Part shown: piece after piece, positions 1 through 64,000 of the stretch
Position numbering within the stretch: position 1 is the stretch's first letter
How the letters are laid out: the number at the start of each line of letters is the position of its first letter
The notes under the pieces: generated by a model
Told to the model about the DNA's origin: nothing
Databases searched by the model: none
The model's input: only the letters and a program-made list of their open reading frames with translations
DNA from: Tribonema minus
Taxonomy: Eukaryota > Sar > Xanthophyceae > Tribonematales > Tribonemataceae
Length of the DNA: 64,000 nucleotides
Assembly: GCA_017506865.1 (NCBI GenBank)
Contig: JAFCMP010000109.1
Location: forward strand, 185,304-249,303
Reading direction: 5' to 3'
Translations under genes and position numbers: made by a program

Positions 1-634
1 ACCGAGGCTGAACGGACAGGTACTGAGAGCGTCACGTGCAGCAGTGAGGATGGTGCATGCGCAGATATGCTGCAGCGAAGGCATGCAAGTATGCTGGCGA
101 GCCCGATGTATGTATGTATATACAGACTTGAAGGGGGATATGGGAGCCCCAGATCACAAATGACTGACGCGCTAGCTGGTGCATCAGGCTCGCCCCCCAC
201 ATCCAGACTAACCACACAAATAATGTTGACAGGTACTTCAACATGTACTTGAAGCATGGTACGTGAAGGTAAAGTCAAATAGCTGACCACGAAACCGCAC
301 GCTAGCGACACCACTAGTGGTGCAGCATCATCTCCGCCAGTTGCTCGCTGCTGTGCGGGGTTGCAAACCGCACACTGCGTGCGTTGCATTCAGGTTCCCT
401 AAAAAACAATGAGCCCTCATGTGCAGCGCCGCAAGGAGAACACACCAACGCCCTAGCCCCAGCGCCGTACACCGCGAGGCACAACTGCAACTCATACTTG
501 AAGTTTACCCGCTCCGTGAGGGGGAAAAGCGGCACTTCCGTCACGCGCGCTGCGGCGCGACACGCGCGATTAGCCGCTGAGAAATGCACAGCTACTGTAT
601 ATACGAGGTGAACGGAAATGTTGCAACCACTCAC

Positions 635-3600
635 CAGGTCCTTCAGCACGACCGCTGCGCCGCCGCCGAGAAACGGCGCGCAGCACGCCTCAACGCAATT
701 CGCCCAGACGTTGACGACACCGCTCACGACCTTTGTCGCCGCTTCAACGGGCAGAATCACGAGGGCGAGCAGGACGATGACCAGGATGCGAAGGCACTTA
801 TCCGCGCAAGCTGCGTTGCACACGGAAGCGCGAGACGGACGCCGCCGTGTGAGCAGTGAGTGGGGGGCGCATGTGCTGCCTGAGGATTCGATGCGGGGCT
901 GTGGTGTGCGATACCAAGAGGTGCCGCCGGTGCGCAAGCTGCCGTTGCATGCAGGCACACAAAGTTTGTCATGGTGTAGGGTGAAGCGAGAGGTGCCAGC
1001 CTCACGACATCGGCGCTGGTCAGGTCATTGCCGCAATATCTGCCTGCGCAGTTCAGAGCGGGCATGTGCAGCGAATCATGTACTTGAAGCAGTGGCCGAA
1101 GTGCATCACCTTTCGGCTTTGCTCTACAGACCAAGGTGGCCGTAAAAGTGCCGCTCAATGCCCTACACGGGAGTGGCATTGTCCTCACTGCGCGAGTGCA
1201 CACTGCTCTGCAAGCAAAATGGAGATATACATTGCAGCACCACGGTCTCCTCCTCCAGGCCCGCCATCACAACACAGCTCTTATATAGAAATACAAGCGA
1301 TATGTAGCTCACCGAGGACGAAGGCGACGCAACGGCGGCCGTAGCGTGCCATCGCGACATCACAGCGGTGGGCGACCTGCACGGCCGCGACAGCCCAGCG
1401 CTTCACCACCGCACTTACGTGAGGGAACATGGCCACCTGCAACGCGCCAACATAGATTCAGTGATGCATATGTTAATTAATCAGCAAGGTGGGTCTTTGA
1501 CGCGGCAGCGAGCGCAGGTAATCAGTCACAAGTCGATTTGAGTTGAAGAAGAGATCGGTGTACTTCACGTTGAAGTCAAATTTAAAGGGCACTAGTTTCC
1601 TGTTTGGGGAGGCAACGGCAGCAGAGTCACCCATCATCACCGCACAGAAATGGTGGAGAATACTGACAGGCTGACAAAAGACCTGGTCAACCGGTATTTC
1701 AGAATTATGTCGCTTGCGCCTTCAAGGGTCTCGAGCTGCATTGCGCATTTAGCAGGAATACTTTCCATAGTGTCACACGGTTGAGGTTTGCAAACTTCAG
1801 TCACACACGATCGGCCGGTGCCCCACGCGCCACACTAATACAGTACAAGCCTATAGGACATGAAGGTCGTGCGAGCGGCGCGTCAGCAAACAAATACTGG
1901 TGTTGACGTGCTCACCACGAATGGCGCAGCCAGCACGCAGCCCTCGAGAAGCCACCGCACAATGGCCTTGAGCGTAACGTCGGCCATGGAGTCGTCGACG
2001 GCCTCAGCCTCTGGCGCATCTGAGAGCAGCAGCAAAGGCATCAGCAGAGCAAACAGACGCATGTGATCTTCAAGTTGAAATTGAGTGCATTACACATGGC
2101 AAAGTATTGCATCCAAGATGGGTAGACCATTTCCGCAGATCTGCGGCCTCGTCCGCCTTGTCCGCCTCTGGTGATGCGCGAGTGTGTGCTGCTGGCACGT
2201 CCACTTCCTGCCTGGAATTTCAACTACCACTTGCGCCCCCGTCACACACGCCACGAAGTACGTCACCTCACTACTGCAGAGTCCTATGCGGCGGACCAAG
2301 CACCTCAGACAACTGGGGTGTGTTGCAGCGCCAGTCTTTAGGCGCAGTGCAGACTAGGCTGCTGCGTAGGAGAAAGCTTTACAATTGCATAGGACATCCA
2401 GGCTCCTGGAGCCCTAGTCAATACAAGCTCGCAAGTACCTCACACAACCTCATCATGCACACATGTTCTGAGGCAAGACACTCCACTACTGCAGACTTCT
2501 CACCCGGCTCAGCGCGGCACCCCTTCGGAAGCGTCAGCAGGCTCAGGGCCATGAGCAGCGTGACGAAATGCGGGCAGCACGCGGTCTCTTTCACGGTGGA
2601 GGCGATGCCGGTGAGGAGCGAGATGTAGAGGCGGTGCACCAGCGCAGCGACCTTTGCGCACTGCGCGAGACGCACGCACGCATGCAAAGAGACAGCAATG
2701 AAGTCAGTTCAACGAGCAAAAGCGCGCGTCAACAGAAGCGCCATGTATCATCATTGCACGTCATTTCCTGGGCATGCTAACATACCCACATACTGCGTTA
2801 CAGGCGCGCGTGCGCGTGCGGGGATCATCAGCGTGACAACGCGTGACGTAGTGGGGGGTTTACACTGAGTCGCTTGCTACGCTATGACTCATGAGTGTGC
2901 ATTCGTGAGTGGTACTAAGTCCACCAGGCTATCGATGCTTTAGCTTTAGTGCATCAAGCACAGGGAATCCTCGCGTTCTACTTGAAGCATATGCGGAGTG
3001 TAACATGAGTAAACAATGCATTTTCAAGTCGGCCATTTTTGATCAAATGCTGGAGTGTCTGATGCTGTTTTTCGTAGGGCGGGCACCAAGACTGGGCTCA
3101 GGCAAAAAATGCCAGCAACTGGTTGTGACAATAAAACTGTGGCCACATACACGCGTTGCGCGAGCATGCTGCAAGCGTTACCCGTGCTCTGTGTTATCTT
3201 CGAACAGCTCCTGAGGGTGCCACCTGCTCGTACGGCCAACTGTGGAGTACACTGACGTACAACTAGCGAGTACACCACTATAAAGCTTTGAAGTACACAG
3301 CTGTACATGCAGCGCGCGAGTTATGTTAGAGCGGCACTTGAGGCCCTGTAAACTCACCGCCCGAGCAGGCCAGCAGAAGATGGTCTCGCAAACAGCCGAT
3401 GCGTAACCTGACAGCAAGGGGTCACGGGGGGGCATGCGGCGTCAGGGGAAAGAAATGTTGAGTGGCGTTTTTGCGATGCAGTGCCATGCACACATCATGA
3501 AGCGCGACGGCGGAGCGCGCAGTGCATAACGTGATGAAGCGCACGCTGCGCGCGACAGTGACGTTTTGTGTGTGCATCGATACGCATGCACTTCTGTCAC

Positions 3601-6600
3601 CTTGCGCGCGCACACACACACACACGGGGCATGCGACAAAGGTAAAGCGATGAGATTGCTGCAGCAGCAATGTGGCAACGTTTCCCACTGCAGCACTTTG
3701 TAAGCGCTGCGCTGCTGTAGTCCGTAGGCTTACTAGGACCAGGGGTAGCATAAGGGCTAAAGTGAGGCTCATCACACCACACATCGCTCGCGAGTGCCTC
3801 TGCGGCGGCCGATACATACGTACCATAGAGGCGTGAACATCTGAGGGCGAAGGCAAAGGCGGCGCGCGAGGCCGGCAGGGATGGGGGACGTGGCGCAGCA
3901 GGCGGTATTTTATGCAATCACCATGCAACTGTGGTTCTCTCACAACAGCGCTGTGAATGCTCTGCTGCCGTAGCCCGAGGACGAGGGAATTGGGTGAGGG
4001 TGGGGACAGGCTAGTGGCAATAGCCGCTGCTTGCTGTGGCATTTGATACATACGTACCGTAGAGGCGCCCACGCGCTTGAAGGCGGAGGCGGCGCGCAGG
4101 GCCCGCGGGCATGGGGGACATGACTAAGCAGGTACCAATATATGCGGTGAACGTGCAACTGCGGCACTGCACACAGCAGTGAGCGCCCTGCTGCCGCTGC
4201 ACAAAGGGTTTAGGTAAGGGTTAGGCTGGGGGTCGTGCTAATGGCAATAGCCGCTGCTCGCTGTGGCATCTCGAAATACATACCGTAGATACGCCCACGC
4301 GCTTGAAGGCGGAGGCGGCGCGCGAGGCCTGCGGGCATGGGTGACATGGCGGAGCCCCTGCGGCCGCGGCGCAGGCGGAAGAGCGCGCCGGAGCGGCCGC
4401 CGCAGCGCTGCATCGTGTGAGCGCGGCGCACGTAGCCTGAAGCGCGGAGAGGAAATTGAAGTTCGGACACAGTGCGGTGACGATCAGAAGTATGCAAGGG
4501 GATTGAGTTCAAGCATTAAGCTGATTCAGTGAAGTGGAAGAAGCTGTGTAACACGCAGTTCTGCAGGTGCGCGGTCAGGGCACAGCACGTGGGAACCATG
4601 CCTCAAACTTCAACTTCCCAGCAGATGAACAAAATGCTCGTACACGGTGCGCGCACATGCACACGCCTGTAATCCAGAATCAAACTACCCAGCTGCACTG
4701 CCACTTCTCAGTTTCTGGTGACATGGCGCACATCGAGTGCTTGCATGAACTTCAACTGTAATGTCAACTGCGTACATGCGCCGACCGGCCGGCCTCCCAT
4801 GCGCCTTCACAAGCGGAACTTCAAGAGCGCCAGCAGGCACGTGAAGCGCATTTTGTTTGCATCATCTGCTCCTCATCGTCGCCTATAAATGTTGCCTCAT
4901 TGCACACCCAGACAGGAGTCACTCGGAGCTACAGCCAAGTTGTACACAGCCAGCGCTCAACAAACGGCAGCGCTCACCAGGGCGAGAGGAGACGGCTGCA
5001 GCCATGATGCGCAGCAGGACGGTGATGACGGTGACCTGCATGAGCGGCACGCTCTGCGCGGCGCAGTAGGCGGCGATGGTCGCGGCGACAGCGGAGAGGT
5101 CGATGCTGGCGGCGGCGGCGGCGGCGGCGCTGCACGCGAGCTCGAGCTGCACGGCCATCTCGAAGCCGGCGAGTAGGAGTGCAAAGGCGCACACGGCGGA
5201 TGCGACACCCAGGCACACCGCCGCCGCCGCCGCCGCCTGCAGGGCGCGAGTACAAATGCGTGCGCGGTCAGTCAGCGCGGCCAGTCAACGCGCGTAAAGT
5301 GCTGATGCGGCGGCTGATGGTATGCGGTGTGCTGAGTTCAGCAATTCTGCGTGAGCGGGCAATCATTACGTCAGTCCGGGTGGATGCAGAACGTGCGTCA
5401 GGCGTGTCTTAAAATGACGGATCTGCAGTACCGTGCCCCGCAGGTCTCGCACGACAAGAGGTCACTGACGGAAGTAGTAAAAGAGCTGAAACATGATGCA
5501 CAAGTTGCCGCCTTGACGTGAGGACTCACTTGAAGACTCGTGCACGACTTGCCACAAGTGAGCATTCTATCAAGGGCTCGCATTAGGTGAGCAATTTGAG
5601 CACTTCCAAGCCCTCATCTACAAACATACTGTCTTCTCAACCCCCAAACCATTATCTGTTTGTAACTTGAAGTTCACTCCAGTTGGACAGTGCTCTGCAC
5701 TTGGAGACCAGTACGGCATGTACAGTAGTCATGGCGGCAAGCGTACGCGAGGGCCCACCTTAACAGTCACGCACGCCACAGCCATGGTCATGGTGAAGGC
5801 CTTCAGCATCAGCTGGCCGAGGTACGAGGGTATCTCGGTGCTGGCGTTGAGCGTCTTCACTGCCGCGCGCTTGAAAAATGTGATAAAGTTGTGAGCGTTG
5901 CTGTGCGCGCCGATGAAGACAGCACGTGCGTGCTCCGACAGCATCGCACGGCCAGCGGCAAGCGCACCAAAGCCGCGAGCACGGGCCGCAGCGAGTGTCT
6001 CGATCATGTTTGTGTCAGCTGCGCGCACAAGGGGGGCGCACAAGGGGGCGGTCAGCACTACCACAGTTCACAAGTGCACGTACGTGAAGGAGTACAAGTG
6101 GAGGCAGAGTGGCCGGTATCTTCACTTCAACACTTTGACGCTTCAACATGGTGGTCATGCGCTGACAGTTGGCACCACGATTGATGCCGTCATGCATGAA
6201 ATGGGCACGCAGAGAGAAGCACGCACGCAAACAAGAGGACACCTGATGACTGAGCCCCGACTTCAAAGTGCCAAACACAAGTGTGCTGCTCCATACGCGT
6301 GCGCAGCAGGCCGCCACAGCGTTGGCTGACATCAGATTGCACTGACATCTTGCTTGCTTGCTGCGCGCCCATGTACTTCAAGATTCAAAGTCAACGAATG
6401 GCACGCTTCAAGTATGACCATGTTTGAAACGCAACAAGCGGGCACTTCGCAAGTGAGGGCGTTTGCAAGCGTGGCTGTAATGCGCCGTAATGCTGCAGAA
6501 GCAGGGTCAAGGTGCACATTGGGTGCACGTGATTGATGCGCGTGACTCTGGTCCGTCCGGCGCCGCACCTTCTCGTTGGGCAGCCGTGCGGCTCAGCGGG

Positions 6601-7393
6601 GCGTCACTCATGAACTTTGCAGTTCTGCAAGGAAGACTTCACGCATGAGCAAGCGCTTAAAAAACACTCGCATACCTCATCTTCAAGAAGTGGTTACTGC
6701 GGAAAGTTTCATCTGCGCGCTTGCTGCTCACCGAAGATGGGCGCCGCCTGGTAGATGGTGATGCACACGGCGCACACCAGGTAGATGGCCAGCGGCAGCA
6801 TGGCCATGTAGATGTTGGTGGCAGCAGCGCTCTGCGCGCCGTTGCCGTTGGGCAGCTTGAGGAGCGTGATGGCCGTCGCCATCCCGAGGGCGGATGTAAG
6901 GATGACGCAAAGCGCCAGATCTGCGCAGCAGCGACGACGATCATGCGGTGAGCGCGTGGCGACAGAGAGGCGTTCCCATGAGGGCTGTGTAAAGCAACAG
7001 TGTGCCGCAAAGCTATGCTGAGCTATGAGGTATGCGTACAGTGTGTCTGCGCGGTTTCCAAACGGGGAGTGAGTCGCGATGGCGCTGGATGTGTATAGTG
7101 TGGCTATGTTAACCAGCCTGAGTGGGGCAGAGGAGGTTCCACCTGTGCGCGGCGCAACAAGAGCCTAGTGCATGCGCGATGCTGAGAAGAGACGCGTGAT
7201 GCTGCGCTGGTACGCACAAACAGCACCATACATATCTGACAATACTACTTAGTACGCACGAACAACACCACATGTCAAACCATTTGCAGCGTCAGCGGCG
7301 GGCAAACACAGCTACGAGTGTACATCAAAGTGAAAGCGCCCCAAAGAGTAGAAGCTGCGAAGCCAGTCATAGCCGCCTTTGCGGTCCGAAAAT
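635..7393 (-). CDS. Multi-pass membrane protein, unrecognised, partial (exons only)
   Basis: I do not recognise the family. Minus-strand exons that join by phase are 7393-7316, 6920-6732, 6018-5759 and 5236-4978, and then, after a gap I could not bridge, 2660-2504, 2067-1916 and 796-635. Most have clear GTGAGN donors; the 7393-7316 donor (GTAGCT) and the 6018-5759 donor (GTGGGC) are weaker. The exon at 6920-6732 encodes two hydrophobic segments (around CVILTSALGMATAITLL and LPLAIYLVCAVCITIY). The 6018-5759 exon is a mostly polar stretch ending in a short hydrophobic segment, and 5236-4978 encodes another helix (GVASAVCAFALLLAGFEM). The 2067-1916 and 796-635 exons each hold one helix, preceded by an acceptor that is AAG rather than CAG. 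The 5' end is missing, and the 3' end probably lies in or beyond bases 1-600. A transporter is possible but unproven. Family unknown; coding status fairly confident for the central exons. Confidence 0.5.
3700..4390. repeat. Three degenerate ~240-bp tandem repeats
   Basis: Three units share the order 'gctgctgccg', 'ggcaatagccgctgc', 'acatacgtaccgtagaggcg', 'ggcggaggcggcgcg' and 'atggggga'. They lie near 3700-3900, 3950-4130 and 4190-4350. The first unit is the most diverged. Each contains a version of the 45-nt mini-exon and a GTAYGT donor read on the minus strand. Confidence 0.75.
4284..4328 (-). CDS. Candidate 45-nt mini-exon
   Basis: On the minus strand a CCGCAG acceptor and a GTATGT donor bracket 45 nt, a multiple of three, with no stop in any frame. 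It could be spliced into the membrane-protein gene after the exon ending at 4978, where phase 1 in and phase 1 out both work. Degenerate copies lie about 240 and 470 bases away (near 4050-4130 and 3810-3890), and both have lost the acceptor AG. Transcript data would decide whether it is used. Confidence 0.3.
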
Positions 7394-10300
7394 CTGCAGG
7401 ATATACTGGAAAATGTTTCAATGACGAATCTGCTGGACATCGCGATTGCAGTGCGTCACAATCATGATCGTGGCCTACCTGAGCGGCCTGGGGCAAGCTT
7501 CTCCGCTTCCCCCCCAATCGCAAACGTTTTCCAGATGTAACCTAGGAAGGCATCAGATCCAGGACAGCAGAAAGGAGACATATGTTAGCAACACATCAAA
7601 TGGTGTGCAGAGCAGGTGAGCAGATTTCTGCTGATCAGCATTGTTGGTCATGGGGCATCCCAGCTCAGACTGGTAGCATGGCATGACGGCATCAGCACAA
7701 TCTCGGCATCTGCACCATCAGCCTTGAAAGCCTGCAGGATGAGAGGTTGCAGCTGGCACTGGTGCTGCCATGGGGCACAAGGCCATAGGGAGGGATGGGC
7801 AAGGGCACAGAGAGGTAGGATCCTACTGGAACCCGGCACGAGAGATAGCCGCGTCGCCTTCGCTTCCGTCATGCGCGCGCCCTGTTTCACCGTGCAACCT
7901 TGACTCTATCCAGAAACAGATCCATTACACGCTCACGCGCTGACGTGCTGAAGGGGGGCTGCTGGGAGATCGTCCGCTGCATACATCTGTTGCGCCACGC
8001 CACTCCTGGGTTGCTCAAGCGCGTGTCTAGTGCGTGTTCGAAGGTCGAGCACCGCTTTACGGCGAGCTCAAATCGTGCTGATACGGTGAAGCCTGTTTCG
8101 CGGCCTGCACACGCACGGGCAAGACTGCCGTGCTACGTACGCGATGCCTGCTTCCTCCTCAGCAAGCCCATGCCATCGCCATGCCTCACCTTGTTGGTTC
8201 GGCTCGTTATCGCCTAAGCCCAAAGCAATCTGATCTCATTTCGCTGGATCATCAGTTGCAAATTGTGCACTGCCGCCCTCACATCCAGGGTCGATCCACT
8301 TCGAGAGTAGTTGTGCACACCTCGCAAGCGACAGGCGCCACGCTTGCAGTGACTGCCTGATGGCTCTGGCCCGTCATCGCGGTGGACCTGGACCTCGTGT
8401 GATGGCAGCTGGGCCGCAGCAGCGCAGTCCGGGTGCCTGTGCAATAGGATGGAGCTCCTGGATAGGAAACATGCACAAACCGCCATCGCCATGAGCAGGT
8501 AACTGCAGCAGCCCGCCAGCATGCTGCACTGCAACATGATCCCAGGATCTTGGAGATCTGTATCCGCAGGCGCAAGCGCGGATTGCCTGGAGCTGTGATC
8601 GCCAGGTGCGACTTGCGTCCCGTATCGTCTGCCAGGTAGCCATGACTGCAGCTCGTCGATGCTGCTACAAACCTCGCTGGCAGCTGCACCAGCGGAGAGG
8701 CCCAGCTGCTGTGACATGAGCTCCTAAGATTTGCATTTTCCTGCGGAACCAAAGTGAAACCGATCGATCTCCTCGGCGCACATAAAACACTTACAAAGAG
8801 CCAGCCACAGCAGCCACGTGCATAGCAAAGCAGATGCATCAGTGTTGCTGCACTGCTGCATGGTGGCAGTTCATTTCTTGACACGAAGTGCCGCTTGTGT
8901 TACGAGCTTCGAGCTCAAAATCGAAGCTCTTAGAAAAGGCGATGAGGTGGACCCTGAGGGACCTGGCTGGGAACAATTATGCTTGCTGAGTGAGGTCACT
9001 GAGGTGCCTAAGAGTTGTAAGACTAAAGCAGCAGGGATGAGAGAGAGGCAAGCACCTGGTGAGCTCATGCACTGCTCACTGCAGTGGTTTGCAGGGCTTT
9101 GTGTCCACAGCAGCCACCCAATACATGGTGAGTGTATACCATGTGTGTGTGTCAGCTGTATGGTTGGAGAATGGATGAGTCTTCTTGCCTGATGGTGCTG
9201 GTGCAGGCCAACAAGTCTGCACTGCAGTGTATGTGTATGCTGTTCACTTGGTGCAAGAGCTCCTGATGTGGTGCCATCAAGTGTTGCAATTCTGGTGAGT
9301 CTGCAACATCATCTGGCATGCCAACACACACCATGCAGGTCTCTGTGGTCATCACAGCAATCTCCTTCTCTTTGACACTTGTTCTTCTTAACTGATGCAA
9401 ATGCTTGACAGCAGGTTCTGTTTGCAGCAGGTTCTGTTTGCAGAGTTTTGGCAAGGTGCTTTGTGCTTTGCAATCTGCTCAATCTGCAGACTGCCTGTTC
9501 CATCATTTCAAATTTTATGCAGGGCCAGGCAGGCGGGCAGGAGCAGCAGTGCTGGAGCACGGCTGGCATGATGGTGGGCTGAGCAGTGAGGTGCACAATC
9601 GTGTGACAGCAATGTGCTGCAGTGACACACGGGAGCAGCTCGCTCGTGGCGCCATGCACTGCATGGCATAAGATGGGGCGCACTACTTAGTTGCCGTGGC
9701 GACGCGCGGTGGCGCACAACGCTAGTGATGAGGTAAAATCACATGCCAGTGAACATGCTGTGAGCACTTTGTGGGCTGCCTGCTATGATTGCCCTGGCTG
9801 CATGAACTCGGGACACGAGGCTGGTGCCTGATGATGCGCGCACGTCAGCCGCGATGGCGCAGCCATCTAGTTGTCGCACTTGTGTGAAGTGTCGAGCAAT
9901 CTTGGCACCACACGTCCGGCATCAGCGCCGGGAAAGCAGTTGATGGGTTGCTGACCAGTGCAGCGCGGCACTGCAGTGATGAGTGTGGGGGCCGGCGGCA
10001 GACTCTGAATAGGACTCTGAATCGGATGCGCCAGGTGTGGCTGCAACGTGGCTGTCCACTGCTCATGTTGGTCAGGCTGGGTCACCGGGCCAGCACGCGT
10101 CTGACAACATGGTAGTGCGCGCCCGCTGCACGTCGCAGCCGCCGCTGCTCTACAGAGCATGGTCGTCGCTGTGCGCGTGCCATACGCGACGCGTACCACG
10201 AGCACTGATGGGCGCCGCGCATGCGTGCGCGGGGTGCAGATGATGCGGCGCCTCTGAACTGGGGTGAGCAATGCTTGGCGGGTTGCGAGCTTGTCGAGTG

Positions 10301-10835
10301 CAGAAGGAGCAGAGATGCTGACACGACGCACAAGGACGTTATGCTGTGGGGGTTGTCTGCACCTGGAGCACCGGCGCTCGCCCAAATTCGCTCGAGCACG
10401 TGAGCACGTGATGAGCCTCTCAGGAACTGCTGGCTCTGCCACATGGGCCGCTGCATTGACTATGAATTTACATCACTGTGCTCCTTGATGAAAGAAGGAG
10501 CTGTTGACTGGATGTCGGGCGTTGAGCCGCCATGGCGCTTTTGCATGGTGTTGCACAATGCTGGTCAGTACATGAGTACCAGGGACAAAGGTCACATGCC
10601 AGGGGATGCTGAGTGGAACTGCCTACTTGTGGTGGCTATGTGCACACATGACCCTGGGGCATTTCAAAGTGTATGGGCCTACACCTGCACCAGCTTCAGA
10701 TGCACATGGTCAGTTCCATATTCATTCCGATGGATGCCCGTGCGGTGACGTGAATAATGCACATCCACACGATGCTGTAGAATCTCTCCAACTTGATGCG
10801 GACAAATGGTATGCTACATGCACCAACATTGTTGT

Positions 10836-10973
10836 CCATCTTGTTGAGTGAGTGTGTACACAATGCGCCAAGACATGTGACTGAATTGGCATGCTCGTTG
10901 ATGTGTCATCCATCTTGTTGACTGAGTGTGCAACACGATGCGCCAAGACATGTGATTGAATTCGCATGCTTGC
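10836..10973. repeat. Two-copy direct repeat, ~74-bp period
   Basis: The segment beginning 'ccatcttgttgagtgagtg' near 10837 recurs near 10910 as 'ccatcttgttgactgagtg'. Both copies run through 'atgcgccaagacatgtga' and 'gaatt..catgct'. No coding meaning was found. Confidence 0.75.
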
Positions 10974-11293
10974 ACGCATATGTGAACGCACTCGTGTGCT
11001 GCTACTGGTTTCCCTACCTCGTTATCACAGCACAGACCACGAGCTAACCCTACAAAATCATTGGTGGCTTGGTATCTGCACCAATTGTGGACCATTGCAT
11101 TCAGATAACCCAGCTCATGAAAGAGCGTGTGTGTTACCACAGCAGGCTGCAGGTTTACAGGATCTGGAATGAGATTGTATAGCGTTGATGACCAAAAACT
11201 TGAGGGTGGCTGCATACTTTGTGGACTTGGGACACGAGAAAATTCGAGAAAACGACTACAACAAGTTGAAGCTGCTGAACTGTAGAACTTAAA

Positions 11294-11337
11294 GTACTGA
11301 AGTTCAGGAACTTCAAGTATTGAAGTTCAGGAACTGT
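11294..11337. repeat. Short tandem repeat built on GAAGTTCAGGAACT
   Basis: Two copies of 'tgaagttcaggaact' about 24 bases apart sit in an AT-richer island. They resemble the dispersed ACTTGAAGT motif family found throughout the introns of this window. Confidence 0.6.
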
Positions 11338-12448
11338 AAACTTTTCTGCCAGTTCATGAATCAAGATCCGCTCCTTGCTTTCCACACAGCTATGACGGCC
11401 TGACCAGCATGAACGCGCCTTGCCGGACAGGCTGTTCTGTACACGAACACACCCGGTGAAAGGAAGCCTCATCATGGGACTGTGTGCACGCGCTGCCGCT
11501 TCTGACCATCACATTCGCACGATGACGCTCGCATCCTGAAACACCAGCCGGCCACAAATCAAGTCGATTCGTGCACCGGCCATGTACAGGTACACAAGCT
11601 CACATTATGCTTTTTCCTAGGTGTAACCTGTTGTTGATGTGCCCCGCTTGACTTCATGATCCTCACTTCAAGCCACCAACAACTGACCTCGAGGTCACTG
11701 CTACCTCAAGGGCATCAGGTGAAATTGCTGTCCCCACCCACATGCGCCTTGAAGTATGCCTTTAACCAAGGAGAAAGTCACACTTCATGTGTCTTCCGCT
11801 TCCGCCGTTGTCAAGGTGTGCGCTGTCAGGGTGTCACCCCCTCGAAGCTGCCGGCGTCGGAGCCAGACGTGCACCGGATCAAAGTGGAGAGCGGCGGTGC
11901 AGGTGCGCTGACGTTAGCGAACGACGCCTGTTGGACAGACACGTGTCGTCCTCTAGTGCGCAAGTGAGCCATGCTCAGTTTGTATAGTGTCTTGGTTAAA
12001 CAGCGAGCGTCGTGGAGAATGAGACTGTGCTTGTTTCCACGACGGTTTACGGTACGGCACTTAGCTGGCACCATCAGAACTTCGATTGCGTAGACCGGCT
12101 GCCGGTAGCTGCCTGTCGCTGACGGGCGATGCTGGTGTCGTGCTCTTGGATGCGCCGCGCCGGGCCGTGCCCACCAGTTTGGGCGCAGTCGACTTTGAGG
12201 GCAAGAGGGATCACATGCGCAATGCCGGGGCAGCGTGCGCAGTCTAAGCCACTGCGAATGCAGCGAAATCGCAGCCAAGACGAAATGCTGCTGAAGCGCA
12301 GTCAGCACTGCGTAGCGCTGTCGACTGCGTCACGATACCCACCTACACGCCTGTGCGCAGCCCGGCGCCGCGGCATCAAACAGTCTTGCCTTCTGACCGG
12401 CCAAGCTGAAGCGGCGCGCACCCCTGCTGATATCCTGCTCACCTGCAG

Positions 12449-15400
12449 CTGCAGCCGCCGACGCGTGGTGGGATGACGAGACCCCGGCCGCGTTCAGTCC
12501 GCTGCTGCAGGACGTGAACGGCGCCGCAGACGGCGACACACGCGACACTGCAATGGTGGGTGCTGGCAGCGGCACGGCCAACAGCGGCAGCGGCGGCGGC
12601 AGCGGTGGCGGCGGCAACGGCGGCGGCGGCGGCGGGGGCGATGGCGGCGTCGGCGCAAATTACTGGTGCAGGTGCGTCCACGAAACGGTGGGCGTGATGC
12701 CTGGTTGAGAGCGCTTTGCTGCAGCACGCGGCATGGCGCATGCGTGAAGGGGATACGCGCTTCTCAGCGCTCTCTCTTGCGTCTGCGTCAACTTTCGGGC
12801 AGCACGTTGAAGGCTGTATGTGCCGCTGCGCTGTAGCACCATGGACACGGGCTAAGAAGGGCCTTGCGACAGGCTGCACGTTGGCTGGCGCCGTATCACG
12901 GCATGTGATTGAGGGGAAGGGGGCGCCTGTTTGCCTCACACATGAGAGACAGTCTGAAGTTACCCGATCATGGCACTGTTTTCTGCAGCCTTCTCATCTG
13001 ATGATCCTCCTCACGCGCACGAGTGTGCGCTGTGCGCCGCTCACCACGCCTCCCCCTGCCTCATACATTGCGCTCAGCGTGCTTGGCGCGGAGCTGGACG
13101 ACGGTGGAGTTGTTGTGTACGTGGGCGCCAATGAGCCGTGCCCACTGCCGCCGCCAGCAGACGCCGCTGTCGCTGCTGCTGCAGTTCCTGCTGCTGCTCC
13201 CGCTCCCGCACCTGCTGCCGGTCTCCCTGCCGCGCCGCCGCTGCTCTCAAGCGCACGCCCGCAGTGCCAGCACAGGACGCTGTAGCTGCCGTTGCGCAGT
13301 CACCGGCAGCTGCTGCTGCTGCGGCTGTGCCACTGCCGGCGGCTGCAGCGAGCCCTGCTGCTGATGTGTTTGGAGGCGCCGCCAAGTCAGCTGCTGCTGC
13401 ACGTCCACCGTCAGCCGCTGCTGCAACCATGATTTCACCACCGGTAGCAGCTGCAGCACCACCGCATGTCAAGGCGCAGAGCCCTGCAGCGGCCGCTGCT
13501 GCCGCGGCAGCAGAGGCAGCCACGGCGGCAACGGCTCAAGCAGCAGCTGCTGCAGCAAGGCGTGCAGCGGCGGCAGAGGCGGCGGTCGTAGCAGCGAGAG
13601 AAGCAGCTGCTGTGGCGGCGGAACAGCTGGTCACAGCATTGGCAGCGGCAGAGGCTGCAGCCGTGGAGCTGGCGCAGGCTGCAGCAGCAGCAGTGGCACG
13701 AGCAGCAGCTGCGGCCGCAATAGCGGACACAGACATGTTGCCAGATGCAGCAGCGCCTGCTGCCGCGGCTGCTGCGGCACCCGCGAACGCCGCCACTGCA
13801 GAAGCACACATGCAGTGACAGAAGACGCAGCAGAAACACGAGCGGACATGCATGCTCACGCGAGTGCAGCACCGATGTCAGCCCAGGAGGAAGAGACGCG
13901 TCCCGGGCTCGCGGTGGCTCGGCAGCAGGCAGCGACGGCAGCGCCGCCGCCCGTGCAGGAGGAACGTGAGGCAGCAGCGTACGGAGCATGTATGCGGCCT
14001 GCGGTGGCAGCGCAGCAGGCGGCGGCAGCAGCGTCGGCGGCGCAGCAGGAGGGGCGCGGAGCGGCAGCGGACGGAGCATTGGCACTGCTGGAGGCAGCGC
14101 CGCAGCAGGCGGCACCGGCAGCGCCGGCCGCGGCGCAGAGCGAGCACGAAGCGACAGTTGAGGAAGCGTCGGAGCACAAGGCAGATGCGGTGCCGGCGAG
14201 AGGTGAGTCATCAGGTGCAAGTGCTTGGTCGAGTTGTGGGCCCAACATGCCTCGGTGTCGCCCATCAGAGCCTCTCTACCAGCAAATTGCGGTGGCTGCG
14301 ATGAGTGGCCTCAAGTTTGCTGGGCGCTTCTCATGCGTTTCAGAGCGCTCGGCGATGAGACCCCGAGGGCGCTTGCGTCGACGCACCCCCGCCCTTTCAC
14401 GCTTCCCACAACATATTGTGTGAGTGCTGTGGCAGTTGCGCAGCTGCGTGGCATTTGCAGGGCGCTGACTTTTGACGGTGGCCGATGCGCCCACGTGTGC
14501 GCGCAGACGGCGGCGAGTGGCGGCGCGCCCTCAAGCGACAGCGCCAGACGCTGGAGCGCAGCAGCGCGCTCGACGCGCTGCGCGGCGCCAGCCCGCCGCC
14601 GCCCGTCAGCCGCAAGGGCAGCGCTCAGGCGCCTCCACGCGGCCGCGAAGACAAGCAAGAAGCTGTGTCAGCTGCTGCTGCTGCCGGCGCCGCCACGGCC
14701 ACTGCCGCTGCAGCTGCTGTCGATGCTTCCGCCGCCGCGGCGACCGCGGCGCTGGCCTCCCCCGAGCGCAGTGGCAGTGGCGCTGCGGCGGATGCACCCG
14801 CTGACGCCCTCGCGCTCAGCGCTGCTGCAGTTGCCGCTTCGGCAGCACCGCAGGCGGCGGCGGCTGCACAGGCAGCGGAGGCAGTGAATGCACGGCCCTT
14901 CGCGTGCTGGCCGAGGGAAGAGACGAAGCGCTGCGCCCGTCGCGCCCGTCGAACTGAGCTGTGCGCCCTTCGGAGCCAGCAGCAGCTCGAGCGCAATCAG
15001 GCAGTGCGAGAGGCGTCAGAGATCCTGGCTGCGGTGCTGGGACTGCCGCGCGCCGCCGCAGCAGCAGCGCCCACGGCCAAGGCGACGGAAGGCGGCGGCG
15101 CACAGGGCGCGCCAGCGGGAGAAGATGGCGCTGCTCAGCTACGAGCGGAGGGCGCAGCAGCCGCGCACGCCGCGGCACTGCCTGAAGCGACGGACAACCC
15201 GAGCACGCAGGCAGCAGCAGCGGCAGCAGCAGCAGATGGCATTCCCACTGCTCAGCAAGCCGCGCACGCCGAGACAAACGCGAGCGCGACGGGAGCGCCG
15301 CCAGAGCGCAGAACGTCGAAAACTGCTCGGCCTCGGCATACGAGCAAGGCAATTAAGGCACAGAGGCTGGCGGAGGCAGATGGCTCTGCCGCCGCAGCTG

Positions 15401-16963
15401 ACGAGAGCGCGGAGACCGGCGCGGCGGCGGCGCCTGCGGACGCGTCTCCTGTCGCCGCAGGCACTCGCGCGCCCGCAGCAGCAGCAGCGCTCGACGAGCG
15501 GGTAGGCGCGATGGTGCCCGCCGCGCTAGACGGCGCTGCTCAGCTACCAGCGGAGGGCGCAGCAGCCGCGCACGCCGCGGCACTGCCTGAGGCGACGGAC
15601 AACCTCAGCGCGCAGGCAGCAGCAGCAGCAGCAGTCGCAGATGGCATCGGCACTGCTCAGCAAGCCGCGCACGCCGAGACAAACGCGAGCGCGACGGGAG
15701 CGCCGGTAGAGCGCAAAAAGTCGAAAACTGCACGGCCTCGGCATACGAGCAAGGCAATTAAGGCACAGAGGCTGGCGGCGGCGGCGGCGGCGGCCGCGGC
15801 GAGTGCGGCACTGCCGCCTGCGGCGGAGGCAGATGGCTCTGCCGCCGCAGCTGACGAGAGCGCGGAGACCGGCGCGGCGGCAGCGCCCGCGGACGCGTCT
15901 CCTGTCGCCGCAGGCACTCGCGCGCCAGCAGCAGCAGCAGCGCTCGACGAGCGGGTAGGCGCGATGGTGCCCGCCGCGCTAGACGGCGCTGCTCAGCTAC
16001 CAGCGGAGGGCGCAGCAGCCGCGAACGCCGCGGCACTGCCTGAGGCGACGGACAACCTCAGCGCGCAGGCAGCAGCAGCGGCAGCAGTCGCAGATGGCAT
16101 CGGCACTGCTCAGCAAGCGGTGGCCCGCCGTTTCAGCCGCGAGCGCAATGGCAGCGCCGGCGGAGCGCAAAAAGTCAAAACCTGCACGGCCTCGGCATAC
16201 GCCCAAGGCGATTAAGGCACAGAGACTGGCGGAGAGGGCGGCGGCGGCGGCCGCCGCCGCGGCGAGCGCGGCGCCGCCGCCTGCGGCGGAGGCAGATGGC
16301 TCCGCCGCCGCAGCTGACGAGAGTGCGGAGACCAGCATGGCGGCGGCGCCCGCGGACGCGTCTCCTGGCACTGCAGGCAGTCCCGCGCCCGCAGCAGCAG
16401 CAGCAGCGCTCGACGAGCGGGTAGGCGCGATGGTGCCCGCCGCACTGGTGGAGGCAGCGGCGCCGCCGGGCCTGGCGACGGCCCTGGCGGCCGTGCGGGC
16501 CGCGGAGTCGCCGTCGCTGGCGCTCACCGCGCCACCCCTCTCCACGGCGGAGCACCAGGCCGCGACCGCGGTCAGCACGATCCTCACAGGGTCGGAGACG
16601 CAGGCGGCGGGCGCGGCACTGCAGCAGGCGGCGGCGGCGCCGGCGCCGGCGAAGGCGGTGCGGCGAAGGCGGAAGTCCAAGCGGAAGGCGAGCGCGGAGG
16701 CGTCGCAGGGGGCTGTGGACGGCGAGTGGGCTGCGGGCGCGGCGGCGCCTGCGCCATTCGAGGGTGGCGTGCTGGGCGCAAAAGAGGCAGCCTTGGACGT
16801 GGCAGCGCTCACGACGTATGCGGGAGGCGCAGGGGGGACGGCGGGCGCGCGGGAGGCGGATGGGGCGGCGGAGGCGGCGGCGTTCTCCGAGGAGAGCATG
16901 GCGTGGAACGACGCGCTGGTGGAGTATCTCAACACGCGCGGGTCCATCGTTGAGCTGGCTAAG
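12449..16963 (+). CDS. Alanine-rich repeat protein with basic motifs, partial
   Basis: Exons inferred by phase are 12449-12671, 13078-14202 and 14507-16963. The first ends with a Gly/Ser run. The second opens with a small non-repetitive region (LDDGGVVVYVGANEPCP) and becomes over half alanine. The third starts EWRRALKRQRQTLERSS, holds three long repeats each carrying an SKxARPRHTxKAIKAQRLA motif, then a cluster RRRRKSKRK that looks like a nuclear localisation signal, and ends ALVEYLNTRGSIVELAK before a GTGAGG donor. Further exons must exist at both ends. The frame changes near 13221-13264, 13815 and 16115. The first two could be removed by introns of only about 44-48 nt, but the third looks like a 1-nt insertion. 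A nuclear, nucleic-acid-associated role is a guess from composition. Confidence 0.55.
15127..16450 (+). repeat. Three ~430-bp coding tandem repeats
   Basis: Within the third Ala-rich exon the block DGAAQL, EGAAAA, ALPEATDN, Ala run, ATGAP, SKTARPRHTSKAIKAQRLA, EADGSAAAADESAETG, PADASP and LDERVGAMVPA recurs. Copies start near 15127, 15532 and 15982. Copies 1 and 2 are nearly identical in DNA, which indicates recent amplification. Copy 1 lacks the GCG run after QRLA that copies 2 and 3 carry. Copy 3 carries one extra base near 16115 that shifts the frame relative to copies 1 and 2. Confidence 0.85.
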
Positions 16964-17655
16964 GTGAGGGCAATGACCCCCCGCGCCCCCCCTCACCCCC
17001 CAGCTTAGGAAAGCTGTGCAGCCCCCTCTGCCCCCTATGGCGCCAGTGGTGCAGCGGCCAGCTTAGGGCGTGCATTGGCGCATTTGCAGAAGCTGCGGAA
17101 GTGCACGTCGCTGCAGGCGCCTGGCCGCTGATCACTGAGTTTTTAAGGCTTTGTGACCAGTGCTCAGCTTTGCAGGGTTCCTCTATGCTGTCCATTTCTT
17201 CACTTTACACCTGAAAGGCGCAGCCATGCACTGAAGCGGCGAACCGTTGAATTGAGAGCGCGCGCGCGAGACCGCTATTCCAGTGAAATATAACATGCCT
17301 ACAAGGCAGACCAAATCTGCTGAACTCAGCTGCGCTGCAAGCTACGCAGGGCAGCATAACCAACGGCCTGCGTCTATACACCATGATAGTCACCTCATGG
17401 TAATGCTAGTTTCACCAAAATGCACACAGGCTGCCTGCTTCCCGCAATTGCCTTGTGTGCGATGTTCGCCCTTGCCTGCTGCCGCCGCAGCACGCGCATC
17501 TCTGCCCACGCTTCACTCGTCTGATGAGTGCACGCACGTGTGCATGCCTACAGTGTGCATGGCCTGGTCACAGTTCACTGCGCTTGTGCTTCAGGGCGGG
17601 CCGCTTCAACGTCATCCGCAGCACAATTTGATCTGCTCACCGCCGCAACTACTGC
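16964..17655. other. Intron or intergenic; nothing else recognised
   Basis: This begins with the GTGAGG donor that closes the last visible Ala-rich exon. A pyrimidine-rich stretch and acceptor-like CAGs occur near 17594 and 17620, but no exon that continues the Ala-rich frame could be fixed. Confidence 0.5.
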
Positions 17656-20600
17656 ATGTTCCTCCGTTCCATCAACGCACTCCAGATCTTTGACGACAGC
17701 GACGACAATGACAGGTAACGATGCGGGCGGCGATGGCGCGCACGCTGACATGATCCAGAGCGGCGGCTGAGCGCATCTCAATTCGCATGGCCCACCGCCT
17801 GCCGGCATCATCCTTGCGGCGGCGAGGCGAGCTGCGCGGATCCCCTCTTGTTGCGTAATCATGTGCAGAGCGCGCGATGGGGACTGCGTCACGGGTTTGC
17901 GGCTCGGGCATTTTGCTGACCCCCTCTCTGGTGCTTGGGGGGCCGCTGAATGGCTGGTGTGCAAGCGCGCGGGATTCATCATGTCAAGCGGCCGCCGCCG
18001 CGCGCGTGACGGTTGATGACCGTAGTTTGTCGCGGTGGGGGCGGGTCAATTTGTGTCTACACGCGTGGTAATGTGGGGTTGTTGTAAGAACGGGTTTGGG
18101 GGGGAGAGGCGTAGGTGTCACTGGCACTGGCGCAGGCGCATACATTTAGAGTTGCAGATAGAGTATCAAGTTGTGCGGCTGACCAAGGTGGCCAGAGCTA
18201 CAGCACGGCGTGGCGCAGCGCTGCATACAAGCTTCAAGGTGGCGTGCGCTCCTTGCATGGCTCATGTGGCGTTGTCGAGGCCGATCCAATTGTACAAGAA
18301 CATTGTGGGTGGCAGCAGCCGTTGGAGAAAGCATTCGGCACGCACTGAGCACATGTGCGAGGGCTGAAGTGTGTGCGCTGGCACAAAAAAGCAGGTTGAG
18401 GCTAAAGTTGTCAGCTAACCTGCGTTGAGTTCATTGTTTCTGAGCGTGAGGTCTGCGCTACGCAATGCCAATGACACAGCGATGCAACTTTGGGCACCCA
18501 GCAAACCTGCTTTGTCATGTTGCTTTCAAGTTGAAACAATTGCTCTGCAGCTACCATTTTTGTGCACCTGGGTTTTGTTTTTGTGTTTCGCCTTCATTCT
18601 CTGTGTCAAATTTGTCATACTGTACTGAGCAAGAGCTCAGGGCTTTGGTGCTTGTTTATGTACCCAATTGTCAACTTCTTACCTCACCATCTGGTGACAC
18701 GCCTCCTAAACTTCAAACTTGAACCTGAACCTGAATCTGAAGCTTCACACAAAAGCACCAGCAGCAGATGCGCATGCTGCGTGGAGGTGGGCTCTTATTG
18801 ACAGGAGCGCTGCGGTTTGCCTCTGTGTCGAGCCTCGCTCACGTCTCTGGCGCGGGAAGCTGCAGAATGGCGAGCTCAGAAGCAGCGCGGATCACTCTGG
18901 TGGGAGGCGCCAGTTTGCAGGAATGCATATCTCGCGTAGCAGGCAAGCGCCTTTATTCCTTAAAAATGCCTGCGGCTGTTGCGACAGGTTCAAAGTGTGC
19001 AGGTTGCATGCAAGAATCCTGCAAGTTTGTTTCAAGATCCTTGAAGATCTTGTGGATCTATCTTGATCGGCGGGGTCGGCCAAGAACATGTGCATGCTTG
19101 TGGAAGCAGTCTTTGCTGATTACGAAATTTTTGATAATAGGCAGCCTTTCGCTGAGCAGCAGACGACATTGATCTTCTACCTGCTTCAAACTGGAACTTC
19201 AACTGGAACTGCCCGTCACCCCCGACCAAGCAAGATTGAGCATAATAGACCATACATTTTCCCACAGTTTGAAACTTATCGTCAGCAAGCGCCTTCACAC
19301 GGCTGACCACAAACTTCCCTGTTGTGTGCGTGCCCATTGGCCTTCGAGCATTGCCCTGCATGTCTTCCTGATGGGCCTGCAAGAACGATGCTTACGATGA
19401 CATCCCTGCTGCGTTCCATCCCGCCCACGACTGTCAGCCAACAAGTGTGTGTGGCTGACAGCTCGATGGAATATACTCAGGCACGTTTTGCTGAAAGCAG
19501 TTCAGTGGATGCGACACGCCGCGGGCAGCGCGTTGGACCGTGCACGCAAAGTGCTGCGTACGTTGCGTCTCTGCTGGTACTTCATACAACGTGTGGGGTA
19601 GGAAGTAGTGCTCTGAGTGGCGGGCTGACTTAGACGTACGCATACCGCAAATGCAAGCGGCCGACGACAACATGCTCTACATAAGTTTTTTCGAGAATCA
19701 AAGCGGGAGATTGTGGCCATGCATGACTCCTGCTGCTCAGGCAGGGGCATGGGATCATGGCCGCCGTAAACGAAACAACGAAAGCTCAACACTCTCTGTC
19801 TGTACTGGTGGCAGTTGTTACCTCCTGCTGTCAAGTAAACATTATCCCTTCTCTGCATGTGAGCACACTCTGTGACGCTCAGCCTCTCCCACCGCCCTGC
19901 GCGCAGGCAGGTTCGGCGCGCGGACGGCGGAAGCCAGCGGCGCCCCCGCCGTCGTCGCCATCGAGAAGGAGGGACTGAGAGTGGACGAGCTGCAGCTGGG
20001 CAGCACCAGCGCTGACGCTGCGGCGGTGGAGGAGGAGCTGGGGAAGCGGATGGAGGCGCTGCTGAGCGTGAGCGCGCCCGCGCACGGGGGGGCGGCGGGG
20101 GGGGGGCCGCTGCGGCACCTGTGGCAGCCCGCCGTGCGCACGTACAGGTGAGCGCTGAACGCTGAGCGCTGATGCTTTGAGAAGCCGTCGTTTGTCCCAA
20201 GTAGCGGGGGGGGGGGGCGCTGCGGCACCTGTGGCAGCCCGCCGTGCGCACGTCCAGCTGAGCGCTGAACGCTGAGCGCTGATGCTTTGAGAAGCCGTCG
20301 TTTGTCCCAAGTAGGCAGCGTTCGCCCGCGCCAGCATGCATCACAGCACGTGGCTCACAATACAAGCAGTGCTGGGCGTGCGGCTTCACACGCACGTCAT
20401 CGCAGGCGGTCTTCTTCATGCTCATTCATCTGTCGCGCGGGCTGTTTTCTCGGTACTGACTGCCACACGCGTTCGCGCCTGGCATCAGGGAGGAGGTGGC
20501 GGTGGCGACGTATGCGGTGCAGCTGGCGAGCACCGTCGCGCGCGAGCTGCAGAAGGGCCTGGCCACGCGCACGGCGATGGCCAAGAACGACAAGAGCCCT

Positions 20601-23600
20601 GTCACGGTCGCCGACTTCACCGTGCAGGCAAGGCGATGTTGAGCATTCCAGCAGTTGCCGACTTGTGAAGCGGCCAGCGGTTTGTACTCTTGTACCCAGC
20701 GTAGAGAGCACCAAGCTCGGCTTGGACCCCAAGACGGGCCTGGTTGTGGCAGGGGGCGGGACCACGCACAACGGGGAACGGAAGATGCCGTGCAATGAGC
20801 CACGTCGTGCAGTGCTCATGGTCAGGTTGAAGTTATGGCTAGCGCCCGTGGCTGTTGTCACGCACCTCGCTCGGAGAGTGGCCGCCACACAGCACTTGTG
20901 GCACGTCACCAAGGGTTAGGGTCGGGGTTCAGGGGGATCGCCACACACAGAGCATCAACAGTCAATGAGGGCTTGTGTACCGGCACAGGGCAAATGAACT
21001 GCCGTACGCAACACCATACGCCGGCTGTAACCTCATCCACAGCCCGCATTCGCCGCGACCTCGCTGCACGTCTGTGCCTTCCGCTGACTGGCGTTCCGCG
21101 GACGCGGTGGTGCTCATCCCGCACAGGCCATCGTCCTCGGCGTCCTGCTGCGCTACTTCCCGGACGACGGCTTCATCGCGGAGGAGAGCAGCGCAGTGCT
21201 CAGCGAGGACCCCGCCACGCTCGCGGCGGTCGTCGACACGGTTCGACGCGCCATCAGCCCCGACTGCACGGCGGAGGTACGGCAATGTAGGCGAGAGTTG
21301 ATGTTTGACGTGGTGACATTGAAGTTAATATGTCAGGGAGGACCCCGCCACGCTCGCGGCGGTCGTCGACACCGTCCGGCGCGCCATCAGCCCCGACTGC
21401 ACGGCGGAGGTACGGCGACGCCGCGTGTAGGCGAGAGGTGATGTTTGATGTGGCGACATTGAAGTTGAATATGCACGTGGAGAGCAGCGCGGTGCTCAGG
21501 GAGGACCCCGCCACGCTGGCGGCGGTCGTCGATACCGTCCGGCGCGCCATCAGTCCGGACTGCACGGCGGAGGTGCGGTGTCGCGCTCTCATGCCGCCGC
21601 AAGCGAGAGTTGATGTTTGATAGTGGCAATCTTGAAGTGTATCGCCGGACAACGCGCCATCAACCCTGACTGCGCAGCGAAAGTGTATGGCGATGCCCTC
21701 TTGTGCCCCACACGAAGGATTACTGTCCGGACTTTTGCAATCTTCAAGATTTACCTCAATATGCGTTTATACATAATGTAATGTACCTAATGCATGAAGC
21801 ACACACACCAAGTACAGTAGTGTCGCCACCAGTGCTGTCTACTGGTACGATGGTGTGATGTCCACATCTGATGGCTAATTTCTGATTGATTCCTGCCACT
21901 TGTGAATGCGCCGCGCAGGCCAACGCATCTCCGCACCACCATCACCTCTGTGTTGCGTGAACCACACACTCCTCTCGCTGTGACGCGCACTTGAATTCCG
22001 GCACGATGCTTGAGCGCTGCTGCTACTGCTGCTGCTGCTGCTGCTGACTCCCTCCCCCCCCCCCTGCCGCGCGTTCGTGGCACCGGCGCAGGACGTGTGC
22101 GCCTGGATCGATCTGGGCGCGCGCGGCGGCAAGGGGGGTGCGAGCGACCGCACATGGGTGTTGGACCCAATAGACGGCACCAAAGGCAAGCTCAACTGTA
22201 CACGCTACCCGCTCGCCTGCGTGCTGATGTAAGAGCTTGAATGAAAGTGATGACATTGGTTGGCGGATTGATTGTTTGATTAATTGAGAGTCATGGCTCT
22301 GTTCCAAAACTGAGCTTCGCACGCGCATGGATTACGGCGATGCGTCTGCGGGCTAGCGTGAGGGTGAAGTGAGCAGAGTTGAACTTGAAGTTCAATGTCA
22401 AGAAGGCTCAGCGCTCCACAGCGACCCACCATACTTACCAGGTGACAGGGCAGGCGCTGCTGACACATGCGCTTCAATCCTTCTGTCGTCGTCGCACTGA
22501 CGCACATGCAAACGCTGCGAACGCGCCAGACCCACCGGAAGTCACGGCACGCAGCAGTACACAAGTTTTAGTTCATATCAAACTGGCAAGCCATGATGGG
22601 TTGCCGCACTGAGATACGTGCAAAAGCTGCGAGCGCGCCAGACCCACTGAAGGCACCGCACACGCGGCAGTGCACGAGTTGAAGTTCATCCGCATCTGTC
22701 AAGCTGCGCTGCACGTCGCGCACTGCGCCGCTGGTACCGCTGTTGGCTGCAGCGCTGATAACCCCTCATCCTCAACTGGCAGCTTGCAGTACAGTGGCAC
22801 CGGCTCATGCGGCCGCGACCTGCCACTGCCAGCCGCGCGGCAGCGGCGCGCCGCATTCGGCTACGTGGCAGACAGCGCTCACCCCCAGCCGGCGGCTCTT
22901 ACTACAGCGGTAACGACTCATATGGCCGCAACCCGCCACCGCCAGCCCCAGCTGCAGCAGCCGCCGCCCCGTGTCAGCGGCAACGCATTTGGTCGCTCGG
23001 CTCAGCCGCAGCCAGCATTGTCTGGGGCCGGCGGCCACAATCACAGTGGCAACAAGTTCTGGGGTTGCGGGATGCAGCCGCAGCAGCTGAACCCGGCGGC
23101 AGCAGCAACGGCGGCGGCGACAAGGCTGGCTGCAGCTGAGCCGAGCGAAAAAATGTGTTGGTGTTGACACGGGGGGCGGCGGCTGTGGCTGGGGCTGACT
23201 GTGGCAGGTTGCGACCATATGAGCTGTTACCGCTGTAGTGAGAACCGCCGGCTGGGGGCGAGTGAAGTACCAGGGGTCAACAGGGGTCGACCCCTTGCTC
23301 TGTGCAGTGCCGCTCTCTCGCTCCCCCCCTCTCCAGGCTGCCTGCGGCGAGAGCGATTCTGCCGCGCTGCTGCCGCAGTAAACAAGTTCAAGTTATGTTC
23401 CATCTGTCCAACTCTTAAGTGGCGCAACGCGCCAGCGCATGTCACACAACTACATGTCGCGCACCGCGCTCACCCCCCCCCCCGCGCCGCCGCCACTCCC
23501 CCCCCCCTCCCCCCCCCAGGCTTCATTCGGCAGGAGCAGTTCTGCTGCGCGCTGGGCATGCTGGAGGGGGGGAAGGCGGTGCTGGGGGTGCTGGGGTGCC

Positions 23601-26600
23601 CGGTACTGCCCGCGGACCTCGATAAGCCGGAGGACAGCCAGCGCGGGCAGGTATATATATATTTGATCGTCCGAGTCTTTGAGTCTTCGATCTGAGTCTT
23701 TGAGTCTTCGAGAGGACTGCCTGCGGACCACAACAAGCACGAGCACAGCCAGCGTGGGCAGGTATTTGGATCTGAGTCTTTGAGTCTCTTAGATCTGAGT
23801 ATTTGAGTCCTCAATCTGAGGCCCGGTACTGCCCGCGGAGCTCGACAAGCCCGAGGACAGCCAGCGCGGACAGGTGGTTATTCGGTTGTCTGAGTCTTTG
23901 AGTCTTCGATCTGAGTCTTTGAGTCTTCAATCTGAGCCCGTGAACTGGCCTCACACCGTAACTTGAAGACCGAAGCGCGCAGCAAGACGCCGCGCACGCT
24001 GCACACGGGCGCTACGAGAGGCGCGTGCGCGCCGGCGCCGGTTGTCCATGGCGTCACAACGACGCCGTGCCACGACACATGCTGATCACACGACGCCAGC
24101 GGCACCATGTGGCGACTGCACAGAAAGTGAACCCTTGTCATGAAGCCGCCAGCGCTGAGTACTTCCCCACCCCCCCCCTCCGCCTGCCCCCCTGCCGCCA
24201 CGTGACGACCGTGTGACACCAGCGTCACCGTGGTTTGACTGCACATGTAGTGAAAGCTATCCATGAAGCCGCCAGCGCTGACCACTCCCCCCCCCCCCCC
24301 CCCCCCCCCGCCTGCCCCCCTGCCCCCCTCCGTCACGCGACCAAAGCAATTGATGAAGCCGGCAGCGCTGAGTACTGCCCCCCCCCCCCCTACCCTGCCG
24401 CCGCCGCCGCTGCGCCGCGCAGCTGCTGTTTGCATGTGGCGACTGCACATGTAGTGAAAGCTAGTAGAGCTGCCAGCGCTGACTCCCCCGCCCCCCCCCC
24501 CCCCCCCCCCCGCGCGCGCGCCGCCGCTGCTGCTACCGCTGCGCCACGCAGCTGCTGTTTGCGGCGCGCGGCGGCGGCGCGTTTCGCCGCTCCATGGGCG
24601 CGCCCGGCGGCGACGCGGCGCCGATCCGCACCAGCGGCGCCGCACGCGCGCGCGACGGCGTCGTGCTGGAGAGCGCGGAGGCGGCGCACAGCAGCCACGG
24701 CGTCGCCGCGGAGGTGTGCGCGGACCTCCAGATTTCCAGGTGCGGACCCTAAACCCAGCCCTAACTTCTGACCCTAGCCCGTGCGCCAACGCCATGTCCT
24801 GGCCCTAGCCCTTGCGTCGGCTGATTGCGGCAAACCTTACGATCTCCGGCGTGTGCCTGCTGTAGTGACTGCGTGCTCGGCACGCGCGGGCAGGGAAGGG
24901 TGGCTGATGTTCCTGAGAGTCATTTCGTGTGCCATATTGCCACGGCGCCGCCGCGGAGGTGCGCGCGGACCTCAATATATCCAGGTGCTAACCCTAACCC
25001 TAGCCCTACACTCTGAGCTTCTGACCGTTGCGTCAACGCCACCTGATTGCGGCAAACCTGGCAATCTCCCGCGTGCGCCGCGCGTGCTGCTGTAGCGACT
25101 GCGTGCTCGGCACGCACGAGCACAGAAGGGCGGCAAACATCCGCGAGCGTCTACTGACGTGCCATAAGTACGCCGCAGATTTGGAGTCTGGTGTACCTAC
25201 GCGAAGCGTTGAACCTGCAGCGGCAGGCGCAGCCTGAGCTGAGCCGACTTGCGGTGCAAGCTTTGCAGTGGCGGTGGTCACTGCTCACAAGAAGCTGCAT
25301 GTTTCCAGTTGACCATCAGTGATGTTTATGGTGATACTTGTACTTGTCGACTCAAAAGTTTGGGTCTCTGCATTTGCTTCATCGTACTTGTCTTGTGCCA
25401 CATGGCGGCGTCATCCAGGCACGTAAACTGGCGGAGCGCTGCCTTGGTCGTATTGTGCGGGGTGACGTGCCGCACACCATGGACGCATACTTCAACGTAC
25501 ACGAAGCAAGCGACTGGCACGCCTGCGGCAATCAATTGCACTTGAAGTGTGCACGACAAGTGGAGCGTCACCCTTGAACACCACGCCATGCCTGCCGCGT
25601 GCGGCTGATGAGCCACACATATACCTGAGTGATTCGGGTGTGTATGTTTTGTATTTCTCTTAGTGAGTTGAGTGATTTGGGTGTGTATGCTTTGTATTTC
25701 CCTTAGTGAGTTGCTGCAGCGCTGCACAAGTACGGCAATACTTTGAAGTATGCAAGGTGGCGATTGCCGCATGAATGGTCTTATTTTCGCTGTGCTTTGC
25801 CTATCTCAGGCTCGACAACATGATAACATCTCTGCTTTTTGGCGTGAATGTATGTCAACGACATAGCTGCCACCATCCAACAATGGGGTCTTGACCCGTC
25901 CTGTTTGGCGCCACATGCCTTTTTGTACTTCGAAGTATTGTATTTCTCTGAGTGAGTTTATGCAGCGCTGAACAAGCAAGGCAATCCATTCTCTTTGGCG
26001 CCACAGGCCGCCCATCAGGATGGACAGCCAGTGCAAGTACGGCTGCCTCGCGGCGGGGCAGGGAAGCATATACCTGCGAATGCCCAGGTGAGCCCGCGGC
26101 GAAAGCTCGAAATCCATGAGCGGTGCTGCCATTTGTCTGTTCCCGTGCTCTACTGTATGAGCGGTATCTCAGCCTTGGGCACACGCCGCGCCTGTGCTCC
26201 GCGCTTGGGATCGAAGTTATGAGGGAAAGCCTGTATGTGAGGTCACTGGCTACCTGCGTTCAAAAGAAGCATGGCCAGGCAGTACGAGTACCACCTACTT
26301 GGGCCAGTTCAAAGCGCTCCTTTCTCAAGCATGCTACTGTATGGCGCCGTCATCATATCGCCTCCCCTCAACTCACCCCCCCCCGCCCCAAGGCGCTGTC
26401 CCCGTGCGCGGCACCATGTGGCGGCCTACGAGGACTCGAGCGCACCGCTGTCGTCAACGGTCAGCCACCCACGCGCGCGCGCAGCACCAACCACTGACAC
26501 CTGCCATCACGCACTCTCCACGCTTCGCGCCACGCGCAGGTGGGGCTATCGGGAGAACATCTGGGACCACGTGGGGGGCGCGGTGGTCATAGAGGAGGCG

Positions 26601-28569
26601 GGGGGGCGCGTGAGCGACAGCATGGGGGGCGAGCTAGACTTCTCGCAGGGCGCCAAGCTGCCGCCGCACGTCGCGGGCATCGTCGCCACCAGCGGGTACG
26701 TGCGTGCGCACGCTGCTGAGCGTTGTTGACAGACATGGCGGCAGAGGCTCTGTTGCCGCATGATGGCCCCCTTCGGCGTGTGTGCGCTGTCGGCGATGTG
26801 TGTGTGTCGACGCTGTGTGTGTGCATCATGTATACGCTTCCTGCCCACCGCTGTGGGTCTAGAACATGACTATATAAACACTAGAGCCTTCACAAGAGGT
26901 GCGCCGGTTGCGTCATGACGACCTCCGCTACCCCGCACACCGCCCCTGCCCCCCCCCCCCAGGCCAATTCACGACGAGGTGATAGCGGCGGTGCGGCGGC
27001 GCCTCGGCCGTGACTTTGTGGCAGCGCTCAAGGCTGCGCCGGACGCCGCCACATGGAAGGGCCTGGGGCCCGGCGCCGGGGACGTGACGGAGGCGGCACG
27101 CGGCGACGGCACGCCGGTGAGAACTCACTGCTGTGCGGTGAGAAACGCTTGTATCGCTGATCTTGTCCGTGAGGGGAGGGCAGCACGGTGGGATGCAGGT
27201 TTACGGTTGGGGACATTTACGGTTGGGGACAGGTATGCGATTGCAAGCCCCGCACGGACCTCGCCGCCACGCGGCAAGACAAGCTTTCAGTTCTCAGGCA
27301 GGCGGTCCTCGTGTTTTGTTGCCGCTGATCACGCGCGCGAGCAGACGGCAGCGCAGTGGGGGGCAAGGTAGCTACTGTATGTGTGACCGCCATGTGCAGC
27401 GGTTGCAGGCAGCGTGCAGCCCCGCTGCGCTGCGCTGCGTTAGCGGGTCGGCGGATGCGCGTAGCCCTGGATGGGGGCGCAGTGGCTAGACCTAACCCCT
27501 TTTTCAACCGCAGGCAGCGGAACTACCTACAAGTTCGGGCAAGATGGGTGGGGCGGCGCCTGTGAGTGCCAGGCACGGGGCGGGGCGGCACGTGTTGACA
27601 TGGAGAGATACGTGGCGGCAAATGCCGCGACAGTGACGGCCCACACCAAGAGGGAAACCGCAGTGTGCATCCTGCGGATTTATAGGGGCTGGCCTATCGC
27701 GTTCAAGGTCCACTTCACGGACGGCTCCAAGGGCGGGCTCTAGGTCAACTCAATGACGCATCTGGGGGCTTCCCTGCTAGATCCGCCCACTTCCTGTCAG
27801 CGAGTGAACAACAGCAGCCGCTGACAGGACTGGGCAACGGCAGCCGCTGACAGGAAGTGGGCGGATCTAGCAGAGCAGCCCCAGATGCTTCATGGAGTTA
27901 ACCTGAAGCCAGCCCATGGAGCCGTCCGTGAAGCGGACCTTGAATGAGATAGGCTTGCCCCGGTAAATCCGCAGGATGCGAAGGGGCTTCAGTGTCAAAC
28001 GACCAGCGCGGGTCTCACCCCGTCCCCTGACGCCCCCCCTGTACATACATACCCCCCCTTCCCGTGGCACCCCCCCCCCCCCCTCTACATACACTCTCAG
28101 AGGCTAAAAAGGGGGAAGGGGCCCAGGTTGCGGTCTCACTCTAACCGCATCAGCAGCTCAACGCCTGCGCAGCGCGCACCGCTGCATCTGACATGCAGCA
28201 CACCCGCTCTCATTTTCGCATGGTGCGCAGGACGCGATGCGCGTGACGCTCGTGTGCGAGTGCGCGGCGGCGCAGCGGGAGGGCGCGCAGGCGGCGCTGG
28301 CGCGCGCTGCTGCCTCGGCGGTGGCGCCGCACGGGTACCCGTGGGCGGTGTGCTGGCGGGAGGGGGGCGAGGGGGGGGGGGGCGCGCGGCCGCGCGTATC
28401 TGGGGGGTCGTGTGATCTCCGAGTTCGCATTGAGCGAAGAGGGGGTTGCGCAGGGTGTAGACGAGTTGAAGTTTGTGCTCGGCGGGTGACGGGGAGGCGT
28501 CGCAAGATTCAACAGCGGCGAAGCGATTTACAGCTTCATGACAGTGGTGCGAGTCGCTGGCTCTCTTGA
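17656..28569 (+). CDS. SAL1: 3'(2'),5'-bisphosphate nucleotidase, HAL2/SAL1 family
   Basis: The enzyme hydrolyses 3'-phosphoadenosine 5'-phosphate (PAP) to AMP, detoxifying a sulfotransferase by-product. It is a Mg-dependent, lithium-sensitive member of the inositol monophosphatase fold. Phase-consistent exons are 19911-20147, 20489-20627, 21127-21276, 22092-22185, 23520-23650, 24552-24739, 26007-26087, 26540-26695 and 26963-27116. Motifs in order are NDKSPVTVADF, FPDDGFIAEESS, DPIDGTKGF (split by an intron), EQFCCAL, LESAEAAHSSHG, PPIRMDSQCKYGCLA, YLRMP and WDHVGGAVVIEEAGG, so all metal-binding acidic residues are present. The 20627 and 22185 junctions require GC-AG introns. A candidate start exon at 17656-17714 (MFLRSINAL) joins in phase but is weak. 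Past the usual C-terminus, exons 27514-27561 and 28231-28569 remain in phase 0 and may form a C-terminal extension. The ~80-residue exon at 19911-20147 (KEGLRVDELQLG) is not part of the usual domain. Family call is very confident; the ends are not. Confidence 0.92.
20101..20314 (+). repeat. Duplicated exon end plus donor, 110-bp period
   Basis: The end of the exon at 19911-20147 (LRHLWQPAVRTYR), its CAG|GTGAGC donor and about 57 bases of intron are repeated 110 bases downstream. The second copy reads CAGCTGAGC, so its donor is destroyed by one G-to-C change. Near-identity elsewhere indicates a young duplication. Confidence 0.95.
21205..21697 (+). repeat. Exon end plus donor repeated 3-4 times
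   Basis: The last ~72 bases of the exon at 21127-21276 (EDPATLAAVVDTVRRAIS...), with donor and proximal intron, recur at about 21338 and 21500, and a decayed remnant lies at 21646-21697. Copies 2 and 3 keep GCGGAG|GTRCGG donors. Copy 3 also begins about 20 bases earlier in the exon (ESSAVL), so copy boundaries differ. Confidence 0.95.
22882..23258. repeat. Long inverted repeat in a nucleotidase intron
   Basis: The arm at 22882-22975 (containing 'ccagccggcggctcttac' and 'cagcggtaacgactcatat') is matched in reverse complement by 23166-23258. The arms are about 93 bases each and I estimate 85% match by eye, with roughly 190 bases between. In RNA this would form a large hairpin inside the intron between the exons ending 22185 and starting 23520. 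Confidence 0.85.
23606..23935 (+). repeat. Exon end plus donor in three copies, with a GAGTCTT minisatellite
   Basis: The end of the exon at 23520-23650 (PADLDKPEDSQRGQ|GT) recurs with donors at 23762 and 23874, periods 111 and 112. The bases between copies are a minisatellite of units like 'gagtctttgagtcttcga'. Copy 2 is diverged; copy 3 is close to the original. Confidence 0.93.
24700..25130 (+). repeat. Exon end plus donor duplicated, 245-bp period
   Basis: The end of the exon at 24552-24739 (VAAEVCADLQISR|GTGCGG) recurs at about 24947-24984 as a similar coding string followed by GTGCTA. The duplicated unit extends through CCCTAA-like bases and a segment 'ctgattgcggcaaacct' seen near 24831 and 25050. 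Confidence 0.9.
25627..26010 (+). repeat. Intron repeats reaching the acceptor of the exon at 26007
   Basis: The unit 'gggtgtgtatg.tttgtatttc' with 'ttagtgagttg' occurs twice near 25637-25710, and a related piece, 'ttgtatttctctgagtgag', lies near 25938. The acceptor context 'tttggcgccacag' at 25994-26006 has a decoy at about 25901-25913 in which the terminal AG is AT. Confidence 0.8.
27660..27980. repeat. Inverted repeat whose arms both encode an FTDGS peptide
   Basis: The plus arm, about 27674-27801, and the minus arm, about 27980-27845, are imperfect reverse complements flanking a short 'cagccgctgacagg' repeat. Both translate outward-in to ILRIYRGxPIxFKVxFTDGS. The plus arm has a stop soon after (KGGL*); the minus arm continues GWLQVNS. 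It lies in the likely intron between 27561 and 28231. It may be a fragment of a mobile element or a duplicated gene piece. Confidence 0.8.
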
Positions 28570-29799
28570 CGGCATGGGGCTATGAGCGTGGTTTGCAGTT
28601 GCTTTGATGGCAATGTTCGCGCTGCCCGCTGACGTTGTATTTTAATCACAAAAGCTCATTACATCACGTGGGCGAAGACTCGCCAAGCGCAGACCAAGTT
28701 TGTCACTGTAAAAGCATGTGTGCCAGCTCTGTGGCCTCAAATCTGCACCTTTTAGGGCGCAAGCTCTGCCAGTCATAGGCACGGCAGTGCATCATTTCCT
28801 GTTTGGCTACCATGGTCATGGCTCAATGGCAACGACAGCAATGGCAGTGCGCGTTCGAGGTTGACAACACACAACAGCATGGCATTAGCAAACAGTAGCA
28901 CTGTCGTCGACAAAATTTCGTTGGTTTAAAGTGCATTGCTGTGAAAGTCATGCATCACGTGGGCGAAGACTCGCCAAGCGCAGACCAAGTTTGTCACTGT
29001 AAAAGCATGTGTGCCAGCTCTGTGGCCTCAAATCTGCACCATTTAGGGCGCAAGCTCTGCCAGTCATAGGCACGACAGTGCATCATTTTCTGTTTGGCTA
29101 CCATGGTCGTGGCTCAATGGCAACGACAGCAATGGCAGTGCGCGTTCGAGGTTGACAACACACAACAGCATGGCATTAACAAAGAGTAGCACTGTCGTCG
29201 ACAAAATTTCTTTGGTATAAAGTGCATTGCTGTGAAAGTCAACGTCTGACAGTTGTCAACATACTCTCCATAGGGTGTACAGGGGGCAAAAAGGAGGACG
29301 GGAGGAGATGGGCCCGGCGGACAATTCAGCAAGAGGATTGCTGAATGACATCGGTTGTCTGAGGGCTCCTTCAACAATAAATCACTGCGGGGAACTGGGG
29401 GAACCAGGCGATGCAGCACCCGCGCGCGGCGTTTCGGCCTGCAGTAACCGCCGCCGCCGCCGTTTCCGCCGCCGCCGCCACCACTGCGCCGCCAGCATCG
29501 CGAGCGGCGCTGCGAACGCGGCGGCAATGTGCCACCGCCGTCCGTCAAATACAACTTCTCCAAATGCCCAGTCTAAGCGTGGCGACGTGTAGTGGGCGCG
29601 GCGCGCGTTGCGAAGCTCCCAATGCGCCTGGGGGCGCAGGGCGGGGGGGGAACGGGTGGGGGGGGCTGTAAGACGCGGGGGAGGGGGGGGGTACAAGGGG
29701 ATTCGAGACAGGCACTACTGCGTCGTGTTTGCATCTCACACCATTCATGTCCTTCTCCATCTGATGGACGTAATGTATATATTGCAGCAGCACGGACCA
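28570..29799. other. Convergent intergenic region with a 291-bp tandem duplication
   Basis: This lies between the likely 3' end of the nucleotidase gene (plus) and the likely 3' end of the PDI-like gene (minus). No supported coding sequence was seen. The region is dominated by a two-copy repeat at 28662-29241. Confidence 0.6.
28662..29241. repeat. 291-bp direct tandem duplication
   Basis: The unit starting 'catcacgtgggcgaagac' at 28662 restarts at 28953 and ends near 29241 with 'agtgcattgctgtgaaagtc'. Only a handful of substitutions separate the copies, so it is recent. Confidence 0.95.
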
Positions 29800-32700
29800 T
29801 CAGTACGGGCTGTGCGAAAGCTTGCCCGCAGACAGCGCACAGCACGCGGATGTGCGGACGTGATCCTGATCGACTTGGGTGATCGTCATCGGTGCAACAT
29901 ATGCTGTGATCGCTGCTGCCATTGACGCCTCTGTCGTCCCCCCCCCCCCCTTGGCATGGACTGCGCGTGCCCCGCAGCGCGGCAAGCGTAAGCCAACGCG
30001 CGCTGCCTGAAAAAAGCCCCAACGACACGTGCGTACAGGAGCAGGCGCTGGCCAGGCAGCACGCGCCTGTCAGTGCTGGGGCGTTGTTGTATACATGCAT
30101 GTTGTATGCCGCACATGCGAGATGGCAAGCGCTGCTGCGCTTGCGCGTCCATCGCTGCGGTCCAGCAATGAACTGCGTCTCACTGTGCTATCAATTCGTG
30201 GTGGCCCTCGCCCCGCTTCGCAAGAGCCGCACGTAGAGCATGTTGCACACACGCCGCTCGCACATGAAAAAACTGCCACTGAATGGGTGCATGTGCGGCA
30301 AGCGTTGCCTCACCTGCGCGTCCGCGCTGTCCCCACCAGCTCTAGTCTACACGTTAACGACCCAGCAGTTGACCGCAACGCGCCGTCCGCCATCGATCTG
30401 CGGTCGCGCTCGCTGCCGCATCACGCGAGCTCCCGCTCCTGTCAACACGACTGGCTGCACGTCGCAAAGGCTACGCGCGGCGCAGCGATGTTTCACCTGT
30501 GTTTCTGCTGCCGCCAGCAGCTCGTCGCGTGCCGCGTACAGCGCGTCCATGCCCTGCCAGTCGGGCACCGCCAGCGTGGCACGGTCGAAGCTGCTTTGCT
30601 GCAGGGCGCGGCGGAGCACGGCGTGGGGAAGGCGGGGAGTGCAGAGATGGTCGTGTCAGCGCTTCCATTTCATGCTTTCAATGCGTCTGCGTGTGACGCA
30701 AGAAGTTTGACGTACACCAAAGCGTGCATGTAATAAGCAGTATGTGGAATGTGTGCATGAGCTCATTCGTGTGAGTAGGCTTCATGAACGCATGATGGGG
30801 GGTAGGTATCTATTCGTAAACATATACACAACACTCATGCATAGATCACAAGTACTGTGGGATTCTGGAGGCATTCCGAGCGTACAGCTTCTGTACGCCT
30901 TTATGGATGCATACGTCACAATTACTGGAGTAATGTCAAGTGTGAAGCTGTTTTGTAGGCCTTGATACGTTAGGGTCAGGGCTAGGGTTAGGTTAGTGTT
31001 AGGGTTAGCGCCGCGAACCCCGACAAGTCCTTGTACCCTCTGCGTCCACCTCATTTTCATGGAAAGCTCCATTTGTGCTTTCAAATCAGGGGCCTTGGCT
31101 CCAGCTTCGATGCAACAGCGCGCCTGGTCTGAGCGTGCGCTCGGACTCCAACCCCTTCCCGCCGCCTCGTTTTACAGCGCACACTTCAGCGTGAAAAAGG
31201 AAGTATTCCGGCAGTGAAAGAAGTTCCCGCGCATGCGGCTTGTGACTCGACGCGCGTGCACAGGAGACCTCACGATTCAACTTCCAGTACGCCACGCTAA
31301 GACTTCAACTTTGGCATGTCATCGAGCGCCGCAGCCGCTGCGTACGCGCCGCCATCGCCCAGACAACAAACGCGCACGCGTCCCGTGCTGCTGCCTGGGC
31401 TCCGGCAGCGCGGGATGTGCACAAGGCTTGTTGCACGGGCAGAATTTCAGCTTCGGTCTTAACCTCAACTTCCACGAGGTAAGCACCACCTGGATGACGA
31501 CCCCGAGGACGTCTTCGAACACCCGCGACGCGTCCTCCCAGGACGGCGCGGGTTGCAATATTTAAACATTTGACCTGTACTCAACAAAACTTTAACTCCA
31601 GTACACACAAACTGCAACTTAGTGGGCGCGTCACCTGTACGATGAAGCCGAGCATGTCCTCGAAGCCCAGCGCGTCCTCCCAGTACGGCGCGGGCTCCGG
31701 CAGCGAGGCGTCGGCGTACGGCTTGCCGCGTGCAGGGAACCACAGCACCGCCGGGTACGCATCTACGCGCACCGACGCGGGCAGGTCGTTGGCGGTGCCG
31801 TCCACATAGGCGATGAGAACGCGCGACTCGGAGGCGAGCGCGTGCGCGAGCACCGCCAGCTCCACGCGCAGCGCCCTGGGGGGGGGGGGAGGGCTCGCAA
31901 TCAGCGCTACAGCTTATGTACACAAGTTGCGCCGTACCGCGCGCAGCCAGTGGGGGGGGCGTGCGTGGGCGGGGGGGGGGGGGGGGGGGGGGGCTCATGA
32001 GCACTACAGCTCATGTACATAGGTGGGCAAGTTGCGCCATAACGCGCGCAGCCAGCGGAGCGCATCATCTCGGCCGCGGTTGCCCGTTGTGGGTTCCATC
32101 TGAGCTCGCGGCGCTGCGTATCGCCGACAGCTTCAGCCGCGCCGCGCTGCGCAGCCGCTCTCCACGCTTCCGCAAAAACATGCGGCTCCTGGACATGGTG
32201 CAACTTCAACTGCACAGATTCCGCGGCGGCGACGCACCTGCTCGCCGCGCACCTCGGCGACACCACCGCGACCAGCGCGTCGCGCCCCGCGCGCGCGACC
32301 TCCGCCGCAAAGCTCAACCCCACGAGCCGCGCAACGTCGCCCCCTTCGCCCTTCCCCTGCCCCTGAAGGCCCCCTCCCCCTGCGCGCGGCGGCGGGAGCG
32401 GCTCCGACCGCGGCGTCGGCCGCACCGCGCCGCTGAGCACTGCCGCCGCCCACTCCATGACGTCGGTGGCGGTTACGGCAGTTACGGCAGTTACGGGCGC
32501 TGACGGCGGCGGCGCGGGCATGTGGTAGCGCAGGCCTGATTCGCGGTCGTGTGCGACGATGGCGGCGGCGGCGCGGCGCCGCGCCGTGGTGTCGACGCCG
32601 TAGGCGCGCGCCGCCTGCGCGTGCACGTGCGTGTGTGTGTGGATTGTGGCAAGCAAAGGAGCCGCTCTAGATGAGGTCGCGGAGCACTGGGGTGGTGAGG

Positions 32701-33690
32701 TGTGCGAGGCAGTGGCGCGGTAGTTGGGTGCATGATACCATCGTAGCAGCTGTGGGCGGTGGCGCGGCGGCGCGGCGGCGGCGCTGGCGCAGCCAGCAAG
32801 CCCTCGCGAGTGTCCGCGCCACGAAGCGAGTGAATCGACGAGCATTGCCGACCGTGCTGTCCCGACGGCAGCGTCCGCCACACCAGCCGGCAGCCAGGGG
32901 GACGCCGCCGCGCACTGCAACTTCAACTGAGCCGTCTTGGTGAGCGAAGCGATGCGCTGCTGCTGCGCGCTGTGAAGGCGCGCGTGAATGCACGTGCCGC
33001 TTGCCTCCTACACTTGACTGCACGCGCATTTGCACACTCGCATGACGCGCCGCCCGCGCTTCTGTCGCTGGAAGCATCACTTGAGATTGATGTCCGCCGT
33101 TCAAGGTAGAAGCGCGGCCGCGTGCGCAGCCGAGCGCTGCAGAGCGGCGCCTCCCCCCCCCCCTCCCAGCGCTCTCCTCCTTCGCGCCGACTTCACTCAT
33201 GCACGGCGAGCTCAACGAAGATAAGCAACGCGGACACGCCATGCAAATACGCGCACGCGCTCACGACCCTTGCGCCTGTCCTTGAAGCACCGCTCAGAGC
33301 TGACGCCGATGACTCCCCCCCTGTGCACCACTTCACACGTCAGCAACAAGCTTAATGCAGACGAATCATGCGGCAGCGCCCCCTGCGGCACTCGCCTGCT
33401 GCAGTGCCAGCTATACAACGGACGCGCGCCCGCGTACACGCTACGGCCTTTCCTCACTCTCAGCATCACTCGAAGCTTACGCCTGCCGGCTCCTTCACAC
33501 ATGAACAGCAAACGTATCGGAGAGTAGATGGTAAACACAGGGCATGCCGCTGCAGCACTCGCCTCCTCGAAGCTGCCGCCCACGACGTAGCCGAACGCCG
33601 CCGCGCCGCGCAGCGCGCACGCCGCCGCCGCCAGCTCCGCCACCTCCGCCGCGTCGCCACGCGTGAAGGCGATCACGCGCAGCGCCGGCA

Positions 33691-33723
<33 letters not shown>

Positions 33724-36700
33724 TGCGAGCAGCGAGCCAGCGCGCCGTGAGCAGCACGCGAGCGGGCCCCGCGCGGGGGCCCCCGACGAGTCGGGTCAGC
33801 GGCGGCGGCGCCGTTGCTAGGACCCAGTCTAGCAGGGGGCGGCGCGCCAGGGGGCCCGTGTAGGTGTGCGTTGAGTAGTGCGCGGCGGCGTCGCCGCTGA
33901 GGATTGGGGCTGTGGGCTGGGGGGGGGGGGCGCGTGCAGGGGCGGGGGCGGGGGGGGGGGGGGGAGGGCGGGCTCTCATCAAGTCTCGCTTAGCATTGTT
34001 GAAACTTCTCTGGATGACGTAAAGTTGAACTGATTGTGATGTAGTGCAGCTGCAGGCGTTTGAAATGCTGTCACGAGCTGCCCGATTGGAAACGATCGCG
34101 CCAGCCACATTGAGCGAGGACAGGTTGCTGGCGTGCCCACAAAAGCAATCAGTGGGAGCAAGAGTAATAGTGTACTCGATGCGGCATTCTTCAGCTGGAG
34201 AGAAAGAGAAGGACTTGCCAAGCCCACCATACGAAACCCGCGCCCTGTGATTGCCGGTGCAGCGGTGCGCAGAAGACGCGCTGCGCTGAGACATGCAACT
34301 GCAGTACAACCGCGTCCCTAACGCTAGTTTATAGCACACGATTGACACGCATCGTCAGTGCACCAGCACGTACACATCGGCCACCATCACTCGTGTGTGC
34401 GTCTCCCGCGCCGCGAAGACCCAGGCTACAATAAGCCAAAGGAAGCGTTACCAGGATTAACAACAGCGCCACATGCAGAGCAATGCGAGCCATTACGAGT
34501 ACCACGCACCTCGAGAAGCACCAAAGCGGGAGCGTCAGTGAACGCGCCGCCCATCTCCTGCACTCCGCCCCCATCTCCCGCTGCTGCCGCTGCTGCTGCA
34601 TCGCGCCACGCCGCCTCCGCCCTCGCCGCCGCCAGCGTATCGCCCGCTCCCGCAACCGCGTCAAAGAGGCGCGCGTCCGTCGTGACCGCAAACGCCATGC
34701 CGCCGCTGCCGCCGCTGCAGCCGCTGCCGCCGCTGCAGCCGCTGCTGCCGCCGCTGCCGCCGCCGCCGCTGCTGCCGCCGTCATCACTGCTGTGGCCATC
34801 ACCGTTGCCGCCGGCCCTGGCACCACTGCCGCTGCTGCCGCCGCCGCCGCCACCATCGCCGCCGCCGCCACCTGCACTGCCGCTGCTAAAGGCGGCAGCG
34901 CCGTCGCCGCCGCTGCCGCGCAACGCCTCGGCGACGGCGCAGAAGTGCTGCCAGGCAGTGCTCAGCAGGGGCGCGGCGCCGTCAGCGGCGTACGCGTCCG
35001 CACAGCCGCCGTCCGCGGCGCCTTCCGGGAACAGTCCCAGGACGACCCTGCTGGGCGCCGGGGCCGCCGCCGTGCGCCAACGGTGCCCGTCAGCGTCGCT
35101 GCGCACGGCGACAGTACCTGCGCGGACGCACGTTCTGCGGTGGGTGTATGGGTATGTATGGCACTGTTGGGGAGTGAGGGGGGTGGGGGGGGGGAGAAGC
35201 GCCATGTCCGCAGCGCCTGCGCAAACGCAGGTTCTACGGTGGGTGTCGTGATTGCAGCGCGGCCCCCGTCTGTCGGCTGCCCGCAGCAGCGCTCGACGCT
35301 GACTTGTGTCCGAGCATGCTCTGCAGGGCCCCAGTCATTTACAGTGGGAACAGTGAGATGCTGGCGCAAGTGTTTTTACTTACAATGCATTATTTTATTA
35401 TCCAACTTCATCCTCAACATCAACCTCACTGTGTGGAGTTCGTCCAACTGCATCTTGAACACCATCGTCAGTTGCCAAGTGAGTCGCATGAGTGAGAGTC
35501 AATGTCACTTGTCCACATAGTTAGTCTGAGAACGAAAGTTCAATGTCTGCCGCTGCGCTGTGCAGCGCAGCCGACCGCTCTGGCACGGTGACTGAGGGGA
35601 TTGAGCGCTGCTGCATGGGACATCCGCACGCTGATGTCACCTGCGCTGCGGGGCCGGCGCGCCGCGTGCACGGTGCGCCACCCTTGCGCCAAACTCACTT
35701 GAACTTACACTTGGCTTGAAGTCACATGTAAGTACACGCGGGCCGGCTACGCAGCAGCTCAGCCACTCCGCAGGCGGCACCGCAGCACACGCAGCACGCA
35801 GCAGCGCACAGGCACATGCACTGTCGAGCGCTGCCCACCGACCTTGCCGCAGCAGCAGGCCGACGCCGCGCACGCTGCGCACGCGCGCCACTACGGGCTG
35901 GCTGTCCTCCAGGACGTACGCGGCGGCGCGTTGCGGTGCGTCCAGCGAGCCTCCGTACTCGTACACGGCGCCGTGCCTGATGACCACCGCGGCCGGCGCC
36001 GCCGCCGCCTGAGGCGCGCGCGCAGCAGGACGGGGTGACTTGGATGCATGAGTGAGTCGTGACTTGTGAGTCATGAGAGGTGTGCGCCTGAGGCGCGTCA
36101 GCGGCGTCAATGGCCGCGAGAAGTGCACCTTCGCGCGTGCTGTAGTCTGCACGAATGAGGCGACGTTGCGGCCTCAATGCAGGAGGACTTCGCGCTGTGC
36201 TCACGCCGGCCTGCGCGCGATGACACGGCAGCAGCGCTCCGTGCGTGCGGCGCGCGCGTCCGTCGCGGCAGCGCGCCCGCTCGCGGCGCGTCTGCTTCGG
36301 GACGCCCTTGAGAGCTGCCAACGGGGCGCCTGCCGCATGGTTCATCATGACGGAATGGCGCTGCTCACGCTGTCTGTTTCGCGTAAACGGAGCGCACTGA
36401 TCAGACTGACGTGCGCGCGTACCTCGTACATGGCCAGCCACTCGTGCACGCCCGGCTGCTGCGGCAGCACCACCCGCGCGAACTGCGCCGCCGCGTCCGC
36501 ATCGCCTCCGTCGCCGCCGCCGACGCCGCCGCCGCCGCCGCTGCCGCCGCCGCCACGACCGCCGCCGCCGCCGCTGCCGCCGCCGTGTGCGCGCAGCAGC
36601 GCCGCGCTGGCCTGCTCCCAGACGGCGGCGAGCGCGAGGCTGCGCGGCGAGTCGTCGAGCACTGCCAGCGCCAGGTAGGGGTAGGTATCCAGCAGCGTCT

Positions 36701-36734
36701 CAAGGTTGCCGTCGTCGAGGTCCAGCACGTCGGG
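29800..36734 (-). CDS. Divergent protein disulfide isomerase, redox-dead a-b-b'-a'
   Basis: PDIs fold secretory proteins in the ER. Minus-strand exons, all phase-consistent, are 36734-36423, 36008-35843, 35117-34510, 33916-33563, 32614-32238, 31875-31635 and 30598-30497. A last exon at 30006-29800 is possible. The a domain starts PDVLDLDDGNLETLLDTYPYLAL but has no CxxC; its second part PAAVVIRHGAVYEYGG matches the family's thioredoxin C-half. The b domain has VVLGLFPEG and MAFAVTTDARLF. The b' domain has RAYGVDTT and SGLRYHM. The a' domain reads TDVMEWAAAVLSGAVRP, then LVAVVSPRCAAS where APWCGHC is expected, then RVDAYPAVLWFPA. So one cysteine remains (CAAS). Gly/Ala runs are inserted, making it over 700 residues versus about 500. 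The first exon with a signal peptide was not found. The 33563 junction needs a GC donor (GAG|GCGAGT). Confidence 0.85.
30967..31012. repeat. Degenerate TTAGGG interstitial telomere-like repeat
   Basis: The string contains 'agggtcagggctagggttag' followed by further GTTAG units, inside an intron of the PDI-like gene. It is too degenerate and short to be a chromosome end. Confidence 0.8.
31481..31695 (-). repeat. PDI exon end plus donor duplicated, ~148-bp period
   Basis: The end of the exon at 31875-31635 (YWEDALGFEDMLGFIVQ|GTGACG, minus strand) recurs downstream in the intron at about 31555-31481 as a diverged copy (WEDASRVFEDVLGVVIQ|GTGGTG). The copy still reads as protein and keeps a GT. 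Confidence 0.92.
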
Positions 36735-38041
36735 CTGGCGTAACAGGGGGGGGCGGGGGGGGCGTAGTGGCGGCGCACGCGGGGGTTTGGGCTGTCGGAG
36801 GCGTGAGCGCAGCGAAATATTGTGTGCCGGCTGCCTCTTTTATGGCCATAGGTATATGTAATGTAGGCTTTGTCATGGCAGCATCTCTCTAGACCACAAT
36901 GGATGCTCTTCAACGGACGCCGCAGCTGGCCTGCTGCTACGTCCCTGCTGATTGCGTACGCCTGGCGCCAAGGCGGGGGGCACTCGTGGTTGCCAAGAGG
37001 AAGAGTGTGGCGGTGGTCTTGTCTGTGTGCGCGCATCAGCAAACGCTCATGTGGGCTCGAGTTGGACATGGCCTAGGACGACTTGCGGCGTGCCTGCACG
37101 TTGGCACTGGCAAGGCATGCCAGTGCTTCCGTGTCAGGCCACACTTGTACCTCTAGCAAAGATGCATGCGTGGTTCATCTTACATGTCTCAGATTTGCTG
37201 GTGGGGCAACACGAACTGCCGATTTTTGTGCTTGACTCGAGAAACGATGCACAAGTTTGAACACATGCGTCTGGCCAGGTTCAGCTTGGCAGCACAGAGT
37301 TGCAGCTCGATTCTCAGGACGCGCATGCATGCATGCCCGAGCGAAGCAATCAGTGACTCACCTCGAAGGCCACAGGTTCTCGACATTGATCGTCCATTGC
37401 GTGGCTCCCTCACAGCGCTTCAGTCCATTTCCGATCCTCAAGATCCCTCACAGGATCTTGGACTCCACTCAAGTATCGCTTCTGAGGCGCACCACCGCAT
37501 TCTTGAGAAAGCTCTGTTTGCTTGCTGCGCCTGGGCGCCTCACAAGGTCATCCAGAAGCTGCTTGAGAGCTTTGCTTGCTTGCTTGTTTTTTGTGGCGTT
37601 GCAACATCGAGGCTGAAGTTCAACTGCAACTTCAAGCATGCAAACTTGAAGTAGAAATTTTGGGAGGTTGAAAGTTCCTCCCACCACATGTTGATGACAT
37701 GAACTTCATCCCTCGATGTATTGCGGAACACAAGGTCATCGGCATCCTGATGCATTCATATGTACCAGGCCATGCATTGCAGCTGCTGCAGAGCAACACA
37801 AGACGCAATGTCCGCGTTGCAGAAGCGAGCGTGTATTTACTACATGGTCCATCAATAGATGATCATCATGATGTGGCCTTGAACATGCAGTACCTGTACA
37901 TGCAGTAACGACCGCGCAGGTTGTCCGCCGCACCTTGGAGGCCTGCGAATATGCGGACAAGTGTCCCGGGCTGCTGTCGCGTTTGTCGGATATGTGATAA
38001 TGTCATCGCATCGAACTGAATTTTCTGTATGCAACATGGGC
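36735..38041. other. No supported gene; probably holds the PDI first exon
   Basis: The PDI exon ending upstream at 36734 begins with an acceptor, so a 5' exon is expected here or further on, but no start plus signal peptide was convincing. A cluster of AACTTCAAG/CTTGAAGT motifs occurs at 37612-37653. Confidence 0.5.
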
Positions 38042-38971
38042 TCAGCACAGTGTGCCGGGCCACGATAACGAACGCGCCTGCGCGTGCAGTGCGAGGCGCC
38101 GTGCGCTCCTGCCACTGTGAATTGCAATCGCACCCTCGGTGTGCGAGCCGTTGCTGCTGCTGCTGCTGCAGCAAATCCCCATGCTGCAGGCCTGGCGGCC
38201 GTCGCCGCCGTGAGCGGTGCTCGCCACGTCATGCGCCGCCGACGCGGTGGTCAGCTCCACCAACTCGGCAGCGCTGCTGCCGCCTGAACATTGATGCCAG
38301 TCCGTGCTGTCGCTGCTGCCGCCGTCTCCCCCGTACGGGTGCGCGCCTGCGGAGTCATCCAGCTCGTCGTCCTCCGCGCTCATCTGCGTAGATGACGTGT
38401 GCGGTCCTGTCGCCGCACACGAGCGCGTATCGCTGGCAGGGCTGACCACTGAGTTGTGGCTGCTGCTGCAGCCGCTGCCGCCGCCGCTGCGCCAGTAGCC
38501 GCCGCCGCAGCTGCCGCGGGCCGGGCCAGTGCCGCCCTTAGCGCCGCTGCTGCCGTAAGCCTTTGTGGTTGGCACTGAAGGCGGCGGCCGCACTGGGTGG
38601 CTGTGCTGCCACCACCGCCACCCCCACGCGCCGCTGTGCCCCCCGCTGCCCCCCGTATCACAGCGTGCGCCGAACGACGGGTCAAGGGTCCGGCGCCGCG
38701 GCGGTCTGTTCGCCTTCGCTTTCATCAGCCAACTGGTATGCGCATGCTCGTAAAGATTCGGTGGGCTGGCAAACAGGAGGTCGGTGTCTTTTTGAGATGC
38801 AGTGCTGCTCGCTGGCTCTGTAAGCTGTCGGCTGCGGGAGGTGGAGGAGGTGGGGGGCGCCATGAGGATCGGCTCCGTGCTTGTCGCAGAACGAGGCCAT
38901 CCCTGTAAACTACCCGGCGGCAGCCAGGGATACACCTCCTCTGGAAGTGGTGCACCCTCCTTGTGCCGGGA
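38042..38971 (-). CDS. Hypothetical low-complexity protein exon
   Basis: Family not recognised. A minus-strand open frame of 310 codons begins after a plausible acceptor (GATTGCAG). It opens with a normal-looking segment, EEVYPWLPPGSLQGWP, and continues Ser/Gly-rich with an acidic patch, SAEDDELDDS. It may contain an internal donor; the upstream exon is unknown. It is divergent from the TTC29 gene that starts at 39644. The opposite strand is also open in places, so coding on this strand is only moderately supported. Confidence 0.4.
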   Translation of the reverse strand, partial: SRHKEGAPLPEEVYPWLPPGSLQGWPRSATSTEPILMAPPTSSTSRSRQLTEPASSTASQKDTDLLFASPPNLYEHAHTSWLMKAKANRPPRRRTLDPSFGARCDTGGSGGHSGAWGWRWWQHSHPVRPPPSVPTTKAYGSSGAKGGTGPARGSCGGGYWRSGGGSGCSSSHNSVVSPASDTRSCAATGPHTSSTQMSAEDDELDDSAGAHPYGGDGGSSDSTDWHQCSGGSSAAELVELTTASAAHDVASTAHGGDGRQACSMGICCSSSSSNGSHTEGAIAIHSGRSARRLALHAQARSLSWPGTLC

Positions 38972-39643
38972 CTGCAATCGGCGAGAGCGCAGTGCAAGAT
39001 GAGTAAAGCCCGAGCAGCCTCGGCTTTATTGGAGCTTGAAGTGCCTGCTGGCTGGACAAAGAGAGAGAGAGCAATGCGCGCGGCTTGGCGTTGTCCGACA
39101 CAGTGCAATCCAACGAGTTTTAGATGGAGGACAGGCACTTTCACTCTCGCGGGTCACACACAGGCAATGCAAAGCCTACGAACATGAGGGGATAAGCACC
39201 AGCAGCAATCCGAGCAGGAACGCGGCAAATCCGTCAATACTACTGCATTCTGTCTGGGTAAGTCGAGCGATGGTAGTTCTTACCCCTTGTCTGCTCCCTC
39301 TCATGATGAGCAACGTCGAGCACCGCGGTGTGTGTCTCCGCGTGATCTGTGTAGTGTACGCAACTATGTGATTGCGTGTCTCCGTCTCCCCGCCGATAAA
39401 CAGGCCCGCCGCTGCTCCTTACGCTCTGCAGTCGATATGAGACATCCCAACCTCACTACATGCGTAAATCTTGATCGGTACCGCGCCCATTGCCCGCTCA
39501 CAAACAACTTTGGGCATGCCAGCCCATGAAGATCTCGTGAAAGGGTCAGTGGCGTCACGTGAATTCACGTCGTAACGGTTTGCAACCGCCTGTGAATCCA
39601 TCGCGTGAATGCTAGAAGAACAGACACACCTCGCGATCGTGCA
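38972..39643. other. Intergenic region between divergent genes
   Basis: This is likely the promoter and 5' UTR of TTC29, possibly shared with the minus-strand hypothetical gene. No clear TATA or other element was identified. Confidence 0.4.
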
Positions 39644-42600
39644 ATGGCTTCCCGAGGAGCATTGCTAAGTCATTCAAGCAGCGGTGGAAGTGGCGTACAG
39701 GGAGGCAGCGGGGGCGGCAGCAGCAGGAGAGGCAAGGGGCACAGTAAAAATGCAAACCTCAGAGCGATCGATGAGATGCAGGCGGTGGCGACGGGGGCCA
39801 TTGCAGCAAGACCTGCAATGCCTCCACGTAAAGCTAAGCTCAGAAATAAGGCGATGCGGTCAGAGGCAAGTGACCGAGCTGTAGTTCTCGATTGATGCAC
39901 TCTTGAAGTTCATCGTGCTGCCGTGAAATTTGACACCAGTGTGTATTGTGATGGAGCGCATACGCGCGCAAGCCGACTTGACCATATGTAGAGTTGAAGC
40001 AGCTGATTTGGTCCTATTTGCCTTTGACCCTCGACTTTCAAAAATCATCCTGAGTGTGAATAATACTGGGCCCAGCGAGTGATGGTCAGCGTTCAACATG
40101 CAGTGTGCATCGCTGTAGATGTCGACGCCGTGGCCACCTCTTGTAACCTGCAACATCTCCATGAGGAGGCCAGTGGCTTGCAGTGCACAGCCCATGAACC
40201 CAACTATGCATCGCACGGCAAGTGTATCCTGAGTGTGGTGGGCGACTGAGTCACAGCAGCAGATATGTGTATGGGGGTGGGTGGGGGCGCAGCACCCTCA
40301 TGTGGTCGCAGGACCACGTGCACAGCCCCCAAACGCATTGCAGACTCTGCAGTTTGCAGCGCTGGCGCAAGCGCGCTCCCGCGCTAACAGGAGCCCCCTC
40401 ACACAGCTCCTCATGCCTTACACAACTCAGTGCACAGCACCTGAACTTGCCAGAACACGAGAGAACGTGCCACAGAACCCGCAAGGGGACACCCATCAAT
40501 TCCCGCCGAATTCCACACACGCTCTACGCGCTCACTCCATCACTCGCGCGCGCAATGATGTCTGAGCGCTGCTGCAGGACGCGGCCGCGGGCGGCAGCGG
40601 CAGCGCGCACGCGCAACAGCGGCTCGACCGGCGCTCGCTGTGCGAGGCCATCCTAGTCGGCGGCCACGTGCAGTCGTTCATCGACTTCTTCTACCTCACG
40701 CACAGGCCGGCGCCCGTGCAAGGTGAGTGTGAGTTTCCTCAATGCTCGATGACTGTTGCGCATGCGGCGCAGCCTACATATCATGTTCCGGTGCGCAGTC
40801 CACATGCGCTCATTCGTGTAAAGTACCAAAAACAAATCGGGAGCGCATGCGGGGCCTGAGGCGGCGGGCGAGAGTGGCCGCGCACGCGCGCCGCCTGCGG
40901 AGGCCGCCGCGCCATGTCAGCAGTTGGCTGCCTCTGCAAACTCTTCAACAGCGGCCGTTGGTTGGACACAATGTTGCCGCACGTTGCCCGTGGACGCTGC
41001 CATGCAGCGGAAAGGCTGCACAGCTCTCACGTGCGCACAGTCCATGTCGGCCGGTGACGCACCGCCTTGTTGGTATGATTGTTCTCCCATCGATGCGCTC
41101 ACAACTTCAAGTGGGCGCGCACAGCACCCCCTCCACTGCTGACGCACCTCATACTCTTTCTTTGCACGGTACCTCAATTAGCGCGCCCAAGTCTGCGCTA
41201 GCGCACACACGTTCAAATGACGCGCTGACACTTGAAGATGAAGGCGCCAGCGCCGCGTGCCGACGGCGGAGATGGCGCAGCCCCCATCAATTGCTGATGC
41301 ACGATTTTCCACTTGGTACCTCACCTCAGTGAGCTCACAGTTTGAAGTGTGGTGACTCGCCCCGGGGGCCACAGACCCGTCAGGGCGGACGTGCCGCCCT
41401 CTGATATCGTCTGGTTAACTGCCCAGCACCCGCTGACACAGTTCTGCAGTCGGAATCTCGCACATCGAGGCGCACTCACAAGTTCAAGCGTAGTGACTCT
41501 CCCCGAGCGCCGCGCGCGGACGACACGGCCAGCGCACAAGACGCACTCGCAAACTCACACTTTTGCGCACAAGTTCAAGTGTGGTGACTCCCCCCGCGCG
41601 CGCCGCGCGCAGACGAGACGGCCAGCGCCGACGCGCCGCCGGCGGAGATTGTCGTGCCGGCGGAGGAGATGGCATTCATGCGCGCACGGCTCGAGGGCGC
41701 GGAGGACGGGCGCCAGTCGGGCGACACGGCCGCCATCTACGCGGGCTACAACGCGCTGGCCAAGTACTTCCAGGTGACTCTCCGCCGCGGCGCCTGTTCT
41801 TCATGTTGAGTACGGCACCGCGGCGATCTATGCGGGCTACGACGCGCTGGCCAAGCACTTCCAGGTGACGCTCCGCGGCGCCGGTCCTTCGAGAGGGTCT
41901 ACGGCGCGTCGCAGCGCGGTGCGGTTTGGGGGGGTAGTGCGAGGCGACCGGGAAGGCAGGGGCGCCGTGCCTAGCACACACTCTGGGTTGTCTCTGTGCT
42001 GCGCCTGTTTTTTGACGAGGATGTGCGGCGCGTAGCGGCGTGATGCGGTTTTCGGTGAGGTGCGCGAGGCGACCGGGAAGGCGCGCTTCGACGTGCATTT
42101 GGGAGGTGTGCAGCCAGGGGACCGGGAAGGCAGGGGCGCCGATGAGAGCACACGCGCGCCGAGGCGTACCGCACACTTGCGCGGGGTGCCTGGGTACCTG
42201 CCTGCCGCACTACTGCAGCTCATCACACGACAAGGGGTGACGCACCCGTCGAGCGCTGCCGCAAGCTCGTCATTGCGATGCCTGCGTGTGCGAGACTCGC
42301 GCTGCCCCTAACCCTACCCCTGACCCTGCCCCAGACCCTAATTCTGACCCCGAGCCTCGCCGATGCCCCCGCGCGCGTGCAGCACACACGCCAACCGTAA
42401 CGCTCAGGCTCACTTTTTACCGCCGCATCGCCGACTCACAGGACTTGTGCGCCCCTGATCCACACCCCAACGCACATCCTATAGCCCTGCGTCAGACCCT
42501 AGCCAGCCCTGCCCCGATCCCTCGACGCCGCGCGCAGGCCTCGCGCGACCCGTGCACCAACCCTAACCCCAACTCTAACCCTAACCTGCGCCGCCGCCGC

Positions 42601-45600
42601 GCGCAGGACTCACTCGACCTGCAGACCGTTTCAACCCTACCCCCAACCCTAGCCTAGCCCTTACCCTAAACCCCTGCGCCGCCGCCGCGCACAGGACTCG
42701 CATGACCCGTGCACAAACGCTGACCCTCACCCTACCCTTACCCCTAACCCTGACCCTGACCCTACCCCTAACCCTACCCTAACCTGAACCTAACGGTCCT
42801 AGCCCTAACCCTAGCCCTCGCCGCCGCCGCCGCCGCCGCGCGCAGGACTCGCGCGACCCGCGCACCGGCGTCTACTTCTACGAGAAGTGCCTGGAGGTCG
42901 CGCGCGTGACGCACGACAGGCGCGGCGAGATGGCCGCCAACCGCAGCCTCGGCGCCGCGTTCGACCGCATGGGCGACGCCGCCGCGGCCGCCGCGTACCA
43001 CGAGCGCCATCAGGTGCGACGTGGCACGCTGCTTGCGTGCCACGTAGTACTGCACGAACTTTGCGCCCGCGCACGGAAACAGGCATTCGCTGAAAGATTT
43101 CCGCACGCCGCCCCCGCTGCCGCGTACCATGAGCGGCGTCAGGTGCGCATGTGGAACGTGCATGCACTTTTGTGCTCGCGGCGCATGCGCATGTGTCGAC
43201 ACGCGGTCTGCTCGTACCCATGCGCGCGCGGCCGCCGCGTGCCACGAGCCGCCACCAGGTGCGGCGCGCGCGCGCTGCAGTCGCGGTGTACGAGGCGCGC
43301 ACACGATGTGTGCAGCGTGGTGGTGCATGCGCATGCGCAATGTGATGATGCGCGCCACGAGCGGCACCAGGCATTCACGCATGCACGAACGTGTCCCCGT
43401 GTGTGCGCGCTGCGCTTGAGTGAGTGGCTGTGCTGGCGCGCACGCGAGGTGAGCGCGCAGCTGCATGCTGTAGAGCGAGAGAACGGTGTGCCAGGTACCT
43501 TTCAGCTCTAAGTCCGTCAAAGTAGGAAAACCAGCGGCAGTACCTTTGCGTCACCGCATGTGAGAGCACAAAAAATCGGAGTATAAGGTCTGATCTGCTG
43601 CTGCAAAGACGTATCGTGCACAGACCGCCATTACCCGCATGAGAACATGAACAACTGCAGGGGGTCTGGTCTGTTGGGCTGATGCAGAGGTACATCGTGG
43701 CTTACATTCACTCATGAGCAGAGAGACGAGAGGGTGCAGGGCTGTCCTCGCGCCGCCGCCGAATGCCACGACGACAACCAAAACCAACAAGCACACAAGA
43801 TCATGAGCTTCACCCATCATATTTCTGCTTAGCGACGCGATCAATCAAGACTCTGCTCTGTCTGACGCGATCACGTGCCGCCGCAGGAGCTGGCTGCGGC
43901 GGAAGACGGCGACGCCGAGGCACGCGCCGCAGCGGCGGAGCTCGTGGGCGTGTACCGCAAGTGCGCTGAGGGCAAGGTGAGGAGCGCTGCCACGAACGGA
44001 GCTGAAGTTGAACTAGGGTTAGCCCCGACCTCAAAGCGTAGCGGCGCTCCTGCTACTGTCAGGAAAGCTGGAAGCGGAGTTTTGGTTAGTGTTCAACTAG
44101 GGTCAGCCCCACCCCAAACCCTAGCCATGCTCCTGCATGTGTGGAAAAGGGGCGCTGGCACACGCGGGCACTGCCGCCGATGCCACACACAGAGTATGCG
44201 GGCGCGTCTGAGTGCGAATCGAGTGGCGGCTTGTCCGGCCGGCGCTGCACATAGCGTGTGCAAGCATCCCGATATGCCATTACAAACTCAGATGGCGACA
44301 CTCCGCAAGCAGCAGCGCTCAGGTGCATTCTGAGCTGACTTGCCCTGGAGCGTGCACTGCGACCCGCGTCGTTGAGGAACCAGCAGTCACTGTGCGAGCT
44401 CTCGCACTCCGTAGCGTACGGTTGCCTCGACTATAAGTTGACTCATGGGACACGGCGGTACGCCAGCAGCAGCCGCCGTGTGACAGAGACCTTACACAGT
44501 CCATCTCTCAACAAGGATGCATTGCCCCCCTATGCCTCCAGATCGCCATTCTGTCAAATGTGCACCTGAGTTCACATTGGCCCGTCATATTGTGCACATG
44601 TCCAACACGCATCGCCCTGGCACGTTGTGCATGCCTACTAGCCACTGTTCTGCTTTACATTGCGAGGCGTTCATGATCCGCAATACGCATCAAGCACGGC
44701 TCCACTCGCGTACACTGAGCACTGCACTGGGCAATTTACCCTGAGCTCAGGTGCCTTGCTTGGGGGGGGGGCGGGAGGGGGGGGGGGGTGAGGCGGTTTC
44801 GTTCAGCTGATGGAGCGTCATGTACCTTTGCAACAGAACATGAATACCTATTGGTAAGGGGTGGCCTGATCTTCTGGGCTCTCTGTGCTGCCGTGAGCGG
44901 AAACATTGCGCTAAACATACCCGTTTGTGTTGTCAACTTCAAGTATACCGCACCTTGCCCCCTGTTCCCCCTGCCGCAGGAGGCGAGCGGCGACTACCGC
45001 GGCGCAATAGAGCTGTGGCAGAAGTCGGTGCAGGCGGCGCGCACGGCGCACGACCGGCGCGCAGAGGGCCAGGCATGCTACAGGTGACCTCGCGAGTCAA
45101 TGTAAATCTCTCGCTTGAGGGAGCTTGACTCAGTACACGTCGTGCAGTCGGAGATGGCTGTGGCAGTCCGGCTCTGATCGAGCAGATGAGGCCGGGGTGT
45201 TTGTGCATGGCCGTTGCGCAGCCAGTGGCGCTGCGCGATGCTATAGCGCCGTGTCACAACGCTCAGCAGCTGCATCGTTGATCCCCGGGATACCAGCAGG
45301 CGAAGAGAACGGCATGCTCCTCGCCCGATGTACAATGGCGCCGAGAGATGGGTCAGGCGCTCAGACACCTGACCCTCACCTCAACCCTCATCCTGTAATT
45401 AAGCCCTGACCCGCTGGTAACCCATGAACGTGCTGCAGCGAGGCGCGCCACAGCTCTCACTCGCAGCGCTTCTACTTGGAGCTGGAGTCATTGCCCTCGT
45501 AGCGTACGTCGCTAGCAGCCGTGGTGCCTTCGGTGCCAGTCGCCGATGCGAGGTGCGCGCCAACGCAGGCCGTGTGCGCGCGACAGACGTCCCATGGATC

Positions 45601-47101
45601 ATCCGGCCTGCCTAGCGACGCCCAGTCACCTTGGCAGCCGTTGCTGACAGCGCTCACGCATGCGCCGAGGCGGAGCTCAGAGAAGGCGGACGCCATTTGG
45701 TAACTGGTGTATGAGTGCGACGCGTAGCACGGCGACTGACTCGACTGTGCAGATCAGGTCCCCGCTGTGCACTGCGCTGTAAGGCATATTCTCAACCTAC
45801 CCTCACGCCCAAGCGCAGCACCAGCAGCACCACAGAGGAAGTGACAATACCCCAGATTCTGTCAGGCCGCCGGCCGGCCGTTGCCGCTGACACCAGGCTC
45901 AGCCGTCGTGACTGCACTCCCATCATGCGGACGCCCGGCGGCCCATGTTCGGGCCGACCATGCTCAATAACCCCCGAGCCTATATTGTCCGTGCCTATGT
46001 TGTTATTGCACGAGTGCAGGCTTGGGCGCACGTGGATCGAGCTCGGCGAGCCGCTCAAGGCGCTCACGCACCTGGAGGACTTTGAAACAGCCGCACGCGA
46101 GCTGGATGACCTGGAGGCGCAGGGACAGGCGTGCGCCGCCATCGCGGCGGCGTACCAGGCGCTGCAGAACGACGCCCAGGTAAGCTAGGCGCGATTGGGG
46201 CCCCGCAAACCTCGGCTACAACCCTTCTATTATCATCATCGCAGGGTGTACCCCTCGGTGCCCCCCCCCCCCCCCCCGCGTGCCGAGCATGACACTTCGT
46301 TGTTGCCGACTCATCGGCCCCATGGGCTGCTGTTGTGGGGCAGTGCATGTTCTTGGAGGGCGGCAGTGTGCGTGATCGCGCGCGCGTGAAAGCAGCCGAA
46401 GGCGACCGTGCTACCAGGGCTGGGTACATGTACTTTTGTGTACTGTTACGTACATCCCGTGGTCACACTTGTGGATGGTACGTGCAAGTTGCAGCAAGCA
46501 CTTCTTGTGTCAAGACCTCGAAACTCAGATAGCCCCCTTCACTTAAAGACCCATGCATCGCGCTATTGTCACCCAGCCGCCCAAGCACCAGCGCAGCACG
46601 CAATGTCAAACACGCCCGCAAAGCGTCTCCGCTGCACGCCGCAGCAGCGCAGCGCAGCGCCCTCAGCAGCACGCGCCCACCTCCGCCCTCAGCCCCTGCC
46701 GCCACTGCTGCCGCCGCCGCCGCTGCGCCCATTTGCAGGCCCTGCAGTACCTGACACGGCAGCTGGAGCTCGCAGGCCGCACGCAGGACGTCGCCGCGCA
46801 GGTGCAGGCGAGCAGCAGCCTCGGCGCGCTGCACGCGCGGCGCGGCGAGCACGCCAAGGCGCTCGACATGTTCACGCGCAGATATGCGCTGGCGCGCGCG
46901 GTGGCGAGCGCGGGCGGCGGCGGCGGCGGCAGCGGCGGCGGCGGCAGCAGCGAGTCTGCCGACGCCGCGCGCTGCGCCGTGGGCGTCGCGCAGGCCAACG
47001 AGATGCTGGAGGCGTACACGCAGGCCGTCACGGGCGACCTCAAGGCGCTGTTGGACTGGAAGTGCAACAGGGTGCGGCCGGGGGGCGGGCGCAGGAGATA
47101 G
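39644..47101 (+). CDS. TTC29: Tetratricopeptide repeat protein 29 (axonemal dynein-associated)
   Basis: TTC29 is a conserved ciliary TPR protein linked to dynein function and flagellar beating. Eight exons agree in phase: 39644-39865, 40578-40722, 41613-41773, 42846-43013, 43887-43976, 44980-45083, 46020-46179 and 46739-47101, about 470 residues, matching the family's ~475. The order of recognisable blocks fits TTC29: RRSLCEAILVGGHVQSFIDFF near the N-terminus, an ALAKYFQ/DSRDPRTGVYFYEKCLEVA helix pair, then TPRs (MAANRSLGAAFDRMGD, GDYRGAIELWQKSVQAA, WIELGEPLKALTHL, SLGALHARRGEHAKALDMF) and the C-terminal ALLDWKCNR. A Gly/Ser insertion sits before the last helices. The start ATG at 39644 opens a Ser/Gly-rich leader. 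The first intron needs a GC donor, GAG|GCAAGT, which keeps phase. Its presence implies a flagellated stage. The TAG at 47101 is close to where the family ends. Confidence 0.88.
41722..41888 (+). repeat. TTC29 exon 3 end plus donor duplicated, 91-bp period
   Basis: The end of exon 3 (AAIYAGYNALAKYFQ|GTGACT) recurs 91 bases on as AAIYAGYDALAKHFQ|GTGACG at 41811-41888, with intron flank 'ctccg.cgcggcgcc' in both. The copy's donor at 41865 is intact. Confidence 0.95.
42300..42840. repeat. Degenerate CCCTAA telomere-like array in TTC29 intron 3
   Basis: Over 500 bases show repeated variants of CCCTAACCC, CCCTGACCC and CCCTAGCCC, interrupted by copies of 'cgccgccgcgcgcaggact', which resemble the acceptor of the exon at 42846 (near 42591, 42681 and 42831). 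So acceptor-like units are interleaved with telomere-like units. Confidence 0.9.
42985..43375 (+). repeat. TTC29 exon 4 end plus donor repeated four times
   Basis: The end of exon 4 (AAYHERHQ|GTGCGA) recurs with donors at 43143 (CAG|GTGCGC) and 43259 (CAG|GTGCGG). A fourth, shorter copy near 43350-43375 has CAG|GCATTC. Spacing is roughly 115-130 bases, and each copy is followed by 'gtgc' and 'cgcatg'-rich intron. Confidence 0.88.
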
Positions 47102-48264
47102 CGGCACGCGCACGGGGGGGAGCCACCCTCTATGTGTATATATACATCATGGTTTTTCAGTGACTAAAGGCGGCCTCCTTCCATGCTGCCGCCCTGTTTG
47201 CCTGTGTGTACCGCAACCGCGCTTTCACGGTCAAGGTCCTTAGGCCTTAGGATGGCTTCTTCGTGCGTCACGGCCAGGTGTCTGACCGCGTTGAGGCAAC
47301 AGCAATGCAGCGTTGATGTGCTTGCGCTCAGCGCATGGGACGTGTATGTTGGAGGGTAAGATGAGCTGCAAGGCAAGCGCGGTGCTTCAAGAACCAGTGA
47401 ATCACTGCCTGACGAGAGTCCGCCGTTTGGCATCGCGAAAGCGGCGGCGGCGCACCAAATGATAAACGCGGAAGCGCGAAGGCTGGGGCAAGATGTGAAA
47501 GCAAATGGCAATCCATCATCATCAGCAGCGAGATTCGGCGGTCTCGTGGCGCGTCGGGCTTAGACACAAAGTGCTTCTGCTTCTGCTTCCTGGTGAGGTG
47601 ACCTTGGCCAAGTGACATCATGCGAGATTTATACGTTTCAGTTCTTCGCAGTTGTGGTGGTGGTGGCACTCATGGCCTGCGAAGTATTGACTGACTGGCG
47701 CAGCACCGGCAACTAATGCTGCTGCACTCCGCCGCAAGAGCTCCCAAAACCGCCTTGTAATGCTCTTTGCCATTCTATGAGTTAGTGTAGCTGTCTTGCA
47801 GGGTGCTTGGCAGTTGCACACAGTTCAGCAGCACCTGCTTGGTGTCTGCAAGAATAATAGCCCTGCGGGCTGGGGGAGAGTCCTAGGGACGCAAGCAGAT
47901 AGAGTGCACCATAGCGCTACAGAAAGCGACAAAACAAGAAAAAATTGTGCGTCTCAGTATGCGGCGGCATATACTTATGACATGTTCCTCGGGAATGGAA
48001 CGGGCCTCTTTTTCTTTTTTTGCGTCTCCTGAGGTTTGGAGAGGGCAAACTGGAAGTATAACGCGCACTACGCGCGGCCACCCCCCCGCACCTTCAGCTT
48101 TCGTCGTAGCGCGCGGTGAACGAGCTAGCCGTTGTGCACCGCTCTCACATCCTGGAGCCGGAGGGGCACATTGCACTGCGACCTTTTCTGGCACATCTCA
48201 CGCGCAGTCAGGCCCCAGCGGAAGCGCGCACAGAAACACACAGCGGCGCGCCCGCGTCGTCATC
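47102..48264. other. Intergenic; nothing recognised
   Basis: This runs from the TTC29 stop to the next start. It presumably holds the TTC29 3' UTR and the next gene's promoter. No coding or RNA feature was supported. Confidence 0.5.
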
Positions 48265-49369
48265 ATGACCGTGTGCGACTGGCATGCCGCCTTGGCGAGT
48301 CAGGTGTCCCGGAGAGGGGGCAATGTCAAGGAGGTGTACGCCCTCTGCGCCGCCGAGCAGGCCTTCTGGACCAGCTTGGGCCAGTCCTCCGTGCAGGTGA
48401 CGAAAGCTCTGGTCATGCCTGTCCCTGCGTAGAACCACGCGATAATTATTTGCCGCACGCGTTCCATTGCCGCTGCAAGCTTGCGGCGGGCCTGGACTTC
48501 GCAGCAAATGCAAGTGTGTTTCCAGTGTGTGTTTGAACTGCGGATGTGGCGAGTGGCACCTTGCATGGTGCGGTCGGCGTTCATTGCTGATCTTGTTGTA
48601 TTGTTTACTTCTCCTCTTCTCGCCATTTCAAACGCAAGAGCTCTACAAGATCGCTTCCGCTAGCCAGATCTGCCTCATGTTCAACATGGCCATCGTGCAT
48701 GCGTGATGTCAGCGCTTGTCTGAATCTTGGTGGAATTGCTTTCTCTCTGCTACACCATATGTTCGCGCATTGCAGGACACGTGCCTAGGCCACAGAAGGA
48801 CCCACGCCGCGGCATGGAGCGGCGCCAATCTGCTGTTGACGACGGTGGGCACTACACGCAGCAAACACAGAACGGCAGGGCTTGTGCTCTCACGGACGCC
48901 TCTGTTCAAATCCCTGCTCGAGGGCATGGTCGTGCAGACATCCAGCGCCGCTGAGCAATTGCCACCAGCATCACAGCACAGCTGCGAGACAGCGCGGCCA
49001 GGCGGCAGCAGCCGGAAACGTGCCCACGTGGACACGGAGGACCCTTTCGCCACGGGCACGCTGGCCGCAGCATGCGAACACAGTTCGATGGCGCCTGCAA
49101 GGAGAGCCAGGCAAGCTGCGGCGGGCCCCGCGGACACTCCTGCGCCTGAAGGCAGCACGCATCAGCTGCCATCGGATACGGGCGGAGACGGAGACGACCT
49201 GTGTGCCAGGCACCAGGTGACCCCCGAGCGGTCGGGCAGCGTAGCGACGACAGCGGCGGATGAGACGGAGCCTGAAACGGAGGAGATCGACAGCGATGAC
49301 GACAATGGAGTTCTGCATACCAAAGTGCCGCCTGCGCACGCCGACGGCGGCGCTCTCATGCTGTTCTAG
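48265..49369 (+). CDS. Hypothetical three-exon protein
   Basis: Family not recognised. Exons 48265-48396, 48641-48694 and 48776-49369 join in phase 0, giving about 259 residues. The start MTVCDWHAALASQ follows an upstream segment without frame continuity. Residues 15-75 look globular and helical (VKEVYALCAAEQAFW, LYKIASASQICLMFNMAI), and the rest is Ser/Ala-rich with an acidic tail (EPETEEIDSDDD). The second acceptor is preceded by a good pyrimidine tract. The donor at 48694 is weak, so the second junction is tentative. Confidence 0.5.
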
Positions 49370-50750
49370 CACACAGGCTGCGCCCCCCCCCCCCCCCGTT
49401 CCCCCCCCTGTGCGCGCAGCCCTCACCTTTGTACAAGGGCCCAGTTGCACAGCGGCGGCCGCGACCGACACAATCTGCTACCACCAGTGCCTCACATGGC
49501 TGCAGTCGCGCTCGCTCTGCTTTCAAGCGGCGCTCAGAACAGGACAGCCCTGACTCGGAGCTGGCTGCAGCAGCTAGCGCTCCTCTGTACATGTAGTACG
49601 TGTCGCCGCTGCGTTGCGCCTGCAGCCGCTGCCGACGTCCCGAGTAGAGATACGTGTTGCCCGGGCCCTGCCCGATGTCAGCAGTGCATGCGTGGTGTCC
49701 TTTGGTGCGCCGTAGTCGAGCCTGCATTTGTAGGGCCCATAGAAAAACGCGTCCTCAGTAGGTACTAGTAGGTATGTACCCCGCCCCCGCGTCCCAGCGC
49801 AACGCCCCCGCAAGAAGCTACCGAGTCGGTTGCTTTGCCGGCGCGCTCTGCGCCTTGCATGTGCTTGGTGTCTATCAGTTTTCAATGTCAGCGATGATTA
49901 AGATTTGTTGTTGAAGCACTTCAGAGTCGTCTTCTCCCTTTGTGCTGTTTGTGCTATGTCATACGCCATGAGATTGAATGCTGCCATGTAGGCAGATCTA
50001 TACTGCTAACTTGCTGTAGTGTCATGCAAAAGGCGTGGTACTCTCTGATGAGGTAGGCGCATTTCTCGTGTCAACTCCAGCGCAATGGGTGCACTATGTT
50101 TCTGAGACGCTACGCTTCACATGCTGTTGCTCATGTCCGCTCAAGCTCCGCGCATGTGCAACTCAAGGAGTGTGTCAGCAGCATGCTTGTGGTGACCTTC
50201 TTGTCAAATGCGGGCGTGTTGAGATAGCTACTGCAAAGTGCAGTAGGCAGAAATCCTTGTCAACTGAGACACTCTCTCACAACGTGTATGCTGATTTGTT
50301 AGCAAGCGCCACCATCAAAGATCTGGGCGTCTTCGCGCCATAAGCAGACTTGGTTACAAGAACAGTATTCGGTATGCTTGAACCATGTGGTTGAGTGTTT
50401 GCAAATGAGATACCGCAATCACTTTGTTGAGCGTTCGCAGATGACGCAGTTGGCATGACTAGATTTCAGTCGGCTGTTGGTGTTGCAATGGCAGCCTGCT
50501 ACAAGCTCGACAACGACGAGAGCATTGACAATACTATAGGTGTTGCGACAACCCCCATTGAACAGTCCTCGTGTCGTGGGCCCTTACAAACCACACCAGT
50601 CCCTAGCGCCAATTGAAATTGTTGTTTGGCCAGCCGTTGGGACAACATTGCTCACTCGACTGAAGAAAAGAAAGGAGGTGCACGTTGAAGTTGAAGTTGG
50701 GGTGAAACGTCAAAGTTGTGGTGCTGCTGCTGCTGCACTGTATATAAGAC
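49370..50750. other. Intergenic; nothing recognised
   Basis: It contains a C-run at 49383-49397 and no supported gene. A TATA-like 'tatataag' lies at 50741-50748, directly before the next ATG and probably too close to be that gene's core promoter. Confidence 0.5.
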
Positions 50751-51383
50751 ATGGCGCATGACTTCAGTCAGCAGGAGTATTACATTGATACTCTCTTGCT
50801 CAGCGAGCAGGCAGAGCAGCCTGAAGTGCCGGCCGCGGAAGCTTATGATTTCTGGGAAGAGGTGTTGGACGGTGCTTCTAAAACATACTACTACCTCAAT
50901 TCTACCACAGGAGAGTCTCGGTGGGAGCTTCCCACCGCGGCCGCTCAACCCTTTGCTGCAGTGAATGAAGCGCAGTGGCCAGAGCAGGTGGTGGATGGAG
51001 GCGCATATGACAACACTGGCGGTGCGCAGTTCAATTGGCCGCAGTATGACAGCACTGCCGCTGGCCAGCTGCCATATGCGGAGGCGGATGCGGCACAAGT
51101 GAAGCCACCGTTACCGCAAGCAGCAGCACCCGCACCTCCGGAGCAGTCATTGATGCGCAGGAACACACAAGAGAGTTCGCGCAGCAGCATGCCCGCTTGT
51201 AGCACGCTGGAATCCCTCAAACAGGAGCAGCTGGATGCATTGTTGGTGTCTATGCCAGTGAAGCTGGTTGACGATGCAGTCGGGGAGGCCATCAGACGAG
51301 CGGTGCAGCGGCATGTGCAGGAGCAGGCTAGCAAGATGGCGGAGATACGGCGCACGCAGGTGCTCTCGCGGATACATGCATGA
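50751..51383 (+). CDS. WW-domain protein, single exon
   Basis: This is a 210-residue open frame without needed introns. A WW domain lies at about residues 34-61: FWEEVLDGASKTYYYL, then 22 residues after the first Trp a second Trp followed by ELP, with the central YYY that binds proline-rich ligands. A Pro/Ala/Gln-rich middle follows, and then a C-terminal helical region (LKQEQLDALLVSMPVKLVDD, RHVQEQASKMAEIRR) that could be a coiled coil. WW proteins act as adaptors, often in splicing or transcription. No catalytic domain is seen, and the specific partner cannot be told from sequence. Confidence 0.78.
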   Translation: MAHDFSQQEYYIDTLLLSEQAEQPEVPAAEAYDFWEEVLDGASKTYYYLNSTTGESRWELPTAAAQPFAAVNEAQWPEQVVDGGAYDNTGGAQFNWPQYDSTAAGQLPYAEADAAQVKPPLPQAAAPAPPEQSLMRRNTQESSRSSMPACSTLESLKQEQLDALLVSMPVKLVDDAVGEAIRRAVQRHVQEQASKMAEIRRTQVLSRIHA

Positions 51384-51814
51384 TGCATGGAATCATGTTA
51401 CACAGCTAGCGTTCTTACATCAGCGTACAGGGATGCCTGTGCTGGCGGCAGGGCTCAATGCAGCTTGCGGCACACAATGTATATATGTGTAGAACACCAT
51501 TCTGGCTCATGGGGGCACCTCCAGCTTATGCCAGCGTCGGTGGAAGTTGAAGTCGACACCAACATGCGCCAGGCCCACCAACAGAAAGCGACAGTGCTCG
51601 GCGCCTGTTGAGGGTCCGTTTCCGTCCCTTCAAACCTGGAACAAACTACTTTGCGCACTTGCGGCACCATTAGCAATGGGCGCCATCGCCCCCCCTTGCC
51701 CCCCCCCTCTCTGGTCCATAATGCTGCCGTGTGCTTTCATTGCTAGCTTGAAAGCCATTATCCTGCAGCCAAGAGGCGTGCTGCTGCAGGAACGGGCCTG
51801 TCGATTTGCCACCA
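51384..51814. other. Short intergenic region
   Basis: It contains an AAGTTGAAGTC motif and a C-rich run near 51690-51710. Nothing else was recognised. Confidence 0.4.
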
Positions 51815-54800
51815 ATGACGCCTGCGCCCGCCTCTCACAACACAACTTTCCGTGGCGCGCTACTGTTTGAGCACACGCCAATCACGGATGGGATTTCTTT
51901 ACGTCGCGCTCGCTTGCGCGCGCAGCAAGCAGAGCGCGGCGGCCGCTGGACACGACAACGAACGCAGCCCATCGCGATACCCCCTGCTGAGCATCATCAG
52001 CCAGACCCGATGGTCATCGACACCGAGCCACCGACCGCGGCCGCCGCCGCCAGCAGCAGCAGCAGCGTCTCCGCACGTGCCACCGCCGCGCGCTCGCAGA
52101 GCGCTGCCGGCGCGCCGCTGCTGCCGCCGCCGGCGCTGCGCAGCGACAGCGGCACCGCGGCACATCCCTCGGCAGCACCAGCCGCGGCGGGGCCCCCCTC
52201 TTCGACTGTCTGTGCGGAGTGGAGCGCGGAAACAGGCCAGGAGCTGTCGTCACAGCCGGCCGGCAGCGCGCGCACGGCGCATGCGGTGGCGGCGCTCAAC
52301 GCGTCGCGGCCGTGGTGGGACGCGCGGCGCGGCGCGCCGCCGCTGTCGCTGGCGCCGCCGCCGCCGCCGCTGCGCTCCCTGGACCTCGTGAACGACAGCG
52401 TCGGCGACGGCGGCGCCGCCGCGCTCGCTGCGGCGCTGCGCGGCGGCGGCGGCGCGTCGCTCACGTACCTGTCGCTCAACGGCAACGGGATCACGTGCGA
52501 GGTGAGGGGGGAGCGGACGAAATTCTCACATTAGGGGTGCTGTGTGCAGCTACGACTGTGGCAGCTGCGGGCTGATAATGAGCAGTTCGCGTTCGCCGCA
52601 GTCTCCCGCGGCAGCCCTCTGCGCGGAGCCTGCCGTAGAGGCGGCGCTGCCCCATCTACTGCGGCGCACAGCGTGCACGATTATCCCCGCCGCCGTCCCG
52701 GCCACCGTTGCCGTTGCCGACGCCACCGCCGCCGCCGCAGCCGCTGCACCGCTCGCTCTCACCGCCACGCCGCGCTGACAACACAACTACACGCGCCGCC
52801 GCTGCCCACGCACGCAGGGCGCGGCGGCGCTAGCGGCGGCGCTGCGTCACGCGCGCGCGCTGCGCGCGCTGCACCTGGCCTCCAACAGCGTCGGCGACGC
52901 CGGCGCGCGCGCGCTTGCCGCCGCCGCCGCCGCGCCTCACCCCACGCTCGCCGTCGTCGATTTGTGTCACAACCCGGTCGGCGCGGGCGGCGCGCGCGCG
53001 TTCGCGGCGGCGCTGTGCCAGCCGCGCTGCGCGCTGGCGGCGCTATCGCTCGGCGGCGCCGTCACGAGTCTTGTGGGCGTGTACCAGGTGCGTTTGGGCG
53101 GGGATTGCAGCGAGGTGGAGCGTGGGCTGGAGTGCATGTTGATTTGCCAGCGTACTGTAGCCGTCGCTGGTTACCGCATGGTGTGATTTGCCCAACTTTG
53201 AGACGGTGAGCGCTGCTGCATGACTCACGGTTCTTTAGCGCTACTATTACATGATGCGCATGTGCCGTCCGCGCAAACGCGCGTTGCTCACCGTGCACGC
53301 CGCCGTGCAATTCGTCGCGTTGCCGGCGCTCATGCGGACTGTGAGCCTGGCGCAGCGCGCTGTGTGTGTACCACGCAAGGTAGCCCCTGGTGCGCGCGGC
53401 AGTCGGTGCTGCGCATGATCGGCTGTGTGCGCGCTGGCGCGTCACGAGCGGCCGCGGTAGGGGGGGGAGAGCTGCGCGCAAGTGTGACAGCGTACGCCGC
53501 GCAGCAGCCCCGACGCGCACGCAAGCTGATCTGTCACCTGTGCCATCACAACGCTTAAGCGGCGACCGCCGCCACCCTACGGACGCAACATCTGTGCCCC
53601 ACACCAGCATATCGACACGCTACTTACAGCAGCCTGATGTACTCATTGCTGCTGAACAACGCATGCACTTGCGCCAGGCGGGCGGCAGCACGGCCGCGCG
53701 CGCCGCGGCGGTGGCGGCGGCGCTGGCGGCGGCGGCGGCGCCGGGCGACGAGGGCGCCGTGTGCCTCGCGGCGGCGCTGCTGTCGCCGCACGGCTGCGCG
53801 CTGCAGCGGCTGCGGCTGGTGAACGCGCGCCTCGGTGCCGCCGGCGTGCGCGCGATCGCGGCGGCGCTGCACTGCCGCAGCGCGCTGGAGGAGGTGAGGC
53901 TGGCGGCAGGGTGTGGGCTGGTATATGCGCCGATTGCGTTTTGAGAGTGCGGTAGCGCTGTATGCGACGACGCGCCATGGGGAATGGGGAGGCGTCGTAT
54001 TGGTGTCGGCCATGCAAGTGCTTGCTGAGACGCTTCCAGTGTATGCCTACACGACGGTGCCTGTGCAACAAGTTTGTGTGCAGTGAGAATGTCACGGGCA
54101 CGGCAACGCGGCACACTGGCGCCGTGCGCATAGCGTACTGCAGCCACCCCTGTGTGTGTGTGTGTGTGTGTGGCTTGTCGATGTTTCTTGTACTTGTAGG
54201 ATAATCCTCTTGGGGCTGGAGTCTCGAGAAGAGCTCATGCTATGCTATGCACAAGCATTGAGAAGGACAAGCAGTTGACGGCGACCTTCGCGCACTGCGC
54301 CGTCACGGGTCGCCCACTGCCTGCGGTACCGACCCATTCTGCCGCCACACCGCCAGACCGCCACGCCTGAAGTGCCGCACTAGTACTGGAAAACCGCTCT
54401 CGGATCCGCAACAGCACGCCCGCTGCACCGCAATAACTCTGAATACTGATCCAAGCCGTAACTCTAACACCAACCCGCAGCTGGACCTCTCCGGCAACGA
54501 CTTGTCGGACGTGGACACCGCCGCGCTGCTGCTGCGCGCGATCCGCGTCGCCGCGGCGCCTCCGGCGGCGCCGCAGCCGCCGGCGCCGCTCGCAGCGCCC
54601 GCCGCCGCCGCGCCGCCGCCGCCGCCGCCAGAGGGCAGGCTGCGCAGCGTGGCGCTGCGCGCGTGCGGCCTGAGCGGCGCGCAGCTGGCGGAGGCGGCAC
54701 GCCTCACCGGCGCCGCGCCGCCGCCGCCGCCGCCGCCGCTGACGTGGGCGGAAGAGAAGCGGCTGGGCGCGGAGGGCGCGGCGCTGCGCGCGTGGCTGCT

Positions 54801-55947
54801 CGACGCCGCCGCCGGCAAGGGCTTCGAGTACCCGCGCGCGCGGCGCATCAGCGCTCTGGCGGGCAGCGGCGAGGACCCCGACGCGCTGCCGCGGCGCAGC
54901 AGCGTGCGGCGGCGCAGCACTGGCGGCGGCAGCGTTTCCGCTGGTGCAGCCTCTGCAGCAGCAGCGGCGGCGGCGGCGGCGGCGGCAGCGGTGACGGCGG
55001 CAGCGCCGCCAGTACCAGCAGCGCCGTTGCAGTGCTACGGGCTGCAGCACGGGGACGACGCAACGCCGCACTTCCAAAAATACTTGGCCCCGCTCATTGC
55101 GGCAGGAGCGCGTGCCGGTGACGGCGCAACGGCATCAGTGCTCGGCAGGGCGCGGCGGCGCGCGCAGCGAGCGGTGTGCGCCCTCTCGCGCGCCGCCCGG
55201 CAGCACCTGGAGAGGGCGCCGCTGGCGGCGGCGCGGGCGCGAGCCCACGCCGACGCGGCAGCAGATGCGCAGGAGCGGTGGCCTGCGGAGGAGAGCCGGT
55301 TGCGGGCGTGCGTGGTAGTGGCGGCAGCGCACGTTGAGCGCTGCCGACAGGACACCGAGGCCGCGTCCGCTGCCGCCGCCACCGCCGTCGCTCACGAGCG
55401 GACAGCTGCCGAGACGCTGCGCGAGGCGATGGCGGCGCGCGGAGGTGCTGCTGCCGCAGCGCAGCCGCGTGGCAGCGGACGCGCATTGCCTGATGCGGAG
55501 CCAGTGGAGCACGGCGGCGCCATCAGCAGTGATGACGAATGCGTGCAACGTCACAAGCGCTACTTGGCCGCGCGGTGCGTCACCGCGGCGGCCGCGCGCG
55601 CCGCCGCCGCCGCCGCCAACGCCGCGTGGGACGCGGCCATCGCCGCCGCCGCTCAGGCGCGCGAAGAGTATGACGCCGCGAAACTGGCGCAGGTGGCGGC
55701 GGTCGCTTCGGAGCGTCGCCGCGCAGCGCACGCGCGCCGCAAGGCGGTGGCTCTGGAGGACTCCGCGGCGCTGCTGCGGCGCCTGGCTGCGGCGGCGGCG
55801 CAGCGCGAGGCGGAGCTGGCGGCGGCGGCGGACGCGGCGGCGCTGCGGGAGGCGGTGCCGGAGACGTGCGGGCGCGAGGTGTGCGATGTTGCGCCCCTTC
55901 TTTCACAGTTGTATGACTGCATTGAACTTCCTGACTGCACATGCTGA
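51815..55947 (+). CDS. Leucine-rich repeat protein (ribonuclease-inhibitor type) with Ala-rich tail
   Basis: Exons 51815-52501, 52818-53087, 53630-53893 and 54481-55947 all join in phase 0, giving about 895 residues. After a disordered N-terminus (~150 residues) come RI-type LRRs: LRSLDLVNDSVGDGGAAAL, LTYLSLNGNGIT, LRALHLASNSVGDAGARAL, LAVVDLCHNPVGAGGARAF, LQRLRLVNARLGAAGVRAI and LDLSGNDLSDVD. The three 5' exon boundaries fall between or inside LRR units, typical of repeat-by-exon growth. The last exon is a long Ala/Arg-rich helical segment, probably coiled coil. RI-type LRRs mediate protein binding; no NACHT or other enzyme domain is present. The stop at 55947 may not be the true end, because a donor (GAGGT|GTGCGA) upstream could join the next coding block. 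Confidence 0.75.
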
Positions 55948-56197
55948 ATCGTGCATTACTTAGTGTGCAGCGTGGTTAGTGACGCCGGATGCGCTACGAG
56001 GGCCGTGCTGCTGCAGTCGCCGCCGTGTCCATCCACGGATTGACGGGGGAGGACAGGGGGTCTCGCTGCTGTGATGTGCGCTTGCAGAACGCGCATGGAG
56101 GGGCTTACAGACCGGCAGTATTTGGCCGCGCCGCACAGAGGGTGGCAAGCTGGTCCTTTCGTCAGCGACACCATGCAGCCCACGGCGGCGCAGACAC

Positions 56198-56863
56198 GTG
56201 GCGTTGCGCCACAAGCGCTGCGCAACGGCGCCGCTGCCGCTGCTGCGCGACTCTCTCGTCTACGACAGCGCCGCTGCCTACCGCCGCACAGCGCTCAGCA
56301 GCACACCATTCGTGCCCTCAGCTGTCGTCCGCGGCACCGCCTCGCAGGACTTGGACAGGGCGCTCGCGCGGGAGCTGGCGGCGGCGCCCGGCATAGCGCT
56401 CATCGTCGCGCAGCGCGCCGCCGAGCAGCTGGGCGCGCGTCTGCTGGCGCAGGAGGCCGCGCTGCAGGCGGCGGCGGCGCGGTGGCGCGCGGCGCTGGCG
56501 GCAGCGACGCCGCCTGACGACGGGACGGACACCACCGCCGCGGCGTGGCGCCGTGGCAGTGCCGCCGTGGCGGCTGCGCACCGCCGCAGCATGGTGGCCG
56601 CACAAGGCGCAAGGGCCGCGCTGGGGCTTGCTCCGGCGGCGCCCAATGTTGGCCGGGCCCATCTTAGCAGCGATGAGAGTAGCAGTGTGGACAGCAGCAG
56701 CGGCAGCAGCAGCAGCAGCGTGGACGGCAAAGATCGCCGGGGCATGCGAGAATCATCACGGAGCGGTGCGCCAGCGCTGCCGCTTGTCAACGCACATGGA
56801 ACGCGCAGCGCGCGGGTCGCTGCAGCAGCGGCGCATCCGGCAGCAGCTGCAGCGACGGCGAGC

Positions 56864-56932
<69 letters not shown>

Positions 56933-58800
56933 GCGGCGGCGGCGCTGGACCGCGCGACGGCCGCGTTCATGCGGCGGTCGAGCGCCGTCATGCGCACCGC
57001 GGAGGCGTGTCGCATGGCCGCTGAGGACTGCAACGCGCAGAGCCTGCGGCGGCAGCAGCGCAGCAGCGGATGCGCTGCGGACGCTGGCGCGGCAGCGGCG
57101 GCGATGGCAGGCGACCACGCGGCGCTGCGGCTGTCCCGCAAGCGCAACCTGGAAGATGCCGCCGGCGCAGCGGCGCATGCGCAGCGGCAGCAGCGGCGGT
57201 CGCTGAGTGTGGCGACGCCGCTGCTGCCCGCAGGCGCAGCGGCGGTGTCAGCAGCGCCGCCTTCGCCAGTGCGAAGCGTCACTGCTTGTGGAGCGCTGGC
57301 GGCGGCGGCGGCAGCAGCTGCGCTGCCCCCAGTGGACCCTAAGGTCAGTCTCACATCACGAGTTCGTGGCGTCTTGATGCGGTGCCTGTATTGCGGAGAT
57401 TCTTTTGGTAGTGTGCGCGCGTATGCTCACTCACTGCAGATCCCCCCAGATCTGCTTGCTGCGAATGTGGTGATGACTGTGTCACGCTCAGACTCATGTA
57501 GCATTATGGAACGCGCTCCTTCTCATGTACAGTCCATCTGCATGCCAGTAATCTTCACAGGACTTCTGCACTGCAGCCAACGCTAACGTGCTGTCAGCTA
57601 GGGCTATATCAACATAAATTCGCAACCACAGAGGAGACATGTTAGGCCATACCAGTCTACTGCATCAACACATATTTCTTGCAGCAGAGCAACAACACCT
57701 GACTTGTCAACTGTATTTGCTGGTGCGCGCTTGCAGGGCATGACCAGGGAGCAGCAGCGGCGGCATGCGGAAGAGGAGGCCATGGCAGCAGCAGATGCGT
57801 ACCATTCTAAGCAGGCAAGCAGCGTTCACGACTACGCCTGCGTACAGCTTTGCTACTGTAGTGCATTGGCTGTGCATTTTTCAAAGTAAGAGAAGAAAGT
57901 GATGCGGTAGGCCATCTGGACGTGATTGCCGACTGCTGTGTCATTTGCGCAAACCTCTTGTAGATACCTATGTATGTGCAGCATTTGTGCTCCAGCTTGA
58001 AGTTCACAGGTCGCGCGCGTCTCCTGCACTGCGGAGGAGCCGTTGAGTCTCCGCCTGCAAGAGAACGGCGCTGCATGTGAGCAAGGCGCGCCGCCGGCCG
58101 CGCCTGTGCGGACGTGAGAACACTCAGCACCGTCGCAATCGAGGCGCACACGTGCATCGGCGCATGTACAGGCTCACGTGCAGGCGCGCCACGCCGCACG
58201 CGTTCATCGCGTCTGCCCCCCCCCCCCCCCCTGCCCCTCCCACCCCTCACCACGCCACTGTGCACCGTTGCCGTCGCGCAGACGCGGCTTGGTCGCGCCG
58301 CCAAGCGTGCGCAGCGCGAGCACCGCCGCGCCAAGCAGGTGCGCCGCGGCGTCGCGCGCGCGGAGGCGGCCGCCGGCGGCGTCGCCGGCATGCTGCGCTT
58401 CCTGCGCGCGCGGCGCGCGGGCCGCGCGGGCGGCCGCCGCGCCGCCGCCGCCGCTGCCGCCATCTCTGACGGCGGCAGCGACGGCGACAGTGACGCGGAG
58501 GACGTCGCGGCAGCGCTCGAGGGCGCCGCGGGGATAGTTGGCAGGTTCAGGGCGGCGGTCGCAGCGGACATGCGCGTGCGCACGCAGCCCAGCCGCAGGC
58601 GCTTCGGGCGCGCGCGGCGCAAGCGCAAGGCAGCGGAGGCGGCGCTGCTGCCGCCGGTGGGCGAGGGGGACATTGCGCGGCGGCGGCTCGTGCGGTCGCT
58701 GCAGGCGCCGCCGCCGCGCGGCGCATGCGGCGGCGGCGGCGCTGCCGGCAACGCTGCTGCTGCGACGGCGCCGTCGCAGCTGCTGTGTGCGCAGCAGTGA
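56198..58800 (+). CDS. Ala-rich basic protein, possibly the LRR gene's 3' part
   Basis: Family not recognised. Exons 56198-57343, 57737-57814 and 58282-58800 join in phase 0, about 581 residues. The first holds a long uninterrupted polyalanine run (GCG/GCC repeats at 56865-56945), an acidic Ser run, then helical Ala/Arg sequence. The small second exon (GMTREQQRRHAEEEAMAAAD) ends in a GC donor, CAG|GCAAGC. The last exon is very basic (RRRFGRARRKRKAAEAAL), NLS-like. The ATG at 56198 is only the first in frame. A plausible coding stretch in another frame starts near 56088 (MEGLTDRQYLAAPHRGWQ), so a 1-nt shift or an unseen intron may hide the true upstream connection. Confidence 0.5.
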
Positions 58801-59386
58801 CAACGGCGGCCCCGTTGCTTCAGCGTGACGCGATGCGCTCAGCAGCGCTGCAGTGAATATATGATTGGTCTACCAATTTGAACGCTGCGTAAAACATTTG
58901 CAGTCATTGCCTGCTGCGAGTTGACGCCGAATATTCAAAGCGTGTCAGCTCGCGTTTGCAAGTCGACTTGTCAACGATGCGCAATCAGGGCTAGGCGTCG
59001 CTGATGGTATTTTGTCTAATATTGCATATGCTCTGCATGACACAGTTCTTACATGCGCCCCTCAAAGTCAAGCGCATGTACAGCAGCGCGCTGCTCAGCC
59101 GCAGACAATCCCGGGTTGGGTTTGGGTCTGGGCTTACGACCCAGGACATCGGCAGCGCTCTCCAAGTGTTGAATGGAACTTCACTTCCTTTTCGAGAGGT
59201 GACATCACCGTCGGCACGTGCCGACCAAAACAGCTGCAGATAGCGAGCTGCCAGTGGCAGATATACACTCACAGCAGTGCCAGCGGAAAGGCGTGCCAGG
59301 AGGGCACAGCAATCTCTGTGGGGGGCAGTTTGGTCAAAGGGTCTGCTTCAAGTTTTCGGCAGGGAAGAAACGCAGGTATCGCAGCG
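58801..59386. other. Intergenic; nothing recognised
   Basis: The region is relatively AT-rich and contains 'tatatgattgg' near 58858. It is likely a terminator and promoter region, but no specific element can be defended. Confidence 0.4.
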
Positions 59387-61066
59387 ATGTCGCTGGCGTG
59401 GCTGGCGCTAGCGCTAGCCACTGCCCTCGCATCGGGCTACGTGGCACAGACAGCTCTGCCTGCCGCACCGAGAGGGTCGGCTGACGCGGCGCAGCAGCAG
59501 CAGGCTTGGGTACCCAGTAGCGAGGATATTGCAGCAGCAGGAGCGGCGCACCGACATCATAACGAGAAGCAGGCCGTGCTGCCCCCCTTGCGCATCATGG
59601 CGAACTTGAGTCCTAGGAGCAGTGGCGGGCCTCGGGGCATGCGAAACATGCAGGAGCGGGAGTTCTCAACATACCAAAATGGTGAGTTTGTAGCACCAAA
59701 TCTTGCGCTGTGCATCACGCTTCTGCCCCATCGGTACCTGGTCTCGGTCAGCTAAGGTCATTTGTAAGTCTGTTTCGTTTGCTGGCTTTCTTTTGCTTGC
59801 GGGCTGGAGTGTGAATTTGTGTCAAGTAGACAAGCGCAGCAAAGTAGAATCACCTACAGGCAAAGCAAACATTTAAACTATGGCTTTATGGCTTGTCTAC
59901 GAGCCTGTCGCAGCATGAACTCTACTTGCCACTTCTTATGCACGTAGCCATGATGGCACGCGCAGGCAGCACAAGTGCTGGCGGTTAGGTGCTGTCAAGT
60001 TGTGGCTCTTTCTCGTTGCAATTTATGCTGGCAACGACTGCGGTGCGGTACAGCAAGGCTGTGACATGCGGCTGCTGTTGTACTTTATGTACTTCCGTTT
60101 GAGGGGCGGAAGCCCCATGAAAGATGTTCAATGACTGCAGCTCTTTTGCCTGCGCAATGCGTGTGCTTACAGTGCATCTGTGAGCTCAGCTGAGAGCAAG
60201 TGTATGCTGTTGCACTCATGGTCGTTCTGATGTGGACCTAACGTGCAATGGTGCCGCGCAGCGCAGCGCTCAACATCGCTCGTGTCATCACACTGCAAAC
60301 ACAAGTCTGAAAGTGCTCCAACGCGCGGGCAACGCCCCCTAGATGATGACACCGCTGGTGCCAGCATCAAAGCCGTTGACCGTTTTCTCGCTGCTGTTGA
60401 CAGTGATGCCTAGCTGTATCGGCAGCTTCCACACGCAGCGTGCAACGTTGGTCAGCTCTCATGCACTTACGGCAACAACAAAAAAGTGACCCGCATTTTC
60501 CACTGCGCGCGCGCCGCCGCAGCCGCCACCGTCGACCGCCTCAACCTCCACTTCGAGCCGATGGCCGCGATGGCGTGCGCCGAGTTCAAGGACTGGGTCG
60601 CGCGCACGCTCGCGCGCAACCTTGAGGGCCACGCCTTCGAGTTCGACACGCGCCAGTGGCAGACGAGCGTCGCCAAGTGGTGGGGGCGCGCGCTGGAGGC
60701 GGACGAGACGGCGCGCCTCGAGTTTGCGCGCCAGTACCTGCGGCTGGGGGGGGGGGGCGGCGGCGGCAGGGGCGGCGCAGCCGGCGGAAGTTCCGTGGAA
60801 GCTCATGGCGGCGCCGCCGCAGAGGAGGAGTGGGAGGACATCTACTTTGAGTGCGCGCAGCAGCCGCACGCGGAGGGCGCGGAGCTCCAGGGGGGCGGGG
60901 GCGGGGGGCAGCGGGGGGGGGGCAAGGGGGGGAAGGGGGGGCGGGCGCGCGGCTCGCCGCCGTCCCCGTGTACACGGAGGAGATCGAGGACTGCGCGGTG
61001 AACGGGCGGTGGCAGGTGACGTACGGGGATGACGGCGCGCAGGTGGTGGACTACGTGCCGCGATAG
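59387..61066 (+). CDS. Small secreted or plastid-targeted protein, unrecognised
   Basis: Exon 59387-59681 begins with a clear signal peptide (MSLAWLALALATALASGYVA) and joins in phase 1 to an exon starting at 60523. That exon encodes a globular helical region (FKDWVARTLARNLEGHAFEF, WQTSVAKWWGRALEADET), a Gly run, WEDIYFECAQQ, and then more Gly. The frame must shift once in the G-rich tract at 60880-60950 to reach the convincing C-terminus VYTEEIEDCAVNGRWQVTYG and stop at 61066. I see no usable intron there, so a homopolymer length error or a real frameshift is likely. ALASGY followed by a Thr/Ala/Pro/Arg stretch resembles, weakly, the bipartite leader of complex plastids. Function unknown. Confidence 0.55.
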
Positions 61067-61799
61067 CCCCGCAGTGCTGGGGGGGGGGGGGGGGGGGGGG
61101 GGGGGGGTGGGTTTCGAGGGGGGGGGGGGGGGCTGCTCGCATGAGCAGGAATTGTTGAGGGGGTGCGCTGGCAGCGGCGGTGCGCAGGCACGCTCGAGAC
61201 TAGCCCCGCTGTAGCGATAGCTGGAGTTTGGGCCTCTGAGGGGCACGCACTGTGCTTGCGGGTGCGGCAGGGGTGCGGAGCTTCTCCCCCCCTTCCGGCA
61301 CTCCCCTCGTCACCAGCAAGCAGGCGATTAGCTGCTGCGCCACCCTCTCCTTCACGCAGCGCTCCACATTTAGGACGACAAACAGGACACAAAGTTGCTG
61401 TACAAAATTGGATGCCGGCAGTGTAGAGCGGCAGTCAGGCCGGCACAAGCGAGTGCAGTGGCGGCGAAGAGCGTGCTGCGGCATCCTGTAGGTATGTAGT
61501 TGCCCCGGCAATGTGCAGCAGCGCTCGGCGTACAAACGTAGTGCTAGATAACAGGGAGACGCGCACACGCGCACACGGCAGCCGAGGTTTATTGCGCGGA
61601 GCCGCGGCGAAGCCACCATGTTGCAGCGGCGGATGGCAGGGGGTGTGCCGCGCGTGTGGGAACTGCTTGTTGGAATCAAGATGATCATGCGCGCTGGTGT
61701 AATATTCAATCTCTTTTGAACCCTGAATTGGTATCGAGAGTCCCCCTTTTTGGTCTGCGCTGTCACATGGTGCCTATGCCACGATAGCCCCGCAGTGCT

Positions 61800-61834
<35 letters not shown>

Positions 61835-62501
61835 TCGAGGGGGGGGGGGGGGCTGCTCGCATGAGCAGGAATTGTTGAGGGGGTGCGCTGGCAGCGGCGG
61901 TGCGCAGGCACGCTCGAGACTAGCCCCGCTGTAGCGATAGCTGGAGTTTGGGCCTCTGAGGGCACGCACTGTGCTTGCGGGTGCGGCAGGGGTGCGGAGC
62001 TTCTCCCCCCCTTCCGCCACTCCCCTCGTCACCAGCAAGCAGGCGATTAGCTGCTGCGCCACCCTCTCCTTCACGCAGCGCTCCACATTTAGGACGACAA
62101 ACAGGACACAAAGTTGCTGTACAAAATTGGATGCCGGCAGTGTAGAGCGGCAGTCAGGCCGGCACAAGCGAGTGCAGTGGCGGCGAAGAGCGTGCTGCGG
62201 CATCCTGTAGGTATGTAGTTGCCCCGGCAATGTGCAGCAGCGCTCGGCGTACAAACGTAGTGCTAGATAACAGGGAGACGCGCACACGCGCACACGGCAG
62301 CCGAGGTTTATTGCGCGGAGCCGCGGCGAAGCCACCATGTTGCAGCGGCGGATGGCAGGGGGTGTGCCGCGCGTGTGGGAACTGCTTGTTGGAATCAAGA
62401 TGATCATGCGCGCTGGTGTAATATTCAATCTCTTTTGAACCCTGAATTGGTATCGAGAGTCCCCCTTTTTGGTCTGCGCTGTCACATGGTGCCTATGCCA
62501 C
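61061..62501. repeat. ~720-bp direct tandem duplication including a stop codon
   Basis: Copy 1 starts at the CGATAG stop of the preceding gene (61061) and copy 2 starts at 61782, ending near 62501. The copies are nearly identical except for lengths of two long G-runs and one extra G near 61242. The junction shares only a few bases (ccacg/ccgcg + atag), consistent with microhomology. It covers the 3' UTR and downstream DNA. Confidence 0.97.
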
Positions 62502-63773
62502 GTGGCACCCTTGGATAGTGAGATGCTCCCCCCTTGCCCAAGTTGGCCACACACACACATGGAGCGATGAGGTAGGCGTTGCCTGTTTGCGGTCCCTCGT
62601 GCATTCATTGCTGGAGATTGTTGTATAATCAGGCGCTTGCATCAAGGCAGGGGGGTTAAGCTGCTGGTACCAGCATTGCACAGAAATTGAAGACACCTCA
62701 GAGACCCGGGGGCTTGCCTTTGCCTACATGTGTCGCGCTGGTTTGCAAGTTAGCGTGAGAGTCGTAGTGAGGGGAGTCAAGTTTACCATGCACCACCATG
62801 AACACACAGCTGACACGGTGAAAGTCTGCGGCCGACCATCTTGCCCCCAGGTTTGAACCTTTCACCCTCGGAACGTTCTTAACGTAGTTGAAGTCTCTCA
62901 ATAAAGTAGAGCCACCGCATTGTTGCATCCTGCATTGCATTCGACGCTTACATCCACGGTGACCTGCAGGACCTGCAAGACTTGCAATGGCGACCGGCAT
63001 CAATTGAGCAGTGCAGGCGGCTACGCGTACACTCTGCGAGGGGGGACAACAACGTGGTCTGGATCCTGAGAGGTGGCGCACAAAAGAAGTCAGATTTTGA
63101 TCGCCTCGGGAGCGTGGTGTCGCAGTGGCGATATGCTAATCATTGAGTCCAGCAGCAGCATAGCTGCCGTGGCGAGGGCTTAGTACATTATCGAGGAGCG
63201 CAGTATACCTCCCCGCGCCTCAGAGGTGCACTCAGAGGTAAGCCAGAAGACTGCTCCGAGAGCACACAGAGCAGTAGCGACGCGGCCGTCCTCTCCAATG
63301 CAAGCATTGTAGTTGGCTGTACAGGTTTGATCAGCATTCCTTGTACGACGTTGCCTTGCGATGCATGCTTGTTGAAACTGCGGTGGTTTGTTTCTGAGCG
63401 GCGACACGGATCCAGTCGAACAGGCCGAACGTTCCACATTGCTCGCCCTTAGCGCCGCATAGCGCGGCTGTAGCGTAACTTGCGCACGAATATATCCGCG
63501 TGGATGTCCTATACTCTAGCCATGCACGTGTGCACGCGCGTGCACCTTGCCCGCGCGTCAAAAGTATCTTCATAGAGATGGTGGCAGTTTGACAGCAAGT
63601 GCAATTGCGGCTCTATCTCTCTTGGCGCAGGATGCTTTGCACGCAGTATGCGACAGTTGTTCATCTTCGACTCGAGCAGTGGCAGGCACGCATGTGGACA
63701 TTGTACTGCACGCGCTGATCCGCATCTCCGACGGCGCCTCCAACCACCTCAGGGAGCGCACCCGCAGCACCGC
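62502..63773. other. Intergenic; nothing recognised
   Basis: No coding sequence was supported. It includes one AACGTAGTTGAAGTCTC motif near 62880 and the likely 5' flank of the gene starting at 63774. Confidence 0.45.
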
Positions 63774-64000
63774 ATGGCAGCGAGGTTCAACATGAGCAGC
63801 GGTGGGTTTGTCATGTCACACCCACACCCTCCACTGGCAGCTGACTATGGCAGCGGCGGCGGACGTAGCAGCAGCGGTGATGCAGCTGCCCGCGCACCCT
63901 GGGAATCATCGCTGTACTGGGCGCAACCGAGCGAGCTGGTGCCAGCTGCGGCCCCAGCACCACATTCTGAGATGTGTTCGTCAGGTAGAAGTCACCACGC
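63774..64000 (+). CDS. Start of a hypothetical Ser/Ala/Pro-rich protein, cut by window end
   Basis: An open frame from ATG 63774 (with a second in-frame ATG at 63792) runs to the window end. It reads MAARFNMSSGGFVMSHPHPP and continues with Gly/Ser and Pro/Ala-rich sequence. Composition resembles the N-termini of other genes here. It is too short to assign. Confidence 0.4.
   Translation, partial: MAARFNMSSGGFVMSHPHPPLAADYGSGGGRSSSGDAAARAPWESSLYWAQPSELVPAAAPAPHSEMCSSGRSHH

Follow-up and report, generated by a model that had tools for sequence, protein, structure and literature searches.

Decaying tandem copies of exon ends in the introns of the alga Tribonema minus, more often at donors than at acceptors

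The window analysed here, a 64,000-nucleotide stretch of Tribonema minus contig JAFCMP010000109.1, encodes a nucleotidase, a PDI-like protein and TTC29, and in all three genes the 3′ ends of exons recur, together with their 5′ splice sites, inside the intron that follows (Table 1). An earlier note, made from the window alone, had listed seven such donor-spanning cases in these genes, and all seven are present. The copy at 20147 is 97.2% identical to its source at an offset of 110, and the GT of its decoy donor now reads CT. The PDI-like copy is the weakest of the seven, passing the exon-only test (score 51) but falling below the junction-spanning cut of 45. That list was nevertheless incomplete, since it overlooked two acceptor cases in TTC29 and one further donor case, a minus-strand exon whose copy matches at 53/58 positions on the exon side and 26/29 on the intron side, with GT intact. 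By eye, a ragged fourth copy can also be recognised near 21641, in the array that follows the exon ending at 21276. No structured RNA in the window matched Rfam at gathering score.

Table 1. Exon-edge copies in the window (positions are those of the window; offsets in bases)
Feature	Position	Strand	Copies
Nucleotidase exon	19907..20147	+	2 copies; 20097-20204 (last 51 exon bases, donor and intron head) repeated at 20207-20314
Nucleotidase exon	21127..21276	+	3 copies, offsets 133 and 296; decoy ends 21409, 21572; GT intact in both
Nucleotidase exon	23520..23650	+	3 copies, offsets 111 and 223; decoy exon ends 23761, 23873; GT intact
Nucleotidase exon	24552..24739	+	2 copies; exon end and donor repeated at 24939-25134, offset 245; decoy end 24984, GT intact
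PDI-like exon 31635-31875 with 3′-end copy 31487-31552	31487..31875	-	donor at 31635; offset 145, 77% identity; decoy GT intact
TTC29 exon	41613..41773	+	donor copy, offset 91; decoy end 41864, GT intact
TTC29 exon	42846..43013	+	donor copies, offsets 129 and 245; ends 43142, 43258
Exon 4284-4436	3811..4436	-	3′ end and donor repeated 226 bases downstream in transcription
TTC29 exon start, acceptor side	41613	+	copy 41477-41535 (partner 41568-41628) in upstream intron, offset -93; AG now GG
TTC29 exon start, acceptor side	42846	+	three copies upstream, array 42496-42866, offsets -151, -239, -308; AG intact in 3/3

Homology identifies which copy is the true exon end in two of the genes. The spliced nucleotidase aligns to SAL1 (8f9y, E 1e-64) across the junctions at 21276, 23650 and 24739, the exon 23520..23650 being joined in that alignment to the exon that starts at 24552, while the junction at 20147 lies at the extreme edge of the alignment. 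The TTC29 product aligns to 8glv_Lf (E 3e-35) across 41773 and 43013. At these SAL1 and TTC29 junctions the first copies suffice and an extra intron is unnecessary. Use of the site lying closest across the exon holds there, and the proposal that the first copy is the real exon end is borne out wherever homology reaches. A protein query with one PDI-like exon returned no match, and at junctions beyond the homology-checked ones donor choice was inferred from coding potential.

In order to count these events beyond the three genes, a 334-kb sample comprising the window and 27 further loci was annotated with home-made ab initio gene models and curated by hand. The models were misled by some copies, and some predicted exons are themselves copies; raw overlap counts (61/224 donors, 37/230 acceptors) include false exons and were discarded. 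Curation removed 8 donor and 11 acceptor junctions (186 to 178 and 192 to 181), and with them 4 of 42 donor and 10 of 26 acceptor rows, because the exon turned out to be a copy or because the matching sequence fell within a coding repeat or another coding exon. After curation, a copy in the adjacent intron was found at 38/178 donors and 16/181 acceptors (Fisher p=0.001; locus sign-flip p 0.002); the uncurated contrast is smaller (42/186 and 25/192 at score 45). The donor bias that the earlier note described holds in this sample. Its further claim that duplications spare acceptors is not supported, as acceptor copies are common.

The donor excess is seen in 12/12 combinations of exon and score cuts (p 0.011 or less), with identical hand exclusions throughout. 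Counting on the exon side only gives 35 donor and 14 acceptor junctions with 16 junctions excluded by hand, although several rows, chiefly acceptor ones, resemble GC-repeat noise. The same queries run against unrelated introns reach a score of at least 45 in 0.05% of cases for donors (n=2040) and 0.24% for acceptors (n=2105), and a reversed-target control at a cut of 54 yields zero matches in every bin. In simulations on 68 introns lacking repeats, detection is about equal at the two ends (0.54 vs 0.52), and the ratio of detected donor to acceptor copies ranges from 0.71 to 1.12 across five decay settings. Copies on the other side of the exon, at a score of 45, number 11 for donors and 4 for acceptors; most of these are probably exons that are themselves copies. 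Nearest offsets span 91-299 for the 38 donors and 93-278 for the 16 acceptors. Events are clustered by locus (permutation p 0.0008) and co-occur on the same exons: among 161 exons with both ends tested, 26 carry donor copies only, 12 both, 4 acceptor copies only and 119 neither (OR 13.7). Exon-edge copies are real and present well beyond the window, and about one sampled exon in five carries decaying copies of its own 3′ end and splice signal in the next intron.

The sequence differences between exons and their copies indicate how the copies age. For donors, mismatch rates at codon positions 1 to 3 are 0.100, 0.075 and 0.179, a pattern that fits a neutral copy with silent drift in the exon; the later copies, which the earlier note had called decaying, behave at donors like unselected DNA. 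The acceptor pattern is weaker (0.113, 0.085 and 0.133). The splice dinucleotide is intact in many spanning copies (GT in 59/72 donor, AG in 29/33 acceptor copies), and the intact decoys frequently equal or exceed the real site in score (37/61 donors, 15/28 acceptors). Because decoys are often as strong as real sites, position and not strength must decide between them.

Exons and introns in the predicted models have median lengths of 142 (internal exons) and 559 bases, the combination of short exons and long flanking introns that is typical of exon definition. Exon definition is expected to fail for long exons, with a limit of 300 nt. Exons above 300 nt are nearly devoid of donor copies (1/47, against 37/131 for shorter exons; p 5e-5), as filtering by exon definition predicts, and this scarcity persists under permutation within loci (p 0.002) and within genes (p 0.005). 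For acceptors a length restriction is not clear, with 1 copy seen on long exons and 1.5 expected, and stratification leaves the test on the upstream intron weak (p 0.05 below 400 nt and 0.22 below 600 nt).

The best reading of these data, and one we consider probable, is that frequent tandem duplications of 90-300 bp are filtered by splicing. Genes in this genome would gain such local duplications often, through a duplication process whose nature we infer, and those falling inside a coding exon would usually be harmful and lost. One that runs from an exon into the next intron would place within that intron the tail of the exon, another donor and the head of the intron, and could survive when splicing stays with the upstream donor, since the extra unit would then be removed whole as intron and decay without selection. 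If exon definition operates in this organism, the donor nearest the upstream acceptor would win. An acceptor duplication would be the mirror image, but its upstream acceptor would compete better and fewer would therefore survive. Over repeated rounds, arrays of at least two copies may accumulate and the intron may lengthen. Of the two explanations offered earlier, selection tolerating only this geometry fits best.

Splicing behaviour of this kind has been described in human data and minigenes, where long flanking introns lead to a preference for the upstream member of a pair of equal 5′ sites, strong-site minigenes use the upstream 5′ site exclusively, and the upstream preference at 3′ sites is significantly reduced under exon definition, leaving acceptors less clear-cut (PMC9225289). 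That work concerns alternative splicing in humans, whereas the duplications here are fixed, occur in an alga, and would disclose the rule only through their survivors. Against this asymmetry, the abstract of the same paper applies the cross-exon rule to 5′ and 3′ sites alike.

A uniform neutral duplication model predicts ratios to intron-internal clusters of 0.29-0.36 for donors and 0.31-0.43 for acceptors, while the clusters observed comprise 31 at donors, 14 at acceptors, 6 at both and 22 internal ones. Duplication or retention at exon edges therefore exceeds the uniform neutral expectation. This junction excess over intron-internal duplications and the clustering by locus lie outside what a splicing filter explains, and the former is compatible with mutation favouring exons. 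A mechanism favouring the exon-to-intron transition (R-loops, stalled forks at the step from GC-rich exon to intron, or donor priming), by which donors would be duplicated and not merely tolerated more often, could draw on that excess (about 4-6 fold for donors, 1.5-3 fold for acceptors), on the GC content of exons (0.722) relative to introns (0.576), and on the locus clustering and shared exons. We regard it as unlikely: acceptors too exceed expectation, and long exons have donors yet almost no donor copies. Nor was the suggestion of donor-primed or splice-intermediate duplication supported, as the exon-side part of the copies varies widely in length (15-100 nt, with the query capped at 100; quartiles 35-70), intron-only duplications show no 5′ bias (942 vs 1047 bases near the two ends), and significant intron-side homology extends beyond position 8 in 41/55 donor copies, which were thus not copied from spliced RNA. 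No sign of donors acting as breakpoints was seen in the sample.

Retention for function, as decoy splice sites, alternative exon ends or regulated intron retention, would account for the many intact dinucleotides and high-scoring decoys described above, but appears highly improbable. Among donor copies found by the exon side only, GT is intact in 42/55, and identity at +1/+2 (0.84/0.91) is similar to the value of about 0.85 for the final 20 bases of the exon-derived part. The codon-position mismatches fit a neutral copy, donor offsets show no frame preference (16:9:13), and homology at the tested junctions uses first copies only; a role as functional coding or alternative exons is likewise unsupported by the donor codon-position pattern and offsets. 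Comparably improbable is an artefact of assembly, gene prediction or detection. The gene finder is home-made, some of its exons are copies, and kinase matches of equal score on different contigs suggest uncollapsed haplotypes; against this, the exon parts of the copies diverge by about 12%, so that these are no assembly echoes, and the clean reversed-target control, balanced simulated detection and consistency across cuts speak for a real signal. The filtering of tandem duplications by splicing remains our preferred reading.

Searches of the 158-Mb assembly with three stretches of the window recovered just those stretches and their local copies, which speaks, for these stretches, against a dispersed mobile or introner-type element placing the same sequence in many unrelated introns. 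A separate query that is not itself a copied exon end (L018:5020-5140) matched a dispersed repeat over part of its length. Introners (PMC9860276) also multiply intron-linked sequence but insert copies into many genes, unlike the locally copied stretches tested here. Tandem duplications that include a splice site together with parts of its exon and intron are described for the potato RdRp gene (PMC4974935) and, as cited in other work, among internal gene duplications (Gao and Lynch 2009). In potato, the 3′ side of an intron and the 5′ side of the next exon were duplicated and a new intron arose there, whereas here the copies lie, in the homology-checked cases, inside an existing intron, affect 38/178 sampled donors and are biased to donors. 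The AGGT-segment model of intron creation similarly yields repeated splice signals by tandem duplication, but it duplicates an exonic AGGT and creates an intron, whereas the copies here repeat a junction that already exists and, at the homology-checked sites, add no intron. Judged by titles and abstract openings, none of the literature matches listed describes donor-biased exon-edge duplication.

How the spliceosome distinguishes a true site from an identical neighbour has long been asked, usually by means of minigenes. At about a fifth of the sampled donors the duplicated-site experiment seems to have been carried out by evolution, often with decoys equal in score, and the outcome suggests that the spliceosome stays with the site closest across the exon and passes over decoys of equal quality. 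More tentatively, introns in this lineage may grow by repeated absorption of tandem exon-edge copies, the surviving copies being a fossil record of how the spliceosome chooses its sites that would reveal cross-exon recognition in an alga, and thousands of duplicated-site natural experiments might then be expected genome-wide. The system makes it possible to test exon definition directly outside animals and supplies a concrete way for introns to lengthen.

Local direct repeats were catalogued across the window, which forms the terminal 64 kb of a 249-kb contig (genome 158 Mb, 554 contigs), and the sequence was then inspected around seven donor cases named in an earlier note, in which the 3′ end of an exon, its GT and the head of the intron recur within the following intron. 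All seven are present in the nucleotidase, PDI-like and TTC29 genes, PDI being weaker. Aligned copies diverge by ~3 to 32%, and therefore are not assembly echoes. Homology supports the first copy as the real exon end in two genes. The nucleotidase protein built by splicing at first-copy junctions only matches the Inositol_P profile over almost its full length (5-267 of 271), and its alignment with SAL1 (E 1e-64) runs through the exon ends at 21276, 23650 and 24739 and has 20147 at its very edge. The TTC29 product matches 8glv_Lf (E 3e-35) and several chains named TTC29.

The wider sample comprised 20 stretches of 10 kb, 7 more and the window (334 kb, 0.2% of the genome). A purpose-written ab initio two-strand gene finder, trained on the same sample, predicted 41 genes with a median intron of 559, a median internal exon of 142, and CAG/GTGAG donor and GCAG/G acceptor signals; for annotated volvocine algae, median introns of 198-343 are reported (PMC8226300). 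Junctions of exons with a coding score of 8 or more were queried (60 exon and 30 intron bases) against 1500 bases on the intron side. At a score cut of 45, uncurated copies occur at 42/186 donors and 25/192 acceptors, while the same queries reach that score against unrelated introns in 0.05% of donor and 0.24% of acceptor trials. Hand curation, which took out coding repeats and exons that are themselves copies, left 38/178 donors vs 16/181 acceptors (p 0.001 by Fisher test and 0.002 by sign-flip over loci). The proposed preference for donors is real in this sample, as a bias and not as exclusivity. Among exons tested at both ends, 26 have donor copies only, 12 both, 4 acceptor copies only and 119 neither, and each of the 12 pairings of an exon cut with a score cut shows the bias, the hand exclusions being unchanged throughout. 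Detection does not account for it: when duplications were planted uniformly in 68 repeat-free introns and decayed with exons frozen, 54% were detected at donors and 52% at acceptors, with donor/acceptor ratios of 0.71-1.12 among detected events over five decay settings. A position scan gave 0.24-0.26 in the two bins at donors, 0.12-0.14 at acceptors, 0.10 in mid-intron and 0 for the reversed-target control.

Nearest copies lie at offsets of 91-299 (median 141) for donors and 93-278 (median 168) for acceptors, without frame preference. Homology extends past intron position 8 in 41/55 donor and 17/22 acceptor copies; therefore unspliced sequence was duplicated. Mismatches between donor exon and copy by codon position (0.100, 0.075, 0.179) are about twice as frequent at the third, which is what free drift of the copy, with drift of the exon confined to silent sites, would produce; the acceptor pattern is weaker (0.113, 0.085, 0.133). 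GT is kept in 42 of 55 donor copies found by exon alone, matching general decay, and 37/61 intact decoy donors and 15/28 intact decoy acceptors equal or exceed the true site in score.

Both a donor-specific duplication mechanism and selection had been proposed as the source of the bias. Intron-only duplications are equally common near both ends (1047 bases near the 3′ vs 942 near the 5′ end) and exon-side extents are broad, both of which speak against an origin specific to donors. Of the two explanations, selection acting through the choice of splice site is the better supported. Human work (PMC9225289), whose abstract gives a cross-exon rule for both ends, reports a switch at an intron length of about 250 nt. 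Above that length, the upstream one of two equal donors is favoured, in strong-site minigenes exclusively, whereas preference for the upstream acceptor, the wrong site in the present algal duplications, is reduced. Applied here, these rules predict that donor copies are tolerated and acceptor copies less so, with failure in long exons. Donor copies occur at 1/47 exons over 300 nt vs 37/131 shorter ones, a shortage that persists within loci (p 0.002) and within genes (p 0.005). An upstream intron under 400 nt acts in the same direction (1/27 vs 31/113 otherwise), an effect that weakens on stratification, with p 0.05 for introns under 400 nt and p 0.22 for those under 600 nt. Median intron length after a donor copy is 1094 vs 651, a difference partly due to the copies themselves. 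Exon definition would be the step that explains copy survival.

Several results fit selection through splice-site choice poorly. Clusters in 154 introns number 31 donor, 14 acceptor, 6 both and 22 intron-internal (31, 15, 8 and 23 with the low-complexity filter off), and relative to internal clusters, both donor and acceptor ones are more frequent than uniform neutral duplication would give (~0.3-0.4 each). Part of this junction excess may stem from the merging of clusters, and exons, with a GC of 0.722 vs 0.576 in introns, may be more prone to duplication. Events are also clumped by locus (13/27 loci with tested junctions have none; donors p 0.0008), and donor and acceptor copies co-occur on the same exons (OR 13.7). 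In the small numbers of the 334-kb sample, exon length sets no clear limit on acceptor copies.

Other repeats and sequence features in the window and in two sampled loci outside it (L014, L018)
Sequence	Position	Feature	Remarks
Window	22092-22187	Nucleotidase exon coding DPIDGTKG	Apparent GC donor, AAAG/GCAAGC; missed by gene finder
Window	~27640-28000	Long imperfect inverted repeat	Adjoins nucleotidase gene; seen by eye
Window	28651-29241	Tandem duplication, 300 bases, identity 96%	Block exceeds offset by 7 bases, which suggests microhomology
Window	30969-31008, 42302-42818	Interstitial telomere-like CCCTAA/TTAGGG tracts	Partly within TTC29 acceptor array
Window	61056-62502	Tandem duplication, 728 bases, identity 99.3%, offset 721	Close to contig end
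L014	470-3486	Satellite-like array, periods ~330 and 1117 bases	Identity 95-99%
L018	5020-5140	Short dispersed repeat in part, mostly last 50 bases	29 further genome matches

Elsewhere in the assembly, kinase matches recur with identical or almost identical scores and frame lengths in contigs C144, C223 and C278 and in C90 and C179, which suggests that haplotypes are uncollapsed or that segments were duplicated recently. With allelic copies, young exon-edge duplications could be dated.
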